Assembly: GCA_015179125.1 (NCBI GenBank)
Contig: WHVA01000026.1
Coordinates: 372,001 to 436,000 of the forward strand
Direction: 5' to 3'
DNA length: 64,000 nucleotides
DNA from: Gautieria morchelliformis
Taxonomy: Eukaryota > Basidiomycota > Agaricomycetes > Gomphales > Gomphaceae
The notes under the pieces were generated by a model. It was not told where the DNA came from and ran no database searches. It was given only the letters and a program-made list of their open reading frames with translations. This document shows, piece by piece, positions 1 to 64,000 of the stretch. The position numbers were made by a program, and so were the translations under genes. Position 1 is the first letter of the stretch. Each line of letters begins with the position of its first letter.

Positions 1-1912
1 ACCTCTCCTGCGCATGTTGTGAGTCAGTCTCTTCAGCACGATACTAGGAAAAGCCCCCTTTATATCTAGGTATAGTACCCCTAGTACCCTTCCTCTCCTC
101 CAGGCGTCCTTCGCTTGTCCTACCACGTGGTGAATGGCATCCGTAGTCGTCCTGCCCGGTCTGCACCCGAAGTGGTTGTCGGCTAGCAGCCGGTGCTTCT
201 CTGCCATTTTCACTATGTCCTCTGCGACGCACGCTGATAGTACTTTTCCTATGGTGTCGAGCAAGGCTATCGGCCTGTAGGCGCCTGGGACCGTGTAATC
301 GGGTTTCCCCGGTTTGCGCAGGACCTTGGTGATAGAATCTCTCCATTCGGGTGGGTACACCTCGAGGTCGAACGTTGCTCGAAAAAGAGGGCCTATGTAG
401 GGTAGGATGACATTAATGCACTGTTTTATGAGTTCATTAGGGATACCATTATCTCCGGGCGCCTTGAACCGATTGAGCCTGTCTACTGCTCTTCGTATCT
501 GCCCGTCAGTTACTGGCTGGTATTCGAACGCTGGTGGCGGGTAGTCGAAATCCTCTGGGATTTGTTCCGTTCCTTCTATTGTCTTCGGGAAGAACGCGTC
601 GAAGAGCATGTTCGCTTTTTGTTCGTTTGATTCTGCCACCTGTTTTGTGCCGTTGTCCTTTTGTATTACCAGCGTCGGCGCTCTCGCCATCCCCCTGTCC
701 GATGCTCCCGCCGAGGCGTACCTGTGCGCTGTCCACACCATCTTGTGATTGATGCTTGCGAGGAACTCGGCCCAGTGCTCTTTTTTTGAGTCTTCTATTT
801 CTCCAGCATAGCTGTTCCTGGCGCATCTGTACTCTTCGTGTGGGGTGCGTCGGGTCGTTTCTCTTTGCGTAAGCCTTTCTTCCCAAGCGCCTCGTCTCGT
901 TCCTCTTCTGAGTCAGTTGGAGCGACCACCAGCGCTTTACGTACGGCGAGGGTTTGCTCATTGGCACTAGCTCTTCCGTGGTGTCCTGGATGGCTGTGAT
1001 GAGCGCCTCCAGGTGGGTATGGAACTGTCGTTGGTCCTTCGGGGTTGGGTTTTCTATGACTTGTTCCAACCTCGTTTCTAACGCCTTGTTGTAAACTTTC
1101 CAATCCACCTGCCTGTAGTTACATTGTGGTCTGTGCGTGGCGGTCTCGACTGTGAGGTCTATCTTCGTGTCTATGGGATAGTGGTCGGTTTTTGGTGGGC
1201 GCTCCTCCGGCACTGTCATGCAAGTGATCAGTCTCTCTGCTAGCGAAGGTGAGGCGAATATGTTATCTGTTCGAGTATGGTTTCCCGTTGCCATCGCTTT
1301 CAGGGTTGGCACTCCTTTTGGCAGTGTCATTTGCATCCCCTGCTCCGCTATGGCGTCCAGCAGTGTTTGCACCTCGTTGAGATTGGCTCTGGTGAATAGG
1401 TGCGAATTGCATAGCTTGTCCCATAGCGGGTGGTGCCTATTGAAATCCCCTAGCCATAGCATTTCTTCCGTCTCCCTTCCCTGTGTGGCTTCTTCTGCCG
1501 CTTTGTCCTGTATGTGTTTTCGCACGGCCCTTATACTGTCTGACTGTGCAACGTCTGCGTATATGTTGTAGATTGCTATTTTACCCACGCTTGTCTTGAT
1601 GTTTATTGCCGTGACGTCCGGAGATCCTACCTCCATCGCCCCCCATGCGCTCGTCGCGATCTTTTTGTTTATCAGTATCATCAACCTCGTCCTTGCCCCT
1701 CCATTCTGGAAGTACATCCTCGGATATACTGTGTACCAGCTATGCATGGCCCTGGAGTTTCCCAAAAAGTCAATATATGGTTCTTGGATCGCAAGGATAT
1801 CATAGTGATCAGCCGTGCACTTAGCTAGCATTTCCGCTGTGGCGGTGAGTGACTTGTTCACGTTTTGTTGTCTGATTCTCAAATTTTGGATCTGTTGTTC
1901 GGCTCTATTCAT
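1..1912 (-). pseudogene. LINE ORF2: endonuclease and start of reverse transcriptase
   Basis: ORF2 starts at the ATG at 1912 with the motif RIRQQNVNKSLTA, followed by AIQEPYIDF, WLGDFNRHHPLWD and TDHYPIDT, the conserved blocks of an exonuclease-endonuclease-phosphatase (APE-like) nuclease. The frame is open for 468 codons, but the reading switches near 900-870. From there the RT-like sequence lies in another frame (for example NRFKAPGDNGIPNELIKQ at about 475-420 and LDIKGAFPSIV at about 75-40). At least one frameshift therefore separates endonuclease from RT. The catalytic RT box and RNase H would lie beyond the window edge. Confidence 0.85.
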
Positions 1913-3675
1913 TGTGGGATCGGTGCATTGTTGTTGTCCTGCTGCTGTCCTGTTTGCGTCTGTTCGTGGTGCGTTCCAATCCCGTAGTCATCTAGCCTGC
2001 TCTGCCGTCCTTCCCCTTGCCCTCTCTCCTGCCATCCTTGGTCCATGTGCCCGATCCTTGGGTTCGTCCCTCGCCCTCTACCCCTTCCGTGCCCTTGGCT
2101 TTCCATTTGTCCTCTGTGTGTCTGGTAGTTTGGTTCCGTTTGTTGTTCTTCGCCTCCTCTGTCTATTATCTGTCTTCCCGTGCGGGCCTCCGCTTCGGCT
2201 GCACGCCATCTCCTCTCCTCCTGTTCCCTGACATGTTTTAGCAGGTCCCCTGCATCCACTGCTCTCTCCGCCTCCCCTTGTTGCTCCCAGGTCCAAGGAT
2301 TTTCGTCCGGGAAAAATCAGTACGTGTGCTCCGGATCGCTTTTCTCCACCGCTTCGCACGCCGCTCTGAAGACCGGGCATGTTCTGTCCCATGACGCGTG
2401 ACCTGTTGTGTCGCAGTTTACGCATCTGAACTTGCTTGGGTCGTTCTCCTCGCATTCTGTTCTGTGTTCTGCTCCGCACGTGCCGCATTTGTCTCGGCTC
2501 TCGCACTCTGCCGCCAGGTGCCGCGCGTTGTATTTCTGACATTTTAAACACCTTCGTGGTTCCCTTTTCATTCTCCTAGCCCATGTTCTTTTCCCCGCTA
2601 TTATTAACCCGTCCCTTATGCACTGGTTCGCCGACTCTGTGGTGGTCATCCTTGCGATGATGTGGGCGGTCTTCTGTCCTGCTGTCCTTCTGTGTGGGGG
2701 TTTTATCCAGTGGGTGGACATTAGGGTGCCGGTGGGTAGCTTCGAGTCTCGTTCTATCTTCCTCATCTCCGCCATCGCATCTGGCGAATGGCTCAAAGGT
2801 ACGTATTCGACTATCAGTGATAGTGCTCGATCCTTTATGGTGGCCGATCCACTGAACTTGCTCAGAAAGGTTCGTCTGTTGTCTTGGACCCATTTCGCTG
2901 CGTTCTCCGTTTCTAGATCGAAGACTATTCCTCCGTTAGCCAATTTCTTGGCTCCTATGAAAGCGACGTCGGTGCGTTCGTGGTCTTCTTCTAGGTTGTT
3001 GATCGCCTTGTTTGCTTTGGCCACTAGTTCCTGTTCTGTCAATCTGGTGAGCATGTCTTGCTCCCCTTGTGGGTCTGCGTCTATCAATATTTGTCTGGCT
3101 TTTGCTTTCGCCCTCGCCAAATTATTTAGGTGTGATAGCGGTACATTACCTCTGAGTGCGTCCGCGTACGTTGTGCCTCTCGTTCCGGTCTCTCCCTCTA
3201 GTTCGCTCTGCTGCCTCATGCTATTGCTATGCTCGATGACGTTTCCGGCCCCTTCCGTTGCCGCTTTTGCATTCTCTGCGGCTTCCTTTGCGTCGTCTGC
3301 TGCCCTTTCGAACCTGTATAGGGTCTGCTCTAGGTTCTTTTCAACATGCCTCATCACCGCTGCTCCCACCGTTCTCGCTGCATCTTCCATCATTAGAACT
3401 GCCACTGCCCTTACTCCTTCTTGTAGAGTCTTGCCGCTGACGTTGTGTGCTAGGGACAGTAGCGCGTAGCTGAGGTGTTCCGTTGACAATGGGTCTTCCT
3501 TTGCGTAGTACCCGTGTTTGTCTAGGTATTGTCTCGCTTGTTCTTTTGTGCACACTGACGTGTTGTGTTCTAGCAGTAGCTCAGCTCTGGTCTTGTTGGT
3601 GACCTGCTGTGTGGTGCTCGCTCTCGTTCGGCCTTGTGACGTGGCCGGCGCTTGGGGTTCGATGCTTTGGGGCAT
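1909..3675 (-). pseudogene. LINE ORF1 (gag-like, CCHC zinc knuckles), with one in-frame stop
   Basis: This encodes the nucleic-acid-binding ORF1 protein of the LINE. The first 452 codons are open from the ATG at 3675: an Ala/Glu-rich helical N-terminus, a central domain, then three zinc knuckles (CLKC..., CGTCGAEH..., CVNCDTTGHASWDRTC) near residues 385-440. A TGA at 2317-2319 follows DPEHTY; the second LINE copy has AAA (Lys) at this place. The same frame continues to a stop at 1909 with an Arg/Gln-rich tail (RGRGRG, GRQSRLDDYG) that also matches copy 2. The terminal stop overlaps the ORF2 start as ATGA. Confidence 0.85.
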
Positions 3676-4059
3676 CGTTTTTGTCGCTTCTTCTTTTCGA
3701 GGAAGCTGGATGATGTCGCTGGCTGTCGTCAGCGACGATCTGAGGGTGTTTGTGTGAGTGTGTAGCTCGGGAGAGGGTATTTTGGATTTTGGATGTGATG
3801 GTAAGCGTGAGAAAGCCTCTGGTCAGTCTAGTCCTTGTCAGGCACCTAGCAGGTGCCACCGCAATGAACTAAGTTAGGAGCAGCCTGACGTCATGTAAGC
3901 GGGAGTCATGTAATAGCCCGAGTTTTGATAACGTGCACTCGGGGCCCAAACCGATCTGTTTGGCCAAATCAACAAACCCCACTTATTAATTTCTTCTTCC
4001 TTGCGACATCAATCACCGGCGCTTCTTTCTCCGCACTGACCACTCATAAGGCCACAGTC

Positions 4060-4120
4060 CTGCCCGCGGCCCCACTAGACACGAACTATGGGAGTTAGTG
4101 TCTACTGGGGCCGCGGGCAG
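4060..4120. repeat. Near-perfect hairpin, 23-bp arms
   Basis: Left arm 4060-4082 and right arm 4098-4120 are inverted copies with one mismatch, around a 15-base loop. The arms are GC-rich (CTGCCCGCGGCCCC core). No gene overlaps it. It could be a small foldback element or a transposon end; I see no target duplication. Confidence 0.8.
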
Positions 4121-4939
4121 TCACCAGCGCCCATCTGGCCCTCACATCATTCACCGATCAGAACAGGCTAACATTGGTCGCCAATCCAAGATGAAGCTGA
4201 CGGACTTCGATCTAGCATTCTAGTCGACGATCCACCTGGGCTGCCGATACTATCTTGTCATTTTCGGCACGAATGACCCTTTCCCCCTTGAACAAGACAT
4301 GGATCGCTTTCTGTGGGAGGCGTGGCAGATCGCATGCACCGAATACGACGTCAAGCTCGGTCCAACCCCCGAGGTCTTCACCTTGGTTAGTCCTGTCGAA
4401 CACGTTCAACCCTGAGGTCCTCACTTTTCTGCCCAGATCAAACAGTGCGGGAGTCAGGTTCGCGGCGAGGTGAAGCGCAATGCCCGCCCATTGATTACGG
4501 TTCATTACAAGTTTGATGCGAGTGAGGATACCACTTATGAGGAAATCGCCACACTTGTTCGTGTTCTCACATTGAACAACAGTCTCATTTATGAGGTAAG
4601 ACACCATACCAGCGCACTTGCATTGTGCCGCTGAGATATCCCAGGATCATGAAGCCCAGACTGGCCTCTTCAAGAACATATGTGTCGCATGCATCATGTT
4701 CCAATCAAGGTCAAAGATTGAAAACTGTGTTGACCAGTGGAAGCATGGGTGGTTCCGCCAAGTTGACTTTACAGAGAAACTCTACCACAAGAAATATGAG
4801 TGCTATTTGGACAATTTATAGAAATGGGGTGCATGCCAAAGGCAGGTACATTTTGGCACAACTGCAGCAGTGGCTACATGGTAAAGCCTGGTATGTCCCC
4901 TTTCCTCTTAACACGCTGATGGAAGCTGAGAGGTCATAG

Positions 4940-5012
4940 GGCCTTTTCTGGGGCCAGTAGTGTTGAGAAAAAACCTGGCCTTTTCTGGGGCCAGCAGTGT
5001 TGAGAAAAACCT
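4940..5012 (+). repeat. Two tandem 36-37 bp units
   Basis: Units 4940-4976 and 4977-5012 both read GGCCTTTTCTGGGGCCAG then a T/C variant, AGTGTTGAGAAAAA and CCT. Each unit contains the small palindrome GGCC...GGCC. No coding context is visible. Confidence 0.8.
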
Positions 5013-6280
5013 ACCAACCACTTGCAAGTTCACTTGTGAGGACTTCAACACAGCTTGTATGTAGCACCCCATTTCCATTCAGTGTCACCCAGCAGCGAGC
5101 AAAACTAGAACAAAGAATCATTTCAAACAAATGGATAAGAAGTGACTTGGATACATTTATCAGGGTAATTAATGGTATCCCCCTGATGAGCTCAGCTTTG
5201 TGTCAAGATTGGTTTTTATCGTGTATTTAATATCGTGTATTAGTGAACACAGTGAATGCCCGAATAACTTGTGCGAAGAGATGTGCCCTTCAGTGAATAA
5301 GGTGAACCAATAAATGTTCAGAAGATAAGAGGGCTTCCCGAATGGAGCTCACCCTATCTACAGTCGTAGTGAAGTAGCCCGTGGCACTTGACGATGTAAC
5401 ATGCAAGGTGTCATGGAAAGGTTGTTTAAGTAGCAACAATCCTTTTGCCAGTGAAGGCACTCCTTCGGAGCCCTTCACCGACAGCACAGATAATAATACG
5501 GAGACTAAGGTAATGAAGGTAAAGTACGAAAACTCACCAGTGGTGCTTAAGTCCTCCTCTGGTTGAAGATAGGAATCTATGGGAGAGGGCTCAAGATGAT
5601 GACCACAGTGAGGTCAAGTTTTGCACAAGATAGACCTATGATAATTGAACTGGGGAATATACATGTGAATGTAAACTACTTATATCAAATCCTCATATGA
5701 TATCAGCAAATAGGAAAGAAGCTGTCTGGAGTCAGGGTTGGATAGGGGTGCACAGTCATGATACAAATAGATGAAACAAATATACAACAGAATGAAAGAG
5801 GAACATGAAACGACAGGGGGGAAAGGGAATGAAGGTTCTTATGTACAAAAACATGCCTTGGGGCCTGCATACATGCTACCCTGCATGGACTCTTCGTCTG
5901 CTGGGTTTATCCCACACGATCTACGGGTAGGATGCCCCGCAAATGCATTCTGGCCATACGAACACCTAAAGGGGTTGGGTTGGGAAGATGATGGGACCAG
6001 TGATGAACCATTACGCCGGGTAGAGGATGTCAATCGTGTTTGATGGCATACCTGCTGGCAAATGATGCAAGCAGCAAATGGCCGTTCAGCAAATGGGGTG
6101 AAGAGCGAATAGAGCGAATATCGAGGAGGAGTGGTCGAAGGGAAGGGCAAACTCAGGCAAACTGCCAGGAGGAGTGGTGAGGGGGAAGGTAGAGACAGCA
6201 AGGCAAGGAAAATAGATGGGTCATGACACTTTGGTTGGCTCAAAACCACTACACACCTGTCTCCCCTAGCAACCCTCTTT

Positions 6281-6524
6281 CACTGTAGGAAGAATGAGCA
6301 CTATATTTAAGTTCCGTTTGCACTATAGCTAAAATACAGTATGGGCTTGTACTGATATTTAGACCCCAAAAAATTATTTCACAGAGGACTAAAAAGCAGT
6401 ACTATACAAGTACTGAAGTTTAGGTACAGGACAAAATGCAAAGTCAAAAAGTACCAATGACAAATGAATTAGCCTTTTACCTAATCATGATCAATGTCCA
6501 GGTCCACGAACACCATCCCTGGCA
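6281..6524 (+). repeat. R1 transposon terminus, copy a
   Basis: This is one of three copies of a roughly 200-240 bp terminal region (others at 18000-18232 and 44795-45030, the last inverted). It begins with CACTGTAGGA and contains the shared motifs CACTATATTT, CAGTACTATACAAGTACTG and CAATGACAAAT. Homology with the 44-kb copy continues to about 6545, is interrupted by an AT-rich block, and resumes at about 7206-7280 (CTGCTTGTCCACCATG), so this copy has been split. The far end of this element is not found, so it is a fragment. Confidence 0.75.
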
Positions 6525-7290
6525 AAATCACTGCTTCTGTTGACTGCTGTCGACTATGAAGGATGTTTATAGGTATCATATATATGTATATATAGCTAAT
6601 CTATCTGTGTTTCATAAAATATATCACAATTGAGACAGTTGCCAGAACCTGTAAGGCATGCTTAATCCTAGGCCTAAAGTTCTTTCTTACAGTCTGCAGC
6701 GCCCCCAGGAAAAGGTGTGTAACCTATCATCTAAAACATTAATAGTTATGTATCTTTGTACTTTACATGCATATTATTTTAAAAATACCTTCTAATCAGA
6801 TCTATCAACCATATATAATAGTATAGTATAGTTATTGTCCATACTTTCTTTTACATTCTGTCATCATACGTCTAACAAGCTTCGTATATACTTCTAATAT
6901 GTACTCATATGGTCCATACTTGCCTCTAAATTCTATCATCAAAATTTGCTATATATGTCTAAGATATAGTCATCCAAATCCTATCTGAAATTGCTCTGTT
7001 GTTTCAATACACACCATGTATCAGCACATACAAACATATTTTTAAAATATCAGAACATTCAAAAAATTTTAGGATATCCACAATATACAAATTTACCAAA
7101 ATGATGGACTATGAATCTGGTTAGGGTTGATATTTCAAAGATATCTAATATATCCTAGAAGAATATACATTATTGTCAATCTGAACATCCTCCTATGCAG
7201 AGACAAGGCTGCTTGTCCACCATGGTCTCAATACATGTCACTGCTTTTTTTTCCATAAGTCTTTTGATTCTCCACTACTTTATACTTTAT
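6525..7290. other. AT-rich block interrupting R1 copy a
   Basis: Bases about 6546-7205 are very AT-rich with no open frame of interest. They separate two pieces (to 6545, and from 7206) that are contiguous in the 44-kb copy of the same repeat, so the block looks like an insertion. I see no clear inverted ends or target duplication. Confidence 0.5.
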
Positions 7291-8003
7291 CTCTGAGATG
7301 TTTAACCATATACAGAATATTCTAATAACATCTATTATTCTCCTTATAAATACTATTATATACTCCTATATGTTGTTCTTGATACGCTTGTAACATATAT
7401 TATATACTCATATATACTGTATCACATGACCTTTTTGATTATCCTCCTAAGCATAGCCTGCGGTCAATAAAATGATGAAGAAAAAAAAACACACCTACCC
7501 CATGAAGCATCCTTCCCCCTCTGTGATGGTGCAGTCACAAAATCCCACAGGTTCCCGCCCCACTGCACCCCCTGTGCTCCAGTGCATCCGTGATGCCCAG
7601 CTCCTCTCCCATGTCAGAGAATCCTGTCTCCTTGGACGTCTGTCCATCCCCACCCATCCCTGCACACTGCCACTCACCCCACACAGCAACACACCATGTC
7701 CTCAGCCACCTCCATAGACCAGCAGCCTGAAATACACTGGCACATGCATCCCTGTCTCATCAACTTCCTCATCAAAGTCCCACCTTCCACATCAGCTCTG
7801 AGACCCTCTACCTCATGCTCAACATCATTGATTGCCACATCTCCCTGGCTATGGAGCTTGTAATTGCAGAGGGGGGGGGGAGGTATTAATAATGAAGAAG
7901 TATGCATAGGAAAAAAAATTCACACTCTGTCATTTGGCAGAGGAGTGACAGGATGTAAGTTCCGCTCCAAACTCACACCCCCAAACCATGCAGCAAGAGC
8001 AAA

Positions 8004-8987
8004 CTAGAAGGTTTGTAGACTTCTACACACTATGGACATGTGTGATGTAAGTGATGAATGTGAATTGAAGGCTTTGCCTATGAAATCCAGCAGTATCTGC
8101 TCAATTTCCCTCCAATACAGCAGGAACGTGCCAGATGACCACTGGCCGATTACCATGACAATCCATGGGTCAATGCCCAGCATGAGCATGTGAGTAGTCC
8201 CTCTGAAACTCAAACCGTGACCCTGTAAGCTGCCAAGACCATTCTTCACCCAGATGTCATTGTAGTGGTTCAAGAACCAGTCCCATGTCATTGGTGCCCA
8301 GCCACTGTCTGCCATCTCAAATGCAAAGAGTTGCACATGAAGAGGTATGAGAGCATTACAAGCTAAGTGCTGTTCGAGGGCAATGATCAGGCTTGTAGAG
8401 TCATCTACCTCTATCAGGTTGATGTCATCACCCACATGGCGCTTGGTCGTCAAATAAGGAATGTGAAACATTGTGAATTTATGGCCCTGCTTGGCCATGC
8501 TATGTGATATGATAGAGGATCAGGAGATGTGATATACAGGGTCAAACACCTTGCAGGATGGGATAATGGGGTCAGCAAGATGGCAGCATACTCAGAAGGC
8601 TGTAATGGCAGTGGCATATATGGCTGCATCAAAGAGGTTGTCTCTCAGTGCAAGTAAGTGCTTCTGAGTCACAGGTTCTTGGTGAGGACACCTGGCCTCT
8701 ATGGGCATGATGTTTGCCACACCCCTCTTAGCTAGGGACAGGGCCTCACCGCCATGCCACAGAGCGCTTTGTATGATGTGATAGTGGTGCAGGCCTGCCA
8801 GCCAATTTGCGATGCAAGACTCACTCAATTTCCTTGTGCCATAATTGGCAACAAACAAGCACAGGAGCCGCTCTGATGTGAGAATACAATTGAGTTCAGG
8901 TAATGAAATGGAGTCACAGTACTGATGGAATGGAGAAGGCCTGCCCCCCAGTTCTTCCATGTCTTTTTGACAATGGTAGATGCTCAC
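8004..8987 (-). pseudogene. Tyrosine recombinase fragment (fossil)
   Basis: The minus strand reads LPELNCILTSERLLCLFVANYG..., an N-terminal helical SAM-like DNA-binding part. The catalytic part follows, with FHIPYLTTK, LFAFEMADSGWAPMT and GTTHMLMLGIDPWIVM...FLLYWREIEQIL. These blocks match the large Agaricomycete family of phage-integrase-like recombinases found in DIRS and Crypton elements. The gene is degenerate and not functional. Its AT-rich flanks are shared with the RT fragment near 16.6 kb, which is why I assign it to the DIRS-like relic rather than to a Crypton. Confidence 0.75.
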
Positions 8988-9300
8988 AACTTTTTATTAC
9001 CTTTAGCTTCACCCATTTTATTGTCAGATTATAGAAAAGAAGAGGATGAAAGTACATGCCAATCTGATTGTTGAGATATAAATAAATTTACTCTTGTCCC
9101 TCCCAGAGCGGCTGCTCCACCAACGAGAATGCCTCTTCTTATTTTTATGCCTCTTCTTATTTTTTCTACCCACTTTTAATATACACTATATCATTATAAC
9201 TATTCATATATATTACAAATATCTAGACAACTACTATTACTCCATATTGTAGTCTAATACTCTCTCATTATAACTAGTCATACTAATACTCCTACTACGG

Positions 9301-9398
9301 TGTACCTAAGCCGCCAGGCTGAAAAATGTGAATTTGAACTTTTGAAATTCCGCTATAGTACTTAGGCCAGTTTCTCTACACACACTAGTGTATAGTCT
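9301..9398 (+). repeat. Left terminal inverted repeat of the 6.5-kb element
   Basis: Starts TGTACCTAAG and ends near TAGTGTATAGTCT. It is the inverted partner of 15739-15836. It contains an internal near-palindrome, GTACCTAAG to GTACTTAGG. Confidence 0.85.
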
Positions 9399-11160
9399 AG
9401 AAGTCATCCTCATATGAAGAACTCTACAAGCTCTACATGCAACAGTTGGAGGATGCAAAGGGTAAGACACACAAAGGAAGGCTGCTGGAAAGAACATCGT
9501 CGCTCATGATTATAAAGGTTCTGAAGTTGGCAGCGATGCGGAGGATTTCAAAATGCCTTCTGGTATGTGAGTCCTTTAACGCGATGATGAGATATTTCAC
9601 TTGTTTCAGACAGTGAACCACAGCAGCAGATGAAGAAAAAATCCAACAAGTCACACAAATACTGTGAGCTACTAGTATTCTCCACCAAGTGGTTGATACT
9701 GACGCGTACTTACAACCAGAATTACAGAGTGTGAACCTAGTTGAGCACACTCCCACACCTGCTCCAACTTGGCGTCTCACCCTTCCTCACATCACTCCAC
9801 CAGCGTGCACCGCTCGCATGGGAGCCAATTGACTCCAGTCACATACTACGTGCCTGGCCAGGAGCCAATTATTGCACGTACGTCAGATGCAGACGGGTGG
9901 ATGGGTGGCTACATGATCATCCTCCGAAGGGGCAGCGGGTTGAGATTCTGGTGCATCTTGCTTGCACCGGTCAATTTTTCGTACATGGTGAATAACTTTT
10001 ATTATTCCAGCACCCAACGCACGCCCGCCCAGCATATGTCTCCCCTGCTTCCCCGTCTTCACGTTACACCACCAGTTCCTCATCGTGCTATGCTTCGTTT
10101 ACCAAGGAGAAGCCACTATTCAAGAGATTGTTTGGAGTCGAGTGGGGTGATAAGCACTCTAGGTGGGTCAGATTATCGTTCTTCAATTCTTGCTATTTTC
10201 CTTTCCAAATACTCCGTTTATTCTTCGTCACTGCATATTCTTAGCAGGAATCCACACAGTAACCAGGCCTGACTGTGCTGTGATGGAAGAAGACAGGCAA
10301 AACCGTATCTAGCATGCCATGGATCATTTCAGTATAGAAATTCCACTTGGCATTAATTCAGGGGAACATGACCAGGTAAAATAATCAAAAGGAAGCTCAT
10401 GTTCAAAGAAGGACGTGGGAGTGGGCCTGAAGTTGAAGCCTGCAGAGACCTTAGTCCTAGCCAGTCAAGATGTAGGCTGGAAATTAAGATGTCCATGAGT
10501 ACTAACTGACCTGTACTGTACTATGACAGTTGGCCACCAATCCCACCCACTGTTGAAGAAGCTTAATCTCGACCCTACTGAACACTACAGTGATACGCAC
10601 GCTGCATCATCGGGAGTTACAGAAGATGTGCCATCACCTGGGTCATGTTCTGACGAGTGTGTTAGTTGACAGACTATGGACTTTTGGTGTGAGTTAGGAC
10701 CTGTATGGGATCCTGCTTTGCCGGCCAAATAGAAGGACTTCCATGTATTTTCGATATAGTGACCCTAAAATATAGCATACAGGTATTGCTATCCTTGGGA
10801 ATGAACTATTTAAACTTCCTCTATTTTCCTACCATTTCTTCGCCATTTTTAACGAAGTCCCTGGCTCAAAACACTTCTATTCTGTTGCAGCAGAGTTATG
10901 AATCCACATGTATCCACAACTCTGCTTATTCAAACTCCGATGCGCGCGCACCCGAACTCGAGCCTGTGGACACTTATGCGCCCACAAACTCTGGCCAACC
11001 TACCGGTTCAGACTCAGCACTCTGGAAATAGCAATTTATTCCCAAGCCTCCACAACACAGTTTGTGCAATACAAACTCAGCCCAACCTATGCTACCATAG
11101 CAACAAGGCTATGCTAGGCTGTGCTGTGCCATGACTACACTCCTAAAATAGAATTAGGGT

Positions 11161-11697
11161 CATGACTCACTGCCAAGCTGGAGTATTATTGGTCCAAAGT
11201 CTTGTGACTTGGGAAATGACTCCTGCATGACTCAGAGCCTGGCTCGGCACATGACTCATGCTTGGACTCTGGCGTATCATTGGCTGAGAGGCCTCTTACC
11301 AATGAAAGGCTGTGTTGAGCTAATCCTCTTTAAGAATAAGGGTGTATCTTATTCTTAGACGTGACTCATGCCTGACTCACTACCCCATTTCTGCATGACT
11401 CACCTCCTAATCGTGGGCTGCGATTGGTCAACACGAGTTCTGACTCATTACCCTTTTTCACTCTGACTCACTACCCCATTTCGGCGTGACTCAGTGCATG
11501 ACTCACTCCCTAATCGTGAACCGCGATTGGCCAACACATGCTCTGACTCACTACCCTATTTCTCTCTGACTCACTACCCCATTTCTTCGTGACTCAGTGC
11601 ATGACTTACACCCTAATCGTGAACTGTGATTGGCCAACACATGCTCTGACTCACTACCCTTTTTCTCAATGACTCACTACCCTATCTCTTCGTGACT
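11161..11697. promoter_or_regulatory. Array of about 16 TGACTCA sites in a roughly 105-bp tandem repeat
   Basis: The heptamer TGACTCA, the classic AP-1/Gcn4 core, occurs about sixteen times. From about 11400 it sits in a tandem unit of roughly 105 bp that also carries CGATTGGCC (a CCAAT-type site) and CTACCCCATTTC. A TATA-like TATAAAAGGAGG follows at about 11732. The arrangement looks like a strong bZIP-responsive promoter of a retrotransposon. Binding is inferred from the consensus only. Confidence 0.6.
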
Positions 11698-12350
11698 CAT
11701 TCTAGTCTATTAATAGATAGTAGATACAATATAAAAGGAGGCCTTACTGCCCACCTTTCATCAGACAATACATCATCATCTACTATCCATGTACCTCGTG
11801 TGACTTGCCAAGCTTGCACAGCTTACTAAGCTGCTAACCCCAGCTAGGGTTATTACACTTACTTAGTGTATTAATTCTCAGTTAAGTAGTTGCGTTTCTA
11901 CTTAGCAACCCAGACTAACACTCCAGGTGAAATTCTGCAGAGTGAGTCTGACAATTGATTTCCTTGTCAATTAGCTCTCCAATACCCGAGACGAACTGAT
12001 CAGTGACTTTCCTGTTCAGTGACTTTCACAAGTCACTTCTTAAACCCTTGTCGCTCGTTTATTGCAGTGCATTGACATTAATCGGGTCAGTCCACTTACA
12101 AACTCCCCTGTGAAGCCATTCCTATCTTTTTGGAATACTTGGACCCCGATAGTCGTCCTCGAACCTACAGACTAATAGTTTATTATTCATTACACCAGTA
12201 GTGTTTAATATTCTTGCAGTTTCGTATACGACACGTTCTGATAGACCAAAGTGTTAGCTCTGCTCTGACACCAAAGTCTTGAAGGGTTCCAAAAACAGGA
12301 CCCCACCTCAGATTTCAACCCCTCAACATTCCGGATCTACACCATTGCCC
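11690..12350 (+). mobile_element. Possible LTR-retrotransposon promoter/leader relic
   Basis: Downstream of the TGACTCA array there is a TATA-like box (about 11732), a long non-coding leader, and then a stretch near 12265-12330 (CTCTGACACCAAAGTC and following) resembling the end of a Gypsy LTR with its primer-binding region. No matching second LTR and no gag-pol are present, so at most it is a fossil fragment. The family assignment (Ty3/Gypsy) is tentative. Confidence 0.3.
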
Positions 12351-15300
12351 AAAATTAAAAAAAATCACGCGCATGCTCGTCGCAGCCCGGAATAAGGAAC
12401 TGGAGGGGCTGGTTCAAGAGGTGGATGCTTTGAATGGTGTGTTTGCTCTTCCTATCATGTGATCATGCAAGTTGTACTCGGCTCACACCCAGCTATTCTT
12501 GCGATTGACTCTTCTGGAACACTAACTCTGCTTCTCCCTTCATTCTGATCTCTGGTATTGCACTGATTTATGCCTTATATCATCTTTTATTTCTCCAGAA
12601 ATCTTACTTCCTCCCAACACACATTCGCAACCATCCTTGCTTTGGAGTATACTCCGGAAGTTACACAAGACGGAAGAAGTGAGGGCTGCGCATTAAAGCA
12701 CCTGGGGGGGGTTGGTGGATAAGTGTGGTCAGTGAGTTGTTGCAGGTTCTTCCTTCTTCTGTCTCTCCATGAGCTGAAGGGTGTAATAATAACTGAGTGA
12801 TATCCACGGCACCCACGAGAATCCGGCCAACCCCACATTCCCACTTGACACAGCGCTAGAGGCGATTCGGGCAAGGCTTCACTACAGTATGAAATTGCCG
12901 GCTCGCATCCCAGAAAAAATACAACCGTGCCTATATCAAGTAATGTTAGTTCTCTCCATGTATACATATATAAAATTAACTTAGCCATTGCGTTTCCATT
13001 CACTGTAAGCCTCACCTTGGCTTCGAATATGCTTTTACCTCTGCATAACTACAATTGGATATTCGACTTTATGACATATGTGCACCATTCTGTTTGCAGC
13101 TCACACAGGCAGTGGTGTCGCTCCATGCGCTGCATTTACTGAGCAGGAGGGTGGAAGAAGCAGGGAAGGAGGCCTTGTGAGTGCTGTGCCATTTATTTTG
13201 GTTTAAATTTCTGTTTTGTGTTGCTTTCATGTGGTATCTATTCTACGTATTTTTTCTCCTTCGCCTCTTCTTCAGGGTATCCACTCTTTTAACCACACAC
13301 CCTCTTCAATGCCCTAGGGAACTCTTTCTCAACCACGCCACCACACATCCATACCTTTTTGCGTTGCGACTGTTCGGCTTCATATCTCTGTCTGTCTTGA
13401 CTATCACGGTCATTCTTGCTGATCAAGTGCATCACCATCCTTTGTTTGTAAATTTCATGTGCACATACCTCTTATATACCACTGTAATGGTGTTTAAGTG
13501 CGTACTCAGGTACTTTTTCTCAACCCACTGATATTAATATGATTCAGAGAAAGGGATGTGGTGTTTTGCGCATTGACTCAAACCCAATACAGGTTGGGTG
13601 TGTCCCTGGTATTAAGCACTATGGTTGATTCTATGAGGTTGATGTGAGCATCCAGATAATTGCATAGTCATCTGCACACACCGTGGACTACTGATGGTAA
13701 TATGGGCTTCCAGTAGCTTAACAGCTACCTTGAACCTTGTCTTACATGTGCACTTCATCGGCAGTGACAGTATCCCGCTAATACTTGATCCAGCTGTGGT
13801 TTCAAATGAGGACAGCATTCCATAATGAAAATACATGAACAGCGAAGCTGCAGACATTCGCTGTGAGTTCACAGTCAACTATTGTACTGAAGCTGCTTTG
13901 AAATGGGATTAATAGCTTCTAGTTACACCTTATTTCATAGGAATAGTACCTGTCGTGGGTACATCCGCCATCTGTATACTGCGCATCTTAGCTTACTGTT
14001 CTGTTCTGTTTTAGTGTGAGCTCATATACGTCAACCCGGCACAGTATAACGGCCTGGCCCAAGGGGTATATAACTTAGGGCTTGCTATAATTATCCTCAT
14101 GTCCATTTGGAATGGTCAGTTGCTCCCCCTTTTCATCTTTCGTATTCCGTGTATGTCATCAACATGTCTCTAGTCCTTTATTGGTCAGGTTTTGTCGCTA
14201 TCGCCGCATCTTTTGACGAGCCGATATGGGTGGAGTAATGTCAGTTTCTTTGCTGACATGCCTTTCTATTTTCTGTCTCTTTCGACTCATTTTTACTATG
14301 TACGTTTCTCGGATAGTTCTCAGAATAAGGCTAACTGTACTGTGGTATTTTTTGAAGCACCATCACTGTGGATATCGCCTTGAGGAATAGTGACCCCACA
14401 TCATATGAATCTCTGATCGCTGGAGATGCAACTAGTGTTGGAGAGTCTCTTTGTAAGCTGCGCAAACTAAGATTCCCAAACATGTTCCCCATCAATGAGC
14501 TATCCCCTCCCCGCAAGTTGCCCTTCTTGCATTCTTGTCACTTGGATTACTATGTTCATTTGGGCTACCTCACATGTATGGAAACAGTGATCAATGTTGT
14601 AGCTTGTTTTTGAACTGCACTCACTTGTGACTGACTCCAAATGTTTAATGTTGTACATGGCGTTGAGTTTGCTTGTCGAGCAGACAAGCAAGGGCTCTGA
14701 GATGCAAAAGAAGACATGAATGCTGTGAAACTTACTTTGGTATTTCTTGTTGGGTGCATTTATGCTCCTGCACCAAAATCAAGCATAATATATCCAATTT
14801 GTTGTGTGGTTTCTCAATTTCTTCTCATATTGTTCTTTTATCATGCATCCATTTCTCTGGTTATTTTCGAAATTTTCCACTCACTCCCTATCTCTCCATT
14901 TCATCTTGTTATTCCTACTTTCACAAGCGGCCGCACCCAGCGGAGTCTGAAACGACTTCAACGCGCGAGCTCTTGGGCGCTAAAGGGCCGGGTAGTAGTA
15001 CATGCGCAGTGAAACAGTTTTCCCCCCCTCTCTCAGTGACAACTAAATTCACTGAGAGAGGCAAGTAAATTAGTCTAGCATTCTTTCGATTTATTAACCT
15101 AGAAATCCTCTGTAGTGAATTGTTTTCTAGGTAGTGTATAATATATTTATAGTGACAACTAAATTCACTGAGAGAGTGAATTGTTTTCTAGTCTATTCTT
15201 TTGAGCAACAAGTCCATACCTACTGCCTATAATTCCTGTCTACTACATTTCTCCCCTCCCCGCCTACGACATCACCGGACAACTAACCATTCCATCGAAA

Positions 15301-15477
15301 TACGAGAGGTTGCTAAAAGATGCTAATGTTGATGTTCTTTTCGGGAGCTAGCTGTTTCCACGGAAGACCCCAAAGGTGAGGAACATACCCGCTATCTGGG
15401 AGATGCTGGTTACATCGCCACCTCTGCCTTTTCTGGTAGCATCGCCTATGCAAAGGAAAAATTGAAGGGATGGCCCA
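12351..15477. other. Interior of the 6.5-kb element without a recognisable gene
   Basis: Several frames of 60-140 codons exist on both strands (for example the hydrophobic 13181-13531 plus frame), but none shows a conserved family, splice-linked neighbour or codon bias. A short direct duplication is visible at 15035-15060 and 15152-15180 (AGTGACAACTAAATTCACTG, followed by AGAGAG). I see nothing else of note. Confidence 0.5.
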
Positions 15478-15559
15478 TCAACAAGTCCTAAGAAGCATAT
15501 GCGCTTCTGACTTCTGGCATCTTGCTACGTAAGGACTATAGCGAGTAAGACAGATTATT

Positions 15560-15720
15560 GTGGAGAGACGCACCCAAACCTTGACTTGGTGATAAGACAA
15601 CCCGGAGATGTCTGCGAGGTGCTTTTTGTCTTCGCAGCTTGGGTGGCCATTTCTTTTGAGTGCGAACTGAAGCAACGGTACATACTCCTGCAAGACATGT
15701 CACCCTGAAGTGAGACATTT
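15560..15720 (-). pseudogene. Homeodomain-like gene relic
   Basis: The minus strand encodes EYVPLLQFALKRNGHPSC, then EDKKHLADISGLSYHQVKVW. This fits helices 1-3 of a fungal homeodomain, where the usual pattern is Y.PLLE..F..N..PS..DK..LA...GL.Y.QV..WF.NRR. The diagnostic WFQNRR is not intact: the frame meets a GT (GTGCGTCTC...) right after VKVW, where basidiomycete HD genes often have an intron, and the sequence after the next AG does not restore QNRR. It sits just inside the right inverted repeat of the 6.5-kb element, so it may be a captured fragment, possibly from a mating-type-like HD gene. Confidence 0.5.
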
Positions 15721-15738
15721 TACCTAAAATTGGACTGG

Positions 15739-15836
15739 AGACTATGCACTAGTGTGTGTAGAGAAACTGAGCTAAGTACCATAGTGGAATTTCAAAAGTT
15801 CAAAATCGCGTTTTTCAGCCTGCTGCTTTAGGTACA
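15739..15836 (-). repeat. Right terminal inverted repeat of the 6.5-kb element
   Basis: Read on the minus strand it starts TGTACCTAAA and matches 9301-9398 base for base apart from scattered substitutions, with no gaps. Confidence 0.85.
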
Positions 15837-16545
15837 TTATACTCCTACTCATATCTATTAGAAGTATCTATCCAAGTATCTGTTATTCTATCTTGTAGTC
15901 AGATACTCTCTCATATGTATATATATCTCCGAGATGTTTAAACATATACAGAATATTCTAATAACATCTATTATTCTCCTTATAAATACTACTATATATT
16001 CCTATATGTTGTTATTAATACTCTTATAATATATATTATATACTCATATATGCTGTATCACATGACCATTTTGATTATCCTCCAATGGCATTCATGAATA
16101 CCTCATGAAGGTGAGAGATGTGGGTTGGTGGGATCACCCCTTGGAGTGCTGCACAGCTGGCAATCTAGTGGGGAGAAACCCATGTGGTAATGCAGTCACA
16201 GACTAGGATGTGAGGATGGAAGACAGAAGGTGCAAGAAAATTCTTTGGATTTTTGGAAACATGAGGCTTATGACAGTGAGCAAGCTGCAGCTGGTGAGGG
16301 TTTGCCTGGCCCACCCCACTTGCTGATGAAGAGCCAGCACCTGCTAGTGTGGCACGCAAGAATGAGGAGCTAGACTTGGGTAAGGCTGGAGCTCACTTGG
16401 GAGATTGGATCAGATGGGCAGCCTTCTGCAGCTAGGCCCAACTTGCAACGATACATGGGGTCTGACAAGCAAGGAGTTTCATGGCAATCTCCATGGTTGA
16501 TTTGGGTACAGTGAGGAAGGTGATTATGTGCACAAGGTACTTCAG

Positions 16546-16812
16546 TCACTTGTGTTCGGGTATGGCCACAGAGCGTACTTGCAAGTCCCAGAGGAAACTG
16601 ACATAATTGGAGATAAAGGAATATATGCTGCCTTTGACTGTCGCTGGGTGCCACGGCATGCCAAGTGGTAAGGTGATTGTGATTATAGTGTCGAGATTGT
16701 ACAAGTATATGTAAACTGTGGTGCAGTTCCATGTGGGGCCGATGCCGTGTGCTTTGAGTATGTCTGAAATGGCATTGGCTACATGGCCCTGAATGCCTCC
16801 TCCGGCCGCCAC
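16546..16812 (-). pseudogene. Reverse transcriptase fragment of a DIRS-like element (fossil)
   Basis: The minus strand reads GGIQGHVANAISDILKAHGI and, further on, LGMPWHPATVKG...FLWDLQVRSVAIPEHK. These blocks match the RT of Agaricomycete tyrosine-recombinase retroelements (GHVADA...GIGP...; LGIPW...; GFLWDL..R.V.IPE.K). The polymerase core is degenerate and the gene is broken. It is enclosed by the AT-rich inverted repeats 15840-16085 and 16840-17110. Confidence 0.6.
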
Positions 16813-16839
16813 ACCAAATGGGAGTCCATGGTCTATGGA

Positions 16840-17385
16840 GGATAATCATAATGGTTATGTAATACAGCATATATAAGTATATAATATATACTATAAGAGT
16901 ATTAATAACAACATATAGGAATATATAGTAGTATTTATAAGGAGAATAATAGATGTTATTAGATGATTCTGTATATATTTAAACATCTTGAAGATATATA
17001 TACATATGAGAGAGTATTAGACTACAAGATAGAGTAACAGATACTTGGAGAGATACTTGTAACAGATATGAGTAGGAGTATTAGTATGACTAGTTATAAT
17101 GAGAGAGTATTAGACTACCATATGGAGTAATAGTAGTTGTGTAGATATTTGTAATATATATGAATAGTTATAATGATCTAGTGTATATTAAAAGTGGGTA
17201 GAAAAAATAAGAAGAGACGTAAAATTGGCATCGGTGTTCTCGTCGTCGGAGCCGCCGCTTGGGGAGGGACAAAATAAAAATTATTTATAGCCCAACAATA
17301 AGATTGGCATATACTTTCGTCCTCTTCTTTTCTATAATTTGAGAATAAAATGGGTGAAGCTACAGGTAATAAAAAGTTGTGAGCA
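16840..17385 (-). repeat. Inverted copy of the AT-rich terminal repeat
   Basis: Read on the minus strand, 17385-17090 matches 8983-9300 and 17110-16840 matches 15840-16085 (shared text includes GATGCTCACAACTTTTTATT and CTATATGTTGTTATTAATAC). It is the uninterrupted version that shows where the 6.5-kb element inserted. Confidence 0.8.
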
Positions 17386-17999
17386 TCCGCCTATGTAGTA
17401 AAGGCCTCTCTAGTGGAGAATGATGTAATAATTATGGGCGGGAAGCACTGGTGAGTCCCAGTATGCCCTTTGTATGTCCATGCATGCGGCCTGTGTCCCA
17501 GGCGGTGCTGTGATGAGCTGGACAAGTGGAGATGTGTGAGTTACTATCGTCAATGCGTGGACATGAAGTGAGAAGTGAGGAATGATAGAAGAGGATGGTC
17601 ATGGTATGGTCCTGTTCAGGATCATTGTGAGTGTGCATGTGGGGCTGCTTGTTCAAGTTGGCTGGACCATTCAGTTCCTGTGTGATTCTTGGCGGTAGGT
17701 GACGGTTGTGGCGGTGTCTAAGGCTCCCTCACAGGTTTTCACTGTCTGCGCTCATCGGTGATGAGCGCGAAATATGACTTGATGTGTTTCAGCCATAAGC
17801 ATGCTGCGAGCCTGAAATAGTTGACTTGCCTGCAAATCCTCCTGATAGCGCTCCTGAAATGTGACCAATAAATAATTTATGTCCGACGAAGGCTAGTACT
17901 GTACAAGACTTACGGGTCCAACATAGGACTACCATGGATGTTCCCACCGTCATGTTTCCTATGGCTCCCACGTTTTAGCACACATATGAAGTAAGAAAG

Positions 18000-18232
18000 C
18001 ATGTAGGAAGAATAAGCACTATATTTCAGTTCTGCTTGCACTACAGCTAAATTACAGTACCAACTTGTACTGAAATTTATTCCCCCAAAAATAATTTCAC
18101 AGGACTAAAAATCAGTACTATACAAGTACTGAAATTTAGTTACATAACAAAATGCAAAGTCAAACAGTACCAATGACAAATTAACTTTTTTTTACCTAAT
18201 CATGATCAATCTCCAGGTCCATGAACACCTTC
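18000..18232 (+). repeat. R1 terminus, copy b
   Basis: Matches 6281-6524 in the same orientation and 44795-45030 inverted. It contains the palindrome around CAGTACTATACAAGTACTG and ends in TACCTAATCATGATCAATC. Confidence 0.8.
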
Positions 18233-19289
18233 TGTCGATGTCCCATGGTCTGTGGGTGTTTCGTCTCAATGTAGCACCTCACTCATAAATTTGCGCAAAA
18301 GTAAGAATTCATTTGATACTCCGCCACCTTCCCACACCTCTTGCGTCTACCACCCTACCACCACCACCACACCGACAGCACAACACTGTGAAGCTAAGTG
18401 GTAACAGGTATAGCAGGCACTGGAGTTCCCACCATGGGAGAGCTAGCATAGCACAAGGTGATTCTTCTTGAGTGTCTCCAGAGGTTCATGGTTTTTTTAC
18501 AGGTCATTTGTCTTCCTCATCTTCCGTCAGCTTTGGTTCAGTTCTCCAGACTAAGGAATTCCACTGATTGTTCCAAATTCTTACAATCTCTTGGCTGTAC
18601 TTTGTCTGCTGTTTGGATGTTGTATCGGTGTTGAGACTTGGGGTCGATTCTCAGCTTTGGCTACATGATGATGAGTGACCAAGTCTAGTTGAATGCTACA
18701 TGAGCATACCTAATTTCGCTTTGTAGTCCTCATCGGCTCTCATGAACATCACCTTCATGGAGACTTGAATACTGCTGAAAGTCTCATCATCGCCTGTCAG
18801 ATCACCCTCACCATATAACTGCAATATAGCTTTGCCCTGTGTCACAAGTAAGAAATTCTTCATTGTGATCCACTGAGCTAGCTGTTGTTCAATAACCAGC
18901 TGTGATTCTTTGCCCTTATCTCCCACCTCAGCACCAGCATAGCAGGAGCCCTGCAAATGATGCTGGCTGACAGTCCTGCCATGTGATAAAGAGGGATACA
19001 GTGCCACCAGTAAGCACAACTTGCATTGGTATGAGCGTCTTCAACTGTTTATTCATGGAGGGGTTGATATATGCGCTCGTGCAGACGATGCTGTCCAATG
19101 CGCCACTCACTATATCCGGGGCATCACTAGAATTGACACAGCTTGTGCAGATTGAGCCTATATCTCTGCGGCCAAATGTCCTCCATGTGGTGTCGTTGGC
19201 AATATAGGTATGTGCTCATATCACCATTACAATATTTTATATCATGAGCCACAAGTGTGCTGATGTAACGTCCAGTCTATATGGGTTTT

Positions 19290-19640
19290 GTGCCTCTGTA
19301 ATACCTTATCACGTACCAGAACTATTCAACGTCAAGACCCGCAGCACACTAGATGAAAAGGTTGACATTTGGGTGCACATAGAGGTGTTACACTGTTCCT
19401 TCTGTCAATCTGATCATGTTTGCTCCCACTTTATTCCTTAGGATGTATGCTCTACACCCTAGCTTACTCTCATTCCGCGAGACCACCCAGACTATGGAGC
19501 AGGGTGGCTCTCTTGCCATGTCTGTTCTCAAAAGCGCATACAAACATCCAGCGAATGGTGGGTCTTACTCAGAGGGCTTAAGAGGTCTGATTGATTTCAT
19601 GCTCAAGGTTGAGCGGCCAGATATACCGACTCTGTGGCTA
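19290..19640 (+). pseudogene. STK16/Env7-like protein kinase relic (C-terminal lobe)
   Basis: The plus strand encodes VIPYHVPELFNVKTRSTLDE and KVDIW (the activation-segment APE and helix F region), then a GT...AG gap at about 19372-19440, then GCMLYTLAYSHS and, in a shifted frame, ETTQTMEQGGSLAMSVLKSA, YKHPANGGSYSEGLRGLIDF and MLKVERPDI. These match the NAK/STK16 (yeast Env7-like) kinase family: PYRAPELF...LDEKVDIWSLGC...TEQGGSIAMAV...YKHP...LI..ML...ERPDI. A short deletion between the two exon parts breaks the frame, and the N-lobe and catalytic loop are missing. It lies entirely inside the 3.4-kb transposon, so capture is the simplest explanation. Confidence 0.7.
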
Positions 19641-20239
19641 TTTGCATCTTCTCTTGACCGTGGCCGATACTGGCATGGATGCAGCGCATATTGCATATGC
19701 ACCGGGGGATGTCCTGGAGGAGGAACTCCTGTGAAGGCAATGGTGGGAGGCGAAACAGGATGTCGTGGGGTAGAGGGCGATGAGACAGGGCTGCCCTTGA
19801 TGATTGTGAGGGGTGCTGTAGATGTGAATGATGCCATATTAGGTGGTGAAGGGGGGAAACTGGGGTTGGGAGTAGAAGGCGGAACAGAGCCTTGGTGGCT
19901 TCAAGGCGAGGCAACTCGCAGGTGCATGTCATCAGCGGGAGACCAGGGTCGTGAGCTGGGGGATTTATCACTAGCATGGCTCTCATTCAGAATGCTCACA
20001 TCATGATCAATGTCTGCCAAAGAGGTAACGATGCTAAGGTGGGTGGGGTATGCAGCTCCTGGGTCCGCCTCAACATTAGGACTCCCAGCACTCACTTTCA
20101 AATTTTACCCGTATGGAGGTTGCTAGCACTGGTGACTTTGACATCAAGCGGTGATTGACGTGGTCAGGTGATCTAGATGAAAGTGAATGTCGTGCAGGTA
20201 ATACGGGTGTACCTGTATGTTGTTCTTGACCCTCATCTG

Positions 20240-20801
20240 TGTTACGATACGATCCGTCGTGAGGTTGACCGAGGTCGGGAGCGAAGCCCGAGGTAAGGTC
20301 CGAGGTCATGGGGTGAGGTTTGGATGGGGAAGTCGGAGAGGGACTTGGATTCAGCTTATGTGCTGCGCCGACCCTATGCACGAGTCCCAACTTCGGAGGC
20401 AAACGAATAAGAGGCGAGGTTTGGCTTAAGAGGCGAGGCTTAGAAACTAGCTAAGGATCAAAGGGATATGATAGTTGATTTTCAGACTGAGGAGTAGGAA
20501 TGCATACAAGAGGGGTTATATACGGGCGAGGGTACGAGTCAGGGACGAACATATTAGTGGAGGTCAGGGCGAGGTCAGGAGGCCGAGGTCAGGGCGAGGT
20601 AATATACGAATGATGCGTGATGGAGCGGAATCAGTAACTAAGGGGATACGGTCATGGGATCAAGGTCAGATATGAGCTCAAGCTCGGGCTCGGGCTCGGG
20701 CGCGGATAAGGATCATATGTACTCGGGCACGAATATCACAAGGCTCGGGCTCGGAAGAAGGTTTTACCAGTAAGTAACCGGCCAAAGGCCGGGTCCTTAC
20801 A
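20240..20801 (-). mobile_element. Solo LTR, probably Ty3/Gypsy, with 5-bp target duplication
   Basis: Read on the minus strand the element starts TGTAAGGACCCGGCC and ends CGTATCGTAACA, giving TG...CA ends and a length of 562 bp. ATCTG lies directly on both sides (20235-20239 and 20802-20806). It is a whole-looking single LTR left by recombination. It interrupts an acidic minus-strand reading frame (…KYSEDSDEIDDEAD…) inside the 3.4-kb transposon, so it is younger than that element. The preserved duplication suggests a fairly recent event. The Gypsy assignment rests on the TGTAAGGACCC start only. Confidence 0.8.
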
Positions 20802-21118
20802 ATCTGCCTCATCGTCAATTTCGTCACTGTCCTCTGAATACTTGGCGTCGTCACTCTTGTGGAAAGCCCTTGTCAAGGGCGATGTCAAACTCATCATGCC
20901 GAATGCGCTGGGTGTAGTGGTCATTGAGGCCTCTGCCATATCCTGCACGGGAAACAGACTCCCTGACTTTGTTCAGGCTGGCGTTTCTGACTGAGTTTTA
21001 ATCGTTGATGTCGCTTCTTCGCCATGTCAAGTGAATTTTCCTTGTGGCCACATACTTCTCTATTTCCCTCCTGTTTCCGACCAGTACCGGTTCACATATG
21101 CTCGCTAGGCAATGATGT

Positions 21119-21368
21119 GTGTACCTAAAAATTAGTACTGAATGTACTTTTTATTAGTGCTAAACAAGCTAGAATTAAGTTCTTTTTGAGCTAAAAAAAA
21201 CAGTACAAAGTGGGACATTTCACTACTAGAAATCAGTTCATGGTCAAAGGGGCTAGGAATGCTTCGGGAGCTAAAAATCAGTGCTCAAGTACTGATTTTT
21301 AGCTGGTTTTGTACTGAAACTCACGTTCCGTTTCATCTGATTTTTAGGTGCCCGCGCGTTCTGCAGTG
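21119..21368 (+). repeat. R2 transposon terminus, copy b
   Basis: An inverted match to 41612-41858. It starts TGTACCTAAAAATTAGTACT and ends TTTTTAGGTGC then CTGCAGTG. It contains the perfect foldback GCTAAAAATCAGT...ACTGATTTTTAGC at 21270-21303. A reading frame ending ...ARQ-stop abuts it at about 21105, exactly as in the 41.86-kb copy. Confidence 0.85.
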
Positions 21369-21472
21369 AAAGAAAGATGATAAAAAATGAACGCCAGCCT
21401 TGCATGGGATTCGAACCGAAGAGGTCGATGTGCCAGAAGCGCATAGTCATTTCACACAGTCCGGTGACTTGG

Positions 21473-21570
21473 GTCATTCCACGAATAGTTATCCTAATGC
21501 ACGACTGCGTTGAGTCCGATACCCTGAGAACGGCATTATAGAGTCTAAAACGTGTCAAAAACGTTGATAC
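21473..21570 (-). repeat. R3 repeat, copy 1 (inverted partner at 22743-22840)
   Basis: About 98 bp inverted relative to 22743-22840. Shared text includes CAACGTTTTTGACACGTT and CGGACTCAACGCAGTCGTG. The two copies enclose 1.17 kb without a recognisable gene. Confidence 0.75.
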
Positions 21571-22742
21571 CTGATGGCATCCAAGGCACACCTGTTCAGC
21601 AAATGCGTCTGAGAAGCACGAACCAACACCTCACGGATCACAGGAAAAGAAGCCTGGGGTAAGCGGTTGGATTTCAAATACAACGGCTGTGCTCTCGCTC
21701 TCGACAATCCAAATAGATACGATAGAATCGGAGAGGAGGAAGGAAGTGACGCACTTGATCCACTCCTATTCGGTAGAATCACACCCATCTTTCCATTCCA
21801 TCGATTGCGCGATCCCTGGTGTCATTATGCAAACTCAGTATTTTATGTAAGTCACTTTTCTGTCCCCAGCTTGAAGGCGTCAGGCCTTCAGGGAGCAGTC
21901 AAATGTTGACCACTGTTGTGCCCGATCGCTCCACGTACACATTCCATGGCCCGTAATGATTGTAAAAATGTTTCCGAGTAGCTAGCAGCATCTCCGCTCA
22001 CGTCCGTGGTGGGGGGGGGGCAGAGGATCGAGGGAATGTGGGTGTAGTTGAATTGCACGGCAGAGCTCACCGATAATCACTGGACGAGAGCCTGGAGAAA
22101 GGCAATTGGCTGATAAACTATTGGGTTCCGAGAAGGTCCCTGGTCACGCTCGGGCTCACTGGCGGAAACATTTCGAAATAGGTGCGTTGGAATGCAACAG
22201 ACACGTGCTAATTACAACCTTCACAGGTCGAAGCTGTCCTCAGCAGTGCCATCCTTCCAGGTCCATAGATAGAGGCACTGCCAGGAAACATTTTTAAACC
22301 CCGATGGCACTTTGGCACTCATGTACACCGGAATATTTTCTCGTGCTTCTGTGATTGCTCAAACCATGGTTAGATATTCTTGGCTAGAAGCTAGCGTTTA
22401 CACCTCGTGGTTAGAGTGTCAGGCACGCCTGATTATTGTGACTCGACTGGATCGATCCGAACTTGGTCAACGTTTGACTGCTCCCTGACTCGGAGGCCTT
22501 GAGCACCGGGACGTGACTTAAATCGAGAATAAAGAGTTCAAAATGAACTGAGCCATACCACGATCTATTGCATAGGAAGATGGGTGATTCCCCAGGATAC
22601 TGGATCAAGTGCGTCACTGCCCGTCCTTTTCCCTGATTCTATCGTATTCAAATTTGTATCATTGAGATCGTGAGCACACTCATTATATTTGAAATGCTTA
22701 ACCCATGCTTCTTGTCGTGTGATCTGCGAGGCGTTGATGCAT

Positions 22743-22840
22743 GTTTCAACGTTTTTGACACGTTGTAAACTCTATAACGCCGTTCTCAGCGTATCGGACT
22801 CAACGCAGTCGTGGATTAGCATGACTATTTGTGGAATGCT
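22743..22840 (+). repeat. R3 repeat, copy 2
   Basis: Inverted partner of 21473-21570. It ends shortly before the TATA-like box of the C2H2 gene, so the repeat forms part of that gene's upstream region. Confidence 0.75.
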
Positions 22841-22847
22841 CCAAGTA

Positions 22848-22858
22848 GATATATAAAG
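22848..22858 (+). promoter_or_regulatory. TATA-like box of the C2H2 gene
   Basis: The string GATATATAAAGGG lies about 45-50 bp upstream of the ATG at 22901, a plausible TATA position for a short 5' leader. Confidence 0.45.
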
Positions 22859-22900
22859 GGCTTGCGTTCGTTTTCTTACCGCAACATACTCTGATCCCAG

Positions 22901-25187
22901 ATGGCGTCCCACAACAAGTACACCCACTACTCTACTAGTACGACGTCCCCGGTAACTGCCTCCGCGCCATCTTTTCCCTCGCAGCAATCCCCTGTCCCGA
23001 TCGAGTACAACAGTCCCCAGGATGATTTGTATGAGCCACAACCATCAGTGGCAGGTCCGAGTGAATATGCTTGGACTAACCGGCCCTTTACACAGGAAAA
23101 AAGAGTTAGCATTCTTCTCAAGCTTGAGATGTACGCCACTAACAATGATTCAGGGTGATGTAGGCGTGTCAGAAAACTGGAGTGACGAGGTTTCGGCCGC
23201 ATACGCCACCCCATATTATGCGGCTGTAGATCACGTCCAGCAGGACGCACCTGTCGTCGACCCACAAGCATGCCTGTTCGAGTATCCCCTAGAGCAGCTT
23301 GTTGGAGATGTGTCAGCTGGCACCTCGGTCACCCCAGGTTGGACTGACAACGCCGATCAACATTCTGAGTATGTTTCGCCACGTTCTATCAGAATGAAGA
23401 CAAAAAAGCTCACTGGCTGACACACAGAGATGCGCCGCTCCTGACGGCAGATGACTTTGTTCCGCAGTTTCCACCATGTGTTGCCGTTGGACCAGTCGCC
23501 GATGCAGACTTTCAACCAGGGACGGAACATGTGCCATATTACTCGGCTGGTCAGATAGATTATAGGTAGGTACAAGCATTCTACAGCACGCTAGAACAGT
23601 ACTCACCTTTTTCTCAAGCGGCCAACAGGGATGGCGGCATTGCGCACCCCCGATAGACAACGTCGCGCATGTTTACGGCGAGCGGACACTCCAGAACAGC
23701 GCAGCAGTTAGTGGTTCTGGCTCAGAGTACTTTCAGTTCCGTTCCGTCCGGCAGGACATACCCTACACCGGTTGTGACCACGTAGGTGACGAAGAGCCTG
23801 TGGCAAACATTATGCCGTACCGCGCGGCTCATCACACTGGGTCGACAAGCTCACCTGTCGGTTATCGTGTGGAGGAGTATGCTTTCGGGTAAGCATGTGG
23901 CCGTTATACGTGACAATAGAAAATTAATCATTTTGTCCGAAGCCGGGAGCCGGAAGGACTTTATCACCCATGGCCCATTAACAGTTATCCATCTCAACCT
24001 CCGAATGGCATACCACTCTCTGGCACCCACTCTGAGTATCCGCAACTTGTGAGGCAAGAATTCCCCCCCAGTGGACAGACAGATGGGACATTCGCTGAGG
24101 ATTCAAGGCAATACTTCGGGTAGGCGCAAACCTTTTTGTGCAATAGCGCATATCTGACGTGTTTATAAGGGCTCAAGACACAGGACCTAGTTTTCCACCC
24201 CAAGCTGCGTATGCCGACAATGCTTCTGAGCTTGGCGCGGAAGAGCTTGGGCCGATCTCATGCCACGCAGCTCCCAGTCAGACAGACCGGGCTTTCAGCT
24301 CATATTCAGCCTTGAGGGAATATCCCGGGTAGGCAAATATTTTTAATGGGTGTAATAGCACATATCTGATCTAGTTCTCAAGCGGTCAAGACATTAGAGG
24401 CCTTTACCTACAGCAGGAAAATGTGCCATACAGTGACAATGGTGCGCCACCATATCCGGGAATGTCATTCTCCTATGATAGCGGAGGGACAAACCATACG
24501 GATGGTGGGCAGAACATGTGCGTGGCTTCGTGTGTGTTCGACAGACAGAGACAGGACACTGACGCATGCCACAGGCCCACCATCCCAAACAAACACTTCG
24601 ATTACAACCAGGGGGTGGCGTGGACCACCACGGCCACCCCACCGGCAGCAAATGCTGCCAGTTTGGAGATGGTGGGATCCCTGGCAATGCAGTCAGATCC
24701 CGTACCTTCCTCTCCAAGCCCGCACCCCGGGCCATCAAATAACGTCCACGGCGATGGGCAGCATACGGAGACGGCACAGCACTCATACCGGTGCCCTTTG
24801 GACAGTGGATGCGGCAAGACATGCGGCGCAGATGTATCCGTAAACGGCAAACGGCACTTCCAGTCCCACCTCATGCGTGAGCTCAGGCGCATTAAGAATG
24901 GGTCGATGGACCTATCTGATGCCAAGATCATCAAATCCGAGGCTGACCTTCGCCGTGCGGAGGAGCTGGAGGTGCCGTGCCCCTACGGGTGCACAAGATA
25001 TGGTGTGCCGACGACGTACGCCCGGAAAACTCATCTCCGGAGACATCTGGAGGAGACGTGCTGGAAGCCGCTCGACGACAACGAGATAGATGCCGTGGCC
25101 ACAAAAGCCTTTTCATGCAGAGGCAAGACAGTCGCGGAGATCATGAGGGTTTTCAACGAGAGACAGTCGGCCCATGTGAAACTGTAA
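22901..25187 (+). CDS. C2H2-type zinc-finger protein with duplicated exons (7 exons)
   Basis: A probable DNA-binding nuclear protein of 655 residues. The exons that give one continuous frame are 22901-23104, 23154-23368, 23428-23565, 23619-23888, 23943-24119, 24170-24328 and 24383-25187. The six introns are 49-59 bp with GT...AG ends; the first carries a CTAAC branch site. The N-terminal two thirds is low-complexity, rich in Ser, Pro, Tyr, Gly and Gln. Exons 4-7 each start after the same split Ser/Gly codon with related text (GQQG, GREPEG, GAQDTG, GQDIRG), as if copied from one ancestral exon. The C-terminus has two atypical zinc fingers: CPLDSGC...H...H and CPYGC...H...H...C. All frames are open, so the gene looks functional. 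Its target genes are unknown. Confidence 0.8.
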
Positions 25188-27740
25188 CTTGAAAATCATG
25201 TGCTCGTAGAAGGCACACATCCCATACTTACCAAGGTACTCATCGAAATTTGACAACCTGGCACAAATTGCCTCAATGGATCGTATGATGAGCGAAAAGG
25301 TGCCGCACTTGAGCGGATGCGTCACGTGACGCATACGCGTTCCCCTGAACGATTTTCCACATTTTGCGTGCTCGAAATCGGTTTGCCGTAGATGAGCGCT
25401 CGTATACAGAGCCCTTTGCAGCATCTCTGCCAATTCGGCTATCCGGGGTACCTCACTGCTGCTTACTCCGTCTTGCTCCGTGCAGCATATCCTTATTCCT
25501 ATATAAAACTAGTCATATTTGCCCTGAATGGACTCTCCCTATCTATCTTACTGTAAGCCCCGCGTTGCGGGAACATGTTCAATTCCTGTGCGACCTTAGT
25601 AACTGTGCGTACTTGACTTTCTACGGATGTCTACTTATACATTGACGATTCGACCCGAAAGGCACACTTAATTTCCGTACCTGAATACATGCGGAACGCA
25701 ATAGAGACTTGAGTACGATGGTAAATACCGCACAATTACCGAAGGGAGCACAACAGCGCAGACGTCAACTGACCCCTATAATTCGTCCATCCCTGCTAAA
25801 TGCGTATACCTGGTGGCTGTCCAAGCATTCCAATTTGCTTGGAAAAATTGTAGCAGAGAGACATCTACCAACAATTTCTTCCATTACCTTTGTCTCTTCG
25901 TCACAGCACGGGGATACTAAGCTGATGAAGACTATCTCCCACGGTAGAAACTCGTCGTGTATGACGCTTCTGCTTGATTTGCAAGTCGGCCCTGACAGTG
26001 AATTGGTTTTCATTATTATCAGCTCCCGATCACTGATCGCATTGCGGCACGCCCTGTCAATGATCACGGCCATGACAACTTGAAGCGGCGCGGTGCGTTG
26101 GTTACGCATGTCGCCGTCAAACGCTAATTTCTCAGACACCTACGTTTGCCACTGCTTCCCCAGCCTTTCACAGACCCTATCCCATCGGCCGTTCAAAGTT
26201 TGACTGAGTACCCGTAAGCAGTTGGGGGTCTCAATGGGACTGACCGCGCGATATCCATTCCAATCAGTCTGCGACTTTGCGTTGAACATGCGTTGTAGCA
26301 TTATTCCCCCATATTTCCCTTATACATCGACATGTATTGTTGCAAGGCTGTCGAAGAGTGCTGTTGGGTCAAAAGTCGCTTTCACACTTCCGAGTCTAAC
26401 AACAAACATACAACACCAGAGATAGACCCGACCGAATGGCATAGATGACAGACAAGCAGTTGCAAAGCAGAGATATCTGACGGAGAAATGGAAAAGAAGA
26501 GGAAAATATTCATAGTCAAGATTGGACGAAATAATAGATGGCCAGAGCACGTTAACTACCTTCGACACCTTCGCTCTTCTGGTGCGGTGTCCCAGCCCGT
26601 CCTGGAGTACCCTGACCGTTGTTAACCGGCGTGAGCTTGTAGCTGCGCCGTCAGCTGATTGTCTCCCGGGAGTGGCGCTTACCCGCTGCACGTAAAGGGA
26701 CTTCCCCCGCGTTTGCGGCTTGCGTTCTCTTTACATCGACGAGCCAGCTGTGCGCCCTGAAATTCACGCTCATATAGCGGGTCAGATGTATTCAGTCTAG
26801 GGAGTCTCGTTGTGTTGTCGCTGCCGGGAAAGAGCATCTACAGTCACGGTACTCGCTCGGCGGGTATTATATAACTGGATCACGCGTCATCGATCATCCT
26901 CCCTCTTACACTTGCACACAAAATTACGACGGGATATTCGCAAATCCATCGGCTTAACTTCACGGCTCAGAGGTGGCTTGTCTGGCCCCACTGTGCTGGA
27001 GTTGATCCGGTAGCGGGTGGGGTACTTCCACCAGGAGTATGGGCAGCATAAAGCATCCTCACCTGGCACATCTCTAACTCACTTTCGTCTATTTTTCCCA
27101 CCTCCAATGCTTTGCAACGTCACAATTTCGATAGCTCGAAATCTCGCCGCAGACCACTCCTTCCGGAGAAACTGCCAGCTTTGACAAATTATCGATGGCA
27201 AATGTAAGTACGTGGCAAAATACGCGGATAGGAATGAGATGCCGGCTGTTGGAAACATACAACCCTGTTGTAAATAACATGTACAACGTGTTGCAAAATA
27301 CACTGCCAGATGTTAAGGATATGCTCTGTATAAGCTGCAATTTGTTATGCCCGGTGTGAAACCCAAGTTGCGTTCCGCCGGTCGATGCCCGGTGTCAACG
27401 CCCGAGATAAGCTCGGCCCAGGCTGACGCTCAGACCCAGTGTCAGCCTGTCGTGCCGTGCCACGTCCAATCTCCGCCTGCGGCTTCGGCCGGAGACTATC
27501 ATAGGCTCAGCTTGGGGTGCGGTCGAAGCCCGATCTCCAAGCTGAAAGCTAGGTCTAGTGCAGCCCGGACCTCAGACCCAGTGCCTCTTGAACCGCGCGG
27601 TGCCACGCTCAGCGGGCGTGCAGTACGCTCGCATGGAAGACACGCGCCTGTGAGCCAAATCCGGTACGCACCTGGCATGCCGTCATCATAACCGCCACTG
27701 ATACTCACGCAGGGGGCGATTTTCCGGTCAAGCAGACAGC
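25188..27740. other. Intergenic stretch without a recognisable gene
   Basis: Frames of up to 124 codons overlap on both strands (for example 25709-26083 plus and 25765-26139 minus are mutual shadows). No family signal, splice-linked exon set or repeat is visible. The last few hundred bases may hold the start of the transposase gene that follows; a 114-codon Pro/Ser-rich plus frame at 27347-27691 could be an early exon or noise. Confidence 0.4.
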
Positions 27741-30700
27741 GTGGAATTCCGCGATCCCCACTGTAAGTTGGATAGTTCATGGCATGGAACCCACGATAAC
27801 CTCGTGTCACCAGATTGGCTTGCAGACGGTAAGGGGCTTTGGCAGTGTCAAGCCTGCCAAGATGCGCGATGGCGTCCAGGCCCCCGCGCACGCGTACACG
27901 AGGACACTCAAGTCCACCGTCGTAACGTCCAGTACCGCATGTTTGCCACTGCATTGCAACATACCGCCACCACAGCGGGGGATTCGGACGGCGCGGCCGC
28001 AGGGGGCGCCTCGGTTCCAGGTGGCGCTTTCCCCGAGTACGACCATGAGGCTTGGGATGACGCTGTTAGTGAAAACGCGTTGGATGGTGCCCCACAGGCC
28101 GGCCCTTCATTGTTCCCGAGCGGCGCCCATACACTTCTAGAACGTTCATTGCGCGATAGTACGGTGTGCGAGTTGACGACAGGCCTCGGTCGGTATCTCG
28201 GTTTGCGCGATGTACCTGCACAGGAGCGCTCGGATGATGGCCATGGCGAGAGATCGGATGCCTCCAGTGATGGTTCTGCAGACTCATCTGGAGTCCATGA
28301 AGGTACTGGTCCATGGTGTCACTCCAGCCTTCCGTCGTACTGCTGGCTGACTGCGTATGTCAGATCCCGCATCCCATGGGCGTCCTCGGCGTTCACAACG
28401 CACAGGGCCTCAAGACGATAACCCGTGGTATCCATGGTTATATAAAGTGGTGAGTGTGCATGATCATTGTCTCGTTCGTACCCTTGCTGGGGGTTGAAGG
28501 CTGCGGCAAATAGACCTGTTCTCTCGATATCCTCATGCACGTGCCAAGGTCAGTATTCTCGGACCGGCAGGTAGACTTATTTTTGTGGATGCTCAAAGTA
28601 AACGGCATCGACGATGTGCCTTCGGTGAAGGGGATGAAGACGTTGAATGCATCAATGCAGCATCTATGTGGAATTGACAGTATAAAGTACACTGGGGCCT
28701 TGGGGCATAGGTATTATGTCAATAATTTGGCGCAGTTAATCGCACAGGTGCGTCAGGCTTCCTCTCGATGTTGTATAGGTGACGATAGAGATCAGGAAAT
28801 GGCCAATCCTCGCGTGCATCCATGGCTCCACTTTTATCCTGAGGAGTCGCATCGGCATTTTGCCGAGGCAAGGCAGGGTGAACGGTGGCTGAACGATGTA
28901 GATGGCGCGTTGCTCACACCCATGGTTCGAGTGGCCCAGCGCGATTTCTACATGTTAGAGCCGACAATGTTAAAGGATGGCTCCGCAGTGGTGCCCTTTC
29001 GATGGTACACTCGTGATAATGACATGTGTGCAAAGGCTTGGAGGCTCCATGCTTGGGAGGGTGCGTGGGTCGTTTTGGAGTATGAGGTGGTGAAGGTGGG
29101 GGTGGAGGACCTTTTGCTGAATTTTGTGGAGTTTGGGGAGGGCTATCGGCGGTATGGATGCCCCCCTCCTTGGTGTATTGCTGGTTTGTGATGGGCAACA
29201 ATCCGGTGCTCTTGAGTATCTGACATGTGGGTTGTCTTAGGTACGTTTGAGTCTGCCACGGGGACTCAGGAGCCATGGTCTCGGACGAATGCAAGGGTGG
29301 GTAATCCGTCGCGAGAGCGGGCAAGGGGTCATCGAGTGTTGAGTTTTCCTGTTAGGCTGTACTGCGACGATACATCAGGGAACATGTCAAAGAAATGGAA
29401 CAAACACAACAGCTTCTTGTTCACCCCTGCCGGGTTGGAGCGGGAGCATGCGCAAAAGGAGTATAACGTGCATTTCTTGAGCACGTCCAACATCGCACCG
29501 CCCTTGGAAATGCTTGAGGGGATTGTGACCCAGTTGAGGTGCGTCTGTGGCCTGCATGGGTATCTAGCTTCCCAAAATCGCAGGGTGCTCATTGAATCTG
29601 GTAGCGCTTGCCAGGCGGAAGGCATCTGGGCATTGGACTGCGTGTATGGGGAGATGGTCCTCGTACTGGTGTGGATTCTGGCTTTGCTGGGAGACAACCC
29701 CATGCAGAGTGATATGGCATGTCATCGGGGACTACTGGCCAAGTATTTCTGTTGATGTTGCTGGGTGAAAGGCTCGGATGCGCGGTCAGATCCAGCGTTG
29801 GCCTCTCGGAATAATGGGGCGGCGGCCGGACAGTCAGGAGGGGACAGTGCACGCGGTGACAGTTCAGAGGCGGCAAGTAGTGGGCGTGGTAGTTCGGACA
29901 GTGAGCCACAGGAGGGTGAGCGAACTCGGGGCACAAGAGGGGCCCACGCTGGAGAGAGCATGGGGGAGATGGTGGACCGCGTGAGACGGTTCATGAGTGT
30001 ATGTACGCCACGGCACGCTGGGTGAGACGCTTACTGATGCCATGTACAGAAGGGCGCCCCATGCAACCGGCAGGAGAGTATGGCCTATTTGTGGTCTTAT
30101 TGGGCTGCAGCGAAGGTTATTGGTAATCAGACACGTATCACAAGGGCGAAGACAGGGTCGGGAATCCAAGACACTTACCAAGATTTTTTCATCAAGAAAC
30201 TGGAGACTTCTTATAAGAATCAAGTGGGCAGGCACGCCAAGCAGATCGCACTGGATGATGCAGTGCGATCCCTGCCAGAGGCGGTTAACAGCCCGGTGTG
30301 GCGGATTGAGGGTGCGCGGGGCTTAGGAATCCTCAATGCATACTCTCACATGTGACGTCTCTAGGTTTGGATCCTCACAGGGATACGCCAGTCGAAATCT
30401 TGCATGTTATCTTGCTAGGATTCGTCAAATACTTTTGGAGGGATGCAGTGGAATGGGTCCGGAAGGGGAAGAGGCAGGCTCTCTTGGAATCCCGCCTCTC
30501 GAGTTGCGATGTCCGTGGGCTAGGTTTGTCTCCATTGGCTGGGCACACCCTGGTCCAGTGGGCCAGTTCCTTAACTGGTCAGGATTTCAGGGGTCTGGTG
30601 CAAGTGGCCCCTTTCATTCTATATGATCTCATACCCGCCGAGGCCATGGAGGCCTGGCTGGCATTGGGACGCATGATGCCCCTCGTGTGGCAACCAGTCA

Positions 30701-31495
30701 TCCCAGGTGTGGATGAACACCTGGTACGTGCATGGTGGCCCTTATTGATGCGCACTGAGATCATGTTCAGGAACAACTGGAACGGGCCATTCATTATTTC
30801 CTGGATTGCACGGAGAAGTGGACGCCCTGTTGGTTTAACAAGCCTAAGTTTCATATTTTGTTGCACTTGACTGACCACATATGGCAATTTGCCCCCCCCA
30901 TTCTGTTTGCCACAGAACAATTTGAATCATTCAATGCCGTCATACGGGCCAAGAGCATCCACTCGAACAGGCACGCGCCCTCGAGGGACATCGCGAACGC
31001 GTTTGCGCAAGGGAATCGCGTTCACCACCTCATGAGCAGGGGATACGTGCGGTGCACCCCCCTGGGTCTGGAGCGCACGGGACAGGGGGTGGGGGACAAA
31101 TCCATTCCAGCCATGCCGCGGGGACCGGCTGAGGATGGGTCGTGGAGACAAATCAGGGAGGCCCCGTTCACCATAGTTCCGCCGGGAAGCTTGGTAAGGA
31201 CGTACCTGGGGGCCGATGAGACCCCTCCAAAGGCTATCGGTGAGCTTCTCTGGCTCTGCCCATGACACAGGCGGCATTGCCACTGACAGCCGCGAGGGCA
31301 CGGCAATAGTGTTGGGAATGCAGAAGCTCAGTTACATGGACACGCACGGAGAGGGTTTTTCTCACGCTTACCACCACCACCAAAATACCCAAAATTGCAC
31401 TTCACACACACACGCTCGCTAAACCGCACACCAGTGCATCGCTGAATACAGCTAGCGGCGAAAATGAGCTTCCCTGAAAAGAAGCTGTCAAAACG

Positions 31496-33265
31496 ATGCC
31501 ACAAAGTGTCGAACCCCAGGCGCCTGCCACGTCACAAGCTCGCACAAGGGCAGGCGCCACACAACAAGCCAGCAACAAAACTAGATCTGATTTGTTGTTG
31601 GAGCCAAACACGTCGGTCAGAACCAGAGAGCAAGCGAGGCAGTTCCTAGACAAACACGGGTATTACACGAAGGATGACCTGTTGTCGACAGAACAGCTAA
31701 GTTACGCAGTATTGTCACTTGCACACAATGTTAGCGGCAAAACACTACAGGAAGGAGTTCGGGCGGTGGCCATTCTAATGATGGAGGATGCCACGAGAGC
31801 AGCGGGAGCAGCAGTCTCGCGACACATCGAAAAGCACATCGAGACGACCCCGGCCAAGTTGGAAGCAGCAGCTGACAGGGCCAAAGAGGCGGCTGAGGTG
31901 GCAGAAGAAGCAACAGAAGGAGCCAGAAATGTCATAGAACATTTGAACAGCATGGGAGGACAGAGGGAACGGCAAGGGGAAGACAACACGAGAGGGGCAA
32001 CATACGCGGCCGCATTGAAAGGTAACGTCCCCTTATCACACCTAAACAACCTGGCAAAAGCGAAAATGAAAGCGAGACAAATACTGATCGACGGAGACAT
32101 GTCACGAGAACAGGACGAGTTAGGCAAGCTAACGGAGCAGGAGCTGGTAGCGAAAGCAAACGAAGCAATAAGTAACCTCGAGCCGGACCCAGAAAGAATA
32201 GACATAAGCTTCGTGGGAGCCAAGAAGCTGGCGAATGGAGGAGTAGTGCTGGACATGGAAACAGAGGAGGCGGCAAAATGGGTGCAGACGAACAAGAGGA
32301 CGTTCTTGACCAAGTTCAGCGGGACGGCCACAATAAAAGCAAGAACGCTGTCAGTGATAGTGGAGTACATGCTGCTGAACCACTCACCCGACGCCATGGC
32401 GGAGATGAGAAAGATTGAGAGGGACTCTAAACTCCCCGACGGATCCCTGCTCTCAACCCGGTGGATAAAGCCGGTCCACAGGAGAACGGCAGGACAGAGA
32501 GCAGCACACATTATCGCCAAGTTCACATCTACAGAAGCGGCAAATCAAAGCATAAGAGACGGGATAATATTAGCGGGAAAGCGAACCTGGGCCAGGAAAA
32601 TGAACAAAGAACCGCGAAGATGCCTAAAATGTCAGCGCTATAACGCTCGACACATGGCAGCAGAGTGCAGCGGCAGAGACACGTGCGGGACATGCGGAGA
32701 AGAGCACAGAACAGCCGAATGCCAGGAGGACGACTCAAGCAAATACAAATGCACGAATTGCGACGCAAAAGGCCACGCGTCATGGGATAGGACATGCCCG
32801 GTATTCAAATCGGAATGCGCAGCGGCAGAAAAGAGTGATCCAGAACATACGTACAAATTCTTTCCCAACGACGACCCGTGGACATGGGAACAGCACCAAG
32901 AGGCGGAGGAAACAGACGACGTGGGGGATCTCATAAGGAAACTCAGGGAACAGGAGGACAGAAGATGGAAAACAGCGGAAATGGAAAGAAGGATGGCGAG
33001 ACTGGCGGACAGCAGAAGCAGGGAGAGGCACCAAGCAGAACCAGATAACCCAAGGAATAGAGGAAGGATTGAAAGCAGAGGAAACATGCGAGGGAGAGGA
33101 AGAGAAGCGAATCCAAGAATTGGGCACATGGACCAAGGGTGGCAAGACAGAGAACAGGGCGAAGGGCGACAGAGCAGACTGGATGACTACGGAATAGGGG
33201 TCAGTCACGAGAGGACACAAACAGTACAGCAAAACGGAAGCGATAACAATATGCGCCAAGGATGA
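31496..33265 (+). CDS. LINE ORF1 protein (gag-like, three CCHC-type knuckles)
   Basis: An open frame of 589 residues encoding the RNA-binding partner of the LINE RNP. An Ala/Glu-rich helical stretch at residues 110-155 (AADRAKEAAEVAEEATEG) suggests a coiled coil. A central domain (VGAKKLANGGVVLDMETEEA) resembles the RRM-like part of LINE ORF1 proteins. Knuckles lie near residues 380-440 (CLKCQRYNARH..., CGTCGEEHRTAEC, CTNCDAKGHASWDRTC). The tail is Arg/Glu/Gln-rich. The stop TGA overlaps the next ATG in ATGA, so ORF2 may be reached by termination-reinitiation. Relative to copy 1 it is intact and has Lys where copy 1 has a stop. Confidence 0.88.
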   Translation: MPQSVEPQAPATSQARTRAGATQQASNKTRSDLLLEPNTSVRTREQARQFLDKHGYYTKDDLLSTEQLSYAVLSLAHNVSGKTLQEGVRAVAILMMEDATRAAGAAVSRHIEKHIETTPAKLEAAADRAKEAAEVAEEATEGARNVIEHLNSMGGQRERQGEDNTRGATYAAALKGNVPLSHLNNLAKAKMKARQILIDGDMSREQDELGKLTEQELVAKANEAISNLEPDPERIDISFVGAKKLANGGVVLDMETEEAAKWVQTNKRTFLTKFSGTATIKARTLSVIVEYMLLNHSPDAMAEMRKIERDSKLPDGSLLSTRWIKPVHRRTAGQRAAHIIAKFTSTEAANQSIRDGIILAGKRTWARKMNKEPRRCLKCQRYNARHMAAECSGRDTCGTCGEEHRTAECQEDDSSKYKCTNCDAKGHASWDRTCPVFKSECAAAEKSDPEHTYKFFPNDDPWTWEQHQEAEETDDVGDLIRKLREQEDRRWKTAEMERRMARLADSRSRERHQAEPDNPRNRGRIESRGNMRGRGREANPRIGHMDQGWQDREQGEGRQSRLDDYGIGVSHERTQTVQQNGSDNNMRQG

Positions 33266-36200
33266 ACGAAGAAAACCAACAAATGCGAAAATTGAGAATC
33301 AGACAACAGAACGTCAACAAATCGCTAACAGCAACGGTAGAAATGCTAGCTAAGTGCTCACCCGAAAAATATGACGTCCTCGCAATCCAAGAACCATATA
33401 TTGACTTCTTAGGCAACACCAGAGCAACGCCAAACTGGTACTTGGTGTACCCCAGAACACACTTCAACGATAAAGAGAAGCAAACGAGATCGATGCTGCT
33501 GATAAGCAAAAAGATGGCGACGAGCGCGTGGGGAGCAATTGATATGGGATCGCCAGATGTCACGGCAGCAAAGATAAAAACCAACATGGGTGACGTCCTG
33601 ATAGTTAATTCATACGAGGACTGCGCCCATTCTAACAGTATAAGAGCCATACAGAAATATATGCAACACAGAGCGGCGGAAGGGACCATGCAAGAAAGGG
33701 AGATAGAGGGCATGGTGTGGCTTGGGGATTTCAATAGGCGTCACCTGGTCTGGGACGAGCTGTGCAACGCACACTTATTCACAAGGGCAAATTTAGATGA
33801 GGCGCAAATACTATTGGACGCAATAGCAGATCACGGACTACACATGGCGCTACCTAAGGATGTACCAACGCTAAGGTCGATGGCCACAGGGAATTACACG
33901 CGAACAGATAATGTCTTTGCATCGCCTTCAGTCATTGAAAACATGATTAGCTGCAGCACAGTGCCAGAAGATCTACCACCAAAAAGCGACCACCTGCCCA
34001 TAGACACCATGATTGACGTATCCATCAAGGCAAGCACCCAACCGCCGAAGCCCAATTACAGACAGGTGGACTGGAAGAAATACAGAAAGATGCTCGAAGC
34101 TGAGTTAAAAGACAGAATCAAAGAACCCATACCACTCACTGCTCAACAGTTCCATCAAAACTTGCGAGAGATGACAACGGCCATCTTGGATACCACAGAA
34201 GAACTAGTGCCAAAAACAGGCCGTCGGTATACATAAAGTGATGGTGGTCCTTACAGCTGTCGCGCACCAGAACAGAGACCAGGCGGCTCGCAAGGAAAGC
34301 ATATGCACTAAGAGATGACCCGACACACACAGCACACGAAGAATACAGAGCCTCTCGGAATCCCTATGCGGAAGACATAGAGAGGTCAAAAAGAGAGCAT
34401 TGGAAAGACTTCCTCGACGGTATAGACCAAAATACGATATGGGCAGCCCACAGATACGCTTCGGTGGACGCGGGAGACGGGGGTCAGACGCGGGTACCGA
34501 TGCTAGTGACAAAAAAGGAAAACGGTGCGAAGCAGATAGCAGAATCAAACGAACAAAAGTCAGACCTACTCTTCGACACCTTTTTCCCAGAGCCAGGAGA
34601 AGCGGTTGAACAAATACCGAAGGACTACGAGTATCCCCTGCCAGAGTTCGAGTATCAGCCAATCTCAGACGAACAGATCAGAAGAGCCGTGGACAAACTC
34701 AACCGGTTCAAGGCACCGGGAGAAAATGGTATCCCTAATGAACTCATAAAACAGTGCATTGACACCCTTCTACCGTACATAGGACCTCTCTTCCACGCAA
34801 CGTTCGACCTCAAAGTATACCCAGCAGAGTGGAGGGATTCAATAACAAAGGTCCTCCGTAAGCCAGGTAAGGCAGACTACACGGCTCCAGGTGCCTACCG
34901 GCCGACCGCACTACTGGACACGATGGGAAAAGTGCTGTCCGCGTGCATGGCGGAGGATCTGGTAAAGATGACGGAAAAATACCAATTGTTACCCAACAAC
35001 CACTTTGGATGCAGACCCGGAAGAACGACAACCGACGCCATACACTACGTGGTGTCAGAGGCGAAGGATGCGTGGAGGAGAGGAAACGTACTCGGGGTGC
35101 TATATCTGGACATCAAGGGAGCATTTCCAAGCATAGTGCTAGACCGGCTGGCTCATAACATGCGAAGAAGGGGAGTACCACGTGAATACACCAATTGGAT
35201 ACGCAGAAAGGTCCAAAACAGGCTTACCACGGTAAGCTTTGATGACTACTTTTCCGCGACCAGACCCATTGGGCGAGGAATGGACCAAGGGTGTCTGCTA
35301 TCGGCAATCGCTTACCAGTTTTACAACGGTGACCTGATAGACGTGGTGCGGCACAACAACGGAGAAGGGCGTGTAGGATTCGTGGACAACACCACTATAA
35401 TAGCCGAAGGTCCGGACCTCGAGAAGGCGTTCAGTAAGCTATCGGACATAATGGTTAGACCAGATGGGGCGAACGACTGGGCGGAAAAACACTACTGGCA
35501 GTTCGCGGTAGAAAAGTTTGGTTTGATGGGACTCACCAGACACAGAGAAAAAGGCCCTGCCAAGCCGGGCAAAACCAGACCAGTAGCGAGACCGGAGATA
35601 AGAATAGGGCAGCATGTCATAAAACCCACAACAGCGCACAAGTTCCTGGGGGTAATGATGGACCAAGAACTGAGATTCCGGGAGCACGTCAACTATGCGC
35701 TGAAGAAAGGAGAGGCGTACATAAACCAGTACAGAAGACTCGCGAAACCGTCCAAGGGAGTAACAGCTAAGTACATGGGGACGTACTACATGACGGTAGC
35801 AGTCCCGAGAATGTTGTACGCAGCTGACGTCTTCTTAGTTCCAGAAACGGCCACAAGCAAGGGAACAAAGGGGTTTATTAATAAACTCGCAAGAATTCAG
35901 AGGTGGGCGGCGATAGACATTACAGGAGCCCTCATGAACGACATTCTCGATGCACACGCGAACCTCCTCCCTTTCCCGCTGATGGTATCCAAAATAGTGC
36001 ACAGAGCGGCGGTTCGACTTGCGTGCCTCCCCCAGAGCCACCCGATCGTGGGAAAAGTGAGGAAAGCAGCGAAAAGATACATAAAGCGACACAGATCCCC
36101 CCTACACGAGATAATGCACGCCTTCAGTTTACAGCCAGATGCGATGGAGAAAATAGATACAGTGGTGTTCGGTCCGAAGTGGACGCTGGCCTTCAGCGTG

Positions 36201-37229
36201 AGGATCCCCCTCAACAAGGAACAAGCGAAGAGTGAGATGAGCGAGCAAGAGGCCGGGACCACGGTGTATACCGACGGGTCAAGCATAAACGGGGGAGTGG
36301 GGGCAGCGGCGGTGCTATTTAGGAACGGGAGAGAGAGGAAGACGGCGAGGCTACACCTGGGCCCAGAAAGCGAGCATACAGTGTTCGAAGCGGAGCTGGC
36401 AGCGGCGGTGATGGGAGCAAGGATGCTGAACAACGAGAGGGGTGGGAGCTACACAATAGCAATGGACAACCAGGCTGCCATCCAAGCTACTAGACAAGAA
36501 CGAGCCATACCAGGTCAATACATGGTAAATGCTCTACACAGGCAGATACAGGGAGTGGTGGAGAAACAAGCAGGAGCTGAAGTAATTGTGAGATGGGTGC
36601 CAGGGCACGAAGGGGTAGAAGGAAATGAGAGAGCCGACAAAGAGGCGAAAAGAGCAGCGGAAGGATGGAACAGTGGCATGCAGTACATACCGACCGAGTG
36701 TTGAGGGAAGCTACCAGTGAGCAGAGCGGCAGAGATCCAGAGGCACAACGTGAAGCTGAACCGGGAAGCGAAGGAAAAATTTGCTAAGTCCCCCAGAGCG
36801 CTTCATGCACATGAGATTGACCCCACTATGCCGTCAGCAGCATTCTCGAAGATCACAAGAAATATGCCGCGCAAACAAGCGAGCCTGCTGGTACAACTGA
36901 GAACGGGACATATCGCGCTGAACAAACACTTACACAAAATTGGGAAAACAGCGTCACCCCTCTGCCCAGCGTGCAGGAGCGCTCCAGAGACAGTACATCA
37001 TTTCCTATTCCGCTGCCCAGCATACAGAGAGCAGAGAGGGAGACTAGAGAGAAAACTCAAGAGAGGAGCCAAATCGGTCAAGACGTTATTGGGGGGGCAT
37101 AAGGCGATGGAACATTTGTTCAGGTACATACATGACACCAAGCGATTCGAGGAGCAATATGGAGATGTAACGACGTCGAAAGGAAAGGCAGGAGTGGACA
37201 AAAGAAAAGAGGACAGGCGCAGAGGATAG
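33262..37229 (+). pseudogene. LINE ORF2: endonuclease, reverse transcriptase, RNase H, CCHC tail
   Basis: Endonuclease: RIRQQNVNKSL, AIQEPYIDF, WLGDFNRRHLVWD, SDHLPIDT (33262-34220). RT: KAPGENGIPNELIKQ, YLDIKGAFPSIV, GRGMDQGCLLSAI (34464-35800). RNase H: VYTDGSS, FEAELAAA, AMDNQAA, PGHEGVEGNERAD, with all acidic residues present (36260-36650). A final zinc finger reads CPACRSAPETVHHFLFRC (about 36963-37017). Damage seen: a frame change with a TGA near 34225-34240, FVDN in place of the catalytic FVDD box (about 35379-35390), and TGA at 36702-36704 before GKLPVSRAAE. The Asp-to-Asn change alone should abolish polymerisation. Confidence 0.85.
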
Positions 37230-37396
37230 GAGGAGCGAATCACATACCCCGCCCACATAGGCACGGACACACTCGAGGCTACGCCCAATGAGTTCAAGCA
37301 GGGAAAGAGGTCGAAAGGTGGGAAGCAACGGTCACAAGCAGGAATCTGTATACTTCGTCTTACATAGGGTGCGGCCCCAAAAGACGTAAAATTGGA

Positions 37397-37426
37397 TGAA
37401 AAAAAAGAAAAAAAAAAAAAAAAAAA
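37397..37426 (+). repeat. 3' poly(A) tract of LINE copy 2
   Basis: An almost pure A run (one G interruption) directly before the second target-duplication copy, as expected from target-primed reverse transcription. Confidence 0.9.
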
Positions 37427-38257
37427 ATGGATACGCACACCGGGAGGATCTTCCCCGATACTACCACAGACGCTGCCCACCCTCCTCTGCGGTACAAGCC
37501 CTGCAAACGCCTCATCCTCAACAACAGAGATGCCTGTGCACCCGATGCCTGGGTGATCTATCACCCACACCTCAGTTCACCTCATGTACCCGATGTAACT
37601 CATTATCACCCACACCTCAGTTCGCCTCATGTACCCCATGGCACCCAGGTTGGACGTATCCTGGAGATTCTGCGCGTCTCCGGGTCCGAGGACGACCGCC
37701 GCCGCATCCCAAGCGCGGTCCTCATCGAATCCTGGAGAGTCGGGGCACCAACTCCCCCTTACAACATGCCCGCAATCCTCCCCGGGGTGGAAACCACACA
37801 TAGGGTGGTGATAGTTGAGGTGCGTGCCATGGCGGCCTCATGCTTCTGTGACGTCCGACGCGAGCCCAGGCCCTGCTCTGCACGGTTAACGTGCAGCACA
37901 ATTGTGCAGGACACAATTGGGAGCCCTCTGGCATGAGACAGGTGACGCAGGAATGGGAATGAACAGGACACACGGTACCAGCACTCGTGCATAGGGGGGA
38001 CTTGCGGGACTTCGTGCTCAATGTGTGCCAAATGCGAGATGCCTGCCGGCTTGCACCATTTCGGGCCTCATGGGCCGCCCTCAACCGTGAGGAGATTATC
38101 CACGCAGGTGCAGCCATGGAGGTGGCAGCCCGCATAGCACCGAGGAAACCTGTCCATCGTGCGGCGAATGGGCCTCCTCGGGGGAGGCTGGGGGGGGGCT
38201 AAGTCTCTCCTTCGCTGATCACTATTTATATTGAGAGTAGACAACTGTACACCATTC

Positions 38258-38845
38258 TTATTCATTCACTGCGAGTAATTCCATCGCGGTCCCCAACTCA
38301 TTTGAGACCCCTGACAACTCCATAACCCAGCGCCTGTCGCGCATGCTATGCTCGCGCGCCAAGTGTACAGCCACCCGGTGCTGTCTCTGCAAGAGTTCCC
38401 ACATCTCGTCAGGTGCGCCGCCATCCTGAACAGGGCCAAGTGAGGCCCTCTTCCTGAGCCATTCCAGGTACTTGTCAACTTCGTCAGTGGAAGCCGTCAC
38501 ACTGGCCATGGGATGATCAATGGCGCGGGCAGTTTCCTGCCTACCGAGGCCTCGGGCTCTGGGTAGATCTCCCATCTCCATCGGCATGTCCGTGACAATC
38601 TGGACACGGGGGAGTGATTGTGGAGAGGGACAACCTTCGACGGGACCCGCTGAAGGCTCCCGCTGGGACCAACCCGTGGGCATAGCTGCCACGGGACAAT
38701 GAGCACGGGACAATGAGGTGAGTCTGCTATCATTGTTCAGATGTAGCCCCACACTCACTTTCATTGTCCATCGATGATTCCTCACTCCCATCCAGCTCCA
38801 CCTCACCCACCCCCGTCCCACTTCCTGCAGCCGCACCCACAACAA
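38258..38845 (-). CDS. Uncharacterised 195-residue protein, antisense and downstream of the transposase
   Basis: A single open frame from ATG 38845 to stop 38258, convergent with the transposase end at 38202. The C-terminal half (DEVDKYLEWLRKR, EMWELLQRQHRVAVHLAREH) is strongly helical and could form a coiled coil. The N-terminal half is less ordered and Gly/Arg-rich, so the true start may be further in or on another exon. I do not recognise the family. Its closeness to the transposase suggests it belongs to the same mobile element. Confidence 0.4.
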   Translation of the reverse strand: MLWVRLQEVGRGWVRWSWMGVRNHRWTMKVSVGLHLNNDSRLTSLSRAHCPVAAMPTGWSQREPSAGPVEGCPSPQSLPRVQIVTDMPMEMGDLPRARGLGRQETARAIDHPMASVTASTDEVDKYLEWLRKRASLGPVQDGGAPDEMWELLQRQHRVAVHLAREHSMRDRRWVMELSGVSNELGTAMELLAVNE

Positions 38846-39889
38846 GACCCTCTAACCCAAGGTCAGTTGGCTACATGACGCCATGTGTCACCACCCCGAC
38901 GCACCCAGAGCTGGCTCTGGCTTGACCCTCATCCTGACGGCCCTTGCACCCACACGCCCTCGCTTCTTTGGACTTGGTACCCGACCCGTGCCGCCCACAG
39001 ATTGCTCGAACCACTGAGTCTCTGATGTTTCTTCATTCAGAGGGCCGCCAGTCTCATGCCATGCAGACCTGACAAGGACACACACATGGCATCAGGTAAG
39101 TCCCTGAGGATTCTTGCGCATGGGTTAATGAACACTCACGCCTCGTGAAAATGCTGACGGTCCTTTCTTTTCAGGTGATCTGCACCCCCGCTGGCGTGTA
39201 TCTTGGGTTTCGAGTGCATGCTCAGCGAACGCGATAGAGCTGTTCGTGATGACTCAATACCACGAGCGGGCACTTGTGCCCGCTGGCCGACTCCCCGAGG
39301 CCCATTACCGCACCACGTAAGCCCACCCCTTCTTGACCCTTACTCCCACCTCCTCACTCCCACACCCATGGCGTCTTGAGGCTACACGCTCCCGAGCGTA
39401 TTGTCTCGCACGGCCCCCAGCCCCAACCCTGACCTGACACATAATTCTTTCACCCACACCCTGTTTTCCAGTCCGAGCCCAGCCCAATCCCTCCACCAAC
39501 CCCACCGACCCTCTGTGCCCGCCCTCAGCATCAGCCCTCGAGACTTCGCTACCCCCACCCCCCCACTGGATGACCTATCCCGCTTTGACAGCACGGGATC
39601 TCAGCACATGCCCCCTCAGCTCCAGCATGAACCCTCTGGCCTGACCATCTCACCCCCTAGCCCCACTCCTCCTCTCAGTATGGCGGCCACAACCTCGCCA
39701 ACCACGATACTGAGTTGCTCGACTCTGACCCATCCCAAGCCGCCCACGCTCATGTCTCGACCTCCACGATTGATGCTTTAAAGCACCCACTTTGTGCACA
39801 CTGCTACACAATGCAATGACTTCCATGTGTTCTTTCGCATGTGTGCATTTCTCTCCCATTTTTGAAAGAACTCACCATCCCACTCACTG
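38846..39889. other. Low-information stretch between two ORFs
   Basis: C/T-rich on the plus strand. A 126-codon Pro/Ser/Thr-rich plus frame (39401-39781) could be a disordered exon of the gene that follows, but no splice pair confirms this. Confidence 0.35.
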
Positions 39890-41576
39890 CAGATGGGAGC
39901 TGGATTGGGCCGGGCATACCTAGTGGCCCTGTTCTTTCGCATCGAGACATCCCTTGCGCGCTGTGATGTTGACATCACGGCACTTACCGATGAATTTCAG
40001 GCCCGCCTTGAAGTGACCTTTGCCCTCAACAAGGAACAGGCGGTGCGTGTATAGCTGTACGTCCCAGCCCGCCGCTCTCACCGGCCCCTACCTCAGGCCA
40101 ACATACGCCTGGTTGCCCAAGACCTGATATATTCAAGCCACCGAACATCATATCTCACACTGTTTTTGGATGTTGATGTGCGTTGGACCGCCGTCTTTGA
40201 ACATCACCTAAGATAGGGGACACCAGGAACCAACCACCTTTACGTAAGCGAGCACGCCAGTAGCAGCCGCCTTCCGACATCCTCAATTCCACCGACATAT
40301 ATTAAGGTCTGACTTATTTGAGTCCTAAGGGTTTCTCTCAATATGTCTAGTTTGAATTTGTAGGAAAGGGTTTAGCTAAATAATGCAGGGTAGCTGAGTT
40401 ATATACTCTTGAAGTGCAGACTAAGAATTTTTTTCCAAATACTTTATTTTGTGTTTTGGAACCGTTTGGGACACATTTTGTATTTTCCAACCACAACATT
40501 TGGCGCGTCACGTGACATTATTTGTCAGCTTTCTCAGCGCTTGGACGTTGGCGCTCAGTGACGGATGACCATTCTGGGAGGTCACGTGCCACGTGACACA
40601 GCAAATTGGTCAAACATGGGCAGAGTCCCTTGCCCAGTAACATATTAGCAAGTCAATCAAAAGTATAGTAATTAGATACAAAATTTACACTTCTGTATAT
40701 CAAAATTGAATTATCTGGCACACTTTTGGAAAATTTGAAATCCAAGTCTTTCGATTTGGCGCATCACATGATCTAAGCGCTCGCTTACGTCAGGGTGGTT
40801 GGTTCCTGGTGTCCCCTATCTTATGCTCACCGAACCCTGTTTCCAGGCCCTTGTCCGCAAGGATTGGAAACGCCTCGGCATTATTAATGTTTACGGGAAC
40901 CCATCGCGCGAGAAAATAGTTAGCTCCAGCATCAAGCAAATCTGCTCAAGTGTACGAAATGCCTGGCGTGCCGATGTGGGTGCTCTCAGAGCCTGCAATA
41001 CTCAGAACTGACACTGCACGGCCAGATCCGGGACAGTTGCCTCGGGAGCAAGACCGTGTGTCTTGCCCAGTTCACCTTCGAAAGTGCTAGCAAATACAAG
41101 ACGGGTGGTCCTGGAAAAGACCTCAGTGCAATGTACAGTGTCCACAATGCACTACTAGTGAGTGCCAGGTTTGTGATCCTCGTGCACACTCACATGCCTC
41201 CCTGCCAGCGTCGCTTCACATATGAAAACCCCGCGCTCGTTGACCGGGTGGAAGGGGAACCCGACGACGACGATGCCCCAAATCCGAGGGACAAAGAGAC
41301 CCGAAAACGCAAGAAAACCGCAGTTGCACGTGTCAATAAGGGTGAGGACTACTGGTCCTGCGTGGATAGTTGGTTCATGGGGCTGATCACCGCATGGGGC
41401 GCTGATATAGGGTCAGGCGATTGGAAACAGTGTGTGAGATCACTCTTGGTGCTCACAACTCACTCATAGGCCCTGGGTGCATACTAGATACATTGATGAA
41501 ATGTGTCAGCGCGATGCTGACATGTTCCCGCAAGTCAACACCAACTATGCAATTAGCTATGCAGTGCCCAGTTGAG
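39890..41576 (+). pseudogene. Uncharacterised transposon-linked gene split by a MITE
   Basis: Plus-strand pieces read in order: GLGRAYLVALFFRIETSLAR, ANIRLVAQDLIYSSHRTSYL, VDVRWTAVFEHHL, [MITE 40211-40821], LTEPCFQALVRKDWKRLGII, SIKQICSSVRNAWRADVGAL, CLAQFTFESASKYKTGGPGK, RRFTYENPALVDRVEGE, NKGEDYWSCVDSWFMGLITA, and WVHTRYIDEMCQRDADMF ending at TGA near 41574. Short GT...AG introns explain most joins. The order and style resemble long uncharacterised proteins I associate with Agaricomycete transposons, but I cannot give a function. The MITE in the coding part makes it non-functional unless the MITE is spliced out. Confidence 0.5.
40211..40821. mobile_element. 611-bp MITE with about 40-bp inverted ends and TA duplication
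   Basis: Left end AGATAGGGGACACCAGGAAC and right end its inverted copy (GTTCCTGGTGTCCCCTATCT). Similarity continues through ACGTAAGCGAGC for about 44 bp. The dinucleotide TA flanks both sides (40209-40210, 40822-40823). No ORF lies inside. TIR plus TA duplication fits a Tc1/mariner-type MITE. The interior carries short inverted stretches and GCGTCACGTGAC. Confidence 0.88.
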
Positions 41577-41611
41577 CCGTGCGGCACCGCTGCAAGCGAC
41601 CACAAATACGG

Positions 41612-41858
41612 CACTGCAGAAAGCGCCGGCACCTAAAAATCGGATGAAACGGAACTTGATTTCAGTACAAAACCAGCTAAAAATCAGTACTTGAGCACTG
41701 ATTTTTAGCTCCCAAAGCATTCCCAGCCCCTTCGACCATGAACTGATTTCTAGTAGTGAAAATGTCCCACTTTGTACTGTTTTTTAGCTCAAAAAGAACT
41801 TAATTCTAGCTTGTTTAGCACTAATAAAAAGTACATTCAGAACTAATTTTTAGGTACA
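41612..41858 (-). repeat. R2 terminus, copy c
   Basis: Inverted match to 21119-21368, with the foldback around AGCTAAAAATCAGTACTTGA and the inner start TGTACCTAAAAATTAGT on the minus strand. Confidence 0.85.
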
Positions 41859-41862
41859 TATA

Positions 41863-42147
41863 TTATTGCCTAGCGAGCGGATAGGAACTGGTACTGGACA
41901 GAAACAGGACAGAAATACTGAGATATGCAGCCACCATGAAACTGAAGTATGAGCTGGCGTAGCGCCTGACAGGACTGGTAACAACTGAACCCACAGGAAG
42001 TCCGGCGTCCATTCGAGGGAATATGTGGGGAACCCCTGCGAGTATGACGAGTGGCACTGAGATGGCATTAAGTGCGAACGAAGGTGGGTCTCCAGTTGAG
42101 GTAGTCATGGACAAATTTGTGGCCTCTGGACGAGGGGAAGACAGCAA
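41863..42147 (-). CDS. Short hydrophobic ORF ending at the R2 terminus
   Basis: 94 codons ending ...VLFLSSTSSYPLARQ-stop, ten bases before R2. A single hydrophobic segment (YFSFMVAAYLSISVLFLS) near the C-terminus could span a membrane. In copy b a related sequence (…DQYRFTYARQ-stop) ends at the same distance from R2, so at least this 3' end belongs to the transposon rather than to a captured gene. It could be the last exon of a longer protein. Function unknown. Confidence 0.35.
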   Translation of the reverse strand: MLSSPRPEATNLSMTTSTGDPPSFALNAISVPLVILAGVPHIFPRMDAGLPVGSVVTSPVRRYASSYFSFMVAAYLSISVLFLSSTSSYPLARQ

Positions 42148-42359
42148 GGGCAGACAAGAGAGGCAGTGTCAAACTCAACACTGAGCAGGAGAGGAATCAT
42201 GGGTGGATGCACTGCGCAGGTTGCTGTAGGCCATTTCCTTGATATACAACGACGCAGGTGAGTGACGGTGCAAATAGATAGGAGCTGCGTACGTCAATTT
42301 CGCCTGAGAGTAGAACATCGTATAGGAAGGGACATCCACACACACGACACTACAAGCCA

Positions 42360-43270
42360 AGCGCTCCGTCTCGAGCGAGGTCCGCTGCAAGTCCGCGTCG
42401 CCGTCCGACGGCGCGCGCTGGGGCTCCCCCTCCGCACCCGCGCCGTTCGTGCGCATCATGCGCTCGTGAGTATTCGTCATGGGGTCGTGTGGTGTTGCTG
42501 TGGGCCCTGTCATGTCATCAGGTGTCCGCATGGCTGCGTCTTGAGTCCTCGACGCCTGTGCCGCCGCTGTCCCCCTCCTCACCATCTCTCTGTCACTCAT
42601 TCCCATCCCCCTCGTCTCCCTTTCCCTCGGCCCCTTGTTACTCATCTCCTGGGCCTGCTTCATGGCGTTTTTTGTCGGTGCTGTGGGCTCGCGAGTCGTC
42701 ATGGGGGTCATGGCGATAAGGGTGTGCTTTGCAGGGTCATCTAGGGGTGCTGTGTGGATGGCACTCTGGCTCTCCGGCTCCGTGATCTCGCGTGTCCCTG
42801 TTGCGTCCTCGTTGGTCTTTCTGGCTGGCCGCTTCTGTCCCTTGTCTGTCCCTATCCCTCTGCCTGGTCCCTGTCTCCTTTGTCCCCATCATCTGGTGGG
42901 TCTGTGCTGCGACGTCATTCGTCTGTGCCGCTGTCCTGCGAATCAGCGTGTTCTTGGGTGTTCCCTGCCCTGCGTTGCGTCTCTGTGACGCGTCCTCGCG
43001 TGTCCCCGTCGCTGCGTCATTCGTGCGCGTCATGCGCTCGCGAGTATTCATCGTGGGGTTGTGTGGGGATGCCGTGTGGGACTGGGTCATGCTCTGGACC
43101 GTCTGTGTGGCTTCGTCCTGTGTCCTTGCCACCTCCGCCGTCTCCCCTCTCTGCCTCATCATGCTCTCCCTTGTCCCGTTCATTCTTCCCTCGTGCTCCC
43201 TTGTTCCCATCTCATTCCTGTCGTCCCTCGTCACCATGATCTTGCGGGCCCACGTCGCAGCGTCGTTCGT
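42360..43270 (-). repeat. Degenerate internal repeats in a coding-like, GC-rich region
   Basis: Minus-strand reading gives repeated Thr/Arg/Met-rich blocks (HNPTMNTRERMTRTNDAATG against HDPMTNTHERMMRTNGAG). At DNA level CGTGCGCATCATGCGCTCG at about 42449 recurs as CGTGCGCGTCATGCGCTCG at about 43022, and GTCATTCGTCTGTGCCGCTG at about 42915 recurs at about 43262. This looks like minisatellite expansion, not a conserved domain. Confidence 0.5.
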
Positions 43271-43335
43271 CTGTGCCGCTGTCACGTAGGCGTAGGCGTC
43301 GCTGGGGCCTCCTGCGTCGGCACGGCGCCCGCGGT

Positions 43336-43971
43336 TCATTGCGACGTGTTGCTCCCCATGAGAGTGAAGCCGCTTTGCGGGCAGCCGTCCTTCCAGAAGC
43401 CACTGCCCGTCCGCACGCTCGCGAGCGCGCCCACGCGGGGCCGGACGGCTCGACCCACCCGGAGCTCTGGAGGTACTTGCGCATGGGGACGCTGAGGAGC
43501 GCAGCGCCCTGGGTGCCCCAGTCGGCGACGAGGAGGGCGTGCAGCGCCGCGTGGGTGGACATGGAGATGAGGAAGGCACGCGGGGAGGCGGCGGGGGCGA
43601 TGGTGTGGGCGTAGGGCTTCCTGCGCGGCGGTCAGAACAAAGTACACAGTGATGCACATGCACAGGCACAGGCGCAGGGGCACGCAGTGGCTTACGAGAA
43701 GAACACGACGTCGGCGTCTTGGATGAGCTGGGCAGCGGCACGGTCCGCGGGGTCAGTGTCCGTGATGACAGGGGATGGGGGAGACGACACACCTGCTCGA
43801 CGCCCGCGCGGGTGACTCCGAGACTGAACACACAGCGACAACAACAACAACAACAAAAATCCGGATGAAAGCTGAGTAAGCTATCACTGGGGTGAATATA
43901 TGACATACCACTCATTGGCCATGGCCCGTACGTCTACAGGAAGCATCCATAGGGCGGGTCACAGCCAGTCG
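43336..43971 (-). pseudogene. PfkB-family carbohydrate kinase, C-terminal part
   Basis: Minus-strand exons 43971-43909, 43823-43793, 43727-43696 and 43620-43336, joined by introns of 85, 65 and 75 bp, read VDVRAMANEC, LGVTRAGVEQ, LIQDADVVFFS, KPYAHTIAPAASPRAFLISM, HALLVADWGTQGAALLSVPM, RKYLQSSGWVEPSGP, then after a one-base frame change LASVRTGSGFWKDGCPQSGF. This fits the second half of ribokinase/ketohexokinase-like PfkB proteins, which phosphorylate sugars. The N-terminal sugar-binding half is missing and a stop lies just upstream of the first exon. The fragment lies inside the 3.4-kb transposon. Confidence 0.65.
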
Positions 43972-44191
43972 CTGCGAAGATTATAAGTACGATATCATGT
44001 CCATCAGTGAAAGAAGAGAAAAACATAAGAGGTCACAGTTTGTACGCGATGGTTTGGTAGCGACCGCAGAGGGGCGCCCACTGCGAACACACGACGTGGA
44101 AGGTGCATAGAATCATAAGGATCAAACCGTGGGTTCTGACGAATCCGATAGAGTCAACGCTCGCGCGCTCCCGGAGAGGTGTCCTACTCAC

Positions 44192-44343
44192 TGATGCTCT
44201 GATAAGTCAGTGTCAAAATAGACCGCCTCAGCGGTGACAAGGTCGAGCTGCTCGTCGAAGACAACAGCGCACAGCTGCTCGGTTGCCAACTCGAGACCAA
44301 GAAAATGGGTGGGTTTACCAGCTGGGGGCGTCTTGGAAAGCAT
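44192..44343 (-). pseudogene. First exon of a D-xylulose kinase, isolated
   Basis: From ATG 44343 the minus strand reads MLSKTPPAGKPTHFLGLELA, TEQLCAVVFDEQLDLVTAEA and VYFDTDLSEH, then a GTGAGT donor. This matches the N-terminus of fungal xylulokinases (LGxDLSTQQLK..V.DE.L.VV..E.V.FD.DLP.Y), the start of the FGGY kinase fold. No following exon (TRGGV..., ATP- and sugar-binding parts) is found in the next kilobase, so the gene is a one-exon fragment captured with its splice donor. The copy lies inside the 3.4-kb transposon, next to the PfkB piece. Confidence 0.65.
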
Positions 44344-44794
44344 GTTTGAGCTAAGAGAATGTGTAGAGTATGAGAAAGAGAAAAGAAAGTGATGAAAAAA
44401 GAAAGTGATGGGTGTCGGGTGGAGAATGCAAAGGCCGGTCAGCACCCCAACACCCCGAGTAATCAAACAGGGGACAAAGATGTACCCACCCAAATCTTCC
44501 AGGATTGACCTCCCTCATCCACATCACTCCTGAGGCGTCTCGCTAAAGTTGTCAAGGACATCTGTCAGAGCCAGAGAATAGTTTAGCTTCGATGGGGGAT
44601 TCCGCGTGTCTCAGCACCGGTGTGTTGATCCGCCCAAGGCAGCAGATGTATGCGCTTGCAATGGGGTCGAGGAAGGAAGGCTATTAAAGCAGAGAATCAA
44701 AAGAATTCGGGAAAGAAAGCAGTGACCTGTACATGGTGGACAAGCAGCTGTCTGCAGTCGACAGAAGCGGCGATTTTGAAGACGGTGTTTGTGG

Positions 44795-45030
44795 ACCCGG
44801 AGATTGATCATGATTAGGTAGAAAAAATAATTCATTGGTCATTGGTCATTGGTACTGTACTGTTTGACTTTGCATTTTGTCCTGTACTTAAATTTCAGTA
44901 CTTGTATAGTACTGATTTTTAGTGCTCTGTGAAACTATTTTTTGGGGACTAAATTTCAGTACAAGTCGGTACTGTAATTTAGCTGTAGTGCAAGCGGAAC
45001 TGAAATATAGCGCTTATTCATCCTACAGTG
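44795..45030 (-). repeat. R1 terminus, copy c
   Basis: Inverted match to 6281-6524 and 18000-18232, including GATTGATCATGATTAGGTA at the inner side and CATCCTACAGTG at the outer end. A short plus frame ending VFVDPEIDHD-stop is kept in similar form next to all three R1 copies and may be the C-terminus of a transposon gene. Confidence 0.8.
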
Positions 45031-46609
45031 ATGGTGGTGGCACCCCCTTCCGTTCGACGAGGAGCACTAGATGCGATCTTGAACATGGCCTAAAGTACCA
45101 TTGATGAACTGTCTATTATAACAAATAAAATACATTTCTGGAGATCCTTGGGAAATTGAGAGTGTCGGGGGATGAATCGTCTTTGTCTGTGTTTGGCTGA
45201 ACCGGGAATTTCTTGAACGACACTGTGATGTTGGCCCGCAGCCTGCCCTCATTCCACCATTCTGATCTGAGCTCAGTCTAACAAGCTATAACCACTGCTG
45301 TGTCCTGTGTCCACGCGAACTGATCTATGGCTTTTCGCTTCGGCTGTCGTGGCTGGTTAGGACTCACTTCAGCTGTTGGGGCCAATGTTCGTCTGGTCTA
45401 GTTCCCTCTAGTGCTACTTAGGGCTGCTGGCTACACTTGGGGCTGTAGCTGCTTAGGGCTTGCTGGCTCTGGCTCACGCTGTAATAGCTAGTGCTCAGGT
45501 TCTTTTCTATGCTTCAGCTAATGACAGACTGGCACTCCCATGAGGGGTGTTTCCACCGCGGCTGTGGCTTTATGCGTGGGGCCACATTAGCGGTATGTCC
45601 TCTTCGCTCATGAGTTGATTGCACTGACCAGACCCCACCGTCCCCCCCCAGCACCTGGCGATGGTGACAACATGGTTCCGAGCCACCGCACATGGACATG
45701 TCATGTGTTCTAGAGTAGATTAAAATAATATATTTATTATAAACAATTTGTGGAGCAGAATAAATATAGAATGGTGGAAGGAAGACCGAGCCCGGTTTGG
45801 AATCAGGACGGTTGTGCCAGGCATAGGGGCGCGTCTATACCGGGCAGAGACTGCGCTCATGCTGAGCCCAGCTTGATATCACGCAAGCCAGGATCAAGCC
45901 TCCCGGATTCCATTGGAGCACAAGTGCCCGCAATACTGGGCTCAGGTGGCCTCCCGCTTGGAAACCGCACAGCTTGACCGTCTGCCTGTGTACATGCGTG
46001 TTCGATTCAGACGCCGGCACTGTCCTACGCCTCAACCGACCCCGGTGACCGCCGACCGTCCTTACGCCTCTACATACGGTGCACCTCGCCCCGTATCCCG
46101 CCTGTCAGTACGGTGCACGTGCCACGTAACCCGCCTCTCACTACGGTGCACTTGTACCGTACATATACAGCGCCCCTCGCGTACTACGGCGCACATGCAT
46201 GAGAGCTATGAGCCTGGACAGACGTATTAGGTCTGGTGTACATCCTACTGTAATCGAGTTACATAAAGTAAATTTGTGAGAACCCCTCAGATAAGTATAC
46301 ACCCCCGAGATATACACCTTTGACGGCAGCATCTCCGGCGGGTTTGTCTGGCCTGTGCGAGTGCGCCGTACGTCCCGCCAGGACATATATATGGGTGGAC
46401 TGTGCGGCAGCCGCTGCCACAGAGGATGAGGGGCGCAAAGCTGGTATTTACTGCGCTGGAACAGAGGTGTGCGAAAGAGGCCCCTAGCAAATAACGCACT
46501 ACAACTGACTCGCACTTGACCAAAAGGCGAGTCGTTGCGGGCGTAAAAATGTGCGACAACGAACGAACAACGAACCGGGACCCGAACCCTTTACGCACGG
46601 TAAAGCGAT
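45031..46609. other. Intergenic stretch with short tandem TACGGTGCAC motifs
   Basis: No gene recognised. At 46075-46195 the decamer TACGGTGCAC (once TACGGCGCAC) recurs four times with CGCCTCTCA-type spacers of about 25-30 bp. An AT-rich patch lies at 45720-45750. The stretch just downstream of GT17 may serve as its 3' region. Confidence 0.45.
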
Positions 46610-48074
46610 TCAGTCTTCGGGCGCGCGCTGGCACCCCCCGGGCAGTAAGAACTTGAACTGGTCCGCGTTCCGTATGAGGTGCTGAGGTAAGCCGACGGCA
46701 CTCTGCGACCTGCTGGACTGGTCATAAAAACGAGTCTCGGAATGTGGCGTTGGGGCTTACGCATCGGGATGCATCAGAGAGAGCATGTCTTTGTACTGGA
46801 TAAGCGGTTGGCGGGGTCAGTTGGGTCGAGGACGTTAAGTGAATATTTGGCGGGACGTACGGAATATGCCTGAAGGTCGAGATGATGAATGAGTGTTGAG
46901 TGCGTAGAACGGGAGTAACGACGGACCTCAGGCAACATGTTAAATATATCCGTACCCTCGCATATCACCTTCTGAATCCTCGCTGGAGAGAGAAGGGACC
47001 GATCTCCCCCGATACGATCGGCGTGCGAGAAACCTACGCGCAAACCACACATAAGTTCATTAATTTGATGCCAGCCAAAGTCACCACCGGGAACTGAAAA
47101 ACCGCACCTTTCATTTTCGTCACGAACTCGTGGATATACCTGAAACAATAACTGCAGCGCCCGTCAACGTCAACGTCAGCCACCGGCGGCGCACGCAGCC
47201 GCAGCCAACCATGGGAGAAGCCGCGCACCTGCAATGCCACCCCGCATCCGCCAACACGACGTCCGTCGCCTTCGAATGCATGTAGAACTCGCGGGCGCCC
47301 CACTCGTGTATCTGCGCGCGCCAGCTCCCCCAGCCGTACGGCCACTCAAACGAGTAGATGTAGTTGCGCATCTGGAGGTGCAGCGGCGAGGGCGCCGCGC
47401 ACGCTTTGATGAGACGCAGGGTATGCGCGGCCGGGATCTCGTCCACGTCCGAGAAGACGACGAGCGGGCGCGCCTGCGCGGGGACATGCGCGTTGATCAG
47501 CGCGGTCATCGCAGCGCGCTGGTCGCGCTCGACGTCGAACGCAGTCTCTCCGCGCGCGGGGACGCGCCCGCTGATGAGCTTATAGACGATCTTGCCGGCG
47601 AAGGCGTCGAAGCGGGCGCGATTCTGCGAAAAGACGGGCGCCTTCAGGATGCCCGTGAACGTACCTACGAAGAGGCAGGCATGTTTGGTCAACGATCAAC
47701 GAAAAAAAGGCACAAACGGCGATGAACATACGGTCGCTTTCGATGATGAAGAACTTGTCGACGACCGTATCGAGCTCGTGCATCCGTATCTCGAGCAGGT
47801 CCAGCTCCGTGCTGAACAGCACCGCGTCCCACACATCCGGCGCGCGCGCGCGGTCCCGCAGGGTCCAGCCGTGCAGCGCACAGTGCTGTGCGTCGAACGC
47901 GGTGCCTTCCGCGTAGTAGTGGGGGACGACGCGCCGCGGGCCGTCGGGCGTGTCCCATAGCGGGCGGGAGCCGTAGGAGATGGTGTTCCGGATCTGGTAG
48001 GCGTAGGTGTAGAGAAGGAAGAAGAGGGCGAGGGCGGCTGCGAGGGAGAGGAGTCGCCGATGCCGGCGATCCAT
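46610..48074 (-). CDS. GT17 beta-1,4-mannosyl-glycoprotein N-acetylglucosaminyltransferase
   Basis: A predicted Golgi type II membrane glycosyltransferase of 358 residues. The exons on the minus strand that give one open frame are 48074-47732, 47664-47229, 47151-47108, 47033-46927, 46869-46861, 46795-46761 and 46712-46610. The start is the ATG giving [20 protein letters not shown], a basic tail followed by a signal anchor. Family motifs: [102 protein letters not shown] and [10 protein letters not shown], in the expected order. DVDE is the likely metal-binding site. All seven exons stay in frame, so the gene looks functional. One exon is only 9 nt (AYS). Activity is inferred from family (PF04724). 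Confidence 0.9.
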
Positions 48075-48077
48075 GGG

Positions 48078-48102
48078 GAGAGAGAGAGAGAGAGAGAGAG
48101 AG
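48078..48102. repeat. (GA)n microsatellite just upstream of the GT17 start
   Basis: About twelve GA units lie 4 bp upstream of the start codon of the GT17 gene, within its 5' leader on the minus strand (CT repeats in the mRNA). Confidence 0.9.
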
Positions 48103-49853
48103 GCGGTGACACGCCCGGCCAGTGACCGAACTCTGTTGACATCTGTGGGTGCGTCGGCTTCCAAAGCTGCCGGCCCTTGCCATCACAGTTGATCTTTGTA
48201 TTTGAAGTGCGTGTCCCTAATCTCATACCATGTGTATCAATACTACAGTATATGGCATATGCACAGCGTCGACGCAACCGTTCTCTAATGCTTATACTAG
48301 TACGAAAATATACTTGAATATTCAAGAATAAAACCACATGATTATTATCAGTGCTACTACTATAAAGCTGTACTACTCTGAGCTAGAGATACATTTCCAG
48401 AAGGAGGTTCAAAGACTCTCATGCCAAACTGCATATGCCCTTCATGTTAACGTGGACAAATGGCTCGAGCATGGCCTGTGCACCCACCCTCTGGATTTTC
48501 TCTCGTCTGCACCCATGTTCTTCATTGAAAAACACTGCCCAACATCCCTTTCCAGTCACACAGCCGTGGATCTGCATGGAAAATGTGGGGATGCTGCTAT
48601 CTCCGCCACATTCTCAATGCCCCGCCAAAGGCCTTCATGCGAGAGCAGTTCAAGCTCACAATGGGACTCTCCAGCTCTTGCCTGGGCGGTTCGCCAATGC
48701 CAAACCATCCACGAACCTAGAATGTCGGTTGTAAGCGTTGTACTGCTTTCCTGGAAGAGCCGGTGGACAAGAGTGTGCTAGTCTCCAGGTGAAAAGACAA
48801 GAATTCGTATTCGCGTCCACTCAGCGTGACGGTTTTCAAGTCTTCAAATCTTTGAGTAGTTGTATTGCCAATTGCAGTTGCTAATGCTTGACGGGAGCGG
48901 TGCGCAAGCATTGATCTAGGGGTAGTTTACACCCATCGACTCTGGTAGTGGGAAGTGTACTGATGGTTGCTCCCACACGCCACACAGTGACACTTCCCAG
49001 TGAAGCCCTGGGGACTTTGAATGAAGTTAGATACCGTCTTTGAGTGCATTAATTGATTATTCCTATTGATCACCAATGCGATTGGAAACCAGCAATGCCG
49101 TTCCTAGATCCGCGACACGACTCTGACTCTGAGGTCATATCAAACATCTCCAAGATAACCAATATCCTCAGAGTCTCAAGGGAACAGTCGACATCCTCAT
49201 CATCGGCATCCGTATAATCGCTCTGGTCTTGGTCAGAAGACAAGAGTGAATGGGGAAAGTTCTCATTCTTCATCAACGTCCATCCAATCATCGACAGGGA
49301 CGTACCACTCTCCTGGGACGGCTGTGGTGAAGACCTTGCTGGCCACCCAAGGCTCTGCAACTGGCAGAACCTTCGGTGGCCAGCAAGGTCTTCACCATAG
49401 AAAACTCTTGTGATTATGGTCGGGTCATTGCGCATAGTGAGTGTATCATGACCTCACCATAGTCACAGAACAGAGCCTTCTGTGGCCAACAAGGGGCTGG
49501 CACCATTGCATTCAAGAGTGGTGCCACATCTCAGCTGAGGCGCTTTTAACATTTATATATAATTAATGAGAAGATATGTTGATCTATATGTTATCAATGG
49601 TAGTGGTAAAAATGGGATGCTGAAGTTGTGAGTTTTACCATGTGGGACCCCCCTAAGCGGTTAGCCATGTTACTGTTTGGGATCCAGACCCAAGGCTGGT
49701 GGCCCCCCACCCCTTCCCTCTATATCATATTATTTTGTTGTGGTAAAATTATGCAATTTGTATTCTGTGATATTCATATCAGCACATTATTGATAATATT
49801 TGTGTTGTTAGATAAATTGATTTTTGTAGTCTATAATAGTATATGGTAGGACA
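48103..49853. other. Intergenic stretch; two short ORFs, no family
   Basis: A 147-codon plus frame (48338-48781) and a 121-codon minus frame (49070-49435, acidic text DYTDADDEDVDCSLETLR) are unrecognised and may be relics. From 49550 the DNA turns strongly AT-rich and leads into the D5-like relic. Confidence 0.45.
49325..49397. repeat. Long hairpin (about 35-bp arms)
   Basis: TGGTGAAGACCTTGCTGGCC at 49325 is inverted at 49378-49397, perfect over 23 bp. The arms continue inward with AAGGCTCTGC against GCAGAACCTT (one mismatch) around a very short loop. A partly similar stretch (GAGCCTTCTGTGGCCA) lies at 49468. Confidence 0.8.
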
Positions 49854-50651
49854 ATGTCTGGCAGCTATGAAAAGGCTTTATCTAAGTTACAAGAGCTATC
49901 TTTCATGGATCATATAGGTAGTCATCATGATAACATTCTTGTTGGAGAATTAGTTCATTCTGATAAAGAATGGTGGTATTTTGAAGGAGGAACTTGGCAA
50001 AAGGAGGGAGGTGAATACTTGTACAATATCATATCAGAAATATTTGTAGGTTTTCTCCATGATGAAATACCTAAGGATGACATCCCTATTAATGACATTG
50101 TTAGATACCTTGGTTCTTGTATTACTACCATGAGGTTGATGAAGGCCCTATCTTATAAGCTGGGAGATCCTAAGTTTGTAGGAAGACTTAACTCCAATGT
50201 AGGTCTTTTGGGAATGAAGAATGGGACCTATGAGATTAACTCCAAATCTTTTAGAAAAGCTATATATTCTCTTGCAATTACTCTTATCCCAGGACCTCAG
50301 AGGGGATTGTATCCACAAAGTAGGGCTCAGCTATACCCAGAAGATGTAGGACTAGTAGAATATCAAGGGATTAATATAGGCTGGCCTAATTTTAGGGTTA
50401 GACCAAGTGATAATCCTCTAGCACAGATAATAGAAGTATCTGAGTCAGAAGATTTAGAAGATATAACACGCTTCAATGGTTACCAAGCGGCATATAGCAT
50501 ATTGGAACCATATTCAAGATATCAGGCTATAGCAAAAGGAATGTCTGAATGGAGAGGAAGAGAATATTTATTCCTCGATGTAATAGATTGTAATGAAGCA
50601 CGACTCGGACCTTGGGTGCTGATAATTCAAAGCCGGAATTTGCACAACTAG
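49854..50651 (+). pseudogene. D5-type primase-helicase N-terminal domain relic (virus-like fossil)
   Basis: A 265-codon AT-rich frame. Its first half, EWWYFEGGTWQKEGGEYLYN then DPKFVGRLNSNVGLLGMKNG and TYEI, resembles the D5_N domain of large DNA virus primase-helicases (usual text: W..F.G..W......L, then F...L..N..L.GF.NGVYDL). The second half is not recognised. The helicase domain with its Walker motifs is absent, so this is at best a broken fragment; base composition changes sharply near 50580, marking an edge. Origin could be an endogenised giant virus, a Polinton-like element or a linear plasmid. Age cannot be set; one long frame suggests it is not ancient. Confidence 0.45.
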
Positions 50652-51097
50652 AGAGCTCACGATGCCATTGCCAAGCGTTATACTCCACGTGAACTCGGGG
50701 TGGGTGGAGGTGAAGAGCAGAAGGACGAGTTAAAGGTGTCGGATTTTCAACATAACATAGTATGGAAAACGGATCAGCTTCGTTTCCATCGCCGAGGCAG
50801 CCCGGTCGGGTCCCATTTATCAGCGGTCGACATGGCAAAGCACCTAAGACTCCCAGATACCCCAGAGGTAGGGGATACGTCGCGGTCTTCGTGTGCGTGC
50901 GCGTTGGAGGTCGTCTATTGGCGGTGACGCCGTCACGTGGTCGTGTGACAGAAGAGTGGAGGCGTGACAAGACCGTCCTGAGCTCGCGTTTCTTCATGTC
51001 TTCGTGACACGGCCTGAATGCGGCAGTCCCTGAGAGGTTACGGGAGTGCCATGCCGTGCCCTTTCCCGCCCACCACCCCCCTCGAACGCTGCGAACG
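50652..51097. other. Spacer between the D5-like relic and the NLR gene
   Basis: GC-rich, no gene recognised. It contains CCGTCACGTGGTC at about 50929 (an E-box-like CACGTG). It may include the NLR promoter. Confidence 0.4.
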
Positions 51098-54000
51098 ATG
51101 AGCACCGATAATGGCAATGATGTGCTAGTATGCGCAGTAGCGTAAGTTCACCGTAACTTCTCCAATAAGCCAATACTTGACTGTCCACCACGAAGCGTTC
51201 CTGCAGCCACAAGCGCCGTCAAAGTGGCAGGAAAGGCTCTTTCGTTTGCGCTGTCTATCGTATACTGACTCTTGACGATCGACCACAGACTTGAAATGCA
51301 ATCACCGTCCCAATATCGGACCGTTCGCCAAACGTCCTGGCAGATACTACGTGAAACTCTTTGTTGACGAGGGTGTCAAGAAGACTGCCGTAGCTGCGAG
51401 AGGCAATGCTGCCTCGTGGAATGAGTCATTCTTTTTGTTCGTTTAATTCCAGTGTTATTATCCTCGCGCGAGCTTAAATCCATGCCCAGCAACGACTTGC
51501 ATCGGGATTCCGTATTAGGAGTCGAAGTCTATAGGTATCATACAATTGGTAGTGATGAGTACATTGGCGGTGCGAAGGAAAGGATTGAGTTATTGCTTGT
51601 AGAAGGAGCAACAGGAGGTCAGTCCTCGTCGCTCAACGACTGAGTGCAGACGTAATCATCCAACACAGCGGCCGTTCCTCGCAAACTGCGTAAATGCGAT
51701 AAGGCCGGGAACATGCATGATGTTCAGACTGTCCTAGAGTTCACCATCACGTCTTTCGGGACGTCCGACGAGGCGCTGGAGGGCCAGTTGAACGAAGCAG
51801 TCGGCAAGGCGACAGTGCTCGATAATATGAACCCCGCGCTGTCCCGAATTATTGGTGCAGGGAATGTGGTCGACGGCATCATTTCCACCACCAATAAAAC
51901 AGTCATCCCGATAATGGCGGCTTGGGATCCACTTATGGAGAAGATCAAGCTGTTTACCGAGATCGTGGATGGTATCTCCGAGGTATGGTTCAAATGCCGG
52001 CGGTCTCCCAGGTCATCTCATATACACGATTCTAGGTCCATCCTTACGCGAAAATGGCTTGGTCTATTCTGTCTAGTGTGCCAAAGGTAGATCTATCTCA
52101 TGCACCAGCTGAGTACCATAGCTGACGTCTGGCTAGACGATCATCGCTCAGAAGGACCGGGACGATGGCATCAATGAGCTGGCGAAAACCATGGGAGACG
52201 CCTATACATTCGTCCACTTGGCCGAGCCGTTGAAGAAAGTTGAATCGCAAAGGCCAATTCTCATATCCTTGACGAATCAGACAGTAGAGTGTAGTTATTT
52301 TATCCGCGACTATGCCAAAAACAAGAACTTCTGTATGTTGGACCCATTGTGTCAGGATGCCATGGCTGATGATCTTTATTCAGGGAAAAGAACCGCGAAG
52401 AATCTCGTGTCGGATGTCGACAGCAAGGTCAAACAATACCAGGACACGTTCAACAAACTCAGGTTGGCGTTACAGGAAAATGCCGTCATCCATACTGAAA
52501 TCACTGTACTACGTGTTCTGGATGTCGTCGGCGACCTCTGTGAGTTTTCTTGATTTGGGGCCTTTCCCGAGGCTAATACATCTTGTAACCAGCTGGCGAA
52601 GTTCAGCTTAATGACATGCCCCACGCAGCGGGAGCTGGTTGCGATCCTAACAAAGGTTGTCTGCAGGGTACTCGCGAGAAAGTTGTTGGGGAGATCTGCG
52701 ATTGGGTCAACCAGGATAGCGATGACACCCCCGGGATATTTTTCTTGAACGATGTCGCGGGTGCTGGCAAATCTGCGGTTGCTCACGAGGTCGCTCGACG
52801 ATTTGACAGGCTCAAACGTCTCGGATCTTCGTACTGTTTCGACCGCGCTCATCAGGCAGAACGCTCCCCAAAAAATGTCTTCAGCACAATTGCTCGTGGT
52901 CTGGCTGATCTAGATCCGGAACGCAAGGCATCGTTATTGAAAGTGGTTCGGGAGACGCGAGAACTTCGGACCACATTCGTGCCTAGCGTGCAGTTCGAGA
53001 GGTTCATTCTAGGTCCCGCTCAGGGCCTACCCGCCGTTGGACCGACGGTGATCGTCATTGATGCATTGGACGAGAGCGGAGACGAGGAATCTCGCAAGGG
53101 TCTTATGTCTGTCATCGGGGGTGAAGCAGCAAAACTGCCATCTAATCTCCGCCTTCTTATCACTTCACGTGCCGAAAAAGACATACGGGACGCCCTTCTT
53201 GGGAAGAAGCATGTGCTGTCCAGGTCCATAAAGGATATTGACCCCAACCCTGCCGATGACGTCTCTCGCTTTGTGAAAGACCAACTAGGTCACATTACGT
53301 CCCTCGAGCGTAAATGGCCTAACAGTGACTGGTGTCGATTATTAGTTCAGAAAGCGGAGGGTCACTTTCAATGGGCATCCACGGCTTGTCGTTTTATCAA
53401 AGGAGATGGGAAGTATGGTCGGGATCCTGTTAACCAACTGCAGAGGCTTTTGGCCAAGAACCTCAGTGGGCTGGATCAGCTATATCTCAGTGTTCTCAAG
53501 CAGATATTCGGGGATGACGATGACTTGACGGATGATGACGATTTCAGGCATCGGTTTCACTTGGTGATGGGCTGCATGCTTGCCGCCAGAGAACCGCTCT
53601 CGATGTCTGCCCTGCAGAAATTGTGCAAGGAAGACGACTTGGGTACCGAGGTTCATGATATAGTTGGACCTATGGGTTCTCTGCTGAGCCTGCCTTCTCA
53701 AGAATCTGGCACAATCAGTCTGCTACACACCTCTTTTCGTGACTTCTTGACAGATCACAGCCGGAGTGGACCATACTACATCGACACACCTACGCATCAT
53801 GGCGGCCTTGCGCTCTCATGTTTGCGCGTGATGAAGGATGAACTTTTTTTCAACATTTGTCGGCTTGAAACATCACATCTGCGTAACGACGATATTGTCG
53901 ACTTGGCAACACGGACGAGGAAGTATATAACCTCACAACTTTCGTACTCTTGCCGTTTTTGGGCGGACCATATTCACGCCACCACCTGGACGCCGGGTAT

Positions 54001-56490
54001 GGATGCGAAAGTCAAGGATTTCTTCGAGACCAAGCTACTCTACTGGCTAGAAGTTTTGAGTTTGATCAAGAAGGTATTCGATGCATCCGCAGCGCTCTCA
54101 TCAATCATTGTCTGGAGCCAGGTGAGCATGTGGTATGCCTTGATAGACGAGCTCAGACGTGAGTCTGATGATCTTCAGGATAATGGCACTACAGCATTCG
54201 CAACGGATGCTGGGAAGTTTGTAGCTGCTTTTGGGAGTGTAATCTCGCAGAGTGCTCCCCATCTTTATTTGTCAGCACTCCCGTTTACACCTGAAACGTC
54301 GAAACTGTCGAAGACTTACCTTCCACAATTTCCACGATTAGTCCGCATCGAGACCGGGAAAGCGACGACGTGGCCACCTATTCAAACCGTTCTGGTAGGT
54401 CATACCTTGTCCGTCTGGTCGGTGGCATTTTCACCGGACGGCAAGCGCATCGTCTCTGGGTCTGAAGACAACACGATACGTGTGTGGAATGCAGACACCG
54501 GGGAGGTCATTTCAGCACCATTCAAAGGCCACACCGACTGGGTCACGTCGGTGGCATTCTCGCAGGACGGCAAGCGCATCGTCTCCGGGTCTTTTGACAA
54601 GACGATCCGTATGTGGAATGCAGACACCGGGGAGGTCATCTCAGCACCAATCGAAGGCCACACCGACTGCGTCACATCGGTGGCGTTATCTGGGGACGGA
54701 ACGCGCATCGTCTCTGGGTCTTATGACAAGACGATCCATGTGTGGAACGCCGACACCGGTGGGGTAATTTTAGCACCGTTCGAGGGCCACTCAGACTGCG
54801 TTGCGTCGGTGGCGTTCTCGCAGGACGGCAAGCGCGTCGTCTCCGGATCTTACGACAACACCATCCGTGTGTGGAATGCAGACACTGGGGAGGCCATTTC
54901 AGCACCATTCAAAGGCCACACCGACATGGTCATGTCGGTGGCATTCTCGCAGGACGGCAAGCACATCGTCTCCGGGTCTGCAGACAACACGATCTGTGTG
55001 TGGAATGCAGGCACCGGGGAGGTCATTTCATCACCATTCGAAGGACACACCGACTGCGTCACATCGGTGGCATTCTTGCAGGATGGCAAGCGCATTGTCT
55101 CCGCGTCTTATGACAAGATGATCCGTGTGTGGAACAAAGACACCGGTGATGTAATTTCAGCACCGTTCGAAGGCCACACCAACTGCGTCACATCGGTGGC
55201 GCTCTCGCAGAACGCCAAGCGTGTCGTCTCCGGGTCTTTTGACAAGACGATTCGTGTGTGGAACGCAGACACCAGTGAGGTAATTTCAGCACATTGCGAG
55301 GGCCCCACCCACTGGGTCATGTCGGTGGCATTCTCGCAGGATGGACAGCACATCGTCTCCGGGTCGGCAGACAACACGATCCGTGTGTGGAATGCGGAGA
55401 CCGGGAAGGCCATTTCAGCACCATTAGGAGGCCACACCGACTGCATCACGTCGGTGGCGTTCTCCCAGGATGGCAAGCACATTGTATCCGGGTCTTTTGA
55501 CAAGACGATCCGTGTATGTAATGCAGAGACCGGGGAGGTCGTTTCAGCACCATTCAAAGGCCACACTGACAAGGTCACATCGGTGGCGTTCTCGCAGGCC
55601 GGCAAGCGCATCGTCTCCGGGTCTTATGACAACGCGATACGTGTGTGGAACTCAGCCACCAGGGAGGTCACTTCAGCACCATTCGAAGGACACACCGACT
55701 GCGTCACGTCGGTGGCGTTCTCGCAGGACGGCAAGTGCATCGTGTCCGGGTCTTTTGACAAGACGATCCGTGTGTGGCACGCAGACACCGGTGAGGTAAT
55801 TTCAGCACTATTAGAAGGCCACACCCATTGGGTCGCGTCGGTGGCGTTCTCACAGGACGGCAAGCGCATCGTCTCTGGGTCTTATGACAAGACGATCCGT
55901 GTGTGGAACACAGACACCGGTGAGGTAATTTCAGCCACGTTCGAAGGCCACACAAACTGCGTCGCGTCGGTGGCTTTCTCGCAGGACGGCAAGCGCATCG
56001 TCTCCGGGTCATATGACAAGACGATCCGTGTGTGGGATGCAGACACCGGGGAGGTCATTTCAGCACCATTCAAAGGCCACACTGACAAGGTCACGTCGGT
56101 GGCGTTCTCGCAGGATGGCAAGCTCATAGTCTCCGGGTCTTTTGACCGCACGATCCGTGTGTGGGATGCAGACACTGTCGAGTACATTTCAGCACCATTC
56201 GCAGGTCAAGCACCTAGTCAGTAGCTGTTACCTTGATTTGTCAGAACATGACAAAATCTGCTAATATCCTTTGCACAGTTGCAGTGCCGGGGTTTCGAAA
56301 TGACACTCAGGTAGAAAATGGCTGGTTATTAAACTCGCCCTCAGAGCTTTTATTCTGGATAGCACCCTGGTCCCAAGTAGGTTTGTGGTGGCCGGCAAAC
56401 ACTGCTGTCATCGCCAAGGGGTCCACAAAGCTCGATCTTGGCCGGTTTGTACATGGCAGATTGTGGACACAATGTAGAGAGGCCACATGA
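51098..56490 (+). CDS. NLR immune-type receptor: C2-like, NACHT and 14 WD40 repeats
   Basis: A cytosolic STAND NTPase of the HET-E/NWD2 type, used by fungi in non-self recognition. N-terminal exons from about 51290 encode a C2-like part ([20 protein letters not shown]...[27 protein letters not shown]). Helical exons follow (MDAV-like linker ...[31 protein letters not shown]; introns near 51990 and 52090). The NACHT core is at about 52640-53500: Walker [12 protein letters not shown], Walker [13 protein letters not shown], then [13 protein letters not shown]40 repeats fill 54385-56204. An intron at 56205-56278 leads to a conserved end: [20 protein letters not shown]...[10 protein letters not shown]...LDLGRFVHG. 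The start is uncertain: ATG 51098 with donor at 51142 is possible, and the C2-like exon reaches TAA (FFLFV-stop) near 51448, where a very short intron or a break must lie. Confidence 0.82.
54385..56204 (+). repeat. Tandem array of 14 near-identical WD40 repeats (129 bp each)
   Basis: Fourteen 43-residue units of the form [20 protein letters not shown] then [20 protein letters not shown] and PFE, enough for two seven-bladed propellers. Identity is very high between units, yet the residues after GHT (D/N/H/L, then C/W/K/M/S), after V (T/A/M/W) and after GS (Y/F/A/E) vary. High similarity with a few variable surface positions is known for HET-E/HET-D/HET-R repeats under concerted evolution and diversifying selection. 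Confidence 0.95.
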
Positions 56491-56770
56491 GTTTTCCAGG
56501 GCAAACACTCATTGACACATGTAGTATACATTGCATCTCCTGGGATCATAGTGGTTGGACTTCCAGATGGTTTCAAGAACATTCCTGTGTCAGATTAACC
56601 ATGTAGAATGAAGGAAATATAAATATGATCTTATTATGATCTACTTGAGATCGGTCTGCTTTTATACTAAATATGATACTCTTTATTACTAATTGCTTCG
56701 AGCTGTTGCTGTGCCGATGCTGTGGCAGTGCACCAGCATCCTGGAGTCAAGAATGCTCTGAAACATCTGT
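56491..56770. other. NLR 3' flank
   Basis: No gene. AT-rich from about 56590, leading into a Copia relic on the other strand. Confidence 0.4.
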
Positions 56771-58020
56771 CTATGTGTGTGCCGGCTCATCCTTGGCTGA
56801 CTCATCATCCCAATTACTAACACTCCTCCTCAGCGAGAAGTCCTTTCCCTTGAACCCTAATTTCCCCATTAGATACTTATGTTGGTGTAAGTCCAATCCC
56901 TTGGTGAATATATCTGCTACATTTTTAGAGTTTATTGTTGTTTTCATTGAATGTGATGTTTCTTGAGATCTGAGCAAGCTTCAAAGCTTTATTGTAATAT
57001 TTCCAACCTTTTGCATGTTCAGCTACTCCAACGAATATGTGCTCCTCTGCTTTTGGATCAGGTTTAGCCCGGTATTGATCTGGTACCATGACCCAGCAGT
57101 TCCTCCCAAATTCTTCTAGACGTGCTGTATTTGGCTTCTTGCTGAATAGTGCCTGGAACAGTGTTGTATCATCTCCAAGCACTTGTGTGGGTGATCGATT
57201 TTTGATATAACATGTGTAAGCCATGGCCTCAGGCCAAAGTATTTTTGGTAAATTCTTGGCAATCATCATTGCCTGCATGTGTTTGAGTAAGGTTCGGTTG
57301 AGCTGGTTGGCAGTTCCATTTTGGGCTGGGGAGTATGGAGCTGTAGTTTCCATAATGATTCCATACTTGGCACAAAAATCCTTGAAATTCTTGTTAATAT
57401 ATTCCCCACTGTTATCTGAGCGAAACCGCCTCAGCGTCTGACCCGTTTGGGTCTCGAGAAACATGTCATATGTTTCAAAGTGCCTGAGCGCTTCATCCTT
57501 GGGGCTCCCGAAATAGATGACTGTGTACCTGGATTTGATGTCCATGAAAGAATAGATGTACCTTTCACATGATGGTTCCTCAGTCTGGGCAGGTCCCCAT
57601 ACATTGGATACCGTTAGATCACTGACCTGATCGACAGTGTCCTCGGTTCTTTGGGAACAGCTCCACCTGCTGCTTGCCCTGTATGCATGCTTTGCACTGG
57701 CTTGGCCCCTTAGACTTGGTGATTTTGACTCCAGTAACTAAATCATTGTTTTTTAGCATCTTAATAGAATTTACAAGTATTCTGTGCCATTTGTCCCATG
57801 ACCGTCCCTTTGCCACTGCAGCAAATTCTTGTGCCTTGATTGATTGAGTCACTCGTGCCTTCATGCAGAATAGCCACCCATGCTTCTGTCCCTGTGCAGA
57901 AATAATTCTGGCACATGATTTAAATTCGACGCCAGTGCTTGTGAAGGTGTTACGACCATGCATTTCTGACTTCTGACACTCAGTTCCGCTTACATTCTGA
58001 CCCTCTGATAATTCTGACAA
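56771..58020 (-). mobile_element. Ty1/Copia retrotransposon relic
   Basis: Minus-strand pieces in order: a GAG-pre-integrase-like zinc region (CKACIQGKQ), an integrase core (TLRRFRSDNSGEYINKNF, PYSPAQNGTANQLNRTLLKH, WPEAMAYTCYIKNRSPTQVL) and the end of the Copia RNase H (VADIFTKGLDLHQHKYLMGK). Most of the reverse transcriptase is missing. The element is broken and several blocks are lost. No LTR pair was found, so age cannot be set, but it looks old. Confidence 0.85.
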
Positions 58021-58657
58021 TCCCGCACTTTGTTATATCCTTTGTTCTTTCAGCTCTATTACTTCGACCCACTGGACTCAACTCACAGCAGAGCAAGACT
58101 ATATGTCCATCTCCTTTGGAGTCTCGTTGTTCTGTTATGTCAGATATAATTTCTGACCCCTTGTTCTTTTGCCATTGTTCTTGACTCTACCCTGCACCCC
58201 CTTGTAGTCCTTTGTTCCCAATTAGTTATTTACCCTGTATGTCTATCCAACTTCTGCGTCCTCCGGATTTGGCTTAGTACTACCCCATTACCTGTTGTCT
58301 CAGCTCTTTGTATAAAAGCCCCTCATGTATGCTTGCTATTCTGCAATCAGATAATCGCCTTCAATACGTTATTTCCTTCACTCTATGTCCTGTTCTTAGC
58401 ACAATGAGTTTTGCAAGACCTCCGTCTCTCCACCTTCTGCCTTCTGACCCAACTTCCAACCTCTGCTTACTTTGATACTTTCCAACTTCCAACTCACGAT
58501 CTGAAATGCTTAGGACGATAGTTCATTGGGGGTGCACCATATAAGTTGAAGCCGTTGTCCTTTCTAGTTCCGACTTGCAGAAATCTCAATACGTAACAGA
58601 AGGTCGCCCTATCTATCTTTTATTGAGCATACGACACCATTTCATTTGCATTGATTT
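58021..58657. other. Stretch without a recognisable gene
   Basis: A TATA-like TATAAAAGCCCC lies at about 58312 with C/T-rich DNA after it. This might be promoter DNA of a retroelement, but nothing confirms it. Confidence 0.3.
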
Positions 58658-58975
58658 GCCAGTGTTTTCCTGTGTTTTCCACCCATGTGATTGGATTGTA
58701 GCCCTTTCATTGGCTATCGTGTCAGACAAGTGTTACTCAGCATTCGTGTGATTGGGTGTCGCAGGGGTTTGCATATGTTTTGCTATGTTTTGACGGCATT
58801 GGATTGCTTTGCCAGTGGTTTACCGTGTTTTCCACCCATGTGACATTGTGAGACGTTGGATTGTTGGCCTTTCATTGGCTATCATGTCAGACAAGTGTTA
58901 CTCAGCATTTGTCTGATTGGGTGTAGCAGGGGTTTGCATACATTTTTGTCTGTTTTGGTGGCATGTGATGTTGTC
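58658..58975. repeat. Two tandem units of about 153 bp
   Basis: 58658-58810 and 58811-58975 share GTGTTTTCCACCCATGTGA, CTTTCATTGGCTATC, TGTCAGACAAGTGTTACTCA and GCAGGGGTTTGCATA. Each unit carries ATTGGCT, an inverted CCAAT site. No gene lies inside. Confidence 0.85.
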
Positions 58976-59727
58976 TGTCTAATGTTATTGGCCATTGGCT
59001 CTTCCTGTGCTTTGCGTGTGTGGTGCTCCCTTTGCTTACCAAGGTTTTCCCTCTGCGTGCATGGGCTCTACATGCATGGGCTCATTACCATCATCAATCA
59101 GCAGTTGCTGACGTGTGCTACGATTTACTTATCGATATCCATGGTTTGTTCTCTCCTGTGATTCCGTTTGGTGCGTCCGTCTTGCTTACCTAAGCCCGCT
59201 CTTTATGTCCGCTCCTGTTTCACGTCTTCCATTGCGCTCTGTTCTTAGATGCAATGAACGTCTGGCTGGGTATTTCTCCTCCCTCCCTGGGACTCCTGCG
59301 TCGCGTGAGCGACTAGGACGACGGGGCCACCATCTGCCAGTCTCAGCAGGTGTTTACCATCGCATGCTGAGTTCGAGATAAGGTAAGTTCCTTCTACGCG
59401 CATCTCTCTTATATCGTGCCAGTGCTTCTCACTTTGTAGCACTTTGTTGATCACTTGAGGTGACCAAATCTGTGGCACAACGTGACTTGAGCAAGAAGAT
59501 TGAGGTGGATGTGAAAGGCGAGATACTGGAGCTCAAGGTGCGAAGCTCTTTACTTGATGAAAATGCTGAGTTTTCGTCAGGTCCAAGCTGAATTATAACG
59601 CCTCGGAAACTGTGAACGGCATGACCGAAAGTTTGGGTGTATTTGTGGATGAGGTTACTAGGTGCGTATGGTTTGCTGCGGTGTGTCTAAGGGAGACCCT
59701 AATGTTTGGAATGTCTTAAAGGGTGGC
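58976..59727. other. Stretch without a recognisable gene
   Basis: Short frames only (to 88 codons). The text VTKSVAQRDLSKKIEVDVKG-like at about 59462-59510 (plus strand, TKSVAQRDLSKKIEVDVKGE then ILELK) matches a HAMP repeat of a group III histidine kinase, so another piece of the kinase fragment seen at 61.7 kb lies here. A second short piece, NVEGMTESLGVFVDEVTR (with a frame change), follows to about 59660. Confidence 0.55.
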
Positions 59728-61690
59728 ACGAAGTACGGTGAATGTGAAGACTTGGAGGAGGCGATTTCATTGGATCGAGAAGCTCTCCAGCTGCGACCTG
59801 CACTGCAACCTGAACGATCCTCCTCCCTCAACCACATCGCAATTGCGCATGTCGCGTTCATGTGTTGCGTGGGGGCTGTGATCATGATATTCCCCGGCAG
59901 TACACTCACTACTGCAATGCAGCTACTCTGTTTCGCAACGTGGCCGCATGATGCAGCCAATACAGTCCCCATCGCTTCTCTTCTCTATGCCTCCATCCCT
60001 GGATGCAGTACCCGGGCTTTTATCTCCGCTCCTTTCATCCTTTGACATTCCATTATGTCCTCCAACCCACGCACCCGCTCCACGTCACCCTCCGCCCCCG
60101 TCAAACGCGCCCTGTCTCCTCTTCGCCACCCGCGCACACCCGCCGCACCAAGCCGTGTGCTCCCATCCCCGCCCAGCAGCGCATCCCCCACACACTCGCC
60201 GACCTCCGCCACGCATATGTCCGTCTTCGATTTGGCCCTCACCCTGGGGCCGCTTGTCCTGGACTGGATGGTCGAGGGGAACATCGAGGCTGTGCACCGC
60301 ATATCCAGAGAGGTACGCACCCAGTGCACCCAGCGCAACTCACCCCTCCCCTCACCCGCTCACACATGTCTGCCCCTACAGTCCCCCACGAGCACGCCCA
60401 CACTGGCGGCGTCCCCCTCCGCCCCATCCGCCACCACTAGCATCACGCGCTCGGACTTGGGCTCCGCCTCTGGCGCAGGCACTGCCTCACACACGCTGCG
60501 AGACTCAGACCGCCCCCGCTGGCCTGACTCAGGCTCCGCCTCTGGCGCAGGTGCTGCCCCGCGCACGCCGTGAGACTCAGACCGCCCTCGCCAGCCAAAG
60601 CACACCAATCTCTCGCCATCCCCGTCATAAAGCCCATCCACGGCCACCTGCCCAATGCCGCCCCTGCCCCAAGTACGGTCGCCGCGAAGACCTGGAGCAG
60701 GCGATTTGATTGCATCGAGAACCACTCGAGCTGCGAGCTGCACCGCATCCTGAATGATCCTCCTCCCTCAGCAACATTGCAATTGCTTTGCGGACACGGT
60801 TTGCGCAGTCCGGTCAACATGAAGACCTGGAGGAGGCGATTTCGTTGGATTGAGAAGCGCTTGAGGGGCTCCCTGTAACGCATCCTGACCGATCCACCTC
60901 CCTCAACAACATCGCACTTGCGCTCTCGACAAGGTTTGACAAGTACGGTCGACAGGAAGACCTGGAGGAGGGAATTTCATGGCATCGAGAAGCTCTCCAG
61001 CTGCGACCTGCACCGCATCCTGAACGATCCTCCTCCCTCAACAACATCACACTTGCGCTATGGACACGGTTTCAGTACGGTCAACAGGAAGAACGTGGCG
61101 GAGGGAATTAACGTGGCGGAGGGAATTAACGTGGCGGAGGGAATTTCATGGCATCGAGAAGCATTCGAGCTGCGACCTGCACCGCATCCTGAAAGATCCA
61201 CCTCCCTCAACAACATCGCCCTTGCGCTCTGGACAAGGTTTGACAAGTACGGTCGACGCGAAGACTTGGAGGAGGCGATTTGATTGCATCAAGAAGCGCT
61301 CGAGCTGCCACCTGGCGATCCTCCTCCCTCAACAACATCACTGTTGTGCCCTCGGAACGGTTTGATGAGTACCGTCGACAGGAAGACCTGGAGGAGGCGA
61401 TTTCATTGCACCGAGAAGCACTCCAGCTGCTCCCTGCACTGCATCCTGTCCGATCCACCTCCCTCAACGACTTCACACTTGCGCTCTGGGCATGGTTTAA
61501 GAACTACGGTCGCCAGGAAGACCTGGAGGAGGCGATTTCATTGCATCCACAGACGCGACCTGCACCGCATCCTGGCTGTTCGACCTCCCTCCACAACATT
61601 GCATTTGTGCTCTCGACATGGTTTGAGGAGTATGGTCGACCAGAAGACCTGGAGGAGGCAATTTCATCGCATCAAGAAACGCTCGAGCTG
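59728..61690 (+). pseudogene. Broken TPR-repeat array (EDLEEAI type)
   Basis: Nine copies of a roughly 126-135 bp unit encode LREALQLRPALHPERSSSLN-like TPR modules, each containing EDLEEAIS (at about 59748, 60697, 60821, 60956, 61088, 61260, 61382, 61519 and 61645). The consensus is a tetratricopeptide protein typical of Agaricomycetes, where such arrays often precede a CHAT domain. Here the units lie in different frames with internal stops, so the gene is dead. Between units 1 and 2 lies about 750 bp of unrelated Pro/Ser-rich sequence. Unit 5 contains three tandem 18-bp copies of GTGGCGGAGGGAATTAAC. Confidence 0.75.
60055..60573 (+). CDS. Uncharacterised Pro/Ser-rich ORF inside the TPR array
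   Basis: 172 codons from MSSNPRTRSTSPSAPVKRAL. The first 55 residues are basic and Pro/Ser-rich, and the middle has a helix-like stretch (HMSVFDLALTLGPLVLDWMV then EGNIEAVHRISREV). The GT directly after REV (GTACGC) and CAG at about 60380 suggest an intron, so the ORF is probably the first exon of a longer protein and the tail is not real coding. The sequence interrupts the TPR array. Family unknown. Confidence 0.4.
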   Translation: MSSNPRTRSTSPSAPVKRALSPLRHPRTPAAPSRVLPSPPSSASPTHSPTSATHMSVFDLALTLGPLVLDWMVEGNIEAVHRISREVRTQCTQRNSPLPSPAHTCLPLQSPTSTPTLAASPSAPSATTSITRSDLGSASGAGTASHTLRDSDRPRWPDSGSASGAGAAPRTP

Positions 61691-61694
61691 CGAC

Positions 61695-61930
61695 GTCACA
61701 ACTTCGTGGGTTTGCACAGATCTCGGCAGCTGCTATGGATGATGGCTTCACATGTTTCATCACTGTGGAAGCGAGGGGCGAGATGGACTCACTGAAGAGG
61801 CAAATCAACCAAATGGCTTTCAACTTGCGTGAGGCCATTCAGATGAACACTGCGGTGAGGGAGGATGCGGTGTTGGCTAATCGACCGAAGAGCGAGTTCT
61901 CAGCAAATATGTCTCATGAAATTCGATGAG
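61695..61930 (+). pseudogene. Group III hybrid histidine kinase fragment (last HAMP and H-box)
   Basis: The plus strand encodes [60 protein letters not shown] and [14 protein letters not shown]-stop. This matches the last HAMP repeat and the start of the HisKA domain of Nik1/Os-1-type osmosensing kinases (usual: [47 protein letters not shown]). The phospho-acceptor His is present, but the frame ends two codons later at TGA, with GTAATC directly after, so the piece could end at an old splice donor. The rest of the kinase and its receiver domain are absent. It is fused directly to the last broken TPR unit. Confidence 0.75.
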
Positions 61931-62216
61931 TAATCTTATGTTGTTGGTGGGATATTATACAGTGATGTCAAAAGTACCAGATGATGTGGTGGTACTGCTG
62001 ACGGTCGTTTGGAGTGGCGACAAATCCGTCTGGCTGGGTCAAGCGCATGCGGCTATCATGAAGGGACGTAGAAAGAAGAAAGCCTCATTCAGAAAACACG
62101 GTAAGCCTATACAGTTACAAATGAAACTAAGACTACTAATTCTGGCCTATACTATACATTTTGAATGCCCTCTCCTTCTTTCCTACCTTGCTTCTTCATT
62201 AATTCATTGTCCTCAC
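61931..62216. other. Stretch after the kinase fragment
   Basis: An open frame of 114 codons (61926-62270, plus; basic patch MKGRRKKKASFRKHGK) has no known relative; probably not a gene. Confidence 0.3.
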
Positions 62217-62751
62217 CTACCCTTTGAAGATTTGCAAAAGGTGCGTCCTCACACACGCAATGTGATTTGACACATGTATCATCGCCTCCACAGGCAACGG
62301 TAAGGTGACGACATCATACTCCAGAACTTCTAGATCCCTCAAAAGAGGAATCATCCGATCACAAGCGGACAAAGTTTGTAGATGGTACGGTTGGTGAGGA
62401 GTTGGCATAACATCAACCATCCTCACGTTGATTTCCCCCGGCAGAGGAGGTCTAACCTGGATCAGATTCTTATCATTTTCTCCAAGGTGATATCGTGACA
62501 CATACCCGTGAGCTTCTCCTCGTACTTTGACTAGATTTGGAAGATCGACTAGGCATCAATACTGTGGGGAGATTCTTGGCATGGGATTCCTGGTAAACAG
62601 GTACTCGGCCCTGCTTCTCGGTTTTCCATCCTGTCGCTGATTCCCACCGCAGTGTAGTATGGCCACAACTGTTCAAATCACAGATCCTCACAGATTTGCA
62701 GCCGTCTTTAAAATGTTCCAACCAAGCTTCTTCTGTCACGTGATATACCAT
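62217..62751 (-). CDS. Uncharacterised protein, two overlapping frame blocks
   Basis: From ATG 62751 the minus strand reads MVYHVTEEAWLEHFKDGCKS, VRICDLNSCGHTTLRWESAT and PVYQESHAKNLPTVLMPSRS. In a second frame it continues DLPNLVKVRGEAHGYVSRYH, LGENDKNLIQVRPPLPGEIN, VDVMPTPHQPYHLQTLSACD, ending at 62217. The two blocks clearly belong to one protein: they abut near 62540, where either a short intron or a one-base frame change joins them. Clean, amino-acid-rich text suggests a real gene. I do not recognise the family; no signal peptide or membrane segment is visible. Confidence 0.5.
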
Positions 62752-63467
62752 ACACCCCTGATCTCAGACGTACCTGTTTTCCCGACCTAGCCTCCCTTCT
62801 TCCCTCCCATCAGATATCCAAACGCCAATCTACTACTTAACCATCTCTTGACGTCCTTCCCAACAGCTTCGCGACCAATGGCCCGCTGGGGCTGCACTTT
62901 AGACCGCTTACGATCGACGTGTTCGTGGGTGAGGAGCCAGGGGTGAAAGCGACCGCCGGAGGATGAGGCAAGGAGTGAGAGGGAAAGGGAAAGGGACAGC
63001 GAGCGTGAGCATCCTCACCCTTCTGTTATAACGACCACCACGCACGAGTGGACAGCACAGCAGTGGACGATGCCTCTTGCGCCCCAGTCCGCCCACCTCC
63101 TCACCCACTGAGACCTCCATACCTCACGTCTCTGACCCACCATCCAGCAGGCTTACATAAGGACTGCCACTTCGAGACATTAACAGTGTTGTAAGTACAA
63201 TTTGCATCTCCTCTTACATCTCATCGTCTTCCATCAATCTATGTATACTTTTCTTCTTCCTCCTCACTCGCCGCCCCTCTTCAGCTCTCCAACATGCATC
63301 TTTGCCTATACCACTCAGCACATCATGGAAAGGCGCTGACACCATCTCCTCCAGGCCGTCCATGAGCTTCCCAATCTATCCCCCGAGCGGCGGCTCCTTC
63401 TCGCACGACCCATATGCCCACGGCGACGCCGGGGGCTTCCCTGCCAAAGACGGGCGCTGCCTGTGCG
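62752..63467. other. Intergenic stretch and possible start of a further gene
   Basis: C/T-rich on the plus strand (62760-63300), as in a fungal promoter. A Pro/Gly-rich frame starts near 63302 (MSFPIYPPSGGSFSHDPYAH), which may be a first exon, but it runs into the repeat at 63468 and cannot be followed. Confidence 0.35.
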
Positions 63468-64000
63468 AGTTATTCTCCTTGGATTACACATCATTTGGTA
63501 GCATCAGTCCAATTAATCAGGTTACTTACAGAACTCTATCAGACCACTTTTTTATCGGGATTACACATCCGTTCATACTGTGCATCCGATCGGTTTCTTT
63601 GTACCAAACAGAGGTTTTTTTTCCGAGGATTACCCATGCGTTGGACATGCAACGGCTGTTCTTTTTCGAGTATTACACATCGCCCGAGGTCTTTCTTGGG
63701 GGGGATTACTCACGCACTTATGGCATCTACCGATAAATCGGCTTCTTTGCAGGATTACTCGACCATTCCAGGTTTCTCCCATTAATTGGGTTACTTCCTC
63801 TGTTGTACGGTATTCTCCTTGGATTACACATCGTTTGGTAGCATCAGTCCGATTAATCGGGTTACTTACAGAACACTATCAGTCCACTTTTTTTACCGTG
63901 TGTTCGTACTGTGCATCCCATCGGCTTCTTTGTACGAAACAGAGTTCTTTTTCCGAGGATTACACATGTGTTGGACATACAACGGCTTTTCTTTTTCGAG
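63468..64000 (+). repeat. Direct repeat of about 190-200 bp with scattered GATTACACAT motifs
   Basis: 63468-63670 and 63810-64000 match closely (shared CTCCTTGGATTACACATC, GGTAGCATCAGTCC, ATTAATC, GGTTACTTACAGAAC, TTGGACAT, CAACGGC). GATTACACAT and close variants occur at least seven times over 530 bp at irregular spacing. The second unit runs off the window, so the array may be longer. Confidence 0.85.

Follow-up and report, generated by a model that had tools for sequence, protein, structure and literature searches.

The 64-kb stretch of DNA analyzed here (the window) contains two elements that carry the same ends around different pieces of host genes. The locus raises the question of whether these are transposons that have copied parts of host genes, and if so, to which superfamily they belong and how the pieces came to lie inside them. 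The two elements, A and B, can with high confidence be read as Pack-CACTA elements, that is, non-autonomous CACTA/EnSpm-type transposons with copied host-gene pieces, for which a TNP2-type transposase would act in trans and repair would be the route of capture.

Terminal regions, target sites and genome-wide pairing

Element A occupies positions 18000–21368 on the forward strand (about 3.4 kb) and runs from terminal region R1 (18000–18240) to terminal region R2 (21040–21368). Element B occupies 41612–45030 on the reverse strand, with R1 at the high-coordinate end (44771–45030) and R2 at 41612–41941, both likewise on the reverse strand. The ends are common to the two elements in mirror order, as had been predicted, R1 being 85% identical over 248 alignment columns (18002–18233 against 44780–45027) and R2 90% identical over 333 columns (21037–21368 against 41612–41941). 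R1 of B has the family tip CACTGTAGG and the left tip of A, CATGTAGG, is one base short of it; R2 terminates in CTGCAGTG in A and in the outer tip CACTGCAG in B. The subterminal repeat CAGTAC occurs 5 + 5 times in the ends of A and 6 + 4 times in those of B, and is absent from either interior (400–2900 in the case of A). The original prediction gave A an 8-bp flanking repeat, but the target duplication is 4 bp (AAAG); none is visible at the flanks of B. The two equal 3.4-kb copies of that prediction are a coincidence of length, since A has a nested 562-bp repeat and B has about 0.84 kb of degenerate repeats. A third R1 end, on the forward strand at 6281–6547, is an unpaired remnant of another family member, and the window contains no R2 match besides those of A and B.

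Searched across the genome as paired queries, R1 and R2 proved to be a genuine pair. The R2-tip pattern has 90 genome matches against 1 for its reversed control, and the R1-tip pattern 183 against 26. Pairing was counted with 100 of the 183 R1 tips plus 10 further R1 starts from a separate search. Within 13 kb, at least 41 of the 90 R2 tips are accompanied by an R1 tip in the correct orientation; among the R1 tips listed, none of the 90 R2 tips has a wrongly oriented partner within that distance and 49 have no R1 partner. An exact 4-bp target duplication is present at 17 of the 20 distinct sites scored, with 3 bp at one site and none at two. Each of the elements L051–L056 has its own 4-bp duplication, and the B-type copies occupy different sites, having multiplied by transposition at independent places as Pack-TYPE elements do.

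Elements A, L039 and L040, on the other hand, lie at one common site inside a larger repeat, as do L042, L044 and L057 judging by one flank, so not every A-type copy arose by transposition of the element itself. Such common flanks would be expected if the ends belonged to a larger repeat and the kinase pieces were what is left of genes once standing there, without any capture. This reading is very improbable, and for the family as a whole it is refuted by the 4-bp duplications at 16 further distinct sites, by the mutually dissimilar flanks of the B-type copies retrieved, and by the location of the matching genes on other contigs.

Host-gene pieces in the two elements

The largest captured piece in A, overlooked in the original prediction, derives from a TAF1 (DUF3591) gene. 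It spans 18397–18971 on the reverse strand, is 88.6% identical over 575 bp to the gene at C486 and keeps one intron. The STK16/Env7-like kinase piece that had been predicted is present at 19300–19612 on the forward strand, where it matches the gene at C227 at 89% and also keeps an intron (the kinase type being assigned by eye). The prediction that captured pieces keep their introns holds for both, as read by eye, and the source of both was therefore DNA. C615 is a second place matching A, at element positions 1515–1884 (90.5%). The 562-bp repeat at 20240–20801 is solo-LTR-like (TGTTACG..TTACA) and is bounded by a 5-bp duplication, ATCTG; it is a later insertion and not captured gene DNA. It makes up 34 of the 42 rows of one match listing and is absent from L040.

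Helitrons that have taken up gene pieces occur in the fungus Pleurotus, according to excerpts of PMC4289320, and capture by a Helitron or by reverse transcription could be envisaged here in place of a terminal-inverted-repeat transposon. The introns kept in the TAF1 and kinase pieces, the inverted tips and the 4-bp duplications refute this for the present elements, and we give it almost no weight.

The pieces in B all lie on the reverse strand. The 5' part of a xylulokinase gene (44127–44394) is 96% identical over 268 bp to C1026 and spans, by eye, upstream sequence, the predicted first exon and the start of an intron. A GH16 glucanase piece is split into a first half at 43839–44025 and a second half at 41961–42322, 80% and 74% identical, respectively, to the gene at C212. 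Within it sits a PfkB-like piece, of which part 1 (43285–43837) is 88% identical to C555 and part 2 (42361–42441) 97.5% identical over 81 bp. The two parts are separated by an expansion of about 0.84 kb with degenerate direct repeats (42442–43284), corresponding to about 24 bp at C555. The predicted PfkB piece thus matches a host locus, but its family name comes from motifs read by eye and found no support in Pfam or the PDB, and for both the piece and C555 we regard a PfkB identity as probable. Pfam searches on six frames of B gave no match to any captured piece, and a PDB sequence search with 43501–43862 in three frames gave one angiogenin match (E 0.33) and nothing in support of PfkB. The ORFs of C1026 and C212 had no Pfam match, and PDB matches to the second GH16 ORF were no better than 0.18.

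Not every matching locus need be the parent. The GH16 gene at C212 is 74–81% identical, and of its 93 differences from L049, 79 are something other than CpG transitions; the true source may therefore have been a paralogue of this gene. C555 has about 450 bp in common with repeat sequence dispersed at C394, C204 and C133, and may therefore belong to a repeat derived from PfkB instead of being the parent gene. The search for parent genes located host loci on other contigs at C486, C227, C1026 and C555. Together with the R1–R2 pairing these uphold the predicted Pack-type gene capture, A and B being non-autonomous terminal-inverted-repeat elements with pieces of host genes whose counterparts lie elsewhere in the genome.

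Transposase-bearing relatives and superfamily placement

Three larger family members (7.0, 7.1 and 11.4 kb) share the family tips, are flanked by a 4-bp duplication and contain a TNP2 (Transposase_21) match, which places the family as CACTA/EnSpm-type and A and B as Pack-CACTA. PF02992 lies inside R1–R2 pairs at 3 of its 79 matches, with 0.106 expected, in each case antisense to the R1–R2 direction. The pairs bearing it are three of the five longer than 6.9 kb; it is absent from the other two and from all shorter pairs. The L085 ORF matches Transposase_21 at 8.3e-22. The R2 end of the member at C781 aligns with 21 elements (89.5–97% over 200–296 bp) and its R1 end with 14 (91–97% over 130–144 bp); this R1 end is 77–78% identical over 317 columns to B and L050–L054, and aligns more patchily with L044 and L045. 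The tips are of the form CAC..GTG with short inverted repeats (CACTGTAGRAAG / CACTGCAGAAAG), and CAGTAC is repeated in both ends, subterminal repeats at both ends being a feature of CACTA/EnSpm elements. A family for which no name was known can now be called CACTA/EnSpm-type on the strength of three R1–R2 elements with a TNP2 match.

The duplication length of exactly 4 bp, seen at 17 of 20 sites, could instead point to a CMC relative other than EnSpm, either Chapaev-like or a new branch; Chapaev target duplications are 4 bp long. In the excerpts of PMC12730594, fungal EnSpm families have 3-bp duplications and the wider CMCT clade 2–5 bp, a range that includes the 4 bp found here, and for this reason we file the family as CACTA/EnSpm-type and not as a member of those EnSpm families. 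Placement outside EnSpm is unlikely in view of the Transposase_21 (tnp2) match, the CAC..GTG tips and the subterminal repeats, and CACTA duplications themselves vary, being 5 nt for rice and maize in the part of PMC8903248 available.

Other superfamilies fit less well than the CACTA/EnSpm placement. KDZ elements (Kyakuja, Dileera, Zisupton) need a 7–8 bp duplication and a KDZ transposase, hAT elements a duplication of 8 bp (or 5–7 bp), and Plavaka elements a 2–3 bp duplication and tips TGT..ACA or CATCA..TGATG, from which the tips here differ. None of the 47 listed places with KDZ transposase matches lies inside an R1–R2 pair, nor does any of the 87 listed for Plavaka, for which scoring covered 123 of 277 candidates. 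On the single side read, one of this genome's Plavaka families terminates in TGATG. MULE target duplications are about 9 bp, which the 4 bp found here do not match; AcademH was a literature lead only. The large ORFs of L057 were rejected as transposase because a Ty3/Gypsy-type element sits inside this member, and L056 was rejected as an autonomous CACTA element, its extra length being a Tc1/mariner-type (DDE_3) insert.

The TNP2-type transposase of larger members (e.g. those at C781, C184 and C537) most likely recognizes the CACTG tips together with the CAGTAC repeats that lie subterminally in R1 and R2. This putative transposase would move the smaller elements in trans, by a cut-and-paste mechanism that duplicates 4 bp of target sequence.

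Serial filling of the B-type interior

Elements L047–L049 lack the PfkB-like piece and their GH16 piece is unbroken. The GH16 gene at C212 is also unbroken at the insertion point, so the empty interior state is ancestral. At the left junction of the PfkB-like insert 3 bp (CCG) are common, by eye; the insert has no clear duplication, and at its blurred right junction a decayed short duplication is possible. In L047 and L048 a lysophospholipase piece lies about 28 bp from the PfkB-like insertion point of B. In L048 it matches PLA2_B at 1.9e-12, and up to 1258 bp match other genomic places. The empty and differently filled forms of the same interior region show that an element already in existence gained pieces in succession. 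There is about an even chance that this is a fungal Pack-CACTA family with 4-bp duplications in which empty (L049), PfkB-like (B group) and lysophospholipase (L047/L048) interiors coexist. Later re-copying of the xylulokinase piece of B was considered and rejected, the 83.8% identity of L049 to the host locus being a figure that includes gap columns. Pfam searches of ten ORFs of L041–L043, L048, L056 and L057 yielded, besides a weak BBP1_C match, only the retroelement domains of L057. Weak six-frame matches were not counted, namely HemY_N in L048, PKS_DH_N in L041, WD40-type, CbiZ and Transposase_28 in L042 (apart from its TAF1 piece), and BAG6 and zf_UBZ in the 0.5-kb filler of L045.

In a tandem array, two neighboring elements may lose their facing ends and move as a hybrid with the DNA between them, a route proposed for Arabidopsis Pack-CACTA in excerpts of PMC13317346 and PMC8903248. 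It could still account for a first capture, but here one element combines pieces whose matches lie on two or three different contigs, and entry of the PfkB-like piece into the middle of an existing GH16 piece is a step that this route does not yield; as the general explanation it seems improbable. The best explanation of serial addition is template switching while breaks were being repaired. In this account a break arose within the element, and the DNA synthesis that mended it most likely switched to an unlinked gene and copied part of it, introns included; host DNA came in on more than one occasion in a single lineage. The pieces were later altered by internal deletions, by expansion of repeats, by nested retrotransposons and by CpG decay.

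Pack-CACTA elements are already known in plants, and gene capture in fungi is known for hAT and Helitron elements. As excerpted from PMC8903248, those of Arabidopsis, rice and maize are likewise non-autonomous, enclose gene pieces (in some cases drawn from more than a single locus) between CACTA-type ends, and have larger relatives with the transposase. The present elements differ in their fungal host, their tips (CACTG versus CACTACAA), their duplication (4 bp versus 5 nt in rice and maize) and the occurrence of empty and filled interior sites side by side. The Puccinia EnSpm families share the CAC..GTG tips, a short duplication and an EnSpm-type transposase, whereas their duplications are 3 bp and the excerpts of PMC12730594 describe no gene-piece carriers. 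Transduplication of histone H3 by hAT elements in Pyrenophora tritici-repentis and Mycosphaerellaceae (PMC3538342, PMC6710886, in part) also amplified captured host sequence, but in another superfamily and for H3 only, in contrast to the genomic pieces of several genes, with introns, found here. Animal Pack-TIRs, for which gap-filling and FoSTeST models with template switching are proposed in the available part of PMC8277862, similarly have gene pieces in TIR elements and short junction microhomology; 160 (56.9%) of the single-copy cases there lie within 15 kb of the parent, whereas the present elements are multicopy and their matching loci are on other contigs.

A partial literature search found no fungal Pack-CACTA, and within the reach of that search the family adds fungi to the plants as hosts of Pack-CACTA. 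Pieces of TAF1, kinases and sugar enzymes that ride on transposons can end up in the gene annotations of such genomes. The debate on how transposons pick up genes sets tandem hybrids against end-skipping and template-switching repair. In the present family these routes are separable by sequence, since a single genome preserves successive stages together with an ancestral empty site, two different fillings and candidate source loci. If the series is real, it would be a fossil record of transposon interiors acting as preferred points for the repeated repair-synthesis copying of unlinked host genes.

Paired element ends and their target sites

Self-comparison of the window bore out the original prediction that the elements at 18000–21368 (A, forward strand) and 41612–45030 (B, reverse strand) have in common two terminal regions, R1 and R2, in mirror order. 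The family tips read CACTGTAGRAAG and CACTGCAGAAAG, and the repeat CAGTAC occurs five times at each end of A and six and four times at the ends of B, with no occurrence in the interior of either. A third R1 end lies at 6281–6547 and can be traced to about 7272; outside A and B the window holds no R2 match, and this end, lacking an R2 of its own there, is perhaps a truncated element.

The host genome (122 Mb in 1113 contigs, the window being G000:C293:372001–436000) gave at least 41 matching rows for R1 and at least 72 for R2, both lower bounds obtained by scoring 40 candidates each from 132 (R1) and 93 (R2) first-look candidates. When at most two mismatches were allowed, a 19-base pattern for the R1 tip found 183 matches versus 26 for its control; a 21-base pattern for the R2 tip, allowed at most three, found 90 versus one. 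Pairing was assessed with 100 of the 183 R1 tips plus ten R1 starts from the R1 genome search. At least 41 of the 90 R2 tips had a correctly oriented R1 within 13 kb, two of them using one common R1, and none had a wrongly oriented one among the R1 matches listed, so that R1 and R2 do pair genome-wide. Both regions were matched in 19 of 20 fetched loci (L057 has R1 only); 18 of the 20 had been picked for an already visible pair, the unbiased figure being that for the R2 tips.

Exact 4-bp flank matches were found in 19 of 23 rows; as A and the copies L039 and L040 occupy one common site, the figure by distinct site is 17 of 20. L044 and L057 lay outside this scoring. The duplication at L050 is 3 bp, and among the 20 sites scored none was found at B, L042 or L043, the right flank of L042 being A's site. 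The 8-bp flank predicted for A, matching at seven of eight positions, proved instead to be a 4-bp AAAG with extra similarity in an A-rich target. The flanks of A (17500–18000 and 21369–21870) are themselves repeated: L039 matches both at 98% over 500 bp, L040 and L057 also match the left flank, and L040, L042 and L044 match the right flank over its initial 95 bp, so A's insertion site has been multiplied by a larger unit. Inverted arms of 107 bp (21467–21573 and 22740–22846, 89% complementary, 1166 bp between) adjoin A.

Transposase-bearing relatives

The Transposase_21 profile PF02992 has 79 matches in the genome, three of which lie inside R1–R2 pairs (0.106 expected if evenly spread). These pairs, at C537:300980–312370, C184:24971–32094 and C781:415974–422926, all carry the family tips and 4-bp duplications (TGGC, AATG and CACT), and an ORF from the C537 locus (L085) matches Transposase_21 at 8.3e-22. 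Five of the 41 pairs found exceed 6.9 kb, the other two being a B-type copy on C674 with a Tc1/mariner-type insert and the pair reusing an R1, on C239. Two unpaired R2 tips also have a PF02992 match on their inward side (C783, 5.6 kb; C561, 4.5 kb). The R2 end of the C781 element aligns with 21 family elements at 89.5–97% over 200–296 bp; its R1 end aligns with 14 at 91–97% over 130–144 bp, with B and L050–L054 at 77–78% over 317 columns, and more patchily with L044 and L045.

Inside R1–R2 pairs there were none of the 47 KDZ places and, among the matches listed (123 of 277 candidates scored), none of the 87 Plavaka places. The tips and target duplications published for these two groups (PMC12730594) are unlike those of this family. 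Pack-CACTA elements are known in plants (PMC8903248); among fungi, hAT elements are known to have captured genes in ascomycetes (PMC3538342, PMC6710886), and Helitrons to have done so in Pleurotus (PMC4289320). No report of a fungal Pack-CACTA was found in the literature searched, which is weak evidence for novelty because coverage was partial and took in few subscription papers.

Host gene pieces in the two elements

Positions 398–972 of A are 88.6% identical to a DUF3591 gene on contig C486, which we take to be TAF1. Only C486 has a long set of DUF3591 matches, C589 having one short match to another part of the profile. Pieces restricted to profile positions of about 316–444 occur at ten places including A, nine of which adjoin R1 or R2 matches; the piece at C352:6176 has neither beside it. 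At positions 1301–1613 A matches a protein kinase gene on C227 with 89% identity (PF00069 5.5e-6, 26.4 bits, below the cut-off of 31.7), and by eye this kinase appears to be of the STK16/Env7 type, as it was originally named. Inspection by eye places a 49-base intron in the TAF1 piece, read from a frame change in the host gene, and a retained intron in the kinase piece, in agreement with the earlier claim that captured pieces keep introns. A locus at C615:221300–221900 (L087) has a 370 bp match to A 1515–1884 at 90.5%, across the end of the kinase piece, and as far as read is neither parent gene nor complete element.

In B, positions 637–904 are 96% identical to C1026, where the adjoining ORF has a match to xylulose kinase 4bc2 (1.3e-26) and none in Pfam. 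Positions 1006–1192 and 2709–3070 match a GH16 gene on C212; its first ORF matches beta-1,3(4)-glucanase 7wwc at 3.5e-7, the best match of its second ORF in the structure-sequence comparison was only 0.18, and Pfam gave no match to the ORFs. Positions 1194–1746 (88%) and 2590–2670 (97.5%) match C555, where PfkB-like motifs were discerned only by eye. Since about 450 bp common to C555 and a dispersed repeat on C394, C204 and C133 extend past B's piece, C555 may represent one of the repeat's copies rather than the parent gene. The repeat copies on these contigs (L075, L077 and L078) hold B's PfkB-like stretch, measure at least 1.2 kb (L075 versus L078) and possibly form a second gene-carrying repeat family. 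In three B-type copies, L053, L054 and L056 (C759, C892 and C674), the xylulokinase piece opens with tandem repeats of a 33-bp unit, the array differing in length between copies. Elsewhere in the window, 45-bp arms at 40209–40253 and 40779–40823 (96% complementary, 525 bp apart) are a possible small inverted-repeat element.

Decay was counted as C>T or G>A changes between piece and host locus at CpG versus other C/G positions. The TAF1 piece is changed at 32 of 76 CpG versus 13 of 222 other positions (total difference 10.8%) and the kinase piece at 13 of 37 versus 3 of 118 (9.3%), a pattern that fits methylation or a RIP-like process at CpG. The corresponding counts are 3 of 40 versus 1 of 102 (4.1%) for the xylulokinase piece of B, 5 of 56 versus 2 of 162 (5.8%) for a 3' xylulokinase piece in the copy L049, and 14 of 97 versus 22 of 257 (15.1%) for the GH16 piece of L049. 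Because of their greater total differences, A's pieces look older than the xylulokinase pieces.

Order of insertions and mode of capture

The GH16 piece is continuous in L049 (C212 512–1152 corresponding to L049 1359–1977), L047 and L048 carry it unbroken over B's insertion point (C212 512–732), and the C212 gene itself is continuous at the point of the PfkB-like insertion; absence of the PfkB-like piece is therefore the ancestral state. At the left junction of this insert CCG is common to both templates, as judged by eye, and the right junction is blurred. Besides the 5' piece of the xylulokinase locus, L049 retains a 3' piece, which by eye joins it over a 3-bp overlap; most of this gene was thus probably taken in by the first capture. 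In L048 a lysophospholipase piece (PLA2_B 1.9e-12) lies within the GH16 piece about 28 bp beyond the PfkB-like insertion point; as much as 1258 bp of this piece recurs at seven other places in the genome, with 82–85% identity, and the same piece is present in L047 (C448) and C222. Element positions 541–3620 of L041 and 2727–4000 of L047 are one nested repeat in opposite orientations, with alignment overlaps that suggest a 5-bp duplication in each.

Capture by way of tandem arrays has been proposed for plant Pack-CACTA (PMC13317346, PMC8903248), but this route would yield no internal filling such as the PfkB-like piece inside GH16, and we consider it unlikely here. Break repair with template switching, argued for animal Pack-TIRs (PMC8277862), fits the copying from other contigs into an element's interior and the PfkB-like insert, at which no clear duplication was found. 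Such repair would copy host genes on other contigs into an already existing element.
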